Origin: Agelas oroides | Lineage: Eukaryota; Porifera; Demospongiae; Agelasida; Agelasidae | Direction of reading: 5' to 3' | Assembly (NCBI GenBank): GCA_949130485.1 | Contig: OX422189.1 | Coordinates: 9,517,992 to 9,581,991 of the forward strand | Length of the DNA stretch: 64,000 nt | Shown: piece by piece, positions 1 to 64,000 of the stretch | Layout: every line of letters starts with the position of its first letter | Position numbering within the stretch: position 1 is the first letter of the stretch | Notes under the pieces: generated by a model | Told to the model about the DNA's origin: nothing | The model's input: the letters and a program-made list of their open reading frames with translations, nothing else | Databases searched by the model: none | Program-made: the position numbers and the translations under genes

Positions 1-608
1 AACAGTCCTCCAGACTTTGGTGATGCCAGACAAGAAGGGTGGCAGCAACAACATGCCACTCACGATAAACGTAAACAGATTTGATTGTACACAAAGTGTA
101 CCTTGTGTTGGTTGCTAGTCTCATTGAGCATACTCTGTTAAGTTGTTTTGATTGATTTGCTTCATGTCATACTACTTGTTTTCCTTGATGAGAATGTTGA
201 GTAGTCCATCTGAACAAGTCACCAAGCTGCAGATGGTTGGATTGTGCACGCATGAACTATGGCCTGGGAATAAGACTAGTGGAAGATTAAAGTGTTCTGG
301 ATCCCTCTTAGCTGTATGTGTGGTTCATTGTCTAACTAATCAGTGCACAATAATGTTGTTGTTGGAGGAAATCTCAATCTACTGCTTGTGTGCCACAACC
401 TGCACATGTACTGACCTGTATTAGTGGTCATCAGTAGTGTGTATTGTACTTCAGTGGTGTATGTTCCTCGGTCCCCACTGCTTCAGGAGAGTGGTCATCT
501 CCAGCTGTGTGACTCTCTTCACTATAATTATGTGTGGATCGTCGTCATTGTCCAACTAATCAGTACACAATATTCTACTGTCATGCATGTTCCTCTCCAC
601 TGTTACAG
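1..608 (+). other. intron 1 (3' part) of Kelch-kinase copy 1
   Basis: This non-coding stretch aligns with the intron 1 sequence of the other copies (for example from about 11887 in copy 2), so exon 1 of copy 1 lies just left of the window. Around 460-515 it contains a partial duplicate of the following 3' splice site and the start of exon 2 (CAG followed by GAGAGTGGTCATC), about 120 bp before the real acceptor at 608. Confidence 0.6.
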
Positions 609-3600
609 GAGAGTGGTCATCTCCAGCTGTGACTGGCACAAAGCCTCCTCCTCTCACCAGCTTCTCCTTCACCAAAGTTGACAGCAGGAGGGCTGTGGTG
701 TATGGAGGGGGTGCAGGTTTGAAGGCGTATGGTGATGCCTATGTACTTGAGCTGGATAAGTGGGTGAGTGCAATATAGAATTGTGTAACATGTAATTATG
801 TGACAATATGTTTATGACTAGCTTTGATTGGAAAGAAGCCACAATACTTGTAGTTGTTGACATGTAACTAGACTATGTTGTCATGAACCTTCACATTCAA
901 CAATGTAGCTCTTTCATGTTAAAACCACTCTAAGTATGTGAGTCAATTTTGAATACAACTAGTGTACTGTGGGAGGACAGCTGGTTGTCAGTTAGTTATG
1001 TACATGAGCTGGATAAGTGTGTGAGTGTAACGTGTTGTGGACTAGTTTTGAAGTAGGCCATTGGAAGGAAGCCACAATATTTGATTGTTGACATGATGTA
1101 ACTAGGTTATGTTGTCATGCCAGTACTTTCAATATATAACTAAATTTAATTTGGGAAATTGGATACTGCAGCATGTTTTATCACTCTAACAGGAGTTGAG
1201 GATATACAAACTGTCAGTTACTGTATGAAGGTTTACTGTGTATAGTAGTGATTGTGAAGTTATCCTGTCAGAGTGCCACTTATACAGAAATGTTTCAGCT
1301 TTTGCCGTTTGTGATCAATGTCATAGTTATGCTATCAATAAACGAGTCTATATGTATTATGTACACTGCTTAGTCTTTCAAAGATGACAGTTACCACCAC
1401 CATATTTGGTATGATCATCAGTCACATGGAGCTGCAGTGCATTGTGTACATAACTGTGGGTCTTGACTTCCTCAGCACTGGACCAAACTGGACACCACTG
1501 GAGGTTCCAGGTCACTTGCAAGGTTCGGCCATGCTACATGTTGTATAGCTGGTCCCCTCACTGGGCAGGAGCACCCACTGCTGCTGGTGGGAGGTGGTCT
1601 CAGTGGTGGTGTGTTCAGTCGAAGTGTACTCAAAGACATGTGGGTGTTGGATGTTGACAGAGGAGTGTGGAGTGAGGTTAGTGAGTTGATTTCTCTGGTG
1701 TATGATGAGTTGCATCAAGAGTGCATGTTATACGTACGTACCGTTGCTGTTGCTTACATACATGTGGCTGTGTGCCTTGTGACTCTTGTATAGCTAGCTA
1801 CAGTGTACCCAGTGGATGTACCACCCGTACATAGACTCATGTTTATGGATTTATGCTAACATAGTTTGTATACCTGAACAGTGTGTGTTCCAATGTACTT
1901 GCAATACTAGTGTACACACTAACACAAGTATGTTATGTAACGGATGTTTCACCAGTTGCTATTGCCTCCTCCTGTACAGGTTACTCTTCCCCAAGAAATG
2001 GTACCACGGTGTTTGCACACTGCTACTGTGTTTGGGTCTGGACACAACTTCAGGATGGTGGTCATGTTTGGTGGAAGAAGGGAGCTTTTTGGAGGCCCAA
2101 TGGCTGAGACAACCCTCCTCCATCTTGGTGAGTGTGCAGTTTGGAACATAACATGTTACACAAGCAGGAACATCCCCTTTGCATGGTAAAGTGTCTACAT
2201 CAGGAGTAGCAGTGGCAACTTGAAGGTGGTCAAGCCACTAGAGTAATAATCCTTGTGAAGTATGTTTTCTAGTGCTGTTCAGCTAAGACAAGAGCAGTAC
2301 AAGTATAGAAGAATGACTGAAAGTGAACTCAGTAATGATAGAGAATTGTGTATGTAAGAGCTGATCAATTGCACACATTAATTGTAAACATTTTGCTTCA
2401 GCTAGCACTGTATTCAGCAGTCAGGAAATGTTCTTCTAGCATGTTGGTGTACTTTAGTGCTCTTTAGTTATGAGACCAGAACTGTGAAACGAAAGTAGCT
2501 AACCCTCTCTAATGTAACTGATTCTACACGTGATAGTCATAAACCTGAACCAGCCAGACTAAAACCACCACTGTATACATTCACCCACCCAGTTCCACAG
2601 CCCCCATCTGCAAGGAAGCTAACAAAATCATGAGAGAGAAATATCAACTGGTTCCTGAATTGATTGTGTATAGTCTACGTAATGATTCATACTCTGCCAC
2701 AAGGTCATAGTGCATGACTGAGTGGTAGGGGTATCCGACTGGCACTCAGAATCAACTCCCAGTTGAACATTTTTCTCTCTGAGAAGTGAAGTCCATTGCA
2801 TGCAATGGACCATGTGCACATGGCACTATCAAACAATGTTCTCTTACGTTGTTTCCATTCAATATTCCATCTGTCATAAATTATTACCATCTAGCTGTGT
2901 CAGTTTTTAGTAGCCTATACAATTCAGATTCCTGTCTGTGTATTTCCATTTCAAGAGTGAGAATCAGTTGGAATTCGGCTGAGGCCTCTTGGCAATTGCT
3001 GCTTATGTAGCTTGTCTTCCGCTCTTCTGCCACGGGTCCAAGTGGCTTAATGGTAAGAGCGTCTGACTATAGTATTCAGAAGGTGTTGGGTTTCAATCCC
3101 AGCTGGATCCTGGATTTCCATTCAGTATTCCAGCTGTCATAATATATCACCATTATAGCTGCGTCAAGTTTTGGCTGTCACAACTCTCCTTCCTCCACAC
3201 TTTCTCACTTCTTTCCTTCATCTCAGAGTGCCGCAGGGGTAGGTGGCAAGTAACAAGGGTGGTGACAAACAGGGAGCTTGCAAGACCAGTAGAGAGGCTG
3301 AGGGAGCAGATGGAGAAGCTGCAGCTGCGTTCATCACACAGATCTGATGGGAAAGCAGGCATGTTGGAACAACAGCTGCCCGTGGCTGAGGAGAGCGTGA
3401 GGAGGTTGGAGGCAGAGAAACAGGTAGCTGAAACAAGAGCTGATATTGCAGAGAGAAGGGTAAATACTAGAGAAGTCTGGAAGGAGACAAACTGGTCGGA
3501 TCAGAGAGGCTATCTACATTACTAAACCTGTTCTCACTACCCAATCTTCCTTGGATTCATTCTGCAGATTGCTGACCTACAGAGGAGAGCAGAAGAGGCA

Positions 3601-4782
3601 GAGAAGAAAGTCAGAGATGCAGAGAATACCGACCTCATAAGGCAGACCACTGATGCTAACCAGAGAATGAGAGAAGCAGAGGCTAGAGCTTGGGAATCCA
3701 CACAAGCTGTCACACAAGCTGAGCAAAGGGCGACACAAGCTGAGCAAAGAGCCACACAAGCTGAGCAAAGAGCCACACAATCTGACCAAAGAGCCACACA
3801 ATCTGACCAAAGAGCCACACAAGCTGAGCAAAGAGCTACACAAGCTGAGGAAAGAGCAACACAAGCTGAGCAAAGGGCCACACAAGCTGAGGCAGGAGCA
3901 CATTTCTTGCAGCAGCAGAATGAAGAAATGGTAGTGAGGGTGAGACAAGCGGAGCAGACAGCAAGAGAGGCGCAGGAGAGAGCAAGGATGACTGAGCAGA
4001 GAGCCCAGAGACTGGAGGCAAGAAGTCATGATCAGTTCTGGGTAGTGAATAGAGAAGAGATCCAGCTAACCGACCAGGAACTTGGCAGAGGTGGATGGGC
4101 TGTAGTGAAAGTAGCCAAGTTCCGAGGCCTCAGAGTGGCAGCCAAGTGTCTGCACACCCTCATTGTCTCTGACTACAACCGACAGCTGTTTGTGAGGGAG
4201 ATGAGTATTGCTGCCAGAGTGCGCCACCCCAACCTGGTGCAGTTCATTGGAGCTATGATGGAGGGAGAACCCATCATCCTGACAGAGCTGATGTCCACAA
4301 GCCTGAGGGCTGTCTTAGAGCGTAGGCCATTCAACCCTGCTCAGATCACCTCCATCAGTCTGGATGTGGCCAGAGCCCTCAACTACCTCCACCTGATGCA
4401 CCCTGACCCCATCATCCATCGTGACATTAGTAGCGCTAATGTCCTGCTGGAGCCTGGGCCTAGCAACAGCTGGAGGGCCAAAGTCTCCGACTATGGCTCA
4501 GCCAACTTCCTCCAGCAACTGAGAACAGCTGGTCCTGGCAACCCGACATATGCTGCCCCAGAAGCCGACATTCCCTCTCAGCAGTCACCAAAAATGGATG
4601 TCTATAGCTATGGTGTTCTCCTGCTGGAGACGTGCAGTCGAAGGTTTCCCAATCCTGAGGAGTGTGAAGCCCTTCTCCAGCGAGTCCAGCAGCCAACCAT
4701 GGTGGCACTGATACAACAATGCATGGAACAAGAACCTACGAGAAGGCCGACAATGAGTGACATCATTGGACAGTTGGAGTGA
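609..4782 (+). CDS. Kelch - coiled-coil - TKL-like protein kinase, copy 1 (5' partial)
   Basis: Five exons are visible: 609-763, 1476-1676, 1980-2127, 3227-3459 and 3568-4782 (TGA). All have GT-AG borders and compatible phases; exon 1 (first Kelch blades) is outside the window. Exons 2-4 carry Kelch motifs (VVYGGG, LLLVGGG, VVMFGG, LELDKW). Exon 5 and the start of exon 6 are Glu/Arg/Gln-rich coiled coil, with about eleven 7-residue repeats of RATQAEQ type between about 3709 and 3890. The kinase runs from about 4040 to the stop: glycine loop GRGGWAVV, VAAK lysine, HRDISSANVLL (HRD at 4417-4425), DYG at 4489-4497 in place of DFG, AAPEA, DVYSYGVLLLE and RRPTMSDI. The catalytic residues are present, so it should be active; substrate unknown. 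No membrane segment or signal peptide is seen. The 3' part is almost identical to copy 2. The assignment to TKL is by motif resemblance. Confidence 0.85.
2705..3225 (+). other. intron 4 of copy 1 with tRNA-like segments
   Basis: This is intron sequence shared by all units between the last Kelch exon and the coiled-coil exon. A first element at about 2708-2765 has a D-arm-like GAGTGGTAG and an anticodon-stem-like pair; a second, better tRNA-like element follows at 3034-3110. No open exon was found here. Confidence 0.4.
3034..3110 (+). repeat. tRNA-derived element (SINE head or tRNA pseudogene), unit 1
   Basis: A cloverleaf can be drawn: ends GGGTCCA/TGGATCC, an A-box-like AGTGGCTTAATGG, an anticodon stem TCTGA/TCAGA and a T-arm GGG-TTTCAAT-CCC. 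The anticodon loop is enlarged by 2 bases relative to units 2 and 3, and one extra base breaks the acceptor/D junction, so it is unlikely to be a working tRNA. Copies sit at the same place in introns of units 2 and 3. Confidence 0.5.
3709..3890 (+). repeat. coding 21-bp minisatellite (heptad repeat), copy 1
   Basis: About eleven tandem copies of a 21-bp unit encode ATQAEQR-type heptads (with AEQ, SDQ and AEE variants). The homologous stretches have about 5 copies in gene copy 2, 2-3 in copy 3 and 8 in copy 4. Copy number changes in whole heptads, so the coiled coil is lengthened or shortened without loss of register. Confidence 0.8.
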
Positions 4783-5158
4783 TGTGCTTCCATAACACAA
4801 TTGGTAGAACAATTAACTAGAAAGGCAATGCCACTGTTTTCCACTTGTATTAGCCAGATACTAGCTGTTTGTTTAGGAACTAAATCATTGTGTATGTTTT
4901 TGTAACTAGTTGGTAATATTCTATGTGTAATTATTGTGAGTGTGTGTTCTGAGTTTGTACTGTGTCCTAGTTAGTTCTGAGTTTGTGCCATGTTCTTGCT
5001 ACCCTGGACTGACTTGATGACAACACTTTGTGCAACCAGAACTGGTACAGTCTGTGGATGGTACAAAATACAGTAATGAGACTCCAAATCCAAACTAGTT
5101 TCTTGTTCCCAGACTTCTCCCCAACATTATCATACATGATGAAAACTGGGGAGGAGCC
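4783..5158. other. 3' flank of copy 1
   Basis: The sequence is 3' UTR and spacer. It is nearly identical to 17144-17400 after copy 2 and less similar to the 3' flanks of copies 3 and 4. I see no further coding exon before the kinase relic at 5159. Confidence 0.4.
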
Positions 5159-5518
5159 TGGCCATGTCCCTGGCATCACTGCTGGAGGGCGATCCCATTC
5201 CCCTCATTGTCAAGCGATCACTGCTTGCAGATGTGGCACGTGGATTGCAATTCCTCCACACCTGTATTCACCTGCACACCTTCATTGTACACAAGAGATC
5301 TAACTGCCCAGAATGTTCTTCTAAATTCATCTCAAGTTGCCAAAATCAGTGACTTTGGTAGCTAGCTGCTGCATCATGAAACTGCAGCAAATGACCAAGC
5401 TCACTCAAAAGCCTGGTTCTATAACGTGCATGCCCCTGAAGCATTTGCAGATACTCCACTATACAATGTCGAGAAATTTGACATCTCCTTCAACACAAGT
5501 CAGAAAGTGGTTGAATAA
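5159..5518 (+). pseudogene. relic of a second kinase (HKDLTAQN type), unit 1
   Basis: Three frames together spell a kinase core. The first gives MSLASLLEGDPIPL and LLADVARGLQFLH up to IVHK; after a one-base shift DLTAQNVLLNSS and KISDFGS; after a second shift, near MP, PEAFADTPLYNVEKFD. A TAG follows DFGS and a TAA ends the last frame. It differs from the upstream kinase family (HRDISSAN, DYG), so it comes from another gene, probably the one that carried the death domain further on. Unit 2 has lost all but the last 45 bp (from about 17401), apparently by a deletion between AGAA microrepeats. Confidence 0.65.
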
Positions 5519-5724
5519 TAGCATTAATTACCTATTGTCATGCAGCCTTGTTATAGTCTTATCATAGACCCTTGTTACATTCATTTCTGTATGCTCTATG
5601 ATGTGTAGCCTCAATTGCATGTTATGGCTTGTCTGGCATGACGACATTTTCATGGTAAGCCACAACGATGCGACAAAACATTTTGAAGAGATATAACAGT
5701 AAATTCCTTTCCCTTTACACTGAT

Positions 5725-5790
5725 CCAGCAGTCCCCCCTCAGTGCCACTGACCTGCACTCTGCTTCCACTGATGTGCCACAGTCTCAGCC
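5725..5790 (+). pseudogene. linker exon relic of kinase-death-domain locus, unit 1
   Basis: A short conserved frame encodes QQSP..SATDLHSASTDVPQSQP and is followed by the donor GTAAGT. It recurs in units 2 (about 17640-17708), 3 (about 30308-30373) and 4 (about 42898-42965). Its position between kinase relic and death-domain exon suggests a linker, but its phase does not directly fit the next death-domain exon, so a further exon or a lost piece is needed. Confidence 0.4.
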
Positions 5791-6345
5791 AGTAAGTAAT
5801 TTTCTACCTTCAAGAGCCGTAACCATGAGATTGACTAGTGTGGCTCTGGAGAGTCCAAGGTTTGTTTTCAGCTTGAGGAAGCCAGTGGGATTGGGTATTC
5901 CTCGTGACCCCACTTCTATTGTCACCAGGCTTGCTGTGTATCCGGCGTCCTGAATGGTATCCAATAGTTCCTGGTACCTGTCTTCTTTCCGCTTGATGGC
6001 ACCTTCAAACAGAGTGTCAAAGCACACTGTTAGTTCAATGAGGGACACCTTCTTTGTTGTCTCATCCCAGTAGATGATGTCTGGTCTCAGATCAGTGGCT
6101 ACAATGTGGCAGGGGAAGGAATACTCTGAGCTGATGAGATCCACTGTTGATGAGGTTGTGTCTGGGAGGTGTTCTTTGACCACTTCATAGAGAAGGGCCA
6201 ACACTGCATTTAGTCTTGCTTTCAGAATGTAGTGTGCAAGCTCAAATAGTCTTTTTCTTTATTGATTATCTCTAATAGGGCATTCACTCAGTGGCAAAGA
6301 ACTCCTTGCACTAAAAGACGACATATTGCCGGAAGATGTGATTGC
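5785..6345 (-). mobile_element. retroelement fragment with nuclease-like C-terminal domain, unit 1
   Basis: A minus-strand frame (5785-6204, about 139 codons) encodes DLRPDIIYWDETTKKVSLIE, LTVCFD, IKRKEDRYQELLD and EVGSRGIPNPTGF. Segments of this kind close many retroelement reverse-transcriptase proteins of cnidarians and sponges and resemble a restriction-endonuclease-like fold. The piece interrupts an intron between CTACCTTCAAGA and the ATTATCAG motif that are adjacent in units 3 and 4. It is a 5'-truncated, dead insertion shared only with unit 2. Confidence 0.55.
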
Positions 6346-6605
6346 AATTATCAGTTGACAGTTGTTGCTGGGTTCAATACTGTTTTCTTTTGTTGTTGAT
6401 TTGTGTACAATGCGTCTGAAAATCCTAGTAAATGGACTTGTAAGGTGCTCCGCCCATGGGCGCTCTTTTGTGAGACTACGGTGGATGTAAATTTTGACCT
6501 CAGGGTGGTAAGAATGGGGAAGGAGGCTACAGCAGCCCCCATCCAACTCCAAATCTCCTATTAAAGCAATATAACTGTGGATGAGAGACATCAACTCATG
6601 TTACT

Positions 6606-6641
6606 GCACCCCACCCCCCCCCCCCTCCCCCTCCCCCCATC
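6606..6641. repeat. C-rich polypyrimidine tract, unit 1
   Basis: A run of C with single A and T interruptions lies about 80 bp before the death-domain exon. The matching tract is a longer C run in unit 2 (18517-18549) and shorter in units 3 and 4. Confidence 0.6.
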
Positions 6642-6721
6642 ACAGCAAACAAAAACAGTGTGTAAAGAGTTAATAAACAAATTGTGTCTGTAATGTGTTC
6701 TGATTGTATGAACTGTTATAG

Positions 6722-6955
6722 GTATCCTAAATGAGAAGCCAACTCTATATGACCTCATGGAGAAGGTCGCAGCTGATATCCCAGCCAAATGGGAGGAGGT
6801 GGGCTATGCCCTTGGAATTACAAGACCATACACAGCGTATCAAGTATGAAATTACTCCATTACTTATCCCAATGACAGCATATCGAGAGATGTTTGCCCA
6901 CTGGCTAAAGAATGAAGAGTGCAGTGTTGAGATCAGTAAATCAAGAGGAAGATAG
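6722..6955 (+). pseudogene. death-domain exon relic A, unit 1
   Basis: An acceptor TTATAG precedes a frame with NEKPTLYDLMEKVAADIPA, WEEVGYALGI and TRPY. This matches helices 1-3 of a death domain and the intact homologue at 53613-53902. A 2-base deletion after TRPY shifts the frame, so the rest (KYEITPLLIPMTAYREMFA) is read only in another frame. The same deletion is present in unit 2. Death domains mediate homotypic assembly in immune and apoptotic signalling; this copy cannot encode one. Confidence 0.65.
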
Positions 6956-7221
6956 TCCACAATAGCTAGCTGCAAACTTTAAATTTGTACCACAGAACTT
7001 TCAACTGTAGAACTGATAACTTTGTCTTCTAGCTAGTAATTATCATGTGTTCATGCAATTGAGTTCCAATCACAACTTAGTATAGAAAGACTTTGCAATA
7101 CCATAATTATGCATACATTGTAATTATAGACTACACTATAATTATATAGCCTTGTTTAGGGAATGAGGGTGACATGTACATAGCTACGTAGCAATGTATG
7201 CCACGTGCATGCATGACTGCT

Positions 7222-8370
7222 GTGTACACCAATCAAGCAATCAATAATAGCAACAACCACCATATCCTAGCTTCACACATGTACACCAATCAAGCAATCA
7301 ATAATAGCAACAACCACCATATCCTAGCTTCACACATGAACACCAATCAAGCAATCAATAATAGTAACAACCACCATATCCTAGCTTCACACATGTACAC
7401 CAATCAAGCAATCAATAATAGCAACAACCACCATATCCTAGCTTCACACATGTACACCAATCAAGCAATCAACAACCACCATATCCTAGCTTCACACATG
7501 TACACCAATCAAGCAATCAACAACCACCATATCCTAGCTTCACACATGTACACCAATCAAGCAATCAATAATAGCAACAACCACCATATCCTAGCTTCAC
7601 ACATGTACACCAATCAAGCAATCAACAACCACCATATCCTAGCTTCACACATGTACACCAATCAAGCAATCAATAATAGCAACAACCACCATATCCTAGC
7701 TTCACACATGTACACCAATCAAGCAATCAACAACCACCATATCCTAGCTTCACACATGTACACCAATCAAGCAATCAACAACCACCATATCCTAGCTTCA
7801 CACATGTACACCAATCAAGCAATCAACAACCACCATATCCTAGCTTCACACATGTACACCAATCAAGCAATCAATAATAGCAACAACCACCATATCCTAG
7901 CTTCACACATGTACACCAATCAAGCAATCAACAACCACCATATCCTAGCTTCACACATGTACACCAATCAAGCAATCAATAATAGCAACAACCACCATAT
8001 CCTAGCTTCACACATGTACACCAATCAAGCAATCAACAACCACCATATCCTAGCTTCACACATGTACACCAATCAAGCAATCAACAACCACCATATCCTA
8101 GCTTCACACATGAACACCAATCAAGCAATCAACAACCACCATATCCTAGCTTCACACATGTACACCAATCAAGCAATCAATAATAGCAACAACCACCATA
8201 TCCTAGCTTCACACATGTACACCAATCAAGCAATCAACAACCACCATATCCTAGCTTCACACATGTACACCAATCAAGCAATCAATAATAGCAACAACCA
8301 CCATATCCTAGCTTCACACATGAACACCAATCAAGCAATCAACAACCACCATATCCTAGCTTCACACATG
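7222..8370 (+). repeat. 48/57-bp minisatellite, 22 copies, unit 1
   Basis: Twenty-two tandem units occur in two lengths, 48 bp and 57 bp, differing by a 9-bp AATAATAGC-type insert (encoding NSN). Both lengths are multiples of three and free of stops in one frame, giving YTNQAINN(SNN)HHILASHM repeats from the ATG at 7198 straight into the death-domain frame that follows. A single copy at 43557-43615 in unit 4 is probably the ancestral state. Whether it is translated is unknown. Confidence 0.85.
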
Positions 8371-8550
8371 TATATCCGGAATGAGAAGCCAGCTCTATAT
8401 GACCTCATGGAGAAGGTTGCAGCTGAGATTCCAGCCAAATGGGAGGAGGTGGGCTATGCCCTTGGAATTACAAGACCGTCCATGCAGCATAACCCAATGA
8501 CAGCGTATCTGGAGATGTTTACCCACTGGCAAAATAAAGAACGAAACTGA
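8371..8550 (+). pseudogene. death-domain exon B fused to the minisatellite, unit 1
   Basis: The frame continues from the last repeat into IRNEKPALYDLMEKVAAEIP, WEEVGYALGI, TRPSMQ and NPMTAYLEMFTHW and ends at TGA 8548-8550. Compared with relic A it lacks about ten residues (the KYEITPLLI stretch), so helix 4 is shortened. The intron acceptor TATAG seen before the unit 3 exon has been replaced by repeat sequence. It could be a fused translatable frame or an accident; I treat it as a relic. Confidence 0.5.
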
Positions 8551-8839
8551 GCAGCAGTGCACATGCAGTGTTTACCCACTGGCTACAGAATGAAACTGAG
8601 CAGCAGTGCACATGCAGTGCAGTGTTGAGAGTACTTGCCACTAAACAAGTGGAAGATAGACTGCTAGCTGCAAAATTAGACAATAATTAACTTTTACAAC
8701 AATGTGATTGTTCTGTTCAGAAGAATAGCACATGATTGTTGCACCAGTACCATGATATGTACTGTACACAACCCTGCAATGAATAACACACATATGAACA
8801 CACACACACAAAATGCAGTGGACCTACTATAGATCAAAA

Positions 8840-8990
8840 TTGCAATCATCTAGTGCTGTTGTGTTTGTCAATGTCCTGAGGGGGGTCCTGGTGGAGATGT
8901 GCACAGCTCGCTTCCCTGAGGTGGTTGATCGTGAGTGTACTTATTTTAGCGGTAATGACTCTGATCGCTAAAATCGCTAAATTCAGTATG
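8840..8990 (+). other. conserved segment and hairpin after the death-domain relics, unit 1
   Basis: About 85 bp keep an open frame (AVVFVNVLRGVLVEMCTARF, then PEV) and end in a donor-like GATC-GTGAGT. Directly after lies a hairpin (8944-8973, stem TTTTAGCG / CGCTAAAA). Both parts are conserved in units 2 (21130-21265) and 3 (33030-33155), suggesting a lost or unrecognised exon. No family recognised. Confidence 0.35.
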
Positions 8991-9164
8991 TGCAATAATT
9001 AAAAGTAACATTAAGGTATGTCACCAGACCATCCTCTCTTGCATGCATGTACCGTGTACCGTACCGAGGGTCTGGGAATAAGACTAACTGAAGATCTACT
9101 GGTAGACCACACACTTGCTGCCAAACAATGACCTTGCTGGTTTGGGGGAGAGTGTAGTATTGTA

Positions 9165-9404
9165 TTGAGACCACTACGTGAACTGGGTATGAGGCTACAA
9201 AAATTTGGTGTATTGAAACCTCCTTACTCAGCTACTGCAAGAGACGTACAAGCTGACTCATGGGAAAAGCTGTTGCAGTATAGCTATGGCTTATTAGCAG
9301 CAGTGATACCCTGGGGTACATTCATACAAACAGTGCCTAAAATATGGGAATATCTCATAGTTTTGTTGCCCTCATCATTCACTTGCACTAGCTCAGTATG
9401 TTGA
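9165..9404 (+). CDS. conserved hypothetical frame at unit end, unit 1
   Basis: A 79-codon frame encodes RPLRELGMRLQKFGVLKPPY, a DSWEKLL segment and AAVIPWGTFIQTVPKIWEYL, and ends in TSSVC and TGA. Nearly the same frame occurs in units 2 and 3 with mostly single-base changes and one in-frame 6-bp insertion in unit 3, so the frame has survived. Unit 2 is open further upstream, where units 1 and 3 have TGA. The family is not recognised; it could be the last exon of the damaged kinase/death-domain locus or spacer that drifted slowly. Confidence 0.3.
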   Translation: MRPLRELGMRLQKFGVLKPPYSATARDVQADSWEKLLQYSYGLLAAVIPWGTFIQTVPKIWEYLIVLLPSSFTCTSSVC

Positions 9405-11247
9405 ATACCCTGCCAGTACCATGACCAAAATACTGTAGAATGTTTTAGTTACTATACATTGTGTACAGTAAACAGCGTATCAGTAAGCTGACATTATAAC
9501 TGAACAATCAACGAACCACATCTCCCTTTAAAGAATAGGCCTAGATGTATGCATGCTTACACTGGGCCTAACATTTAGACAGAAACCTTGGCCAAATTAT
9601 CAGCATCTGGGGTAGCACTACGTTCTCGTTAGCCACACTACACATCCTAGCTACTAGAGTCTGCAAAGGAACTAATACTGCCACAACAAAATACACTGAT
9701 CACTCAAAGTCTCCATGCTGCTGCAAAACGTGCCTTACCAGTGTTTGCTGATGATGGGCTCTAATTAGAGAAAATGAGGGCGGGGCTGGAATTGCTGGAA
9801 TGTAATCCGAACTTCAAGGGCGTTGTACACCAGGTCGACTGTTTGCAACAAAGAGAGTGAGTTTTGGGGTATAAAATGATTGGATAGTATCAGGAATGCT
9901 TAATTCCTGCAAATTGTGCTCTGTGGACTGAGAAAGAACTGTGATTCCTACTTCCACAGTGCACAATGAAAAGGGAGGCAACATGGTGTTACAAGACACT
10001 ATAAACACATTGCCATTGTCCACCCTAACCTAACCCTAGTCTTGTGCTCAGACTACTTTTCACTGAGTGGGAAAATAGTCTGTTAAACTGTGTATACCGT
10101 TTTGGTTCAATTACTGTAACGTCAGAGAGCAGGATGTCCCCCTGTGCATATTGCCCAAATTGGACATACCACACTAACACATTGCCATTGTTCGCCCTAT
10201 TAACCTAGTCTCATGCTCAGACTACTTTTCACTGAGCGGGAATATAGTCTGGTAAACTGTGTATACCATTTTTGGTTCCAAATTACTGTGACGTCAGAGG
10301 GCAGGATGTCCCCCCAGACATTGCGCCCTAGTGCACAATGCCCCCCAGTGCAGAATGTCTCCCCGCCTACGTTATGCGTGCGAACAGTCAACTGGATTAT
10401 GAATCTAAAAATGCTCTAGCAAACAGTGAACTCTGAGACAGCCTGCTTGTGCCCCTTTTGAAAGATAGAATAACCTAGTCCACACGGTAGCTAGGGTCGC
10501 CTGATCAACATCCATTTTGCTAGCAGATCGTTGGCACGTGGTGTGGAATGTAATCTTCAATGACGTCAAGCGTTATATTAGAAAAGAGCAGTGCACCAGC
10601 ATTCCGGTACAGTTTAATGAAAATGAAATAGATAGTTTCCAGACCCATTTTTTCGGCAGGCATGAAAATGGGGTCTGGGAACTGCCCAGTCTGGGAACAA
10701 CAAGACTATCCTTACCCTAACCCTAACCATTGTTCCTAAACCATGTAGCCATTGTTCTCAAATTAGTAGCAGCGATTCTGGATACTCAAAATTTCTGTCA
10801 CTTCTGTCAAAAACTGCAGGCACTAGCCATTATCAAAATTCTACTAGTGTATGTCTTAGGAAAGTAAAGTTTTTGTCTCAGGGTAGGCAAATAGTGATGT
10901 CATCCGCAGTTAATAAATGGAACAGCCCAATAATCCCACCAAGGGGTATGGCCGGAAGTTACGGGGATTTTTATAAAGTGTTCTCTAAAAATACTAACCA
11001 ATTATATGGTTATCTCAGCTATCTGCTAACTAATGTTTCTTTAACCTGAAATCATGTAGACTATGATACGTGTGCATACCGTACACAAAGATATTTGTGT
11101 TATGTTAGCGGTCGAGACGTCTCCGATGTCTCCAAACAAAATACCACAATGATATTATTTTGGAGTTTGTATCATCATATGCCTACTCATCTCTAATTGC
11201 ATTATTATATCTGACTTCATTGTGCTACCATCACTATACAGTAAACT
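9405..11247 (+). promoter_or_regulatory. spacer upstream of Kelch-kinase copy 2
   Basis: No gene was found. The spacer contains two diverged copies of a block of about 150-200 bp (around 10016-10165 and 10170-10400), full TGACGTCA (CRE/ATF-like) sites at 10289-10296 and 10561-10568, short CCCTAA runs near 10020 and 10708, and an imperfect palindrome at 10634-10683. Because the same elements precede copies 3 and 4, this is the likely promoter region, but no TATA or start site can be assigned. Confidence 0.4.
10634..10683. repeat. palindrome with TTTCCAGACCCATTTT arms
   Basis: The arms of about 20 bp (GTTTCCAGACCCATTTT and its near complement) flank a short GC-containing loop. The homologous palindromes are at about 23005-23055 and 34910-34960. 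Variants of the CCAGACCC / GGGTCTGG motif recur through the window (e.g. 9067, 53330, 62535), suggesting a dispersed foldback element. Confidence 0.5.
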
Positions 11248-14200
11248 ATGGCTGCTCATCATACCAGCTACGAGCCACTACCCAGAGCTGCACATGCTGC
11301 AGTTGCTGTGGACAATAAGCTGCACATGTGGGGTGGTTGGGCTGGGTCAAAGGAGAAGTCACGAGAGCTAACAAAACATGTGGAGGTGTTTGACATCTCC
11401 AAGGAGCTATGGGAGCAGAAACCAACCCATGGCACCCCACCACCTGGACTGTGTGGCACTGCGTACACAGTGGTGGGGTCGTGTTTGTTTGTGTTTGGAG
11501 GGTCTGATGGTTTGTCCTACCACAACAGCCTCCTTAAGCTTGACCTACACACCTTTCACTGGGAGCGGGTGCAAGTATCAAACCCCTCTAGTGGCCCACA
11601 GAGGAAGACAGGCTGCGGGATGGTTTCCTATGGTGATAACCTGCTGGTGGTCTTTGCTGGGTGGACGGACAGTGGGGAGACAGACGAACTGCATGTCTTT
11701 GACTTAGACAAAGGTGAGTACAGTCTGTGTACCAAACCACAAGCCAAGCAATATTATACGGTTCATGTGGTGCAGTAAGGAAGTTTAGATGTTATGTCTG
11801 GAGTGACTGTTGTACCCACTCACTTTCTGAGTGGGTACAACCAAGGGAGCACTGACCACAAACTCGACTCGATGAGCCCTTGGTATAACAGTCCTCCAGA
11901 CTTTGGTGATACCAGACAAGAAGGGTGGCAGCAACAACATGCCACTCATGATAAACGTAAACAGATTTGATTGTACACAAAGTGTACCTTGTGTTGGTTG
12001 CTAGTGTCATTGAGCACACTCTGTTAAGTTGTGTTGATTGATTTGCTTCATGTCATACTACTTGTTTTCCTTGATGAGAATGTTGAGTAGTCCATCTGAA
12101 CAAGTCACCAAGCTGCAGATGGTTGGGTTGTGCACACATGAACTATGACCTGGGAATAAGACTAGTGGAAGATTAAAGTGTTCCGGATCCCTCTTAGCTG
12201 TATGTGTGGTTCATTGTCCAACTAATCAGTGCACAATAATGTGGTTGTTGGAGGAAATCTCAATCAACTACTTGTGTGCCACAGGACAACCTACACATGT
12301 TCTGACCTGTATTAGTGGTCATCTCCAGTTGAGACTCTCTTCACTATAATTATGTGTGGATCATTGTCCAACTAATCAGGTCACAATACTGTATTGTCAT
12401 GTTTCTCTCCACTGTTACAGGAGAGTGGTCATCTCCAGCTGTGACTGGGACAAAGCCTCCTCCTCTCTCCTGGTTCTCCTTCACCAAAGTTGACAGCAGG
12501 AGGGCTGTGGTGTGTGGAGGGGCTGCAGGTTTGGAGAAATATGGTGATGCCTACGTACTTGAGCTGGATAAGTGGGTGCGTGCATAATAGAATTGTGTAA
12601 CTTGTAATTATGTGACAATATGTTGATGACTAGCTTTGATTGGAAAGGAGCCATGATACTTGCAGTTGTTGACATGTAACTAGGCTGTGTTGTCATGAAC
12701 CTTCACATTCAACAATGTAGCTCTTTCATGTTAAAACCACTCTAAGTATGTGAGTCAATTTTGAATACCACTAGTGTACGGTGGGAGGACAGTTGGTTGT
12801 CAGTCAGTTATGTACATGAGCTGGATAAGTGTGTGAGTGTAACGTGTTGTGGACTAGTTTTGAAGTAGGCCATTGGAAGGAAGCCACAATACTTGATTGT
12901 TGACATGATGTAACTAGGTTATTTTGTCATGACAGTACTTTCAACTTGTAATCTAATTAATGTTGGATACTGCAGCATGTTTTATCACTCTAACAAGGTT
13001 GAGGATATACAAACTATCAGTTACTGTATGAAGGTGTACTGTGTATAGTAGTGATTGTGAAATTATCCTGTCAGAGTGCCTTTTTACGGAAATATTTCAG
13101 CATTTGTCGTTTGATCGTTTGTGATCAATGTCATAGTTATGCTATGAATAAACGAGCAGCCTATATGTATTATGTACACTGCTTAGTCTTTCAATAATGG
13201 CAGTTACCACCACCATATTTGGTATGATCATCAGTCACATGGAGCTGCAGTGCATTGTGTACATGACTGTGGGTCTTGCCTTCCTCAGCAATGGACCAAA
13301 CTGGACACCACTGGAGGTCCCAGGCCACCTGCAAGGTTCTACCATGCTACATGTTGTATTGCTGGTCCCCTCACTGGACAGGAGCATCCACTGCTGCTGG
13401 TGGGAGGTGGGTTCAATGGACATGCCCTCAAAGACATGTGGGTGTTGGATGTTGACAGAGGAGTGTGGAGTGAGGTTAGTGAGTTAATTTCTCTGGTGTA
13501 TGATGAGTTGCATCAAGAGTGCATGTTATACATATGTGCTGTTGCTTACATACATGTGGCTGTGTGCCTTGAATCTCTTGTATAGCCAGCTACAGTAGGA
13601 TGTACCCAGTGGATGTATATACCAAATGTTCATAGACTCATGTTTATGGATTTATGCTAGGCACAGTTTGCATACCTGAACAGTATGTGTTCCAATGTAC
13701 TTGCAGTACTAGTGTACACACTAACACAAGTATGTTATGTAACGGATGTTTCATCAGCTGCTATTACCTCCTCCTGTACAGGTTACTCTTCCTCAAGGAA
13801 TGGGACCACGATATTGGCACACTGCTACTGTGTTTGGGTCTGGACCAAACTTCAGGATGGTGGTCATGTTTGGTGGGAGGAGGAGGATTGTGGGTGACCC
13901 AATAGCTGAGACAACCCTCCTCCATCTTGGTGAGTGTGCAGTTTGGAACATAACATGTTACACGAGGAGGAGCATTCCCTTTGGTAAAGTGTCCACATCA
14001 GGGGCAGCACCAGCCACTTGAAGGTGGTCAGACCACTAGAGTAATAATCCTTGTGAAGTATGTTTTTTAGTGCTGTTCAGCTAAGACAAGAGCAGTACAA
14101 GTATAGAAGAATGAATGAATGTGAACTGAGTAATGATAGAGAATTGTGTATGTAAGACAGTAGACACCAGGGTTGAGAGAAGAAAATAGTAGAATACAGT

Positions 14201-17143
14201 AGACACCAGGGTTGAGAGAAGAAAATAGTAGAATACAGTAGACACCAGGGTTGAGAGAAGAAAATAGTAGAATACAGTAGACACCAGGGTTGAGAAGAAA
14301 ATAGTAGAATACAGTAGACACCAGGGTTGAGAGAAGAAAATAGGTAGAATACAGTAGACACCAGGGTTGTAGTAATTGAAAAACCAAATGTAATGACTAC
14401 GTAATGATTACAGGTTTTCAAACACAGTAATTTGTAATTGTAATTTCACTTCACAACAACTGATGTAATTTGTAATGCTGAACAAAAGGCATGTAATTGT
14501 TTGCAGGGGATAGTAAGATACCAATTACAAGTTCAATTACAATATTGGCAAACTCAGTAAACTCAGCTAACCACATGCTGTTCAAGACATGTGGCAAGAG
14601 CATGCTTTGTCAGCATATTTACAATTCATGACTACTTAATTTAACAAAGTAATTTGTAATTTTGTCATTTTTCTGTAATTGTAAGCAACCTTGGTAATTG
14701 TAATGGTGTTAATTGACGATTCAGGCTCAAGTAATTGTAATCAATAAAACCATGCCAGAATTCAATTACTACAACCCTGATCGCCCTGATGTATTGTAAG
14801 AGCTGATCAATTGCACACATTTATTGTAAAGATTTTGATTCAGTTAGCACTGTATTCAGCAGTCAGGAAATGTTCTCCTAGCATGTTGGTGTACTTTATT
14901 GCTGTTTAGTTATGAGACCAGCTATGAAACAAAAGTAGCTAACCCTCTCTAATGTAACTGTTTCTACACGTGATAGTCATAAACCTGAACCAGCCAGAAT
15001 AAAACCACCACTGTATACATTCACCCACCCAGTTCCACAGCCCCCATCTGCAAGGAAGCTAACAAAATCATGAGAGAGGAATATCAACTGGTTCCTGAAT
15101 TGATTGTGTATAGTGATTCATACTCTGCCACGGAGTCATAGTGCATGACTGAGTGGTAGGGGTATCTGACTGGCACTCAGAATCAACCCCAGTTGAACAC
15201 CTAAACATTTTTCTCTCTGAGAAGTGAAGTCCATTGTACATGGCAGTATCAAACAATGTTCTCTTACGTTGTTTCCATTCAGTATTCCAGCTGTCATAGA
15301 TTATTACCATCTAGCTGTGTCAGTTTTTGGCAATATTGGTAGCCTATACAATTCAGATACCTGTCTGTGTATTTCCATTTCAAGAGTGAGAGTCAATTGA
15401 AATTCAGCTGAGGCCTCTTGGCATTGCTGCTAATGTAGCTTGTCTTCCGCTCCTCTGCCACGGGTCCAAGTGGCTCAGTGGTAAGAGCATCTGACTAGTA
15501 TTCAGAAGGTCTTGGGTTTGAATCCCAGCTGGATCCCGGAATTTTTCACATGGATTTATTTCTCGCTCTCTCAGCAAAAACATCATAATCTTTCTCATGT
15601 TTTCTACTTTGATGTACCATGTGTATTACCAGAACCAACAGCAAATCTCTCACAACTCTCCTTCCTCCTCCCACACTTTCTCACTCCTTTCCTTCGTCTC
15701 AGAGTGCCGCAGGGGCAGGTGGCAGGTGACGAGGGTGGTGACAAAGGAGGAGCTGGGGAGACCAGCGGAGAGGCTGAGGGAGCAGATGGAGAAGCTGCAG
15801 CTGCATTCAGCAAAGGTAGTCATGTTGGAGCAACAGCCGGCCATGGCTGAGGAGAGGGTGAGGAGACTGGAGACAGAGAAACAGGCAGCTGAAACAAGAG
15901 CTGAAATAAGAGCTGAGAGAAGGGTGAGTTGTACAGAATGCTGGAAGAGGATGGAGGGAGAGAAACAGATCAGAACTGACAGAAGAGCTCTTCAACCTGT
16001 TCCCACTACCTAATCTTCCTCACATTCATTCTGCAGATTGCTGACCTACAGAGGAGAGCCAGAGATGCAGAGAATACCACTACCGACCTCATAAGGCAGA
16101 CCACTGATGCTAACCAGAGAATGAGGGAGGCAGAGGCCAGGGCTCAACAGTATCATCGAGAATCCACACAAACTGTCGCACAAGCTGAACAAAGAGCTGC
16201 ACAATCTGACCAAAGGGCCACACAAGCTGAGCAAAGGGCCACACAAGCTGAGGCAGGAGCACGTTTCTTGCAGCAGCAGAATGAAGAAATGGCAGTGAGG
16301 GTGAGACAAGCGGAGCAGACAGCAAGAGAGGCACAGGAGAGAGCAAGGACAACTGAGCAGAGAGCCCAGAGACTGGAGGCAAGAAGTCATGATCAGTTCT
16401 GGGTAGTAAATAGAGAAGAGATCCAGCTAACCGACCAGGAACTGGGCAGAGGTGGATGGGCTGTAGTGAAAGTAGCCAAGTTCCGAGGCCTCCGAGTGGC
16501 AGCCAAGTGTCTGCATACCCTCATTGTCTCTGACTACAACCGACAGCTGTTTGTGAGGGAGATGAGTATTGCTGCTAGAGTGCGCCACCCCAACCTGGTG
16601 CAGTTCATTGGTGCCATGATGGAGGGAGAACCTATCATCCTGACAGAGCTGATGTCCACAAGCCTGAGGGCTGTCTTAGAGCGCAGGCCATTCAACCCTG
16701 CTCAGATCACCTCCATCAGCCTGGATGTGGCCAGAGCCCTCAACTATCTCCACCTGATGCAACCTGACCCTATCATCCACCGTGACATCAGTAGCGCAAA
16801 CGTCCTGCTGGAGCCAGGGCCCAGCAACAGCTGGAGGGCCAAAGTATCCGACTATGGCTCAGCCAACTTCCTCCAGCAACTGAGAACAGCTGGTCCTGGA
16901 AACCCAACATATGCTGCCCCAGAAGCCGGCATTCCCTCTCAGCAGTCACCACAAATGGATGTCTACAGCTATGGTGTTCTCCTGCTGGAGACGTGCAGTC
17001 GAAGGTTTCCCAATCCTGAAGAGTGTGAAGCCCTTCTCCAGCGAGTCCAGCAGCCAACCATGGTGGCACTGATACAACAATGCATGGAACAAGAACCTAC
17101 GAGAAGGCCGACAATGAGTGACATCATTGGACAGTTGGAGTGA
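11248..17143 (+). CDS. Kelch - coiled-coil - TKL-like protein kinase, copy 2 (complete)
   Basis: Six exons: 11248-11713, 12421-12575, 13289-13474, 13782-13929, 15703-15923 and 16037-17143. All have GT-AG borders and matching phases, giving 760 codons plus TGA. Residues 1-318 hold about six Kelch blades (LHMWGGW, LFVFGGSDG, LLVVFAG, VVCGG, LLLVGGG, VVMFGG). Residues 319-510 are coiled coil, with about five heptad repeats. The kinase spans about 515-760: glycine loop 529, Lys549 (VAAK), Glu567, Asp642 of HRD, Asn647, and Asp664 in DYG instead of DFG. The start MAAHHTSYEPLPR fits a blade beginning at once, with no signal peptide, so the protein should be cytosolic. Kelch probably binds a partner and the coil oligomerises the kinase; the actual pathway is unknown. 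Intron 4 carries a 39-bp repeat and a transposon. Confidence 0.88.
14156..14361 (+). repeat. 39-bp tandem repeat in intron 4 of copy 2
   Basis: About five and a half copies of a 39-bp unit (start ACAGTAGACACCAGGGTTG) are nearly identical; one lacks two bases and one has an extra G. Each unit contains CAGGGTTG, the terminal sequence of the adjacent element at 14362-14779, so the array seems to have grown from that element's left edge. Other units lack it. Confidence 0.75.
14362..14779. mobile_element. hAT-like non-autonomous transposon in intron 4 of copy 2
   Basis: This 418-bp AT-rich block has perfect 19-bp terminal inverted repeats (CAGGGTTGTAGTAATTGAA at the left, its complement at the right). 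CAGGG...CCCTG ends are typical of hAT elements. There is no coding capacity. The orthologous introns of units 1 and 3 lack it; the flanks TGTATGTAAG and TGTATTGTAAG suggest an imperfect target-site duplication that also encloses the 39-bp repeats. Confidence 0.65.
15462..15536 (+). repeat. tRNA-derived element (SINE head or tRNA pseudogene), unit 2
   Basis: This copy folds best: GGGTCCA/TGGATCC ends, D-arm GGCTCAGTGGTAAGAGC, anticodon stem TCTGA/TCAGA around the 7-base loop CTAGTAT (anticodon AGT, threonine-like), and T-arm GGG-TTTGAAT-CCC. One unpaired base on each side of the acceptor argues against a functional tRNA. Confidence 0.5.
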
Positions 17144-17640
17144 TGTGCTTCCATAACACAATTGGTAGAACAATTAACTAGAAAGGCAATGCCACTGTTT
17201 TCCACTTGTATTAGCCAGATACTAGCTGTTTGTTTAGGAACTAAATCATTGTGTATGTTTTTGTAACTAGTTGGTAATATTCTATGTGTAATTATTGTGA
17301 GTGTGTGTTCTGAGTTTGTACTGTGTCCTAGTTAGTTCTGAGTTTGTGCCATGTTCTTGCTACCCTGGACTGACTTGATGACAACACTTTGTGCAACCAG
17401 AAATTTGACATCTCCTTCAACACAAGTCAGAAAGTGGTTGAATAATAGCATTAATTACCTATTGTCATGCAGCCTTGTTATAGTCTTATCATAGACCATT
17501 GTTACATTCATTTCTGTATGCTCTATGATGTGTAGCCTCAATTGCATGTTATGGCTTGTCTGGCATGATGACATTTTCATGGTAAGCCACAACGATGCGA
17601 CAAAACATTTTGTAATAGTAAATTCCTGTCCCTTTCAACT
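17144..17640. other. 3' flank of copy 2
   Basis: This is 3' UTR-like sequence matching unit 1. From about 17401 it jumps to the tail of the second-kinase relic (KFDISFNTSQKVVE), because about 435 bp present in unit 1 are missing. No intact gene. Confidence 0.4.
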
Positions 17641-17702
17641 GATCCAGCAGTCCCCCACAGTGCCACTGACCTGCACTCTGCTTCCACTGATGTGCCACAG
17701 TC

Positions 17703-18260
17703 TCAGCCAGTAACTAATTTTCTACCTTCAAGAGCCGTAACCATGAGATTGACTAGAGTGGCTCTGGAGAGTCCAATGTTTGTTTTCAGCTTGAGGAAGC
17801 CAGTGGGATTGGGTATTCCTTGTGACCCCACTTCTATTGTCACCAGGCTTGCTGTGTATCCGGCGTCCTGAATGGTATCCAGTAGTTCCTGGTACCTGTC
17901 TTCTTTCCGCTTGATGGCACCTTCAAACAGAGTGTCAAAGCACACTGTTAGCTCAATGAGGGACACCTTCTTTGTTGTCTCATCCCAGTAGATGATGTCT
18001 GGTCTCAGATCAGTGGCTACAATGTGGCAGGGGAAGGAATACTCTGAGCTGATGAGATCCACTGTTGATGAGGTTGTGTCTGGGAGGTGTTCTTTGACCA
18101 CTTCATAGAGAAGGGCCAGCACTGCATTTAGTCTTGCTTTCAGAATGTAGTGTGCAAGCTCAAATAGTCTTTTTCTTTCATCCTGATTGATTATCCCTAA
18201 TAGGGCATTCACTCAGTGGCAAAGAACTCCTTGCACTAAAAGACGACATATTGCCGGAAG
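17703..18260 (-). mobile_element. retroelement fragment with nuclease-like C-terminal domain, unit 2
   Basis: A minus-strand frame of about 169 codons (17703-18212) carries the same domain as in unit 1, preceded by IINQDERKRLFELAHYILKA. Between the two units the frame has mainly single-base changes; unit 1 has a further small deletion near 6260. It marks an insertion made before units 1 and 2 separated. Confidence 0.55.
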
Positions 18261-18635
18261 ATGTGATTGCAATTATCAGTTGACAGTTGTTGCTGGGTTC
18301 AATACTGTTTTCTTTTGTTGTTGATTTGTGTACAATGCGTCTGAAAATCCTAGTAAACGGACTTGTAAGGCGCTCTTTTGTGAGACTACGGTGGATGTAA
18401 ATTTTGACCTCAGGGTGGTAGAATGGGGAAGGAGGCTACAGCAGCCCCCATCCAACTCCAAATCTCCTATTAAAGCAATATGACTGTGGATGAGAGACAT
18501 CAACTCATGTTACTGCACCCCCCCCCCCCCCCCCCCTCCTCCCCCTCCCACCATCACAGCAAACAAAAACAGTGTGTAAAGAGTTAATAAACAAATTGTA
18601 TCTGTAATGTGTTCTGATTGTATGAACTGTTATAG

Positions 18636-18869
18636 GTATCCTGAATGAGAAGCCAACTCTACATGACCTCATGGAGAAGGTCGCAGCTGATATCCCAGCC
18701 AAATGGGAGGAGGTGGGCTATGCCCTTGGAATTACAAGACCATATACAGCGTATCAAGTATGAAATTACTCCATTACTTATCCCAATGACAGCATATCGA
18801 GAGATGTTTGCCCACTGGCTAAAGAATGAAGAGTGCAGTATTGAGATCAGTAAATCAAGAGGAAGATAG
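18636..18869 (+). pseudogene. death-domain exon relic A, unit 2
   Basis: It begins after the acceptor TTATAG with ILNEKPTLHDLMEKVAADIP and WEEVGYALGI. It has the same 2-base deletion after TRPY as unit 1, so the inactivating change predates the split of these two units. The remainder (YREMFAHWLKNEECSIEI) is in another frame. Confidence 0.65.
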
Positions 18870-19171
18870 ACCACTATAGCTAGCTGGAAACTTAAAAAAG
18901 TATAAATTTGTTAGCCTCGTTCCCAGGCTAATTTGTACCACAGAACTTTCAACTGTAGAACTGATAACTTTGTCTTCTAGCTAATAAATATTATCATGTG
19001 TTCATGCAATTGAGTTCCAATCACAATTAGTATAGAAAGACTTTGCAATACCATAATTATGGATGCATTGTAATTACAGACTACACTATAATTATATAGC
19101 CTTGTTTAGGGAATGAGGGTGACATGTACATAGCTACGTAGCAATGTATGCCACGTGCATGCATGACTGCT

Positions 19172-20698
19172 GTGTACACCAATCAAGCAATCAATAATAG
19201 CAACAACCACCATATCCTAGCTTCACACAATCATGTACACCAATCAAGCAATCAACAACCACCATATCCTAGCTTCACACATGTACACCAATCAAGCAAT
19301 CAACAACCACCATATCCTAGCTTCACACATGTATACCAATCAAGCAATCAACAACCACCATATCCTAGCTTCACACATGTACACCAATCAAGCAATCAAT
19401 AATAGCAACAACCACCATATCCTAGCTTCACACATGTACACCAATCAAGCAATCAACAACCACCATATCCTAGCTTCACACATGTACACCAATCAAGCAA
19501 TCAACAACCACCATATCCTAGCTTCACACATGTATACCAATCAAGCAATCAACAACCACCATATCCTAGCTTCACACATGTACACCAATCAAGCAATCAA
19601 TAATAGCAACAACCACCATATCCTAGCTTCACACATGTACACCAATCAAGCAATCAACAACCACCATATCCTAGCTTCACACATGTACACCAATCAAGCA
19701 ATCAACAACCACCATATCCTAGCTTCACACATGTACACCAATCAAGCAATCAACAACCACCATATCCTAGCTTCACACATGTATACCAATCAAGCAATCA
19801 ATAACAGCAACAACCACCATATCCTAGCTTCACACATGTACACCAATCAAGCAATCAATAATAGCAACAACCACCATATCCTAGCTTCACACATGTACAC
19901 CAATCAAGCAATCAACAACCACCATATCCTAGCTTCACACATGTACACCAATCAAGCAATCAACAACCACCATATCCTAGCTTCACACATGTACACCAAT
20001 CAAGCAATCAACAACCACCATATCCTAGCTTCACACATGTATACCAATCAAGCAATCAATAACAGCAACAACCACCATATCCTAGCTTCACACATGTACA
20101 CCAATCAAGCAATCAACAACCACCATATCCTAGCTTCACACATGTATACCAATCAAGCAATCAATAACAGCAACAACCACCATATCCTAGCTTCACACAT
20201 GTACACCAATCAAGCAATCAACAACCACCATATCCTAGCTTCACACATGTATACCAATCAAGCAATCAATAATAGCAACAACCACCATATCCTAGCTTCA
20301 CACATGTACACCAATCAAGCAATCAACAACCACTATATCCTAGCTTCACACATGTACACCAATCAAGCAATCAACAACCACTATATCCTAGCTTCACACA
20401 TGTACACCAATCAAGCAATCAACAACCACCATATCCTAGCTTCACACATGTACACCAATCAAGCAATCAACAACCACTATATCCTAGCTTCACACATGTA
20501 CACCAATCAAGCAATCAACAACCACTATATCCTAGCTTCACACATGTACACCAATCAAGCAATCAACAACCACCATATCCTAGCACACATGTACACCAAT
20601 CAAGCAATCAATAACAGCAACAACCACCATATCCTAGCTTCACACATGTACACCAATCAAGCAATCAACAACCACCATATCCTAGCTTCACACATGTA
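19172..20698 (+). repeat. 48/57-bp minisatellite, about 30 copies, unit 2
   Basis: Same repeat as in unit 1 but longer, with a different order of 48- and 57-bp units. A 4-bp AATC insertion after the first unit shifts the frame, but a new ATG at 19233 opens a frame through 29 repeats into the death-domain sequence. A few units carry CACTATATC instead of CACCATATC, and one lacks 6 bp. Confidence 0.85.
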
Positions 20699-20876
20699 TA
20701 TCCGGAATGAGAAGCCAGCTCTATATGACCTCATGGAGAAGGTTGCAGCTGAGATTCCAGCCAAATGGGAGGAGGTGGGCTATGCCCTTGGAATTACAAG
20801 ACCATCCATGCAGCGTAACCCAATGACAGCATATCGGGAGATGTTTACCCACTGGCAAAATAAAGAACGAAACTGA
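20699..20876 (+). pseudogene. death-domain exon B fused to the minisatellite, unit 2
   Basis: The frame runs on from the repeats into IRNEKPALYDLMEKVAAEIP, WEEVGYALGI, TRPSMQRNPMTAYREMF and THWQNKERN, ending at TGA 20874-20876. It has the same shortened helix 3-4 region as unit 1 B and unit 3. No splice acceptor remains in front. Confidence 0.5.
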
Positions 20877-21326
20877 GCAGCAGTGCACATGGAGTGCAGT
20901 GTTGAGAGCACTTGCCACTAAACATGCAAGTGGAAGATAGACTACTAGCTGCAAATATTAGAAAATAATTAACTTTTACAACAATGTGATTGTTCTGTTC
21001 AGAAGAATAGCACATGATTGTTGAACCAGTACCATGATATGTACTGTACACGACCCTGCAATGAATAACACACATATGAACACACACACACAAATGCAGT
21101 GGACCTACTATAGATCAAAATTGCAATCATCTAGTGCTGTTGTGTTTGTCAATGTCATGAGGGGGGTCCTGGTGGAGATGTGCACAGCTCGCTTCCCTGA
21201 GGTGGCTGATCGTGAGTGTACTTATTTTAGCGATAATGATTCTGATCGCTAAAATCACTAAATTTAGTACGTGCAATAATTAAAAGTAACATTAATAAGG
21301 TATGTCACCAGACCATCCTCTCTTGC

Positions 21327-21683
21327 GTGCGTGTACCGTGTACCGAGGGTCTGGGAATAAGACTAACTGAAGATCTACTGGTAGACCACACACTTGCTGC
21401 CAAAGAATGGCCTTGCTGGTTTGGGGGAGAGTGTAGTATTGTATTGAGACCACTACGTGAACTGGGTACGAGGCTACAAAAATTTGGTGTATTGAAACCT
21501 CCTTACTCAGCTACTGCAAGAGACGTACAAGCTGACTCATGGGAAAAACTGTTGCAGTATAGCTATGACTTATTAGCAGCAGTGATACCCTGGGGTACAT
21601 TCATACAAACAGTGCCTAAAATATGGGAATATCTCATAGTTTTGTTGTCCTCATTGTTCACTTGCACTAGCTCAGTATGTTGA
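21327..21683 (+). CDS. conserved hypothetical frame at unit end, unit 2
   Basis: This is the longest version of the conserved unit-end frame: 118 codons with WPCWFGGECSIVLRPLREL, VLKPPYSATARDVQADSWEK and PWGTFIQTVPKIWEYLIVLL. A single-base difference turns the TGA of units 1 and 3 into TGG. Not recognised; the start at 21327 may simply be the first ATG in an open stretch. Confidence 0.3.
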   Translation: MRVPCTEGLGIRLTEDLLVDHTLAAKEWPCWFGGECSIVLRPLRELGTRLQKFGVLKPPYSATARDVQADSWEKLLQYSYDLLAAVIPWGTFIQTVPKIWEYLIVLLSSLFTCTSSVC

Positions 21684-24008
21684 ATTATACCCTGCCAGTA
21701 CCATGACCACAATACTGTAGAACGTTTTACTTACTACACACTGTGTACAGTAAACAGCGTATCAGTAAGCTGACATTATAACTGAACAATCACTGAACCA
21801 CATCTCCCTTTAAAAAATAGGTCTAGATGTAGAGTCTGCAAAGGAACTAATACTGCCACAACAAAATACACTGATCACTCAATGTCTCCATGATAAAAAG
21901 AACTCCCACTTGTGTTATTTGTACCTTGTATTTGACCAGTGTCCCAGTTGTTGTATGCCTGAAGAAGGTCCGGACCAGACCGAAACGTAGCAAGAAAAGT
22001 TTGATCAATGTAATAGCGAAGTACTGTTCCGGAATCCGCGACCTTTCCACGATTTATAGTACCTTACCAGTGTTTGCTGATGATGGGCTCTAATTAGAGA
22101 AAATGAGGGCGGGGCTGGAATTGCTGGAATGTAATCCGAACTTGAAGGACGTTGTACACCAGGTCGGCTGTTTGCAACAAAGTAGAGTAAGTTTTGGGGT
22201 ATAAGTTGGTTAGATAGATTTGGGAAAGCCGTTAATTCCTACAAATTATGTTCTGTGGACTGAGAAGGAACTGTGATTCCTACTTCCACAGTGCACAATG
22301 AAAAGGGAGGCAACATGGTGTTACAAGACACTATAAACACATTGCCATTGTCCACCCTAACCTAACCCTAGTCTTGTGCTCAGACTACTTTTCACTGAGT
22401 GGGAAAATCGTCTAGTAAACTGCGTATACCATTTTGGTTCAATTACTGTGTCGTCAGAGAGCAGGATGTCCCCCTGTGCATATTGCCCCATCGGACATAC
22501 CACACTAACACATTGCCATTGTTCACCCTATTAACCTAGTCTCGTGCTCAGACTACTTTTCACTGAGCGGGAATATAGTCTAGTCTGGTAAACTGTGTAT
22601 ACCCTTTTTGGTTCCAAATTACTGTGACGTCACGTGAAATGGATTATGAATTATTAAATTACTGTGACGTCAGAGGGCAGGATGTCCCCCCGGACATTGC
22701 ACCCTAGTGCACAATGCCCCCCAGTGCAGAATGTCTCCCTGCCTACGTTATGCATGCAAACAGTCAACTGGATTATGAATCTAAAAATGCTCTAGCAAAC
22801 AGCGAACTCTGAGACAGCCTACTTGTGCTCCTTTCAAAAGATAGAATAACCTAGTCCACGCGGTAGCTAGGGCCGCCTGATCAACGTTCATTTCGCTAGA
22901 GGATCATTGGCACGTACGTAGTGTGGAATGTAATCTTCAATGACGTCAAGCGGAAAAGAGTAATGCACCAGCATTCCGGTACAGTTTAATGAAAATGGAA
23001 TAGGCAGTTTCCAGACCCATTTTTCCGGCAGGCATGAAAAATGGGGTCTGGGAACAACAAGACTATCCTTACCCTAACCCTAACCATTGTTCCTAAACAA
23101 TGTAGCCATTGTTCTCAAATTAGTAGCAGCGATTCTGGATACTCAAAATTTCTGTCAGAAACTTCTGTCAAAAACTGCAGGCACTATCCATTATCAAAAT
23201 TCAAACATCTATACACCAGAAAGCTCTCAGTGAGCTCATTTGATCAACTTTGCTGATACGGAAGTTACAATTAAATTCTAATTGAAGGAGAATTAAAAAC
23301 TGGTACTAGACCTGATTAGTTTCAGACTAGTGTGTTGGTCACTCGTAGCTCGTTTTTAATTTTCCATATTAAATGAAAATGTAAGTACTAAAGCCAATTA
23401 CGTTCAGACTACCCACGATTTTTTGCAAAGAGCAGGCGTTGGGACATTGTTTGATGTGCATTGGTCACTATATTAAGAGACAACACCAAGTATGAACCAT
23501 GAGAGGGCGTACCCTCTTACGTATGAATGATTTTCAGGGTCTGCCCTAGGCGTATTGGCACCCTAGAATGTCTATGTATTGTATTACAAAGATCATTAAG
23601 TTTCTGTAATTCTCCATAAACTAGTGTGTGTTGTAGGAAAGTAAAGTTTTGTCTCAGGCTAGACAAATAGTGATGTCATCCGCAGTTAATAAATGGAACA
23701 GCCCAATAATCCCACCGAGGTGTATGGCCGGAAGTTACGGGGATTTTTATAAAGTGTTCTCTAAAATTACTAACCAGTTTATATGGTGACCTCAGCTACC
23801 TGCTAACTAATGTTTCTTTAACCTGAATTCCAGTGAACTATGATACGTGTGCATACCTTACACAAAGATATTTGTGTTGTGTTAGCGGTCAAGACGTCTC
23901 CAAACAAAATACCACAATGATTGGAGTTTGTATCATCATATGCCTACTCATCTCTAATTGCATTATTATATCTGACTTCATTGTGCTACCATCACTATAC
24001 AGCAAACT
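21684..24008 (+). promoter_or_regulatory. spacer upstream of Kelch-kinase copy 3
   Basis: No gene was found. The spacer is homologous to 9405-11247, with extra blocks at about 21893-22070 and 23205-23620. TGACGTCA sites lie at 22625-22632, 22665-22672 and 22941-22948. A frame at 23041-23256 is shared only with the near-identical spacer before copy 4 and is not supported as a gene. Confidence 0.4.
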
Positions 24009-27000
24009 ATGGCTGCTCGGCGCACCAGCTATGAGCCACTGCCCAGATCTATCCATGCTGCTGTTGCTGTGGACAATAAGCTGCACATGTGGGGTGGTTG
24101 GGCTGGGTCAAAGGAGAAGTCACGGGAGATAGTAAAACATGTGGAGGTGTTTGACATCTCCAAGGAGCTATGGGAGCAGAAACCAACCCATGGCACCCCA
24201 CCACCTGGACTGTGGGACACTGCATACACAGTGGTGGGGTCGTATCTGTTTGTGTTTGGGGGGTCTGATGGTGTGTCCTGTCACAACACCCTCTTCAAGC
24301 TTGACCTACGCACCTTTCAGTGGGAGCAGGTGCAAGTATCAAACCCCTCTAGTGGCCCACAGAGGAAGACAGGCTGCGGGATGGTTTCCTATGGTGATAA
24401 CCAACTGGTGGTCTTTGCTGGGTCCATGGGTGTTGCTGAGTACACAGACAAACTGCATGTCTTTGACTTAGACAAAGGTGAGTACAGTCTGTGTACCAAA
24501 CCATAAGCCAAGCAATATTACATGGTTCATGTGGTGCAGTAAGGAAGTTATGTCTGGAGTGACTGTTGTACTCACTCAGATTCTGAGTGGGTACAACCAA
24601 GGGTGCATTGACCACAAACTCGACTCGATAAGCCCTTGGTATAACAGTCCCTCCAGACTTTGGTGATGGTAGACAAGAAGGGTGGCAGCAACATGCCACT
24701 CATGATAAACGTAAACAGATTTGATTGTACACAAAGTGTACCTTGTGTTGGTTGCTAGTCTCATTGAGCACACTCTGTTACGTTGTGTTGATTGATTTGC
24801 TTCATGTCATACTACTTGTTGTCCTTGATGAGAATGTTGAGTAGTCCATCTGAGCAAGTCACCAAGCTGCAGATGGTTGGATTGTGCACGCATGAACTAT
24901 GGCCTGGACATAAGGCTAGTGGCAGATTAAAGTGTTCCGGATCCCTCTTAGCTATATGTGAGGTTCATTGTCCAACTAATCAGTGCACAATAATGTGGTT
25001 GTTGGAGGAAATCTCAATCCACTGCTTGTGTGCCACAGGGCAACCTGCACATGTACTGACCTGCATTATTAACATCACACCATAACTTACAGTTATGTAT
25101 TTGTTGTATATTGTATATTTGAAACTTCAGTGGTGTATGTTCCTCGATCCCCACTGCTTCAGGAGAGTGGTCATCTCCAGCTGTGACTCTCTTCACTATA
25201 ATTACGTGTGGATCATTGTCCAACTAATCAGGTCACAATACTGTATTGTCATGCATGTTCCTCTCCACTGTTCCAGGAGAGTGGTCATCTCCAGCTGTGA
25301 CTGGGACAAAGCCGCCTCCTCTCTCCACCTCCGCCTTCACCAAAGTTGACAACAGGCGGGCTGTGGTGTATGGAGGCTACACAGATGGAGGAACATCTCG
25401 TTATGCCTATGTACTTGAGCTGGATAAGTGGGTGCGTGCAATATAGAATTGTGTAACATGTAATTATGTGGCAATATGTTTATGACTAGCTTTGATTTGA
25501 AAGGAACCATGATACTTGTAGTTGTTGACATGTAACTAGGCTGTGTTGTCATGAACCTTCACGTTCAACAATGTAGCTCTTTCATGTTAAAACCACTCTA
25601 AGTATGTGAGTCAATTTTGAATACCACTAGTGTACGGTGGGAGGACAGCTGGTTGTCAGTCAGTTATGTACATGAGCTGGATAAGTGTGTGAGTGTAACG
25701 TGTTGTGGACTAGTTTTGAAGTAGGCCATTGGAAGAAAGCCACAATATTTGATTATTGACATGATGTAACTAGGTTATGTTGTCATGACAGTACTTTCAA
25801 CTTGTAACCTAATTAATGTTGGAAATTGGATACTGCAGCATGTTTTATCACTCTAACAATGTACACTGCTTAGTCTTTCAATGATGACAGTTACCACCAC
25901 CATATTTGGTATTATCATCAGTCACATTGAGCTGCAGTGCACTGTGTACATGACTGTGGGTCTTGACTTCCTCAGCACTGGACCAAACTGGACACCACTG
26001 GAGGTCCCAGGCCACATACAAGGTACAGCCATGCTGCATCTTGTATTGGTGGTCCCCTCACTGGGCAGGAGCATCCACTGCTGCTGGTGGGAGGTGGATA
26101 CGGTGGTGGTGTCCTCAAAGACATGTGGGTGTTGGATGTTGACAGAGGAGTGTGGAGTGAGGTTAGTGAGTTGATTTCTCTGGTGTATGATGAGTTGTAT
26201 CAAGAGTGCATGTTATATGTATGTGCTGTTGCTTACATACATGTGGCTGTGTGCCATGAATCTCTAGCTACAGTACCAGTGAATGTATACCAAATGTGCA
26301 CATATGGATTTATGCTAGGCACAGTTTGTATACCTGAACACTGTGTGTTCCAATGTACTTGCAATACTAGTGTACACACTAACACAAGTATGTTATGTAA
26401 CGGATGTTTCATCAGCTGCTATTGCCTCCTCCTGTACAGGTTACTCTTCCTCAAGAAATGGGACCACGATATCACCACACTGCTACTGTGTTTGGGTCTG
26501 GGCCAAACTTCAGGCTGGTGGTCATGTTTGGTGGGAGGAGGAGGATTGGGGGAGACCCAATAGCTGAGACAACCCTCCTCCATCTTGGTGAGTGTGCAGT
26601 TTGGAACATAACATGTTACACGAGGAGGAGCATTCACTTTGGTAAAGTGTCTACATCAGGGGTAGCAGTGGCAACTTGAAGGTGGTCAAGCCACTCGAGT
26701 AATAAGTATGGAAGCATTGTTTTAGCATTGATTTTGGCTATCAGGAGCACTTGCACTTTTTTATTTGCTGTTCAGCTAAGACAAGAGCAGTACAAGTATA
26801 GAAGAATGAATGTGAACTCAGTAATAAGTATGATAGAGAATTGTGTATGTAAGAGCTGATCACATTTCGCTTCAGTTAGCACTGTATTCAGCAGTCAGGA
26901 AATGTTCTCCTAGCATCTTAGTGTACTTTATTGCTCTTTAGTTATGAGACCAGAGCTATGAAACGAAAGTAGCTAACCCTCTCTAATGTAACTGATTCTA

Positions 27001-29138
27001 CACGTGATAGTCATAAACCTGAACCAGCCAGAATAAAACCACCACTGTATACATTCACCTACCCAGTTCCACAGCCCCCATCTGCAGGGAAGCTAACAAA
27101 ATCATGAGAGAGAAATATCAACTGGTTCCTAAATTGATTGTGTATTGTCTACGTAATGATTCATACTCTGCCACGGAGTCATAGTGCATGACTGAGTGGT
27201 AAGGGTATCCGACTGGCACTCAGAACCAACCCCAGTTGAACACCTAAACATTTTCTCTCTGAGAAGTAAAGTCCATTGCATATGGCACTATCAAAACAAT
27301 GTTCTCTTACGATGTTTCCATTCAGTATTCCAGCTGTCATAAATTGTTACCACCTAGCTGCGTTAGGTTTTGGCTTGATGATGAATATTGGTAGCCTATA
27401 CAGTTCAGAAGCCTGTCTGTGTATTTCCATTTCAAGAGTGAGAATCAGTTGGAATTCAGCTGAGGCCTCTTAGCAATGCTGCTTATGTAGCTTGTCTTCT
27501 GCTCCTCCGCCAGGGGCTCAAGTGGCTCAGTGGTAAGCGCATTGACTAGTATTCAGAAGGTCTTGGGTTCGAATCCCAGCTGAATCCTGGAATTTTTCAC
27601 ACGGATTTATTTCTCGCTCTCTCAGCAAAAACATCATGATAATCTCTTTTTCTACTTTGATGTACCATATGAATTACCAGCGCCAACAACAGATCTCTCA
27701 CAACTCTCCTTCCTCCACACTTTCACACTTCTTTCCTCCATCTCAGAATGCCATGGGGGCAGGTGACGAGGGTGGTGACAAAGGAGAGGCTGAGGGAGCA
27801 GATGGAGAAGCTGCAGCTGCATTCATCACGGGCACTCTCCAGGCCTAAGGGGAAGACAGGCATGTTGGAACAACAGCTGGCCATGGCTGAGGAGAGGGTG
27901 GAGAGACTGCTGACAGAGAAACAGGCAGCTGAAACAAATGCAGAGAGAAGGGTGAGTAGTACAGAAGGCTGGAAGAGGATGGAGGGAGAGAAACAGATCA
28001 GAACTGACAGAAGAGCTCTTAAACCTGTTCTCACTACCTAATCTTCCTCACATTCATTCTACAGATTGCTGACCTACAGAGGAGAGCAGAAGAGGCAGAG
28101 AGGAGAGCCAGAGATGCAGAGAATACCACTACCAACCTCATAAGGCAGACCACTGATGCTAACCAGAGAATGAGGGAGGCAGAGGCTAGGGCTCGGGAAT
28201 CCACACAAGCTGTCGCACAAGCCAACCAAAGAGCCACACAAGCTGAGACCGGAGCACGTTTCTTTCAACAGCAGATTGAAGAAATGGCAGTGAGGGTGAG
28301 ACAAGCAGAGCAGAGAGCAAGAGAGGCACAGGAGAGAGTGCGGACAACTGAGCAGAGAGCCCAGAGACTGGAGACGAGAGGTCATGATCAGTTCTGGGTA
28401 GTGAACAGAGAAGAGATCCAGCTCACTGACCAGGAGCTGGGCAGAGGTGGGTGGGCTGTAGTGAGAGTGGCCAAGTTCCGAGGTCTCCGAGTGGCAGCCA
28501 AGTGTCTGCACACCCTCATTGTCTCTGACTACAACCGACAGCTGTTTGTGAGGGAGATGAGTATCGCTGCCAGAGTGCGCCACCCCAACCTGGTGCAGTT
28601 CATTGGGGCCATGATAGAGGGAGAACCCATCATCCTGACAGAGCTGATGTCCACAAGCCTGAGGCCCGTCTTAGAGCGTAGGCCATTCAACCCTGCTCAG
28701 ATCACCTCCATCAGCCTGGATGTGGCCAGAGCCCTCAACTACCTCCACCTGATGCACCCTGACCCCATCATCCATCGAGACATCAGCAGTGCTAACGTCC
28801 TGCTGGAGCCTGCGCCCAGCAACAGCTGGAGGGCCAAAGTCTCCGACTACGGCTCAGCCAACTTCCTCCAGCAGCTGAGAACAGCTGGTCCTGGCAACCC
28901 GACATATGCTGCCCCAGAAGCCGACATTCCCTCTCAGCAGTCACCAAAAATGGATGTCTACAGCTATGGTGTTCTCCTGCTGGAGACGTGCAGTCGAAGG
29001 TTTCCCAATCCTGAAGAGTGTGAAGCCCTTCTCCAGCGAGTGCAGCAGCCAACCATGGTGGCACTGATCCGACAATGCATGGAACGAGAACCTACGAGAA
29101 GGCCGACAATGAGTGACATCATTGGACAGTTGGAGTGA
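24009..29138 (+). pseudogene. Kelch - coiled-coil - kinase, copy 3 (frame broken in exon 5)
   Basis: Exons match copy 2: 24009-24477, 25277-25431, 25976-26161, 26440-26587, 27747-27951 and 28065-29138. Exons 1-4 and 6 are open and in phase. Exon 5 is 205 nt, not a length that keeps phase: 7 bp are missing shortly after its acceptor, so splicing as usual puts a TGA after about six codons. The Kelch half (about 320 residues) could still be made alone. A separate product could start at the ATG at 27748, in the correct frame for coil and kinase. The kinase domain itself is complete (HRDISSANVLL, DYG, AAPEA). The heptad array is short (2-3 units). It is either a recent pseudogene or a split gene. 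Confidence 0.75.
27513..27587 (+). repeat. tRNA-derived element (SINE head or tRNA pseudogene), unit 3
   Basis: It has the same fold as in unit 2, with a canonical B box (GGTTCGAATCC) but a weakened anticodon stem (ATTGA/TCAGA) and a changed acceptor end (GGGCTCA). Loss of pairing shows it is decaying. Confidence 0.45.
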
Positions 29139-30300
29139 TGTGCACTATATCACAATCGTTTACGTAGAACCAAAAGGCAATGCCACTGTTTCCACTTGTA
29201 TCAGCCTGATACTGTTTGTTTAGTAGTTGGTAATATTATGTGCAAATATATAATTATTGTGACTGTGCGTTCTAAGTTTGTACTGCATGTGTCCTAATTT
29301 GTTCTGAGTTTGCGCCATGTTCTTGCTACCCTGGACTGACTTGCTGACAACACTTTGTGCAACCGGAACTGGTTTGTGGGTGAACAGGAAGTCGTTTTTT
29401 ATACAGGGTCTATTCCAACATTGCAACAATTCCATTCCAAAGAAAGTGGGGAGAGGCAAGAATGTCCTTTAATTGCTTGGGCATTGTAAAGTACCAGGTT
29501 GGCCACATGCTTTGTATGTCGTGTGCATGTGCCTGATCAAAAAACAGCAGATTGAGTTGAGCACAGTGTAGAGAATGGTTATGAAAATTTTAATAGGGAC
29601 CAAATCTTGTGATAAAATGTTAAAGTCTGCATGGTGTCATGCATCAGCCAGAAGGCAGATCTAGCAGACAGGAACATGCAGCAACTGTGACACCTATGAG
29701 TATGATATCTATGCATGGAGTGGAGTCTCTTGGCAGTGGAAGACTTGCGCAAACTTGTCCAGTTTCCAAATCTCAATGTAATTCATCATGGTGTGATTTC
29801 CTCCACTGCAGGAGGTAGTTACCACAAAGACCCATGGAACACTCAACATTCAAACGAAACTGCAATTTGTGATAGTAGAAAAGAACCAATTTTTGGGGGC
29901 AGACTACCGAAGCCATCATGCAAATAACTGTCTCTTCTAAGAGCCAACACTCCTTTAAAAACATTTCAGCCTTTGTACTTGTCCACTCAAATTAGAGAAG
30001 GGGAAACTCTCCAAAATTTCTGCTGTCCTGCTAGAGAACTGCTGGAACAGTTGGACAAAGTAGCAGGCCAGCATAGGGAACCACGTAACAGCATGGTGTT
30101 CAAACAGTTTGAGATTAGAAGCAAGTACAACATTTGAAGGTATCAAGGGCACATCGAGCCACCAAATGACAAGTAATTGTATATTGACCACAACATTTTT
30201 GATACCAGATATTTTGGTGAATGATGAGTTACTCCTGGTTATGGTCCTCTTCCCTTTATTTATGTGTTCAACATCAACTAAATACATGATTGTACATTTC
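29139..30300. other. 3' flank of copy 3
   Basis: The sequence resembles the flank of copy 4 more than those of copies 1 and 2. It contains no kinase relic that I can read with confidence. A long minus-strand frame (29955-30632) overlaps the linker exon relic and has no recognisable motif, so I leave it unannotated. Confidence 0.35.
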
Positions 30301-30754
30301 ACATCTCCACACTGATCCAGCAGTCCCCCCTGACCTGTACTCTGCTTCCACTGATGTGCCACAGTCTCAGCCAGTAAGTAGTTTTCTACCTTCAAGATCC
30401 AGCAATTATCAGCTGACAGTCCCAATATTTTTTGTTGATTTGTGTCCAATGCGTCTGAAAATCCTTGTAAACGGACTTGTAAGGTGCCCCGCTCATGGGC
30501 GCTCTTTTGTGACACTACGGTAGATGTAAGTTTTGACTTCAGGGTGCTAGAATGGGGAAGGAGGCTACAGCAGCCCCCATCCAACTCCAAATCTCCTATT
30601 AAAGCAATATGACTGTGGATGAGAGACATCAACTCGTGTTACTGCACCCCTCCCCCTCCCCCTCCCCCCATCACAGCAAACAAAAACAGTGTGTAAAGAG
30701 TTAATAAACAAATTGTGTCTGTAATGTGTTCTGATATTGTATGAACTGTTATAG

Positions 30755-30927
30755 GTATCCGGAATGAGAAGCCAACTCTACATGACCTCATGGAGAAGGT
30801 CGCAGCAGAGATTCCAGCTAAATGGGAGGAGGTGGGCTATGCCCTTGGAATTACAAGACCATCCATGCAGCGTAACCCAATGACAGCGTATCTGGAGATG
30901 TTTACCCACTGGCAAAATAAAGAATGA
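30755..30927 (+). pseudogene. death-domain exon, unit 3 (short form, open)
   Basis: After the acceptor TTATAG an uninterrupted frame of 57 codons encodes IRNEKPTLHDLMEKVAAEIP, WEEVGYALGI, TRPSMQRNPMTAYLEMF and THWQNKE, then TGA. It lacks the helix-4 stretch (KYEITPLLI) and helices 5-6 of the full domain at 53613-53902, so it is probably a remnant, though still spliceable from an upstream exon in the right phase. Confidence 0.5.
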
Positions 30928-32780
30928 AACTGAGCAGCAGTATTTACCCACTGGCTACAGAACGAAACTGAGCAGCAGTGCACATGCAGTGTTTACCCAC
31001 TGGCTACAGAAGGAAAACTGAGCAGCAGTGCACATGCAGTGTTTACCCACTGGCTACAGAACGGAAACTGAGCAGCAGTGCACATGCAGTGTTTACCCAC
31101 TGGCTACAGAACGGAAACTGAGCAGCAGTGCACATGCAGTGTTTACCCACTGGCTACAGAAGGAAAACTGAGCAGCAGTGCACATGCAGTGTTTACCCAC
31201 TGGCTACAGAACGGAAACTGAGCAGCAGTGCACATGCAGTGTTTACCCACTGGCTACAGAAGGAAAACTGAGCAGCAGTGCACATGCAGTGTTTACCCAC
31301 TGGCTACAGAACGGAAACTGAGCAGCAGTGCACATGCAGTGTTTACCCACTGGCTACAGAAGGAAAACTGAGCAGCAGTGCACATGCAGTATTTACCCAC
31401 TGGCTACAGAACGGAAACTGAGCAGCAGTGCACATGCAGTGTTTACCCACTGGCTACAGAAGGAAAACTGAGCAGCAGTGCACATGCAGTGTTTACCCAC
31501 TGGCTACAGAACGGAAACTGAGCAGCAGTGCACATGCAGTGTTTACCCACTGGCTACAGAACGGAAACTGAGCAGCAGTGCACATGCAGTGTTTACCCAC
31601 TGGCTACAGAAGGAAAACTGAGCAGCAGTGCACATGCAGTGTTTACCCACTGGCTACAGAACGGAAACTGAGCAGCAGTGCACATGCAGTGTTTACCCAC
31701 TGGCTACAGAAGGAAAACTGAGCAGCAGTGCACATGCAGTGTTTACCCACTGGCTACAGAAGGAAAACTGAGCAGCAGTGCACATGCAGTGTTTACCCAC
31801 TGGCTACAGAAGGAAAACTGAGCAGCAGTGCACATGCAGTGTTTACCCACTGGCTACACAACGAAACTGAGCAGCAGTGCACATGCAGTGTTTACCCACT
31901 GGCTACAGAACGGAAACTGAGCAGCAGTGCACATGCAGTGTTTACCCACTGGCTACAGAAGGAAAACTGAGCAGCAGTGCACATGCAGTGTTTACCCACT
32001 GGCTACAGAAGGAAAACTGAGCAGCAGTGCACATGCAGTGTTTACCCACTGGCTACAGAAGGAAAACTGAGCAGCAGTGCACATGCAGTGTTTACCCACT
32101 GGCTACACAACGAAACTGAGCAGCAGTGCACATGCAGTGTTTACCCACTGGCTACAGAACGGAAACTGAGCAGCAGTGCACATGCAGTGTTTACCCACTG
32201 GCTACAGAAGGAAAACTGAGCAGCAGTGCACATGCAGTGTTTACCCACTGGCTACAGAAGGAAAACTGAGCAGCAGTGCACATGCAGTGTTTACCCACTG
32301 GCTACAGAAGGAAAACTGAGCAGCAGTGCACATACAGTGTTTACCCACTGGCTACAGAACGGAAACTGAGCAGCAGTGCACATGCAGTGTTTACCCACTG
32401 GCTACAGAACGGAAACTGAGCAGCAGTGCACATGCAGTGTTTACCCACTGGCTACACAACGAAACTGAGCAGCAGTGCACATGCAGTGTTTACCCACTGG
32501 CTACAGAAGGAAAACTGAGCAGCAGTGCACATGCAGTGTTTACCCACTGGCTACAGAACGGAAACTGAGCAGCAGTGCACATGCAGTGTTTACCCACTGG
32601 CTACAGAACGGAAACTGAGCAGCAGTGCACATGCAGTGTTTACCCACTGGCAAAATAAAGAACGAAACTGAGCAGCAGTGCACATGCAGTGTTTACCCAC
32701 TGGCAAAATAAAGAACGAAACTGAGCAGCAGTGCACATGCAGTGTTTACCCACTGGCTACAGAATGAAACTGAGCAGCAG
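30928..32780 (+). repeat. 50-bp minisatellite, about 36 copies, unit 3
   Basis: The tandem 50-bp unit (for example ACTGAGCAGCAGTGCACATG followed by CAGTGTTTACCCACTGGCTA) is very homogeneous, with two alternating variants (GAACGG and GAAGGA). The unit derives from the end of the death-domain exon and its downstream flank (TTTACCCACTGGC...). Since 50 is not a multiple of three, all frames meet TGA. Units 1 and 2 have only one or two copies at this spot. Confidence 0.85.
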
Positions 32781-33340
32781 TGCACATGCAGTGCAGTGTT
32801 GAGAGCACTTGCCAGTAAACAAGTGGAAGATAGACTGCTAGCTGCAAAAAAATTAGACGATAATTAACTTTTACAACAATGTGATTGTTCTGTTCAGAAG
32901 AATAGCACATGATTGTTGCACCAGTACCATGATATGTACTGTACACAACCCTGCAATGAATAGCACACATATGAACACACACACACAAATGCAGTGGACC
33001 TACTATAGATCAAAATTGCAATCATCTAGTGCTGTTGTGTTTGTTAATGTCCTGAGGGGGGTCCTGGTGGAGATGTGCACAGCTCGCTTCCCTGAGGTGG
33101 CTGATCGTGAGTGTACTTATTTTAGCGATAATGACTCTGATCACTAAAATCGCTAAATTTAGTACGCGCAATAATTAAAAGTAACATTAAGGTATGTCAC
33201 CATACCATCCTCTCTTGCATGCATGTACCGTGTACCGTACCGAGGGTCTGGGAATGAGACTAACTGAAGATCTACTGGTAGACCACACATTTGCTGCCAA
33301 ACAATGACCTTGCTGGTTTGGGGGAGAGTGTAGTATTGTA

Positions 33341-33586
33341 TTGAGACCACTACGTGAACTGGGTACGAGGCTACAAAAATTTGGTGTATTGAAACCTCCT
33401 TACTCAGCTACTGCAAGAGACATACAAGCTCAGTCGGACTCATGGGAAAAGCTGTTGCAGTATAGCTATGGCTTATTAGCAGCAGTGATACCCTGGGGTA
33501 CATTCATACAAACAGTGCCTAAAATATGGGAATATCTCATAGTTTTGTTGTCCTCATCGTTCACTTGCACTAGCTCAGTATGTTGA
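33341..33586 (+). CDS. conserved hypothetical frame at unit end, unit 3
   Basis: The 81-codon counterpart of the frames at 9165 and 21327 has a two-codon in-frame insertion (QS near ARDIQAQSDSWEK). Preserved frame in three units is the only support; no family is recognised. Confidence 0.3.
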   Translation: MRPLRELGTRLQKFGVLKPPYSATARDIQAQSDSWEKLLQYSYGLLAAVIPWGTFIQTVPKIWEYLIVLLSSSFTCTSSVC

Positions 33587-35910
33587 ATTATACCCTGCCA
33601 GTACCATGACCACAATACTGTAGAACGTTTTACTTACTACACACTGTGTACAGTAAACAGCGTATCAGTAAGCTGACATTATAACTGAACAATCACTGAA
33701 CCACATCTCCCTTTAAAAAATAGGTCTAGATGTAGAGTCTGCAAAGGAACTAATACTGCCACAACAAAATACACTGATCACTCAAAGTCTCCATGATAAA
33801 AAGAACTCCACTTGTGTTATTTGTACCTTGTATTTGACCAGTGTCCCAGTTGTTGTATGCCTGAAGAAGGTCCGGACCAGACCGAAACGTAGCAAGAAAA
33901 GTTTGATCAATGTAATAGCGAAGTACTGTTCCGGAATCCGCGACCTTTCCACGATTTATAGTACCTTACCAGTGTTTGCTGATGATGGGCTCTAATTAGA
34001 GAAAATGAGGGCGGGGCTGGAATTGCTGGAATGTAATCCGAACTTGAAGGACGTTGTACACCAGGTCGGCTGTTTGCAACAAAGTAGAGTAAGTTTTGGG
34101 GTATAAGTTGGTTAGATAGATTTGGGAAAGCCGTTAATTCCTACAAATTATGTTCTGTGGACTGAGAAGGAACTGTGATTCCTACTTCCACAGTGCACAA
34201 TGAAAAGGGAGGCAACTTGATGTTACAAGACACTATAAACACATTGCCATTGTCCACCCTAACCTAACCCTAGTCTTGTGCTCAGACTACTTTTCACTGA
34301 GTGGGAAAATCGTCTAGTAAACTGCGTATACCATTTTGGTTCAATTACTGTGACGTCAGAGAGCAGGATGTCCCCCTGTGCATATTGCCCCATCGGACAT
34401 ACCACACTAATACATTGCCATTGTTCACCCTATTAACCTAGTCTCGTGCTCAGACTACTTTTCACTGAGCGGGAATATAGTCTAGTCTGGTAAACTGTGT
34501 ATACCCTTTTTGGTTCCAAATTACTGTGACGTCACGTGAAATGGATTATGAATTATTAAATTACTGTGACGTCAGAGGGCAGGATGTCCCCCCGGACATT
34601 GCACCCTAGTGCACAATGCCCCCCAGTGCAGAATGTCTCCCTGCCTACGTTATGCATGCAAACAGTCAACTGGATTATGAATCTAAAAATGCTCTAGCAA
34701 ACAGCGAACTCTGAGACAGCCTACTTGTGCTCCTTTCAAAAGATAGAATAACCTAGTCCACACGGTAGCTAGGGCCGCCTGATCAACGTTCATTTCGCTA
34801 GAGGATCATTGGCACGTACGTAGTGTGGAATGTAATCTTCAATGACGTCAAGCGGAAAAGAGTAATGCACCAGCATTCCGGTACAGTTTAATGAAAATGG
34901 AATAGGCAGTTTCCAGACCCATTTTTCCGGCAGGCATGAAAAATGGGGTCTGGGAACAAGAAGACTATCCTTACCCTAACCCTAACCATTGTTCCTAAAC
35001 AATGTAGCCATTGTTCTCAAATTAGTAGCAGCGATTCTGGATACTCAAAATTTCTGTCAGAAACTTCTGTCAAAAACTGCAGGCACTATCCATTATCAAA
35101 ATTCAAACATCTATACACCAGAAAGCTCTCAGTGAGCTCATTTGATCAACTTTGCTGATACGGAAGTTACAATTAAATTCTAATTGAAGGAGAATTAAAA
35201 ACTGGTACTAGACCTGATTAGTTTCAGACTAGTGTGTTGGTCACTCGTAGCTCGTTTTTAATTTTCCATATTAAATGAAAATGTAAGTACTAAAGCCAAT
35301 TACGTTCAGACTACCCACGATTTTTTGCAAAGAGCAGGCGTTGGGACATTGTTTGATGTGCATTGGTCACTATATTAAGAGACAACACCAAGTATGAACC
35401 ATGAGAGGGCGTACCCTCTTACGTATGAATGATTTTCAGGGTCTGCCCTAGGCGTATTGGCACCCTAGAATGTCTATGTATTGTATTACAAAGATCATTA
35501 AGTTTCTGTAATTCTCCATAAACTAGTGTGTGTTGTAGGAAAGTAAAGTTTTGTCTCAGGCTAGACAAATAGTGATGTCATCCGCAGTTAATAAATGGAA
35601 CAGCCCAATAATCCCACCGAGGTGTATGGCCGGAAGTTACGGGGATTTTTATAAAGTGTTCTCTAAAATTACTAACCAGTTTATATGGTGACCTCAGCTA
35701 CCTGCTAACTAATGTTTCTTTAACCTGAATTCCAGTGAACTATGATACGTGTGCATACCTTACACAAAGATATTTGTGTTGTGTTAGCGGTCAAGACGTC
35801 TCCAAACAAAATACCACAATGATTGGAGTTTGTATCATCATATGCCTACTCATCTCTAATTGCATTATTATATCTGACTTCATTGTGCTACCATCACTAT
35901 ACAGCAAACT
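33587..35910 (+). promoter_or_regulatory. spacer upstream of Kelch-kinase copy 4
   Basis: This spacer differs from 21684-24008 at only a handful of positions (for example one base missing near 33807, AACAAG versus AACAAC near 34957). It keeps TGACGTCA sites at 34527-34534 and 34567-34574. No gene seen. Confidence 0.45.
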
Positions 35911-38900
35911 ATGGCTGCTCGGCGCACCAGCTATGAGCCACTGCCCAGATCTATCCATGCTGCTGTTGCTGTGGACAATAAGCTGCACATGTGGGGTGGT
36001 TGGGCTGGGTCAAAGGAGAAGTCACGGGAGATAGTAAAACATGTGGAGGTGTTTGACATCTCCAAGGAGCTATGGGAGCAGAAACCAACCCATGGCACCC
36101 CACCACCTGGACTGTGGGACACTGCATACACAGTGGTGGGGTCGTATCTGTTTGTGTTTGGGGGGTCTGATGGTGTGTCCCGTCACAACACCCTCTTCAA
36201 GCTTGACCTACGTACCTTTCAGTGGGAGCAGGTGCAAGTATCAAACCCCTCTAGTGGCCCACAGAGGAAGATAGGCTGTAGGATGGTGTCCTATGGTGAT
36301 AACCAGCTGGTGGTTTTTGCCGGGTCCATGAGTGTTGCTGAGTACACAGACGAACTGCATGTCTTTAACTTAGACAAAGGTGAGTACAGTCTGTGTACCA
36401 AACCACAAGCCAAGCAATATTACATGGTTCATGTGGTGCAGTAAGGAAGTTATGTCTGGAGTGACTGTTGTACTCACTCAGATTCTGAGTGGGTACAACC
36501 AAGGGTGCATTGACCACAAACTCGACTCGATAAGCCCTTGGTATAACAGTCCCTCCAGACTTTGGTGATGGTAGACAAGAAGGGTGGCAGCAACATGCCA
36601 CTCATGATAAACGTAAACAGATTTGATTGTACACAAAGTGTACCTTGTGTTGGTTGCTAGTCTCATTGAGCACACTCTGTTAAGTTGTGTTGATTGATTT
36701 GCTTCATGTCATACTACTTGTTTTCCTTGATGAGAATGTTGAGTAGTCCATCTGAACAAGTCACCAAGCTGCAGATGGTTGGATTGTGCACACATGAACT
36801 ATGGCCTGGACATAAGACTAGTGGCAGATTAAAGTATTCCAGATCCCTCTTAGCTATATGTGAGGTTCATTGTCCAACTAATCAGTGCACAATAATGTTG
36901 TTGTTGGAGGAAATCTTAATCAACTACTTGTGTGCCATAGGACAACCTACACATGTACTGACCTGTATTATTAACACCACACCATAACTTACAGCTATGT
37001 GTATGTTGTGTATTGTACTTCAGTGGTGTATGTTCCTCGATCTCCACTGCTTCAGGAGAGTGGTCATCTCCAGCTGAGACTCTCTTCACTATAATCATGT
37101 GTGGATCATTGTCCAACTAATCAGTACAGAATACTGTATTGTCATGTTCCTCTCTACTGTTACAGGAGAGTGGTCATCTCCAGCTGTGACTGGCACAAAG
37201 CCACCTCCTCTCTCCGCCTTCTCCTTCACCAAAGTTGACAGCAGGAGGGCTGTGGTGTATGGAGGGGTGACAGATGGTGGAGCATCTGGTGATGCCTATG
37301 TACTTGAGCTGGATAAGTGGGTGCGTGCAATATAGAATTGTGTAACATGTGACAATATGTTAATGACTAGCTTTGATTGGAAAGGAGCCACGATACTTGT
37401 AGTTGTTGACATGTAACTAGACTATGTTGACATGAACCTTCACAATCAACAATGTAGCTCTTTCATGTTAAAACCACTCTAAGTATGTGAGTCAATTTTG
37501 AATACAACTAGTGTACGGTGAGAGGACAGCTGGTTGTCAGTCAGTTATGTACATGAGCTGGATAAGTGTGTGAGTGTAACGTGTTGTGGACTAGTTTTGA
37601 AGTAGGCCATTGGAAGGAAGCCACAATATTTGATTGTTGACATGATGTAACTAGGTTATGTTGTTGTGCCAGTACTTTCAACTTGTAATCTAATTAGTTT
37701 TGGAAATTGGATACTGCAGCATGTTTTATCACTCTAACAGGGTTGAGGATATACAAACTATCAGTTACTGTATGAAGGTGTACTGTGTATGGTAGCGATT
37801 GTGAATTCTTCCTGTCTTTATACAGAAATGTTTCAGCATTTGTCGTTTGATCATTTGTGATCAATGTCATTGTTATGCTATGAATAAACGAGGAGCCTAT
37901 GTATTATGTACACTGCTTAGTCTTTCAATAATGACAGTTACCACCACCATATTTGGTATCATCATCAGTCACATGGAGCTGCAGTGCATTGTGTACATGA
38001 CTGTGGGTCTTGACTTCCTCAGCACTGGACCAAACTGGACACCACTGGAGGTCCCAGGCCACCTCCAAGGTGCCACCATGCTACATGTTGTATTGCTGGT
38101 CCTCTCCCTGGACAGGAGCACCCACTACTGCTGGTGGGAGGTGGGCTCAGTGGAAGTATGTTCAGTCGAAGTGTACTCAAAGACATGTGGGTGTTGGATG
38201 TTGACAGAGGAGTGTGGAGTGAGGTTAGTGAGTTGATTTCTCTGGTGTATGATGAGTTGCATCAAGAGTGCATGTTATACATATGTGTAGTCTATCAAGC
38301 TAGACCCTCTCTCACCTTCTAGCTTGATAGACTAACATATGTGCTGTTGCCTGGTGTATGATGAGTTGCATCAAGAGTGCATGTTATACGTATGTCGTTG
38401 CTTACATACATGTGGCTGTGTGCCATGAATCTCTTGTATAGCTAGCTACAGTAGGATGTACCCAGTGGATGTATATATCAAATGTTCATAGACTCATATT
38501 TATGGATTTATGCTAACATAGTTTGTATACCTGAACAGTGTGTGTTCCAATGTACTTGCAATACTAGTGTACACACTAACTCAAGTATGTTATGTAACGG
38601 ATGTTTCATCAGTTGCTATTGCCTCCTCCTGTACAGGTTACTGTTCCTCAAGAAATAGGACCACGATGTGGCCACACTGCTACTGTGGTTGGGTCTGGAC
38701 CGAACTTCAGGATGGTGGTCATGTTTGGTGGGCGGAGGGAGTTTTGGGAAGACCTAATAGCCAAGATAATCCTCCTCCATCTTGGTGAGTGTGCAGTTTG
38801 GGACATAACATGTTGCACAAGCAGAAACATTCCCTTTGGTAAAGTGTCTACGTCAGGAGTAGCAGTGGCAACTTTGTAACGGACCGACCTCGACACACGA

Positions 38901-41591
38901 TAAGTCAGTAACTCAACAATGATTATAGAAGGGGCCTAGCCCAACATAACAATACAGCTTATATATTCCTGCGTACCGGTAACAATAATGTGGCCACATT
39001 GTCTAGGATACATTAACCACTGTCTAGTAGCACTGGGTATGCGCATACAGAGTCAGCTATTGCATAAACATTAACACAAAACAGTCCAGTTCACCACAAA
39101 CTTGAAGGTGGTCAGACCATTTGAGTAATAATCCGTGCTAAGCGTTGAAAATTTTGTATCAGCATTGTTTTTTGGCTATCAGGAGCACTTACAAATTGCT
39201 TTATTTAGCTATAAGACGAGAGCTGTGTAAGTATGAAAGCATTACTGAATGTAAACTTTGTAATATGATAGAGAATGCACAAGAGCTGATTATTTGTATG
39301 CATAGCATGTAAAAGTTTTACCACTGTTTTCAGCAGTCAGGAAGTGTTCACATAGCATCTTGGAGTACTCTATTGCTCTCTGGCTATAAAACCATGAAAG
39401 CAAACAAGAAAAGGAGCTAACCTCCTCTAATGCTAACTCAGTAGTTACATTCTCCACCCATGCATGATGGAAGTTCTTCATAAACAGCTGGACCAAAGCG
39501 GACCAGCCAGAATGGCGATGTTACAAAAGAGAAATGTAAACTGGTTTGGCTAGGGCCTATGAAATGAAGTACTTGTGTAGCATAATCTCTTATACTCTGT
39601 TTGGGGGGTCATATATAGTGCATGCATCGTTCAGTGGTAAGGATATCTGACTGACACTCAGCCCACCTGCATTTTTGTCTTTGGGGAGTGAAGCCAAAAA
39701 CTGACACATCTAGAGGGTGACATAACTGCTGGGAAATATATAGTGCCATGTACAATGTACTTTGGTTATGAATATTGGTGCATGGCCTATCTGATGCCAG
39801 CTTGTGTATTTCTGTTTCAAGATTCCCGCTTTCTTTTTTTTCTTCTATTTGATGTACTATGTGAATTGCCACAACTAACAACAACACTCTCACAACTCTC
39901 CTTCCTCCCACATTTTCTCGTTTCTTTACTCATATCAGAGTGGCGTGAGGGTTTTTGGAAGTTGACAAGAGACAGGTGGCAGGTGACACGGGTGGTGACA
40001 AAGGAGGAGCTAGGGAGACCTGTGGAGAGGCTGAGGGAGCAGATGGAGAAGCTGCAGCTGCATTCAGCAAAGGTGGTCATGTTGGAGCAACAGCTGGCCA
40101 TGGCTGAGGAGAGGGTGAGGAGACTGGAGGCAGAGAAACAGGCAAGGGTTGAACAAGCAGAAAGAGTATGCATTTGCTGGTAGCATTCCTATTTACACTA
40201 ACTTTCATATTTTTAATTCATTACAAAGAGTTCCATTGTATTCTTTTGTACAAATTGTTGACCTACAGCAGAGAGCTGCGTTTAAGGGTCAAGATTCTGA
40301 TGCACTAAGGAGGGCAGAAAATGCAGAGAGAGAGGTGAGGAGGTTGAGGAAAAGGTGTTCACTGTGTATCAACATGTATTGAACATTTAGTACTTTCGGA
40401 TTCATTCTCTAGATTGCTGACCTAAAGAGGAGAGCAGAAGAGGCAGAGAGGAGAGCCAGAGATGCAGAGAATACCACTAGTGACCTCATAAGGCAAACCA
40501 CTGATGCTAACCAGAGAATGAGGGAGGCAGAAGCCAGGGCTCGAGAATCCACACAAACTGTCGTGCAAGCTGAACAAAGAGCTGCACAATCTGAGCAAAG
40601 GGCTACACAAGCTGAGCAAAGGGCTACACAAGCTGACCAAAGGGCCACACTAGCTGACCAAAGTGCCACACTAGCTGACCAAAGAGCAACACGAGCTGAG
40701 GCAGGAGCACATTTCTTGCAGCAGCAAAATGAAGAAATGGTAGTGAGGGTGAGACAAGCGGAGCAGACAGCAAGAGAGGCCCAGGAGAGAGCAAGGACAA
40801 CTGAGCAGAGAGCCCAGAGACTGGAGGCGAGAGGTTATGATCAGTTCTGGGTAGTGAATAGGGAAGAGATCCAGCTCACTGACCAGGAACTGGGCAGAGG
40901 TGGGTGGGCGGTAGTAAGAGTAGCGAAGTTCCGTGGTCTTCGAGTGGCAGCCAAGTGTCTGCATACCCTCATTGTCTCTGACTACAACCGACAGCTGTTT
41001 GTGAGGGAGATGAGTATCGCTGCCAGAGTGCGTCACCCCAACCTGGTGCAGTTCATTGGGGCCATGATGGAGGGAGAGCCCATCATCCTGACAGAGCTGA
41101 TGGCCACAAGCCTGAGGGCTGTCTTAGAGCGTAGGCCATTCAACCCTGCTCAGATCACCTCCATCAGCGTGGATGTGGCCAGAGCCCTCAACTACCTCCA
41201 CCTGATGTACCCTGACCCCATCATTCATCGGGACATCAGCAGTGCCAATGTCCTGCTGGAGCCCGGACCCAGCAACAGCTGGAGGGCCAAAGTCTCCGAC
41301 TACGGCTCAGCCAACTTCCTCCAGCAGCTGAGAACAGCTGGTCCTGGCAACCCAACATATGCTGCCCCAGAAGCCGACATTCCCTCTCAGCAGTCACCAA
41401 AAATGGATGTCTACAGCTATGGTGTTCTCCTGCTGGAGATGTGCAGTCGAAGGTTTCCCAATCCAGAAGAGTTTGAAGCCCTTCTCCAGCAAGTGCAGCA
41501 GCCAACCATGGTGGCACTGATCCGACAATGCATGGAACGAGAACCTACGAGAAGACCGACAATGAGTGACATCATTGGACAGTTGGAGTGA
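35911..41591 (+). CDS. Kelch - coiled-coil - TKL-like protein kinase, copy 4 (complete)
   Basis: Exons: 35911-36379, 37166-37320, 38023-38223, 38637-38784, 39939-40165, a probable extra coiled-coil exon 40269-40334, and 40413-41591 (TGA). Phases match throughout; with the extra exon the protein is about 814 residues, without it 792. Kelch motifs fill exons 1-4; exon 3 is five codons longer than in copies 2 and 3, as in copy 1. The coil has about eight heptad repeats, some with LADQ variants. The kinase carries GRGGWAVV, VAAKCL, HRDISSANVLL, DYG, AAPEA and DVYSYGVLLLE, so it should be catalytically competent. Introns carry a 47-bp hairpin insertion (intron 3) and a solo LTR (intron 4). Exon 1 is nearly identical to copy 3. 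Confidence 0.87.
38288..38334. mobile_element. 47-bp foldback insertion in intron 3 of copy 4
   Basis: The insert has perfect 15-bp inverted ends (TAGTCTATCAAGCTA and its complement) around a 17-bp core. It is flanked by a 9-bp direct repeat ACATATGTG (38279-38287 and 38335-38343) that occurs once in the empty site of copy 2. Its ends and core resemble the 238-bp element at 43772-44009. A following partial duplication repeats TGGTGTATGATGAGTTGCAT. Confidence 0.8.
38875..39098. mobile_element. solo LTR in intron 4 of copy 4
   Basis: A 224-bp insertion absent from the other units starts TGTAACGG and ends ACCACA (TG...CA ends). It is flanked by a 5-bp duplication AACTT (38870-38874 and 39099-39103). 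A TATA-like TTATATATTC lies inside. This is the signature of a solo LTR from an LTR retrotransposon; the clade cannot be told. Confidence 0.75.
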
Positions 41592-42687
41592 TGTGCTCTA
41601 TAACACAATCGTTTACGTAGAACAAAAAGGCAATGCCACTATTTTCCACTTGTATCAGCCGGATACTAGCTTTTTTTTTCATTGTATAAGATTTTGTAAT
41701 ATTCTTATATGAATTTTATGTACAAATATATAATTATTGTGAGTGTGTGCGTTCTAGGTTTGTACTGCATGTGTCCTAGTTTGTTCTGAGTTTGCGCCAT
41801 GTTCTTGCTACCCTGGACTGACTTGCTGACAACATTTTGTGCAACTAGAACTGGTTTGTGGGTTAACAGGAAGAAGTTTTTTATACAGGGTCCATTCCAA
41901 CATTGCAACAATTCCATTCCAAAGAAAGTGGGGGAGAGGCATGCAAGAATGTCCTTTGCTTGGGCATTGTAAAGTACCAGGTTGGCTATACGCTTTGTAT
42001 GTGCCTGATCAAAAAAAACAGCAGATTGAGTTGAGCACAGTGTTGAGAACGGTTATGGAAATTTTAATAGGAAACATCGATCTTCAAACTATGTTTCCAA
42101 AATCTTGATAATATGTTAAAGTCTGCATGGTGTCATGCTTCTCTTGTAAATGATGTGTTGTGTAAAGTACATAATTAAAGTCTGCATGGTGTCATGCTTC
42201 TCTTGTAAATGATGTGTTGTGTAAAGTACAAAAGAAAAATGTTTTTGGCAAACTACTGAAGACGTAATGCTATCATGCAAATAACTGATAGCCTCCTTTA
42301 AAAGTTTTCAGCCTTTGTACTTGTCCACTCAAATTAGAAAAGGGGAAATTCTCCAAAATTTCTGCTGTCTGGGTTAATTAGAGAGACAAAAAATTTAAGG
42401 TGTCCAGTCAAATTAATTAGACTGTCCACTCTTTTAGAGACAATATATGGCCAGCCAATGATGTCTTTTTTCAGAATACAGCTTTTATAGCTGTTGTCAA
42501 CTTGTGTAGAAAGTCGTGTTTACCTGTGAAATATTGCTTGAAAAATCATGTTCAAGTGTGGAATAGTAAGACTTCAATTCACAGGAAGTGACCTATAGGA
42601 ATAGAAGTCATACAACAGTATACAATTTCTCATGCACACAAACATGCGCACACAAACATTTGCTCCTGAACATTAACAACGCAGCTG
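41592..42687. other. 3' flank of copy 4, with a 2-copy direct repeat
   Basis: No gene was found. At about 42114-42235 a block of about 60 bp (TTAAAGTCTGCATGGTGTCA and onward) is present twice in a row. The rest resembles the flank of copy 3. Confidence 0.4.
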
Positions 42688-42850
42688 ATGGCAGACTTAC
42701 GGCATCCCAATGTAGTGCAGTTCTTAGGGGTACATTTCTTGGAGCGATCAGAACTATATCGTGGTGATGGCCATGTCCCTGGAATCACTGCTGGAGGGTG
42801 ATCCCATTCCCCTCACTGTCAAGCGATCACTGCTTGCAGATGTGGTGTGT
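42688..42850 (+). pseudogene. relic of the second kinase, unit 4
   Basis: One frame gives MADLRHPNVVQFLGVHFLER, a further frame gives VVMAMSLESLLEGDPIPL and KRSLLADV. These are the N-lobe/hinge part just before the segment kept in unit 1 (5159). A frameshift separates the two halves, and the catalytic loop is gone. RHPNVVQFLGV is a standard kinase helix C to beta-4 motif. Confidence 0.6.
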
Positions 42851-43291
42851 TCAACATCAATTAACTAAATACATGTACGTTGTACATCTCCACAGATGCA
42901 GCAGTCCCCCCACAGTGCCACTGACCTGCACTCTGCTTCCACTGATGTGCCACAGTCTCAGCCAGTAAGTAGTTTTCTACCTTCGAGATCCAGCAATTAT
43001 CAGTTGACAGTCCCAATATTTTTTGTTGTTGATTTGTGTACAATGCGTCTGAAAATCCTTGTAAACGGACTTTGCCCATGGGCGCTCTTTTGTGAGTCTA
43101 CGGTAGATGTAAATTTTGACCTCAGGGTGGTAGAATGGGGAAGGAGGCTACAGCAGCCCCCATCCAACTCCAAATCACCTATTAAAGCAATATGACTGCA
43201 GATGAGAGACATCAACTCATGTTACTGCACCCCCCCATCACAGCACACAAATTAGGTCTGTAATGTGTTCTGATTGTATGAACTGTTATAG

Positions 43292-43517
43292 GTATCCTGA
43301 ATGAGATGTCAACTCTACATGACCTCATGGAAAAAATAGCAGCTGATATCCCAGCCAAATGAGAGGAGGTGGGCTATGCCCTTGGAATTACAAGACCATA
43401 CATGCAGCGTATCAAGTATGAAATTACTCCATTACTTATCCCAATGACAGCATATCGAGAGATGTTTGCCCACTGGCTAAAGAATGAAGAGTGCAGTGTT
43501 GAGATCACTCACCAGTA
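43292..43517 (+). pseudogene. death-domain exon relic, unit 4
   Basis: After TTATAG the frame reads ILNEMSTLHDLMEKIAADIP but meets TGA where other copies have the tryptophan of AKWEEVG. Beyond the stop the frame is intact (GYALGITRPYMQRIKYEIT, MTAYREMFAHW), without the 2-base deletion of units 1 and 2. It is therefore broken by an independent mutation. Confidence 0.65.
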
Positions 43518-43556
43518 AATCAAGAGGAAGATAGACCACTAGCTGCAAACTTTAAA

Positions 43557-43615
43557 ACAATCAAGCAATCAATAATAATAATAACCACAACCATATCCTA
43601 TAGCTTCACACATTT
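43557..43615 (+). repeat. single copy of the minisatellite unit, unit 4
   Basis: One diverged copy (CAATCAAGCAATCAATAAT, then AACCACAACCATATCCTATA) of the repeat amplified to 22 and about 30 copies in units 1 and 2. It shows the likely seed sequence. Confidence 0.6.
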
Positions 43616-43771
43616 TCCAAAACTAAAGTTGGCTCCTATATCGCTGCTCCATGCCACAGTGGTCTTACACATGTATTAGTCAGCTATGGTTTACATAGAC
43701 AGGGATCGCTTTCCTTTCCTGCATGCAAGCTTTCTCTAAATCTACACACATGCGGAAAACAAATGAAGCAG

Positions 43772-44009
43772 TTAATCTATCAAGCCAGACCCTCTCTCAC
43801 CCTCCAGAAAGAAGTGGGAAAGGGTCTAGCAGATGTTATTAGAGTATTCATGAATTGCTGACCAATCCAATTTTGAGCAACACCTTGGCTTCAACATTTA
43901 AGACTAAGGTGCAGTTGTAAGGTTACAGATTGAACAAGCTGTAAGCTATGAGTACTAGCTTTTCTCTCACTTTTCTGGAGGGTGAGCGATGGTCTGGCTT
44001 GATAGACTA
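43772..44009. mobile_element. 238-bp inverted-repeat element (MITE)
   Basis: Terminal inverted repeats of about 35 bp (TCTATCAAGCCAGACC at left; GGTCTGGCTTGATAGACTA at right) extend inward through ACCCTCCAGAA. There is no coding content. It belongs to the same family as the 47-bp insertion at 38288. Confidence 0.7.
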
Positions 44010-44088
44010 AGAATTCCAGTATACTATGACTGTATATTCCCTTTTACCATACGTGGTGTGTGGCCAACAAACTCAATCAATGGAGCTA

Positions 44089-45205
44089 CTAATCATGATA
44101 GACAGTCAAAATACAGCTTTTGAGGGTATCTACATAACGCAGGTACACAATTCTCCAAGGCTTTTCACGGGGTCGACTGGAGTGGGCCAGTTCACACTCA
44201 GCAAATGTCCCTACAATGCTGGAGATAATGAGATCCATATCGCTCTTCTCCCAGTGCAGCTGCTTGCATGGCTCAACAATCTTCTCAACCAAATCAACAA
44301 AGAAATCCTTCAGGTCTTTGCTGTGTATCAGAGAGGCACCCAAGTTTGTAATTGCCTTGGAAAGTGCCTTGAAATTTTGTTCAACAGATTTTAGCATTGG
44401 TGTAGGAAGCTTTCTCTTTCTCAAATCTTTCAAGATCAGTTTCTGCTGCCTGTCAATTAATCCACACGCGATCAATCATGTTCAGTTTCAAATCGTACAA
44501 CTCTTGGAGGAAATCGCGATCGATTTCCAAGTCATCATCAACTGTGTGCGACCCCTCGGAGCCAGCTGTCCAATGGTCTATCATCTCACTGGCACAGTTA
44601 GTAAAGTCAGTAAATGTCAAGTGCGCTAACTTCTTCTTGTTGGTTTCAAACCTGTTGTGGCTAATGAACACAACTGAAGCATAGCTCCTCGCTAGAGCCT
44701 CTGGAAGAATAAACTTCTTCTTGATATTTTCAATTAATGAACCTTCGTAATCGTCAACAACTCTTAAGACTTGTTTGCTGTTGTCAAACTGACGCCGGCA
44801 AGATTTTAATGAAATACCTGTCTTTTCGCTAACGTCATCCAGATCTTTTTGATTTCTAGTGCTTAACTTCTTTCCCAAGAACTCACGAACCACTTCTTCA
44901 TCAAAGGCATAGTACTGCTCAATCAACGCCTGTTTCATCGCTAGAGGCAGTGGGAAAAGCTGTGTATTAAACAGTGTCGGTGGCGACTGCAGATAGGGCT
45001 CGAGATGGCGGAACATTCTAAACTGATCTTGTGTCTCACTGAGAAGAAGGGACTGATAGTCGTGAAACTCCTTGCTGATGGCCGGTTCCTTTGCCATCCG
45101 CTGCACGACCGCTTTCTCTGCATCACATCCACTCAGCCAGAGAGAAAATATGCCCATATCTACATCTGCTGGTTCGCTCACAAACACCTCCAAAGATCTC
45201 GCCAT
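44089..45205 (-). pseudogene. FIBP: FIBP pseudogene
   Basis: It is a close duplicate of the intact gene at 61319-62431, colinear over its full length and about 40 bp beyond the start. A 4-base insertion near 44456-44462 shifts the frame after IDRVWIN and brings an immediate stop, leaving frames of 250 and 128 codons. The rest shows mostly silent or conservative changes, so inactivation is recent, or a shortened product is still made. No poly(A) tract borders it, so it looks like a DNA-level duplication rather than a retrocopy. Confidence 0.85.
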
Positions 45206-45249
45206 TTTTTCCTACCGTTGCACCTTTGATCTGACTCATCTAGTCATCT

Positions 45250-45600
45250 TGACTAGCCTTGTTCCCAGGCCACTCCCAAATCTTATCTCATAGGAGAAAA
45301 ATCGGGAGAAGGCCTGGTACCAATACTACATCACGGACTGGAAATGGTGGACTCGGTTAGTATGTAATATAAAAGTCACAAAAAGTTTTCAGAACAAAAA
45401 CAAGCACATGTAGGGATGGAACCCTCAAAAACCAACCAAACTAGATGGGAATGACACCACAATACTTTCACACCATCCCTACATCTTGTGCCATTTTGCC
45501 ATTTCTTCTTTGTGGCCTCTGCTTAAGGAGAGTATCCCAGTTGGGATATTTCGTTGCAGTCAGTTGAGAGTGCCTACTTCGGTTGGAGGGTCAGTGAGTT
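45250..45600. other. spacer
   Basis: No gene found. A short inverted pair TGTAGGGATGG / CCATCCCTACA lies at about 45411-45482. Confidence 0.3.
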
Positions 45601-45639
45601 GCAGTAGTTCTTTAGCTGGGTCAGTAAATCGATGATAAA

Positions 45640-45960
45640 GGTTTGGGTGGGCATGTCTTTAATCCACTCCAGACCTAGCATGACCTCAGTGAATCATAGT
45701 GGGTCAGTTTCCAGGTCTGGAAGGTGTGGTGCTACTCAAGAGGCAAAATCAGACAGGTGAGAGGGCCGGGCACTTGGTAATGAAGTGAAAATGATCTTCA
45801 GGCTCAGAGTGGCAGAGTTTGCAAATTGAGTTGTTTGCTTGGATCATATGATACAGCTGGGGGTCACTTGGGTCTGCCGAATTGCCATAGAAAATGTATG
45901 GAGAGTGCTGACAGCGCAGCACAAAGCCAGCTGTAGTTTGTGATCAAGATGATGGATAAA
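45640..45960 (-). mobile_element. LINE C-terminal relic (CCHC knuckle)
   Basis: A minus-strand frame reads LRCQHSPYIFYGNSADPSDP and, further on, SICKLCHSEPEDHFHFITKC and PALSP before a TGA. The C-x2-C...H...C arrangement and PAL match the C-terminus of the larger LINE at 54903-58680 (CRLCSSDTVETEFHFVMLC). No reverse-transcriptase domain remains. Confidence 0.55.
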
Positions 45961-46412
45961 ATTCAGACTTTTGTGGCGGTTCTATTGAGGATTACCTTTG
46001 ACTGTGAACACCAGACAACTCAAGTGAGCCAAAAGCCATGATAAACCTAGCTTTGTGTGTACGTTATTAGAGGGGTAGGTGCAGGGGCCGGGGATGAAGC
46101 CAGTTCCCAGCTGCTGTACAAACAGCTCTTCAAATCTAACTAGTTACTGCTGGCATTAAAGTTTCTGTGTGGAGTCATCTGCAAGAAAAATTATTCCCCA
46201 CTGGAAGCTACTTTATAGAGGTCATTCTGTCTATGTAAGTACACTGATTTCCCTGATGAAACAGGCTTATCATCAGAGTGGACAGTGCAGCAGCCCATCC
46301 ATGAACAGGGTTGACAAAGACCACAGACCTGGGGACCACTTAGCGTATTGCAACCGGAAGTATTTGTATGTACTGTTTCAGGCACCATGATGCTTGTTCC
46401 AGCCTCTCTTGC

Positions 46413-46893
46413 TGTGCAAAAAAAAAGATTGGTTGTTTTAACCACTGAGTGGTTACCCTGGTTGCAGACAAGCTGAGGAGGCAGTGGTTATGAGAAGTTT
46501 ATTTTGCTAATTGCATAAGCAACCTGAGCCCAAATCATACCTTACAACTGACAACCCTCAGAACATCTGTGAGGGAGTCACTACAACTGCATTTCAAAAA
46601 TATGATGCTTTTGCGGTGACTCTCTCGCAGATGTTCAGTGCTTACTATATCTGCAAGATCATGGTTGTTATTGCATGCTCTTTGATACATGCAGGATGTT
46701 CAGTGGTTACTATATCTGCAAGATCATGGTTGTAAGATGGTCTGGGAAGCTTCCTTCCTTGTGGGCCACAAACATCACTACCTGGTAGTGACATTCACCA
46801 TTTAGTTTTCACAGTGTAACCACTGTCTCTTCAGCTTGTCTGCAACCAGGGTAACCACTCAGTGGTCAAAACAACCAATTTGTTTTTGCAGTG
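46413..46893. mobile_element. about 480-bp inverted-repeat element, copy 1
   Basis: The ends are about 65-bp inverted repeats containing TGGTTGTTTT, CCACTGAGTGGTTACCCTGG and TTGCAGACAAGC. The right end finishes GTTTTTGCAGTG. The interior has further self-complementary parts (GAACATCTGTGAGGGAGTCA) and a short internal duplication near 46630 and 46693. No coding content. The second copy is at 51387-51837. Confidence 0.7.
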
Positions 46894-47175
46894 TCTCGAA
46901 AAAACTGCATTTGCTTGGGATGGAAAATACCATTCAGTTTTATGAGAACATAAATTTACCTATGAAAGGTGCTCCACAAAGCATGCATGCTGGGGTTTAT
47001 GGAGAGTAGTGGAAACCGCTTCATGAGAGTAACTATGTCATGAACCAAGAGCAACAAACACTCAACAAACACTCTTCATGGAGCATATGTTCATATAGAA
47101 CTTCATTCTCTGAGTATTAACTATCTTTTAAGCATACTGGTTGAGTTTGGGAGTCCTACACTGCAAAAACTACGT

Positions 47176-47325
47176 CATAGGCGTAGGAACCAGGGGGGCA
47201 CCGGGGGCATGTGCCCCCCAAGTTCACATAAATTGTTATATAAATTGCTCACTACTCTATGTATAGTTTCAAACTGTCCCCCCCCCCCCCCCCCCCCCAA
47301 TCAAAAAGTCTTTCCTACGCCACTG
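47176..47325 (+). mobile_element. hAT-like MITE with GGCGTAGGAA ends, copy 1, nested
   Basis: A 150-bp element with GGCGTAGGAA / TTCCTACGCC ends and a long C run (47278-47298) is flanked by TACGT on both sides. To its left stands CACTGCAAAAAC and to its right TGGTTGTTTTGACTACAC, so it appears inserted into a fragment of the 46413-type element. CAGTGGCGTAGG ends are common in hAT-type MITEs. Confidence 0.6.
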
Positions 47326-47551
47326 TACGTGGTTGTTTTGACTACACTCATGTGGTTACCTGAATTGCAGATGTCTGGGTATATGTAGGTAGGAGTTAGA
47401 TCTCAAACTGTATTGGATTTTACATTTCATACAAACTGTGAAGTCTTTCATCTAGATCAGTGTACCGGCTCAACTACCGTGGAGTCCCATTTATAGATGA
47501 ACAATTGTATGAATCTCAATTTCATAGTAGGTTAACCTATTATCTTACAGC

Positions 47552-48210
47552 CCGTTTACACTAGGCATTAGAACGGTTCCAGAACCGTTCTAATGCCTAG
47601 TGTAAACACACACGGAACCGTTCTAAACTGATCCGTTCCGCGCAGAACCGTACTACCTCAGGTAGGTGGTCTGTACCGGTCCAGAACGGTTCCTAGTGCT
47701 AGTGTAAACAAAACCGCTCAAGTGGAACGGTATTAAGCATGTGGTGTGCACCTTAATTGTCCTTGACTCTTGCAGTTAGAAAAACTGTGAATATAGCCAT
47801 AGCAACAACCATCAGCTGGTGTTGATAGGAATTGCAAACTAGAGAGACACGGAGGTGAAAAATTTAATAGAGCTATGAGGGGAGGATGGTATACAACAAC
47901 AGCAGCTGGAAGGGGCAAAGAGAAACCGAAACCTGTATATGAGAAAGTATAGCTAGAGAGCTATAAAACATAGACAGTGACTAGACAGCTGAGCAGTGCA
48001 TAGCAAAGATGAAACACTGAAACTTGACTACAGAAAAGTGAAAGATAAACACAACTAAACGAGAGAATAGGAGCAACTGCAAATTTGCAGGCTCATGGCC
48101 AAAATTAGTGCCTTTAAACACAAAGCACACCCGTAGACATGCTGTAAACAATATACTAATCAAGTATCAGGTGTGGTAGACACACCTGATATGGTGGCTA
48201 GTGTAAACGG
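47552..48210. mobile_element. element with CCGTTTACACTAG inverted ends
   Basis: Perfect 13-bp ends CCGTTTACACTAG / CTAGTGTAAACGG bound about 660 bp. The left part holds a perfect 54-bp palindrome and several GAACCGTTCT motifs; near the right end (48164-48190) is a hairpin ATCAGGTGTG / CACACCTGAT. No transposase is encoded. Confidence 0.5.
47554..47607. repeat. perfect 54-bp palindrome
   Basis: Two 26-base arms (GTTTACACTAGGCATTAG then AACGGTTC) are exactly complementary around a 2-base centre. Such long perfect palindromes are unstable and imply recent origin or constraint. Confidence 0.9.
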
Positions 48211-48475
48211 AGGTGGAACCGTTCTTAAGAACCAATGTTCAATGTCATATCAATGACCATTCAGCCAGAAGGCTGCTCTTCCATGGCCATATATACATAC
48301 ACGTACACATGTAGAACACAAAACAAAAAATAAAATAAAAGAAATGTAACCATTTATACGTACATATATACATACATACATTTACACGTGTAGAATAGAA
48401 TACGGAAAAAATAAAAAATAAAAAATGAAGACATGTAAACAACAAGTGACAGCAATGGCAAATGAAGCAGACTGC

Positions 48476-48860
48476 TTAAAATGAGGGGTCAAGGAAATGT
48501 CTCTTACAACTTATTTTGAATGCATCCAAGTTAGATAGAATTCGCATGGATTCAGGCAATGAATTCCATATTAAAGTGCCTTGATAGACAAACGACTTTT
48601 TCAGATAGTTGGTTCTGGGCCTAGGTATGTAAAGTCCATTACTTTGCCTAGTGTACCTTTGGTGTATCTTTGAAGTGGGAACAAATAGGCCCCCAAGATA
48701 CGGAGGGGCATATCCCTTGAGACATCTGTAATGATGTCCAGATTGCAGTGTGACAGATCCTCCTCTGCCATTCCGTGAACCAGTTTGTAACTGTTCCATG
48801 CTAATGTGAACAGGCTGTTAGTGGCAAGGAATTCAAAACAATACTCCTGCATTCTACACT
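48476..48860 (-). mobile_element. LINE C-terminal relic (WNSLPES type)
   Basis: Minus-strand frames encode YKLVHGMAEEDLSHC, then after a shift YIPRPRTNYLKKSFVYQGT and LIWNSLPESMRILSNLDAFK. LWNSLP..I....SL..FK is the usual C-terminus of Jockey/CR1-like reverse transcriptases. The piece is 5'-truncated and followed by an AT-rich tail (about 48300-48430). Confidence 0.6.
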
Positions 48861-48865
48861 CGATA

Positions 48866-49595
48866 TACCGTAAACTCTGGTTGTTAGGCGCACCTTGCTA
48901 TTAGGCGCATATTATTTATTAGGCGCATATTATTTATTAGGCGCATGCTTCCTTCCTGATACACGGCATCATTTATTAAGCGCATGTGCATTAAATAGAG
49001 TGTACGATGGCGGCGAGATATCGAGTGAAAACCATGGCATCAAGAACACGCAGCACACATGGACGGTCATCCTGAAGTCAACCAAAGGAGAGATACACAG
49101 GCTCTTTCTGCTTCTGACAAACATCCTTCGCGCCTTACGAGACTACTAGCTACTGTACTACAATATAGTCCAGTGGCGTAGGAAAGACTTTTTGATTGGG
49201 GGGGGGCACAGTTTGAAACTACACATAGAGTAGTGAGCAATTTATATAACAATTTATGAAAACTTGGGGGGGGGCACATGCCCCCGGTGCCCCCCTGGTT
49301 CCTACACCTATGTAGTAAAAAAAATTTCCCGCCGTACGACGCGTGAAGCCCTGCATCCTTGAATATACAATGGCTGCGAATCACGGTCTCTTTGAGGAGG
49401 ATGGAGTCCTCTGATTTTACGTCGATAGTCGCCAGGTGAACACGTCTAGTAACGATCTACTGCATCATAACGCTAAGCCGCCTCGGGCGTGGCTTTCATT
49501 CCATCCCTTATTTAGCGCATATCCTCTATTAGGCGCATATTTGCTTACCACTTACACTTATAAGCGTATACGCTTATTAACCAGAGTCTGCATTA
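48866..49595. mobile_element. element with TAGGCGCAT repeats and ACTCTGGTT ends
   Basis: Near-complementary ends (ACTCTGGTTGTTAGGCGC at left, AACCAGAGT at right) and several TATTAGGCGCATAT repeats on both sides suggest a non-autonomous DNA element. It is interrupted by the MITE at 49171-49312. Confidence 0.45.
49171..49312 (-). mobile_element. hAT-like MITE with CAGTGGCGTAGG end, copy 2
   Basis: This is the inverse-orientation copy of 47176-47325. It starts CAGTGGCGTAGGAA and ends TTCCTACACCTATG, with G-rich instead of C-rich stretches. Flanks TAGTC and TAGTA could be an imperfect target duplication. Confidence 0.65.
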
Positions 49596-49720
49596 CTGAA
49601 GCTAGCGCTAGACCTACCACAATTACCCTAGCTGTTTAGTATTGCATTACCGAAGCTTCTAGGAGACCTGCCACGAATTCCCTAATTTACAATTGCATTA
49701 CCAGAGCTTGTGAGTGTTTG
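49587..49720 (+). repeat. degenerate tandem repeat (GCATTACYGAAGCT)
   Basis: Three diverged copies of about 50-60 bp share TGCATTAC(C/T)GAAGCT and AGACCT(A/G)CCAC. Confidence 0.5.
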
Positions 49721-50387
49721 TCACTTGCAACGTTTCAAGTGCATGGCCTACCAAGTATTACATGGTATAGAGAGTAGTTACAGTCCATGTGCAGCTCATA
49801 CAATGTACTAACTATATATAGTGGTAATGAAACATAATTTGTGGGGCAAGCCTGACCAAATAATTAGTGGCTGGTGAGTGCAAGGAACATACTATGCTAT
49901 GAAGTTGAAAACACTCAAGAGAATATAATATCATGTCTGTAATGTATTCAGACTTCCAGAGGCCATGCAAAGAGCAACATGCAAGTGTCCATGATTCGAT
50001 GTCAACATCACATTAACATTTACATGCAGTCAAACTTCTATCAAGATGAAACTGACATTCATACTTTTAGATACAAGTGGAGTCACTCTCAGTCCATGCA
50101 GTTTGGCATAAACCACCATCAGTATACTTTCAGTATGAACTTGGGTCAGTCAGGCCCATGAAACAACAAATTAGTTGAAAGCCGACCAAAAAATTAATAC
50201 AAGATTACTTATCTATCACAAAAAGTGGCAAAGTAAAGGCTCAGATTTCTCCTAATTAGTATATGCTGGTAATACATGTATGCAACACACACCTTACATT
50301 ACATACTGAAGCCTAGCGGCGGGGATGATTCAATTACGATTTGGAAGTTCAATTATTCTGTCCGTACAGTTCAGTCTCAACGTTTCA
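49720..50387. other. spacer downstream of the lectin gene
   Basis: I see no gene or clear element in this stretch. Confidence 0.3.
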
Positions 50388-51266
50388 TCACACGTAGAAC
50401 GCTCCTAGAGCGTCCAGCAGATTTCCAGCGCGACCGAAAAAGCCCACAATTTTTTCATTCACATCAAAGGGCGTCTTCCCCGTCTTCCCGTACGGCCCGT
50501 AGGTGCCTGTGCTGCCATCGCTCTTCTTCGTGATGAAAGTCAATTGGTCAACCAGTGTGTTGTTCGTCTTTCCACTCATCTGCACGATCACTTCTCCATC
50601 GGCGAACTGGACAGTAGAAGGGCTGCCTCCCGTACCGCCGTGGTTTTCACCGCTATAGCTCCCGCCGCCAAGCAGTTCGTATTCAGCTTGGATACCATCC
50701 ACTTGGTTCCCATGGCGTATGGAGAACCCCTTGACGCGGATTATAGGCGGTATATGAGTCTCGATGGGATCCGCAAAAGTATTTCCACCAGTGCCACCAA
50801 ACTGAGGGCTTTTCTTGACGGGGTCCAGGTAATACATACCGAGTCCGTCCAGCAGATTACCTGCGCGGCCGAAGAATCCTACGACATATCCATCCACGGA
50901 GAAAGAGGTTTGGCCAGTTTTCCCGTAGGGGCCGTACAGCTTTGTCGCGCCAGTTTCTGTCTGCGTGACGAAGGTCACTTGGTCCACGAGAACTCCGTTG
51001 GTCTTTCCCTCGACTCGGACGATGGATTCATTCTCTGCCAGGGTAAACGAGCTCTCAGAGCCACCGGAGCCGCCATGCTTTTCAGCGGTGTAAGAACTGC
51101 TGTCGGCTAACAGGTAGGTCACCAGAATACTGTCCACTTGGTTGCCGTGTCGGATCTTGATAGAGCGGACTCCCACGATCGGAGGTGAATGAGAGAGCAC
51201 ACCGTCGTCCCATGGAGATCCGCCGTTCCCTCCGAAGATATTGCTCTTCTGGATTTGCCGAGCCAT
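50388..51266 (-). CDS. tandem jacalin-domain lectin
   Basis: A single open frame of 292 codons has no visible intron. Two jacalin-like domains follow one another: residues about 11-147 (FGGNGGSPWDDG, IKIRHGNQVDSI, VEGKTNGVLVDQVTFVT, VVGFFGRAGNLLDGLG) and about 156-292 (FGGTGGNTFADP, FSIRHGNQVDGI, MSGKTNNTLVDQLTFIT, IVGFFGRAGNLLDALG). The domain is a beta-prism that binds mannose- or galactose-type glycans; GG near the start and GFFGRAG.LLD are typical. There is no signal peptide, so it is cytosolic or secreted by an unconventional route. The third-codon GC is higher than in the surroundings. A TATA box stands about 50 bp before the ATG. Other jacalin-fold proteins (zymogen-granule type) are the closest alternative. 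Confidence 0.9.
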   Translation of the reverse strand: MARQIQKSNIFGGNGGSPWDDGVLSHSPPIVGVRSIKIRHGNQVDSILVTYLLADSSSYTAEKHGGSGGSESSFTLAENESIVRVEGKTNGVLVDQVTFVTQTETGATKLYGPYGKTGQTSFSVDGYVVGFFGRAGNLLDGLGMYYLDPVKKSPQFGGTGGNTFADPIETHIPPIIRVKGFSIRHGNQVDGIQAEYELLGGGSYSGENHGGTGGSPSTVQFADGEVIVQMSGKTNNTLVDQLTFITKKSDGSTGTYGPYGKTGKTPFDVNEKIVGFFGRAGNLLDALGAFYV

Positions 51267-51312
51267 CGTGTTTCGCGCTGTGCATAAGATGACTGTGCGT
51301 GCATGTGCCTCG

Positions 51313-51322
51313 CTTATATATC
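51313..51322 (-). promoter_or_regulatory. TATA box of the jacalin lectin gene
   Basis: On the minus strand GATATATAAG lies 47-56 bp upstream of the start codon (51266), leaving room for a leader of about 20 bases. Confidence 0.55.
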
Positions 51323-51386
51323 ATGCAGATCACTTGCGTCGCGTGTGGTTTGGTACATATTCTGGTACATAGAGTTTTCATACCTA

Positions 51387-51837
51387 CAGTGCAAAAACAC
51401 CCGATGTTTTAACCGCAGAGTGGTTACCCTGGTTGCAGACAAACTGGTGGTTATGAGAGTTTACTTTGGTATTGAAGACTAATTGCATAAGGCCGGCAAC
51501 CCAAGAGGCAGCTGCCCAGTTCATCTTACAACCACAATACACTGACAACCCTCAGAACATCTGTGAAGGAGTCATTACAAATGCACTTGCAGTGCGTAAG
51601 GAACTTTCATACTCTTAATGCAAGCAGGTGATTCCCTCACAGATGTTCTGAGGGTTGTCAGTGAATTGTGAGATGAACTGGGCAGCTGCGTCTTGGGTTG
51701 CCTTATGCAATTACCGGTAGTCATCAATACGGTAGTCATCAATACCAAAGCAAACCTCTCATCACCACTGTCTCTCCAGTAGTCTGCAACCAGGGTAACC
51801 ACTCTGTGGTTAAAACAACCAACTTGTTTTTGCAGTG
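51387..51837. mobile_element. about 450-bp inverted-repeat element, copy 2
   Basis: The ends are long inverted repeats (GCAAAAACA, TTTTAACC, GAGTGGTTACCCTGGTTGCA). The interior repeats the CTGACAACCCTCAGAACATC motif in inverted form. Same family as 46413-46893. It lies just upstream of the lectin promoter. Confidence 0.7.
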
Positions 51838-52128
51838 AATTAACCACTCTGTGGTTATAAAGCCACCAACAATTTAAGGCTTTTGAGTGCCTGTCACTTT
51901 CAGGTGGCCTACCAAGCATTATACCGTTACATGCATGCATATGGAAGAGTTACTAGCTCTAGTGACTACAGAGGCATTGTTCAATGTACGGCCTGTAAGT
52001 CTTTCCATTGCTCAATTTCAATAGAGCTTGAGTCATGTTACTTAAAGATTAATAAATTGGGACAGTGTTTCTTAAAACCTTACTTTCCGTGTTGCCAAAA
52101 CAACCACCTAGCAACGAACTATAAATCT

Positions 52129-52245
52129 GTTAAATCACCCTCCCACTCGGGATGTTGCGGTTTATAAGCCCTCCCCCTCGGGCGCTACGTGCCCTTGGGT
52201 GTCGGGCTTATAAACCAGCAACATCACTCGTGAGGGTGATTTAAC
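52129..52245. repeat. 117-bp long hairpin
   Basis: Arms of about 42 bases (GTTAAATCACCCTC ... GGTTTATAAGCCC and complement) match with few mismatches around a GC-rich loop containing GGGCGCTACGTGCCC, itself partly self-complementary. It may be a foldback element. Confidence 0.7.
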
Positions 52246-52736
52246 TAATACTAAAGACCTTTTAGTACCTATGGCCTTTTTAAATTGTAGTTAATCAAAC
52301 TATAACTAAACAAAAATTTCTGGCCAAACTGGAAACTAGAACTAAACCATCCAAGAAGAAACCTTAACTATACTAAAAACAAAAAAGCACCTTTTTCCAC
52401 TGATAACTATAACTAAATACCTTTTAGTAAGAGGTTTTAGAGATTTAAAGTATAACTAAATAAAATAATTGTAGAAGTGGGAAACTATAACTAAACTAAA
52501 CCAAAACTATTTTTGAATTCTAAAAATTGACCATTTATAACTAAACTAAAAGCATAAACCTTTACTAAAACAACACTAGTCAGTCTGCATAATTATTGAA
52601 AATTGCCTTTTCGGGTAGCACTTGGTAGTGCATGTGTACATTGCAACATTTTAGTGCATACATCATTACTCTTGTACCCAGGACTGGTTTATGGTATAGA
52701 AATGAGACATGATTGCTTTATGCATTCAGACATCTC
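52246..52736. other. AT-rich spacer with ACTATAACTAAA repeats
   Basis: From about 52290 to 52570 the motif ACTATAACTAAA recurs irregularly with TTTTAGTA. No gene. Confidence 0.4.
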
Positions 52737-52925
52737 TTTGCTCTAGCGCCCTCCCATCCCTGAGACATGTGACCCTCATTTAGCAAAGCTGATGACACAG
52801 TGCTGGCAGGATGATCCAAAAGTATGTATATGGTGTCAAGTTATTGCTTTGTGGCTCAAACTATAGTGACACTTTCTACTGCAGGATTTGAGGAGATCTT
52901 GAAGATTCTAAAAGACAAGTGTTAA
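52737..52925 (+). pseudogene. kinase C-lobe relic
   Basis: One piece reads RPPIPETCDPHLAKLMTQCW, then QDDPK before GTATGT, and after a CAG at about 52884 a second piece reads FEEILKILKDKC and TAA. This is the usual end of a TK/TKL kinase domain (P...CWQ.DP..RP.FEEIL). The two pieces do not join in phase and the usual RP between them is missing, so it is probably a dead remnant. Confidence 0.55.
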
Positions 52926-53383
52926 TAACTGCAACTAGTTTGTAGTTAGTCTTGCTGATAGCATACTGTGCGTAAAATTTTGATGCACACCCTTTTGTTT
53001 TATACTTTGTCAATAATTATGAGAGTATGTTGTGTGTATTGTAGCATCTTCATCTCAGAATGTATTGATTGGAAATTTACCTTGAATACAACTAGTCACA
53101 CAAAGACATTGGGATGCAAATGACATTGCAAAAACAAAAATCTTTATCTTTATTCATTTTTCAGTTGCCACTGCAACCATGCAGTTCTGTAATAGAAACC
53201 AGTAACTAAAACAACACTAGAATTTGTATGTATTGTATATGCACATGTGCATACAACTGTAGCCATGTTCCAAAACCTGAATTTCCCACCTCCACTTCTT
53301 GAGTCTTGAAAGTTTCAAGTGATCAAAAAGGTCTGGGAATGAGATTATGCTACAGAAGACATTATAATATTGCATGCATGATG
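52926..53383. other. spacer
   Basis: I see no gene or defined element here. Confidence 0.3.
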
Positions 53384-53496
53384 CAGATTGATAGGTGCAT
53401 GTGTGAAGCATACATATCAGTAAAGTATGGAGATACCGGCGCCCTCCTGTATGTCATAAAATGTATTCATGGTTCACACATGCACCTATCAATCTG
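53384..53496. mobile_element. 113-bp element with perfect 24-bp inverted ends
   Basis: The left arm (CAGATTGATAGG then TGCATGTGTGAA) is exactly complementary to the right arm. The 65-bp centre is unique in the window. It is probably a small MITE or a hairpin RNA template. Confidence 0.7.
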
Positions 53497-53612
53497 TATA
53501 CCCGAAGGTAGGTAGGTCGCCGAACAAAACTTTCTGAAGAACATACCAAAACTGTACAATAGAAGTGACTGAAAGCACAGAAATGAGGCAAGTTATTAGT
53601 TGCGGCATTTCA

Positions 53613-53902
53613 TTAATAAAGCTTGTCTCTTCTGGCCAGCTGTTCCTCTCCTACTTGTCTAGTTGCAAGAGCAGTTAAGACTGTAGTCCATGTGCAGCGT
53701 TCAAGTGCATGGCTCGACCAGTGATTAAATACTTCACGATATGATGTCATTGTGCTTGAGAGTCTGATCGTTTCACTCTTGATACGTTCCATGTGGTCTC
53801 TTTCAATCCTCAGTGCATACCCAACTTCTTCCCACTTTGCTGGAATAGCAGCTGCAATTTTTCCCATAAGGTCAATTAACTCTGGCTTGCTGTTCAAAAT
53901 CC
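53613..53902 (-). CDS. death-domain exon (complete domain), with upstream exon
   Basis: After the minus-strand acceptor GTTGTAG the frame encodes ILNSKPELIDLMGKIAAAIP, WEEVGYALRIERDHMERI, YREVFNHW, CTWTTVLTALA, VGEEQLARR and a stop, covering all six helices of a death domain. The array copies stop at helix 4 or are broken, so this is the best-preserved member. A 39-nt exon at 53968-54006 (GAYGTVVPDVGDE, phase 1 at both ends) fits in front. A 154-nt block at 54298-54451 also fits by phase but ends in TGA and TAA. Death domains assemble signalling complexes by homotypic binding. The upstream part of the gene seems disturbed by the LINE at 54903-58680. Confidence 0.7.
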
Positions 53903-53967
53903 CTACAACAGCAATAATGATGATCATACTATGACATTAATACAGGCAAACCTGTGTAATTGCTCAC

Positions 53968-54006
53968 CTTCGTCTCCTACATCTGGCACGACAGTACCAT
54001 ATGCAC
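53968..54006 (-). CDS. small exon upstream of the death-domain exon
   Basis: The 39 bases between acceptor CATTTTAG and donor GTGAGC encode GAYGTVVPDVGDE, and both phases fit the death-domain exon. No domain is assigned to it. Confidence 0.45.
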
Positions 54007-54297
54007 CTAAAATGTACAGTAAAGAGAAATACAACACTCATGAAGACATGGGCGCATCGAGCCGCCGAAGGTGGCGAGAGGGCATGCAACTTCCCATAGT
54101 CTATGTATAGACAGCAGGCATAGTGCTAAGTGTTATTAAAAATAACGTTTCCGGTTAGCATGTGGAAAACCCGTGTATGATAAGATTACTGATGTTCAAC
54201 GGAAAGCTTTCTTGAAGCAAGACTGAACTTTTGATCTATGGTAGATGAAAACAATTTAAACTTTGTCAGGTTGTTAAAATCCTCTTAGGTGGCTTAC

Positions 54298-54451
54298 CTT
54301 ACATGGGGAAGCATCAACTTCTATGGCCCTGACGCTCTGCTTCATGGAATGGAATGTCAAGTTGAACAGTATCTCCACAGAAACAGAAGCCAACTGGTGT
54401 ACTTGGATGTAACTCCTCATCAAAGTCACGGTTACGATATTTTCTCAAAGC
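54298..54451 (-). pseudogene. candidate exon further upstream (stops at its end)
   Basis: Between acceptor ACTGCAG and donor GTAAGC one frame reads ALRKYRNRDFDEELHPSTPV, then GFCFCGDTVQLDIPFHEAE and RQGHRS before TGA. Length 154 fits the phase of the next exon, but the in-frame stops argue for a decayed exon. Domain not recognised. Confidence 0.35.
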
Positions 54452-54902
54452 CTGCAGTACAGATATGATGTGTAAGGGGTACAAATATGTGCAGTAGAAC
54501 AGCTATATACATTGTGCAATAGCTACACCAGGAACTCAACACTATCATTAAGTCAAAAATTATCCATGTTGTACAATAGAATGTAACAGATTAACAGGTT
54601 AAGTAGCCAATAATTATGGAACATGGAATGCATGTATGCACCAGTTATGTCTTGTGCTTATAATTTGAGTCATAATTATAGACTCAAAATGCCCCATTGT
54701 ATTTGCATATGAAGTGTTCTTCACAATGAACATTGCCTTCCTTGGTCTGCATACATCGTGGGGTAATAGCTATGTACTCTGCATGAGGTAGAAACAACAG
54801 TCAGTAAATTTGGACTGAAACTCACCTAACTCAGGAGGGGGGCAGAAACGAAAGGTATTTGCAATCACTCTTGAACAAGATTCTTTACAAGTGCAGCTAT
54901 AT

Positions 54903-57900
54903 GAATGAATGAATGAATGAAATATTTTATTAGAGTGACACGTGAGATGCCCGGCCTGATTAGGCCTATGAGTCACTACAAACGGGTACAAAATAATGGT
55001 TAAGTATACAGATATTACAGATTTAAAAGCTGGATTCTAGTTTTATACAGGTTATACAAATGTTTCCCAATTATTCTACAATGATTATTTGCACTAAGGA
55101 TGTACTTAAATTTATCAATAAGGGTAAGGGAGGTAAAAGAGTTATCTAAGTCGGATAGGCAACTGAAAAAGGTAGAACGTAAATGATCTAAAGCTGGACA
55201 CAACATAACAAAATGAAATTCAGTTTCAACAGTGTCTGATGAACACAATCTGCAGGTCCGGAGGTGGTATGGTGTTTTTGGTGCCCTATATCGGCCTGTC
55301 TCAATGTGAAGTGGGAGACAACCCCCTCGGAGGGCAGCCATGACCCACCGGTGACCCCTGCACAGAATACCACTAATGTAGCACTCTGGCCTAGGTTGTT
55401 GTTTTATAACTCTATAGTTATGTAGCCTACCCCCTGAGTCTGTACAGTAGGTGTTATGGTCCCAGATTCGCATTCTCCATTTGTGGTTTGCTTTATCAGT
55501 TAATTTAGTGATGACTATGGTTTGAAATTCCTTAGGAGACAAGCTAGTTACATTATTTGGATTTAAGTGTCCTAGGTTGATCTGAGTGAGCAATTTATTT
55601 GCATGAAAATTAAACACCAGGTAGGTTTGCCCTTATTGGCTAGTTCTAGTGACCATTTAAAAATCTTTTTAGTAAGACGACTATCGTCCATAGTAGCAAG
55701 ACGGAACCAGAGTTTGAGCATCTCAAACTGGTGTCTACACCAGACTGGCATCCATCCTGAGTCACCTTCTAGTAGATCTACTGGGCAGTTTTTACCCACA
55801 CCCAAAATATGTCTAATTGCCTTGTTCTGAATGGTTTGTAACTTGGGGAAGGTTCTGTAACCCCAGACACCAGCCCCATAGTCCATTCTAGGTATTACTA
55901 GTGAGTCATAAAGTGAGCTGAATGCTTCAAAGGGAAAATTACCAAATTGTTTTGATTTAGCTATAAGAAGGCCCAAAGCTTTTCTGGCAGATTCACTAAG
56001 TGCATTAACACAGTTTTGGTGGTCTAAGTGTTCATCAAGCCAAACACCAAGGTATTTATATGAAGGCACAACTTCTAATTCTGAGGGGCCACATTTAAAA
56101 TTGAACGAGGTCCTAGGCTGGGATTTATGTCTAAAATGGACAATTTTTGTTTTGCTGGTGTTAATGTGAAGTCGCCAGGATTCACACCAGGTGTGTAGTG
56201 TACTAAGCATACACTGCAGATCTTCCTCTGTTTCCGCCATTATAGCAATGTCATCAGCAAACATCAGGAGAGCTAAGAGAATTTCACCACATTTTACTCC
56301 TAAGTTAAGCTGCTTTATTTCTTCAATTAGACCATTGATGAAGAGATTGAATAATGTAGGGGAAAGCAGACATCCTTGTTTAACTCCAGATGTTACAGGG
56401 AATGGTTCAGTGACGGTATCATTGACTCTAACACAGTACTCAGTATCTCTGTACAGGCATTTTATAAGATCTAGGAATTTCCCACTAATTCCATAGTGAC
56501 CTAATCTGTGCCATAGGAGGTCTCTATCTACACTGTCGAAAGCTTTTTTGAGGTCTACAAAGGCAACAAATGTTGGTGACTTGTTCAATTTTCTAGTGCT
56601 AATAATACTACAGATTACAAAAAGATGGTCCAGACATGAGCGGTTGGGCCTAAAACCATTTTGTTCATCCGATAGAATGCAGTTTGTCTCTGACCAGTCA
56701 GAGAGTCTAGCATTGAGAACTTTGCAAAAGACTTTCAGGACAACACTCTGGAGTGCAATACCACGGTAGTTAATGGGGTTTCTAGGGTCTGTGGTGTTGG
56801 GTTTCAAGATGGGGTGGATTAGTGCAGAGCACCAATCTGAGGGTACTAGGGCTGAGTCAAAGCAAACTGAGAATAATCTATGTAACAGAGGGGTCAGGGC
56901 AGGGTGATTTAGGTATGAACCTTGTATCTTATCAAGCCCGGGAGCTTTACCGAGGTTGAGTCTGGCAATAGCTAGTTCTACTTCATCAACTGAAATGGGG
57001 AGATTGAGTTCCTGGCAGTTGGATGAATTAGCAGGCATATGTGTTGAGCTAAGAAGGCTGTAAATTGTACTGGGAACAGAAAGGGAGCTTTGGTTGTACA
57101 GAGAATCAAAGTAACTTTTCCAAACCTGTAACAAAGCACTAGGTTCAGACAACACCTCACCCTCAGCATTGATGACTTGGATGGGGATTGTTTTCCTTTC
57201 AGCGTGTATACCTATTAGTTTGAAATTTCTCCAGAAGCTTTTGGAGTCGTGCTTGCATTGATGGAGCAATTCAATTTGTTTATGTGTTCTGTGATCTGCC
57301 TTGGCTTTCTTTATCGCTTTGTCGAAGGTTTTCTGGGAAGATTGATAGGCCAGTTTTAGTTGGGAGTTATCCTTTTGCTTTAACCATGCTCTTTGTTTAA
57401 GGCGTAAACTTTGTTTGAGGAGATTAAGTCTAGGGTTCCACCAAGGGTGGCAGCACTTTTTATGCTTGGAGGGATTAGAAGGGATCAATTCAGAGAATAT
57501 CAGGTCACAAGTGTCTTTATAGCATGTTTGTAGAGAAAGGGGGGTGGTGTTATCGATTATATCCTGTATTCTGCTAAGTGCTAGATCGGACTGCATGTAA
57601 TTTTGTGGGATTTTAAACTTGCACTTTGGGTTTGGGGAGTATGGGTTTTGAGATCGGTTAAAGGTGGCCTGAGAATCTAACTTAATGGACCATAGGAGGA
57701 TAGAGTGGTCTGGGAGGTTACAATCAACTGGGATGTGGAATCTGTGAGAAACGTCAAAAGGTGATACAACTGAGAATGGCCCAATAAGGTTCCATTGTTC
57801 AATGGGGATGAGACAGTAGTCAACAACTGAGGAACCATTTGTGCTAATGAATGTAAAAGAATCATTGTTACTGGATCCTCTACCATTGAGGACAACCATT

Positions 57901-58680
57901 CCTACATCTCTGACAAACTCAATGAGTTCTTTACCATGGGTATTAGGGGGAGCTGTGTCTAGAGTTACCCTCTTTGGTACAGAGTCAGCAACTGCTTCTA
58001 GATCAATATCCGCTAGAGAGCCTATGCGGGCATTGAAGTCACCACAAATGCATAACAGACCTGTGTCTTGGTGTTTTGAAACTTGTAGCCTTAGGTTGCT
58101 GAAAAACTCAAGTGAGATGTCACCTCTTGATGAATTACTGGGAGGTAAATAGCAGACACATAGAGAGATAGAGTGTTGGGAGGCTTATCTAAGACACTTA
58201 CGGTAAACTTATGAAAGACTGTATCCTTCACCAAAAGCCCCACCCCCCCTGAGCCACGAATTGCTCTTTTGGATATTTGTTTACGGTTATTGCCTAACCA
58301 AGTATAGCCTTCTAGATGTATTTCATTATTCTCTCGTAAGAATGTTTCACAGATACCTATTAAGTCTAGATCCAGAGAATGTATTACTCTACTTCTAAAT
58401 TGACTGTCTAAAGGCCAACCCCTAGTATTCCAGCAACCAAGCTTTAATGGGCAGTGCGAATCTGAGACCAAAGACCTAGGTTTTAGCGTTGGTAATTCAA
58501 ATGTGGTAGGGGACTGTAGGTAAAAGGGTGTGGTCTTATCTGGACAGGGGGACACCATTGGATCATACCTGTTTGAATAGGTGGCCTCCGGGGGAGATGT
58601 TCCGGAAAAGGGAGACCTTGCTGGTAGTAGTATAAAAGAGCATACTTTGCACATACACATTCAGTAAGTAAGTAAATGAT
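54903..58680 (-). mobile_element. nearly full CR1/L2/Jockey-like LINE, frameshifted
   Basis: Read on the minus strand: apurinic endonuclease (LKLGCWNTRG, IGICETFL, GSGGVGLLV; then after a frameshift near 58165 CGDFNARIG), reverse transcriptase (KAPGLDKIQ, INYRGIAL, FVDLKKAFDSV, SGVKQGCLLSPTLFNLFI, FADDIAIMAE, KYLGVWLDEH) and, after a second frameshift near 55615, a CCHC-type end (CRLCSSDTVETEFHF). The main frame 55572-57899 has 775 codons. The 3' end has AATAAAATATT and a (TCAT)n tail (54903-54922). Reading frames are damaged at two places, so it is dead but fairly young. No first ORF is visible, so the 5' end is probably truncated. Confidence 0.85.
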
Positions 58681-58894
58681 GTGAATGGCTGTGTATGTCA
58701 TCAAGGTGAGTGTGAGCAAGCCCAGGTTGATCAAAGATGTACAGCCAAGAGTGCATAGCAGAGCTTGGTCCAAACTTATTGACAGCATAGAGTCCATGTT
58801 AACTGTTTGAGTGTCGAAGCTTAGCCCAACTTTGTGTGCACTTCAGTCTGCTGGTCGTAGCAAATAGCTGCATTGTGTGGTAATTCTTCTTCAA

Positions 58895-59215
58895 TTATTG
58901 CATGCTGTGTTGGTTTTCTGCTTTATATAGCAAGCTATTCATTAGCACTGGTAGGGATGACCTGTCCTGGAAGTAGACGCCAAGAAACTGCACAATGTGC
59001 GGGTGGCGGAGTCTGCTCATGATGTTGCACCCCTTCACAAACTTTGTCCCAATATTGTCCACTTCCCAGTTAAAAGGGTCCACCAGGGTATCATGGATCG
59101 TTCACTTCCAGCTCTTCTACAATGCCACATGCCACATAACCCAGCTGTCTCCCTTTAAACTTAACACCATTCAAGAGGTACTCATGCAGCCCCTCGGCAC
59201 TTTGCAGGCTGTCAA
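58895..59215 (-). pseudogene. kinase N-lobe relic
   Basis: Minus-strand frames give LHEYLLNGVKFKGRQLG and GIVEELEVN, then after a frameshift with a short loss IHDTLVDPFNWEVDN, KFVKGCNIMSRLRHPHIVQF and LGVYFQDRSSLPVLM. This is a glycine-loop region degraded to GRQLGYVACGIV, followed by helix C and beta 4. It looks like the front of the kinase type whose core is seen at 5159 and 42688. Lying on the same strand as the death-domain exon at 53613, it may be the start of one kinase/death-domain gene now split by the LINE. Confidence 0.55.
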
Positions 59216-59263
59216 ACTGGTACCAGGATATTGCCATGCTTGTGAGCTGAACTCATGCTAATA

Positions 59264-59712
59264 AGGAAATGGTTTCACTTTTCTTCCTGTTTAGCTGGTT
59301 GAGTGTTGAGTGTGCTAATAAGGAAATGTTTTCTTCCTGTTTAGCCGGTTGAGTGTGTCTGGTATCACATGAAACTTGGCACCACAAACAATCTGTAGAA
59401 ACAGAAATATAAGGAAAGGCAATGACACTATTTTTTGCAAGTCCTAAATCAGCATATAGTATGTAACAAGCACCAACTAGCTATGCTTGTGAGATGTTTC
59501 TTTCATGTGTTGAATGAACAACTGTAATTCAAATCAAGATAGCTGACTTGGCACATGGAAGGAAATGTCTTTGTTTTCACAAGCAAGGCACGATGTATGT
59601 ATGATGAATTGTTACATGTTACACACAAATAATCAATGACTGGCTTTGTCTCTGTATACGAGTGTCTGATTATTGGTAGCTAGTGCCCGAGTACTGATCC
59701 TCCTTTCATGTA
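59264..59712. other. spacer
   Basis: Contains a local duplication (GCTAATAAGGAAATG at about 59257 and 59314, with TTCTTCCTGTTTAGC). No gene found. Confidence 0.3.
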
Positions 59713-59893
59713 GATAATAGCCTACTCAAGCTTGCCACATCTATACGACAAAGTGTTCAAGAGGCAAGAGAGCAAGTGCAAGTTCTCAAGCAAAGAATGC
59801 AAGAAGCCAACACCCAAATGGAAGATCTTCAACCAGGAGTGCAAGAGGCTGAGCAAACAGCAGAAAGGAGACTTCAACTGTATAGGATGTAGC
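59713..59893 (+). CDS. coiled-coil exon (unplaced)
   Basis: After TGTAG the frame encodes SLLKLATSIRQSVQEAREQV, LKQRMQEANTQMEDLQ and VQEAEQTAERRLQL, then TAG. The spacing of L, V, I and A fits heptads and the composition recalls the EAEQTAREAQ coil of the Kelch-kinase genes. The rest of the gene is not found; possibly a remnant of another array member. Confidence 0.4.
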
Positions 59894-59999
59894 TATAATA
59901 ACTGATAAATTTGTCTTCTAGCTAGTGAACCGAGCCCCAACACTCTCCCTAACTTTCAGCTGTAGGACAAATGACAATTTCTCTTCTTAATCATAAGAG

Positions 60000-60850
60000 T
60001 CTGTCAGGGTTTGTACAAAGAAGCAGAGGCTAGTGATATTAGATGGAGAGCAGTCGGGATGGTTCAAAGTGGAGTAAGGTCTAAGGCAAGGGTGTCCTAG
60101 CTCTGTCATACAGTATATACGTAATGGGGGTGGTGGAGAAGCTGGAAGAGAATAACCTGGGGGTTAAAGAAGGGGAAGAGTGGTGTGGAGTGCTATGCAG
60201 ATGGTATTGTGGCAAGTTGAAGAGAGAGGCAGGTTGGTATGGGAACTTCTTGCCAGGCCAAGCATAGAGCATGCAGCAGAGGTATATGGGGGGGGAGTCT
60301 GCAAGCAGAAAAACTGGAGGCTGTTCAAGAAAGGATGGGTAAAAGATTGTTGGGAGCAAGCAGAACAGTGGCTGAAGCAGCAGTAAGAGGTGACTTGGGC
60401 TGGAGGAAGCTGGAGGAGAGAAGAGAAGAGAAAAAGCAACTATATGGAAAGAGGTTGGGCAATCTTGAGGACAGCAGGTTGGTTAGAATAGTTGCAGAGA
60501 AACTGAGGAACACAGGAGGCATTGGATGGTGGGAGGAGTATGAGGCACTACAGGAAGATATGGGCTAACAGATGGCTGGAGAGCACGTCTACACAAGCAC
60601 AAAATTGAAGAGATCAATGCAGAAGGTGGGACAAAGTGGAAAGCAAAAGTAGTTTGAGATGGTATAAAGCAGCAAAGGAGGAGTGCAAGGCAGAGAGATA
60701 CATTGACTCACTGTTAAGGCAGGAGGCAGTCAGATGTAGGTTTAGGCTGTGGACCAGATCTGCTGGGTTGTTTGAGGACAAGAAGAGGTGCGTAATGAGA
60801 GGGGAAAAGAGGTGAATGTTGTGTGGAAGTGGCAGATGTTATAAAAACAC
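60000..60850 (+). mobile_element. decayed LINE reverse-transcriptase relic
   Basis: Frames in mixed register show QGCPSSVIQYI, ENNLGVKEGEEWCGVL, a degraded CYADGIV (from YADD), then LEAVQERMGKRLLGASRTVA and RGDLGWRKLEERREEKK. These match the end of the RT palm and the thumb of LINE proteins. There are many stops. It is a different family from the LINE at 54903. Confidence 0.5.
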
Positions 60851-61318
60851 TTCTTGATAAGATGTGATGAGTTCCAGTGGGAGAGAGAGAGGCTGCTGGA
60901 AGGATGGGGGAGGTCAAAGGAGCTGATGATTGGATAGAGGCATACTGAAGAGCAGGTGCAGAGGAGAGGACAGCACTGATGTTGGGCAAGAGAGCTGAAG
61001 GACTGGATATGGTGATGATGAGAAGAGTGGACAACCTGGAGATGAGCGAGGTAGTGAAATGGTGGGAAAGGAGAAAGGAGCTGATCTTTGGTTAGAACCC
61101 CTTACAATCCCTGGAGCCCCAGAACCCCCCATCCCCCACAAAAGACTGAAAAACAATCCACGAGGGACTTTGTTAGCATTCCTACATATACATTTTATAT
61201 CAATTATACAGCACACATGCAGAAACCAATGAAAGTCATGTGACTAATATACAGCATTTTATCATAAGTGGCTGTGATGCCACCAAACTCAACCACTGGG
61301 TCAAACTCACTACTAGTA
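60851..61318. other. spacer between LINE relic and FIBP
   Basis: Purine-rich sequence without clear coding signal; it may still be decayed LINE up to about 61090. Confidence 0.3.
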
Positions 61319-62431
61319 CTAATCATGATAGACAGTCAAAATACAGCTTTTAAGAGTATCTACATAACGCAGGTACACAATTCTCCAAGGCTTTTCACGG
61401 GGTCGACTGGAGTGGGCCAGTTCACACTCAGCAAATGTCCCTACAATGCTGGAGATAATGAGATCCATATCGCTCTTCTCCCAGTGCAGCTGCTTGCATG
61501 GCTCAACAATCTTCTCAACCAAATCAACAAAGAAATCCTTCAGGTCTTTGCTGTGTATCAGAGAGGCACCCAAGTTTGTAATTGCCTTGGAAAGTGTCTT
61601 GAAATGTTGTTCAAAAGATTTTAGCATTGGTGTAGGAAGCTTTCTCTTTCTCAGATCTTTCAAGATCAGTTTCTGCTGCCTGTCGATCCACACACGATCA
61701 ATCATATTCAGTTTTAAATCGTGCAACTCTTGGAGGAAATCGCGATCGATTTCCAAGTCATCGTCAACTGCGTGCGACCCCTCGGAGCCAGCTGTCCAAT
61801 GGTCTATCATCTCACTGGCACAGTTAGTAAAGTCAGTGAATGTCAAGTGCGCTAACTTCTTCTTGTTGGTTTCAAACCTGTTGTGGCTAATGAACACAAC
61901 TGAAGCATAGCTCCTCGCTAGAGCCTCTGGAAGAATAAACTTCTTCTTGATATTTTCGACTAATGAACCTTCGTAATCGTCAACAACTCTTAAGACTTGC
62001 TTGATGTTGTCAAACTGACGCCGGCAAGATTTTAATGAAATACCTGTCTTTTCGCTAACGTCATCCAGATCTTTTCGATTTCTAGTGCTTAACTTCTTCC
62101 CCAAGAACTCGCGAACCACTTCTTCATCAAAGGCATAGTACTGCTCAATCAACGCTTGTTTCATCGCTAGAGGCAGTGGGAAAAGCTGTGTATTGAACAG
62201 TGTCGGTGGCGACTGCAGATAGGGCTCGAGATGGCGGAACATTCTAAACTGATCATGTGTCTCACTGAGAAGAAGGGATTGATAGTCGTGAAACTCCTTG
62301 CTGATGGCTGGTTCCTTTGCCATCCTCTGCACAGCCGCTTTCTCTGCATCACACCCACTCAGCCAGAGAGAAAATACGCCCATATCTACATCTGCTGGTT
62401 CCCTCACAAACACCTCCAAAGATCTCGCCAT
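61319..62431 (-). CDS. FIBP: acidic FGF intracellular-binding protein homologue (FIBP)
   Basis: The 370-codon intact frame matches FIBP along its whole length: FVREPADVDMGVFSLWLSG at the N-terminus, YYAFDEEVVREFLGKKLS, RKDLDDVSEKTGISLKSCRR, NRFETNKKKL, KDLKDFFVDLVEKIVEPC and the terminal YVDTLKSCILTVYHD. Vertebrate FIBP is about 360 residues, binds acidic FGF inside the cell and is linked to mitogenic signalling; its molecular activity is unclear. There are no introns here, although FIBP genes of other animals are multi-exon; loss of introns or an old retrocopy could explain this. The start is the first ATG of the conserved frame. A frameshifted duplicate lies at 44089-45205. Confidence 0.92.
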   Translation of the reverse strand: MARSLEVFVREPADVDMGVFSLWLSGCDAEKAAVQRMAKEPAISKEFHDYQSLLLSETHDQFRMFRHLEPYLQSPPTLFNTQLFPLPLAMKQALIEQYYAFDEEVVREFLGKKLSTRNRKDLDDVSEKTGISLKSCRRQFDNIKQVLRVVDDYEGSLVENIKKKFILPEALARSYASVVFISHNRFETNKKKLAHLTFTDFTNCASEMIDHWTAGSEGSHAVDDDLEIDRDFLQELHDLKLNMIDRVWIDRQQKLILKDLRKRKLPTPMLKSFEQHFKTLSKAITNLGASLIHSKDLKDFFVDLVEKIVEPCKQLHWEKSDMDLIISSIVGTFAECELAHSSRPREKPWRIVYLRYVDTLKSCILTVYHD

Positions 62432-62800
62432 TTTCTTCTACCGTTGCACCTTTAATCTGACTCATCTAGTCACCATGATCCATCTTTGGTGCGCTTTATT
62501 TAGAGAACTTTCGACCCCTAGTCTTGTTCCCAGACTCCGAGTTGGGTCTGGGCACGAGACTACTTGACCCCCGGTACGCGGTCCACCTTTGGTGCGCTTT
62601 ATTTAGAGAACACATGATCAACTTGTGACGTCATTTTCTGCGCGTGGAACTCTTTGTTCGTGTCGCTCTGCATAAAAAAGCACTCCCACAGCTCCGGTTG
62701 TCATCATTTTCTTAAGCTGATCTTCCGAAGGATCGACCACAGGAGCTCACGGAGTGTTAGAATCTCATCTGCTATCCAGAAGTAAGTTGTGAACGCAGCA
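62432..62800 (+). promoter_or_regulatory. probable promoter and 5' exon to the right of FIBP
   Basis: The stretch has a 23-bp direct repeat (TTGGTGCGCTTTATTTAGAGAAC at about 62486 and 62588), a TGACGTCA site at 62626-62633, a TATA-like GCATAAAAAAGC near 62671 and a donor-like CAGAAGTAAGT near 62780. It may serve FIBP to the left and an unseen plus-strand gene to the right. A matching acceptor CTGCAG near 63025 precedes ATGTCTCGTGGC, but that frame runs into a transposon. Confidence 0.35.
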
Positions 62801-63133
62801 GAGTTAGGTGTAGAAATTGCACAGACATTCTATTTAAAGCCAATTTCTGCGCATGTAAATGACTGATACTGTACCAATCTCGTGTAATATTTTGAGGAAA
62901 TAAATTTGACATAGTGATAGGTAAAATGTTTAAAGAATTTCTGGGGGTAGTCCTGCTTTTTTACTAGTCTCGTTCCAATGAGTCTTAACATGTACTGCTA
63001 AAATCTTGTGCCCTTTGTGCTGCAGAAATCAAGTAGAAAATGTCTCGTGGCTACAGAAAAAATAAGTTGACTTTGTTCAGTGCAACATACCCTAGAAACA
63101 GCAGCCGTATGAGCAGAATTGATTTCGAATACC

Positions 63134-63524
63134 GTATTTCTTTGAATAGACGCCGCCCTCGAATAGTAGCCGCACAATCTGGAGCTCTGAGCAAAATAAA
63201 TAAATGCCGCCCTCGAATAGTAGCCACAGCTACTATACGTGGCACTCGCACACGTACGCGAATAATTTCTGGTGACAGTCATCGGGCTAGCACTTGGGCT
63301 ATTCGTGTTGTACCACTCGTTTTCACGGCTGACAGCAGGACTGAAAGGCTGCGGTTACTAGTGAAAGTGTGTAACAGTCGTCACTGTATCGCTCGTACGT
63401 ACCTTATCCAGCCGTCGTTGATGTCTGCAGGCTTTCCCAAGAAATAAACACCGCCCTTGAATAGTAGCCGCACCAAACGTGCAGCAAAAAAAATAGCAGC
63501 CGTGGCGTCTGATCAAAGAAATAC
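63134..63524. mobile_element. 391-bp inverted-repeat element with GAATAGTAGCC repeats
   Basis: The ends GTATTTCTTTGAATAGACGCC (written in two parts: GTATTTCTTTG, AATAGACGCC) and their complement match at 19 of 21 positions. Inside, CCGCCCTCGAATAGTAGCC recurs three times. An open frame across it (63040-63447) reflects the repeat and is not supported as a gene. Confidence 0.6.
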
Positions 63525-63585
63525 ACACATACTCACTTCCCTCACAGGTAAACTAGGGACATGTATAGTCATCCAGGACACATGA

Positions 63586-63717
63586 CTACTCCTGGTGGGC
63601 ATCACGGAGGACCTCCTCTAGGTCATCTGGCGTCCTCCCAGCCCCCAACATACCAGGTGTGTTAGTAGTGAGCAGTGTTGGCTCCAGGTTGGGAGGGGAA
63701 AGGTCTATGAGGCGCTC
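63586..63717 (-). CDS. possible last exon of a minus-strand gene
   Basis: The frame encodes ERLIDLSPPNLEPTLLTTN, TPGMLGAGRTPDDLEEVL and RDAHQE, then TAG. The acidic, helical ending looks like real coding sequence, but a clear acceptor is not seen and the family is not recognised. The rest of the gene would lie beyond the right edge. Confidence 0.3.
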   Translation of the reverse strand, partial: ERLIDLSPPNLEPTLLTTNTPGMLGAGRTPDDLEEVLRDAHQE

Positions 63718-64000
63718 TCACACTTTTTATGCATGTACACAGTTGCTAGTTCAGTGGAACCCTTGGTACATTGGTCATGCCACGCCATCTTGGAAGACAG
63801 GGTACCGTAATTCTACGATTTTATGCACAAACTTTATTTGTGCAAGCCAGTATCTGTGCGCATTACGTTTGTGCTTGTATTAAAAGCCTCCCTTACGTGG
63901 ACTTCTGATGGATGCAAATTGCATTTACATGTAATAGCCTTTTTTTGAATAATAATTAAGTGCATTAATTACAGTTTCATTGGATTTCCCTACAAGTGCA
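63718..64000. other. right edge of window
   Basis: No gene or element recognised; an ACCGTAATTCT motif at about 63804 resembles the ends of the elements at 48866 and 63131. Confidence 0.25.

What the first reader, a model, noticed from the sequence alone, without database searches (positions are those of the whole stretch)
609..43517. Tandem array of four Kelch - coiled-coil - kinase genes with linked death-domain relics
A Kelch propeller, an expandable coiled coil and a TKL-like kinase in one polypeptide is an architecture I do not recognise from characterised families. It is present four times in a row, each followed by relics of another kinase and death-domain exons. Kinase plus death domain is the layout of RIPK/IRAK immune kinases, and tandem amplification with decay is typical of fast-evolving recognition loci. 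The immune role is inference.
Basis: partly seen in the sequence, partly recalled or inferred. Interest (0 to 1): 0.75.

Follow-up and report, generated by a model that had tools for sequence, protein, structure and literature searches.

The report
Kelch-coil-kinase array with selected pocket
A stretch of a probable animal genome carries four neighbouring copies of a gene that joins a ring-shaped Kelch binding domain to a protein kinase; the kinase is nearly frozen while a few residues in the predicted binding pocket change fast under selection, as expected of a family of recognition receptors.

Summary
The array is real. Four units of about 12 kb each carry a six-exon gene: Kelch propeller, heptad-repeat coiled coil and TKL-type kinase with its catalytic motifs, ending right after the kinase. 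Copies 2 (760 aa) and 4 (792 aa) are complete. Copy 1 is open but its first exon lies off the window. Copy 3 has a frameshift in exon 5.

The death-domain link is weaker than stated. Death-domain-like fragments follow every unit, but Pfam, PDB searches and folding did not confirm the domain. Second-kinase relics were found after units 1 and 4 only. Both look like a separate, decayed neighbour gene.

New here: the kinase is strongly constrained (dN/dS 0.04-0.14), the Kelch exons are not (0.62-0.76). A site model finds positive selection in Kelch (2dl 41.4; 0 of 60 simulations reach it) and none in the kinase. All 13 flagged sites lie in d-a or b-c loops. Three of the seven strongest align with KLHDC2 degron-pocket residues.

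Best reading: intracellular recognition receptor kinases diversifying their ligand pocket. An immune or allorecognition role, and a sponge host, are inference.

The parts
609..4782 (+). Copy 1, exons 2-6 (609-763, 1476-1676, 1980-2127, 3227-3459, 3568-4782); exon 1 lies left of the window
   Evidence: No internal stop from exon 2 to the stop codon; AG/GT at the visible intron ends
11248..17143 (+). Copy 2, complete: exons 11248-11713, 12421-12575, 13289-13474, 13782-13929, 15703-15923, 16037-17143; 760 aa
24009..29138 (+). Copy 3: exons 1-4 24009-24477, 25277-25431, 25976-26161, 26440-26587; exon 5 from 27747 (frameshifted); exon 6 28065-29138
   Evidence: exons 1-4 open, exon 6 open; exon 5 out of frame
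35911..41591 (+). Copy 4, complete: exons 35911-36379, 37166-37320, 38023-38223, 38637-38784, 39939-40165, 40413-41591; 792 aa
   Evidence: 793 codons including the stop, no internal stop; Pfam
11248..13929 (+). Kelch propeller exons 1-4 of copy 2 (residues 1-318); selected sites with posterior 0.95 or more: 173, 190, 225, 281, 306
   Evidence: Pfam Kelch; best PDB matches KLHDC2, then LZTR1; site model
16037..16378 (+). Heptad-repeat coiled coil in exon 6 of copy 2; this part is 150, 114, 103 and 138 aa in copies 1-4
   Evidence: 21-bp tandem repeats; lengths; one helix over residues 2-116 in the AlphaFold model, block pLDDT 62-85
16379..17140 (+). TKL-type kinase domain of copy 2; equivalents 4018-4779, 28374-29135, 40827-41588
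   Evidence: PF00069; best PDB matches TAK1, CTR1; lysine, Glu, HRD, DYG and APE invariant in 4 of 4; dN/dS 0.04-0.14
5158..5362 (+). Relic of a second kinase after unit 1
   Evidence: tblastn E=0.002; PF07714 E=1.7e-4, below its cut-off
42685..42817 (+). Weak relic of a second kinase after unit 4
   Evidence: tblastn E=0.038; PF07714 E=0.1 on one of the two frames, none on the other
6730..8541 (+). Two death-domain-like fragments after unit 1 (6730-6919 frameshifted; 8380-8541 shortened), with a minisatellite between them
   Evidence: no Pfam Death hit for the second
18644..20867 (+). Two death-domain-like fragments after unit 2 (18644-18833, 20706-20867)
   Evidence: no Pfam hit
30763..30924 (+). 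One death-domain-like fragment after unit 3, followed by a 50-bp minisatellite 30937-32793
43300..43491 (+). One death-domain-like fragment after unit 4, with an in-frame stop
53616..59101 (-). Minus-strand relic of a neighbour-type gene: kinase piece 59098-58928, death-domain-like exon within 53936-53616, with a LINE-like element between them

Best explanation
A tandem family of intracellular recognition receptor kinases. The Kelch propeller binds a peptide or protein ligand through its d-a/b-c loop face (inferred from KLHDC2). The coiled coil holds chains together (inferred). Ligand binding or clustering lets the TAK1-like kinase phosphorylate itself and downstream targets (inferred from the TKL family). 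Tandem duplication supplies copies, and selection changes the pocket residues copy by copy while keeping the propeller core and the kinase fixed (shown by the substitution pattern). The ligand is probably non-self or highly polymorphic (inferred).
For: Architecture and open frames. dN/dS over 6 copy pairs: kinase 0.04-0.14 (dS 0.13-0.25), Kelch 0.62-0.76 (dS 0.10-0.17). Within Kelch, pN/pS is 0.99-1.08 in d-a plus b-c loops, 0.11-0.50 in strands, 0.14-0.80 in the opposite loops; 49 of 130 against 8 of 49 positions vary (P=0.007). M2a beats M1a in Kelch (2dl 41.4, p=1e-9, about 5% of sites at omega about 13), not in the kinase (2dl 0). 0 of 60 simulations under M1a reach it (largest 8.3); it holds on the other two topologies, without the b-c loops, and in exons 2, 3 and 4 separately. 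All 13 sites with posterior over 0.5 lie in d-a or b-c loops (sites, partition, P=6e-6). Sites 190, 195 and 225 align with KLHDC2 R236, R241 and W270, named as ligand- or degron-binding residues (PMC11377542, one passage; R236 and R241 also in PMC12169847, one passage): 3 of the 7 sites with posterior 0.9 or more, P=2e-4; 2 of 5 at 0.95, P=0.004; 3 of 13 at 0.5, P=0.002. Kelch exon 2 differs by 7-16% between copies, its neighbour intron 2 by 4-6%. By eye, no N-terminal signal stretch.
Against: Four paralogues from one contig; no transcript, population or orthologue data. Synonymous change is also higher in the selected loops (pS 0.10-0.24) than in strands (0.06-0.10), and dS in exons exceeds intron 1-3 divergence, so mutation or gene conversion differs along the gene. 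Copies 1 and 2 are identical over 250 bases 3' of the kinase while the kinase differs at 26 of 762: segments have different histories. Intron 4 is as diverged as the Kelch exons (8-11% among copies 1-3) and mostly unalignable in copy 4 (32-40%). Exon 1 alone is not significant (p=0.086), and without the five four-state sites p=0.015. Two of seven KLHDC2 contact equivalents are invariant. The site model is my own code, not codeml. No ligand, expression or phenotype is known.
Confidence: 0.6

Rival explanations
1. Relaxed constraint: after duplication the Kelch half is drifting while the kinase is kept, and the changes mean nothing.
For: Kelch dN/dS is 0.62-0.76 overall and pN/pS in the loops is about 1, not above it; copy 3 carries a frameshift in exon 5.
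Against: No stop or frameshift in the Kelch exons present in the window; strands and opposite-face loops are conserved; change is concentrated in two loop classes, with four different residues in four copies at five sites; M2a rejects the no-selection model.
Confidence: 0.12
2. Artefact of gene conversion or multi-nucleotide mutation: the site model is misled by mosaic histories or clustered changes.
For: Mosaic histories are visible (identical 3' flank of copies 1 and 2 beside a diverged kinase). Several selected codons differ at two or three bases.
Against: The signal holds on each topology and in exons 2, 3 and 4 taken separately, and the same model on the kinase gives nothing. Conversion alone does not predict loop-face placement. 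I ran no recombination-aware or multi-hit model.
Confidence: 0.15
3. Diversification for a non-immune partner, such as gamete or tissue recognition, or paralogue-specific substrate docking.
For: Positive selection on a binding face is agnostic about the partner; nothing here shows an immune role.
Against: None direct; an invariant kinase with several pocket types fits either.
Confidence: 0.3
4. One reading: a RIPK/IRAK-like kinase plus death-domain immune module.
For: A decayed neighbour gene with a kinase relic upstream of a death-domain-like exon after units 1 and 4 and on the minus strand.
Against: The Kelch-coil-kinase frame ends at the kinase with a stop in copies 1, 2 and 4. The death domain was not confirmed by Pfam, PDB search or folding. 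Kinase relics follow 2 of 4 units.
Confidence: 0.1
5. Kelch and kinase are separate genes and the joined model is wrong.
For: No RNA evidence was available.
Against: Consistent splice sites and phases in three open copies, exon 4 to exon 5 joining in frame in copies 1, 2 and 4. Joining the exons raises the Kelch match from E=1.6e-28 for exon 1's frame to 2.4e-52, though that supports exons 1-4 more than the join to the kinase.
Confidence: 0.06

Closest known systems
Fungal HET-D/HET-E NLRs (NACHT plus WD40 propeller)
   Same: Positively selected residues in the d-a loop and b-c turn of a beta-propeller, with the rest of the fold homogenised (PMC1805685, 12 passages read)
   Different: WD40 not Kelch; NACHT and HET domains instead of a kinase; repeat units are exchanged within and between genes there
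Human KLHDC2 Kelch propeller
   Same: Best PDB match of the Kelch part and best Pfam family; pocket residues align with variable sites
   Different: KLHDC2 is a ubiquitin ligase receptor for C-terminal degrons (PMC12035522, PMC12169847, one passage each); it has no kinase (recalled)
Entamoeba Src-like Kelch kinases (EhSrc, EiSrc)
   Same: Kelch motifs and a kinase in one polypeptide (PMC5648430, seven passages read)
   Different: Linked there to actin; the passages read mention no coiled coil, tandem array or pocket selection
TAK1 (MAP3K7) and other TKL kinases
   Same: Closest solved kinase domains: TAK1 E=8e-25, CTR1 5e-24; then CSK 7e-21, TNNI3K 4e-18, IRAK4 1e-17 (best 60 of 514 seen)
   Different: No Kelch domain (recalled); CSK, a tyrosine kinase, ranks above IRAK4, so the group assignment is by best match only
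RIPK1/IRAK kinases
   Same: A neighbouring decayed gene may have kinase then death-domain order like RIPK1 (order recalled)
   Different: The genes described here have no death domain

Membership tests
Kelch beta-propeller | Several Kelch motifs in series forming a closed propeller | tested here: met
   PF24681 E=2.4e-52 and 1.7e-52 on spliced copies 2 and 4; KLHDC2 aligned over residues 10-301 in two pieces. Six blades and closure are my reading, not modelled
TKL protein kinase, catalytically competent | VAxK lysine, helix C Glu, HRD, D-x-G, APE; nearest relatives TKL | tested here: met
   All present and invariant in 4 of 4 copies (DFG is DYG); best PDB matches TAK1 and CTR1. No tree was built and activity was not tested
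RIPK/IRAK (kinase plus death domain) | Death domain in the same polypeptide | tested here: not met
   Stop codon directly after the kinase domain in copies 1, 2 and 4; no death model in the spliced proteins
Death domain (for the flanking relics) | Match to the death fold family | tested here: inconclusive
   No Pfam match for the fragments tested, no death domain in PDB searches, low-confidence six-helix model; resemblance to animal death domains is recalled only
Diversifying beta-propeller recognition receptor (HET-D/E-like mode) | Positive selection at d-a and b-c loop positions of a propeller | tested here: met
   comparison PMC1805685 (passages). Works like, not a member
HET-D/E NLR family | NACHT domain with WD40 repeats | tested here: not met
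   At E up to 0.001 the spliced proteins of copies 2 and 4 match only Kelch or other propeller models and kinase models
Innate immune or allorecognition receptor | Binds non-self ligand and triggers a response | not testable with these tools
   Needs ligand, expression and genetics

The most novel reading that the evidence does not exclude
An undescribed class of animal intracellular recognition receptor, in which a Kelch propeller with an adaptively diversifying degron-pocket-like site is wired through a length-variable coiled coil to an invariant TAK1-like kinase: an animal, kinase-coupled counterpart of the fungal HET-D/E propeller receptors, possibly reading peptide termini of microbial or allogeneic proteins.
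Probability: 0.4. Interest if true: 0.85.

Novelty: new variant of a known kind. Interest (0 to 1): 0.7.

Why it matters
Animals without adaptive immunity must tell self from non-self with germline genes, and the receptors used in early animals are largely unknown (general knowledge). A locus where the ligand pocket changes under selection and the signalling kinase stays constant is a concrete, testable candidate. It would also suggest that this lineage and fungi independently chose the same two loops of a propeller as a variable recognition surface. It gives a short list of residues to test for ligand specificity.

Tried and rejected
Own-genome search: no genome is held for this window, so copies elsewhere could not be counted. 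Relatives: a viral-contig scan gave no relative among 171 pattern matches; a genome-contig scan gave 3 bacterial matches, 23-28% identical, of 514 pattern matches, not followed. Three of the four peptide patterns the tool chose came from the coil, and neither collection is meant to hold animals, so this says little. Death-domain claim: Pfam, phmmer, profile search and AlphaFold did not confirm it; I ran no fold search on so weak a model. Kinase structure: AlphaFold with four nearly identical rows gave a helix for the coil but no good kinase. The spliced protein was not sent for folding, because the tool's description admits only unchanged window translations. Relaxed constraint as the sole cause was tested and disfavoured. 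Papers: all ten searches used. In the rows listed (most lists were capped) I saw no Kelch-coil-kinase family in sponges or other animals; six exact phrases such as 'kelch kinase' gave 0 papers; subscription journals are mostly missing. The loop partition was set by hand from Kelch anchors before the site model was run, but after I had looked at the variable sites. In the Kelch site model copy 1 counts as missing data for exon 1, and copy 3's Kelch exons are included although its gene is frameshifted further on.
Full report
What is there. A self-comparison of the window shows a head-to-tail repetition with a period of about 12 kb from base 1 to about 43.5 kb, in matching blocks of 0.3-5 kb at 78-97% identity (blocks under 300 bases were not listed). 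Each unit holds the same gene. In copy 2 the exons 11248-11713, 12421-12575, 13289-13474, 13782-13929, 15703-15923 and 16037-17143 join in frame with GT-AG introns into 760 codons plus stop. Copy 4 joins into 792 codons plus stop, and exons 2-6 of copy 1 are open to the same stop. Copy 1's first exon lies left of the window. Copy 3 has open Kelch exons and an open kinase exon, but exon 5 is out of frame and meets a stop almost at once.

The protein. Pfam on the spliced copies 2 and 4 finds, at E up to 0.001, only Kelch or other propeller models (best PF24681, the KLHDC2/KLHL20 type, E=2.4e-52 and 1.7e-52) and kinase models. Six blades is my reading of the repeats. The best solved relatives of the Kelch part are KLHDC2 and LZTR1. 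Exons 5 and 6 encode a long coil built partly of seven-residue units; TRF finds 8.6, 3.5 and 6.4 units in copies 1, 2 and 4, and the coil part of exon 6 is 150, 114, 103 and 138 residues in copies 1-4. AlphaFold gives one helix over residues 2-116 of exon 6, while the kinase is not modelled well. The kinase is nearest to TAK1 and CTR1 among solved structures, then CSK, TNNI3K and IRAK4 (best 60 of 514 rows), and keeps lysine, glutamate, HRD, DYG and APE in all four copies. The frame stops directly after it. By eye there is no signal peptide; no predictor was run.

What the neighbours are. tblastn finds second-kinase fragments after units 1 and 4 and on the minus strand near 59 kb, and death-domain-like fragments after all four units and on the minus strand near 53.8 kb. 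The kinase fragments reach PF07714 only weakly (E=1.7e-4, 0.1 and 0.001, all below the cut-off; two further frames gave nothing). The death-domain identity rests on resemblance that I recall: Pfam gave nothing for the fragments tested, PDB searches returned no death domain, and the model has mean pLDDT 49.9. The order, kinase then death-domain-like exon, suggests a decayed second gene rather than a part of the first.

The main new result. Over the six copy pairs dN/dS is 0.04-0.14 in the kinase (dS 0.13-0.25) and 0.62-0.76 in the Kelch exons (dS 0.10-0.17). Dividing the Kelch part by structure, 49 of 130 positions vary in d-a plus b-c loops, 8 of 49 in a-b plus c-d loops and 16 of 134 in strands; pN/pS is 0.99-1.08, 0.14-0.80 and 0.11-0.50. 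A codon site model with four sequences prefers a positively selected class in Kelch (2dl 41.44) and none in the kinase. In 60 simulations under the null the largest value was 8.27. The signal persists on the two other topologies (55.8, 58.9), without the indel-prone b-c loops (28.7), and in exon 2 (22.7), exon 3 (11.2) and exon 4 (19.9) alone; exon 1, with three copies of which two are nearly identical, gives 4.9 (p=0.086). Without the five four-state sites it is 8.5 (p=0.015).

Where the sites are. Posterior of 0.95 or more falls on copy 2 residues 173, 190, 225, 281 and 306, each with four different residues in four copies; 13 sites exceed 0.5. All 13 are in d-a or b-c loops of the partition (P=6e-6; 5 of 5 gives P=0.011). 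By the phmmer alignment residues 173, 190, 195, 225 and 281 correspond to KLHDC2 A220, R236, R241, W270 and W321. A paper on KLHDC2 ligands names R236, R241, S269, Y163, W191, W270 and K147 in the pocket (PMC11377542, one passage read). W321 as a pocket residue is recalled. Five of those seven equivalents vary here (P=0.009); the K147 and W191 equivalents, both in exon 1, do not. Of the selected sites, 3 of 7 at posterior 0.9, 2 of 5 at 0.95 and 3 of 13 at 0.5 are among the seven (P=2e-4, 0.004, 0.002).

A model-free check, with its limits. Between copies, Kelch exon 2 differs by 7-16%, exon 3 by 8-11% and exon 4 by 5-17%, while introns 1, 2 and 3 differ by 4-5, 4-6 and 5-9% and the kinase by 3-7%. 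Exon 1 differs by 9-11% between copy 2 and the others but by 2.6% between copies 3 and 4, less than intron 1 there (3.8%). Intron 4 differs by 8-11% among copies 1-3 and is largely unalignable in copy 4. Introns are not a clean neutral yardstick: dS in exons is above the divergence of introns 1-3, pS is higher in the selected loops than in strands, and copies 1 and 2 are identical over 250 bases 3' of the kinase stop. Gene conversion between units is therefore likely.

Mechanism. Shown: architecture, constant kinase, fast-changing loop positions. From established families: propellers bind partners through this face; TKL kinases signal by phosphorylation; coiled coils oligomerise. Inferred: a cytosolic receptor whose ligand clusters or releases the kinase, with the units supplying different specificities. 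The closest parallel in mode is the fungal HET-D/HET-E WD40 propeller, where positively selected codons lie in the d-a loop and the b-c turn (PMC1805685, 12 passages read). It is not the same family: it has NACHT and WD40.

Against known architectures. Entamoeba Src-like proteins have Kelch and kinase together (PMC5648430, seven passages; PMC2939887, one passage). Two sponges change expression of Kelch-motif and death-domain genes upon microbial signals (PMC6208332, 12 passages), but the full domain make-up of those Kelch genes is not given in what I read. Dictyostelium Roco proteins with Kelch and kinase are recalled, with PMC6320773 seen only in a listing. In the rows listed by ten searches of the open library I saw no animal Kelch-coil-kinase family (most lists were capped).

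Verdict. Function, and the host, remain inferred.

Noticed in passing
44087-45246 and 61317-62472, minus strand: Two intronless copies of FIBP (PF05427 E=1.2e-114 for the intact one), 35 substitutions apart, homology confined to the coding region plus about 40 bases upstream; the first copy has a 4-base insertion that shifts the frame. Possibly retrocopies.
   Followed up: partly
50388-51320, minus strand: Single open frame with two Jacalin-like lectin domains (PF01419 E=2.7e-51).
   Followed up: no
about 55015-58660, minus strand: LINE-like element with reverse transcriptase (PF00078 E=6.6e-41) and a weak endonuclease match below cut-off, lying between the minus-strand kinase and death-domain-like relics.
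   Followed up: partly
7223-8372, 19173-20698 and 30937-32793: Large minisatellites (48-bp and 50-bp units) that abut the death-domain-like fragments; the two 48-bp arrays are open in frame with the fragment, and the 50-bp array repeats its C-terminal coding stretch.
   Followed up: partly
5785-6258 and 17703-18212, minus strand: Repeated open frame of 157-169 residues without a Pfam match; looks like a nuclease-type domain of a retroelement (recalled resemblance).
   Followed up: no
962-1018, 12774-12830, 25630-25686, 37511-37566: Broken fragment in intron 2 of all four copies that weakly resembles part of Kelch exon 2, and a 23-26 base copy of the exon 2 start in intron 1 of copies 1, 3 and 4; possible donors for conversion.
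   Followed up: partly
20842-25858 and 32743-37739: Two stretches leading into copies 3 and 4 share 5 kb at 96.9% identity, while copies 1 and 2 are identical over 250 bases after the kinase: segments of the array have different ages.
   Followed up: partly
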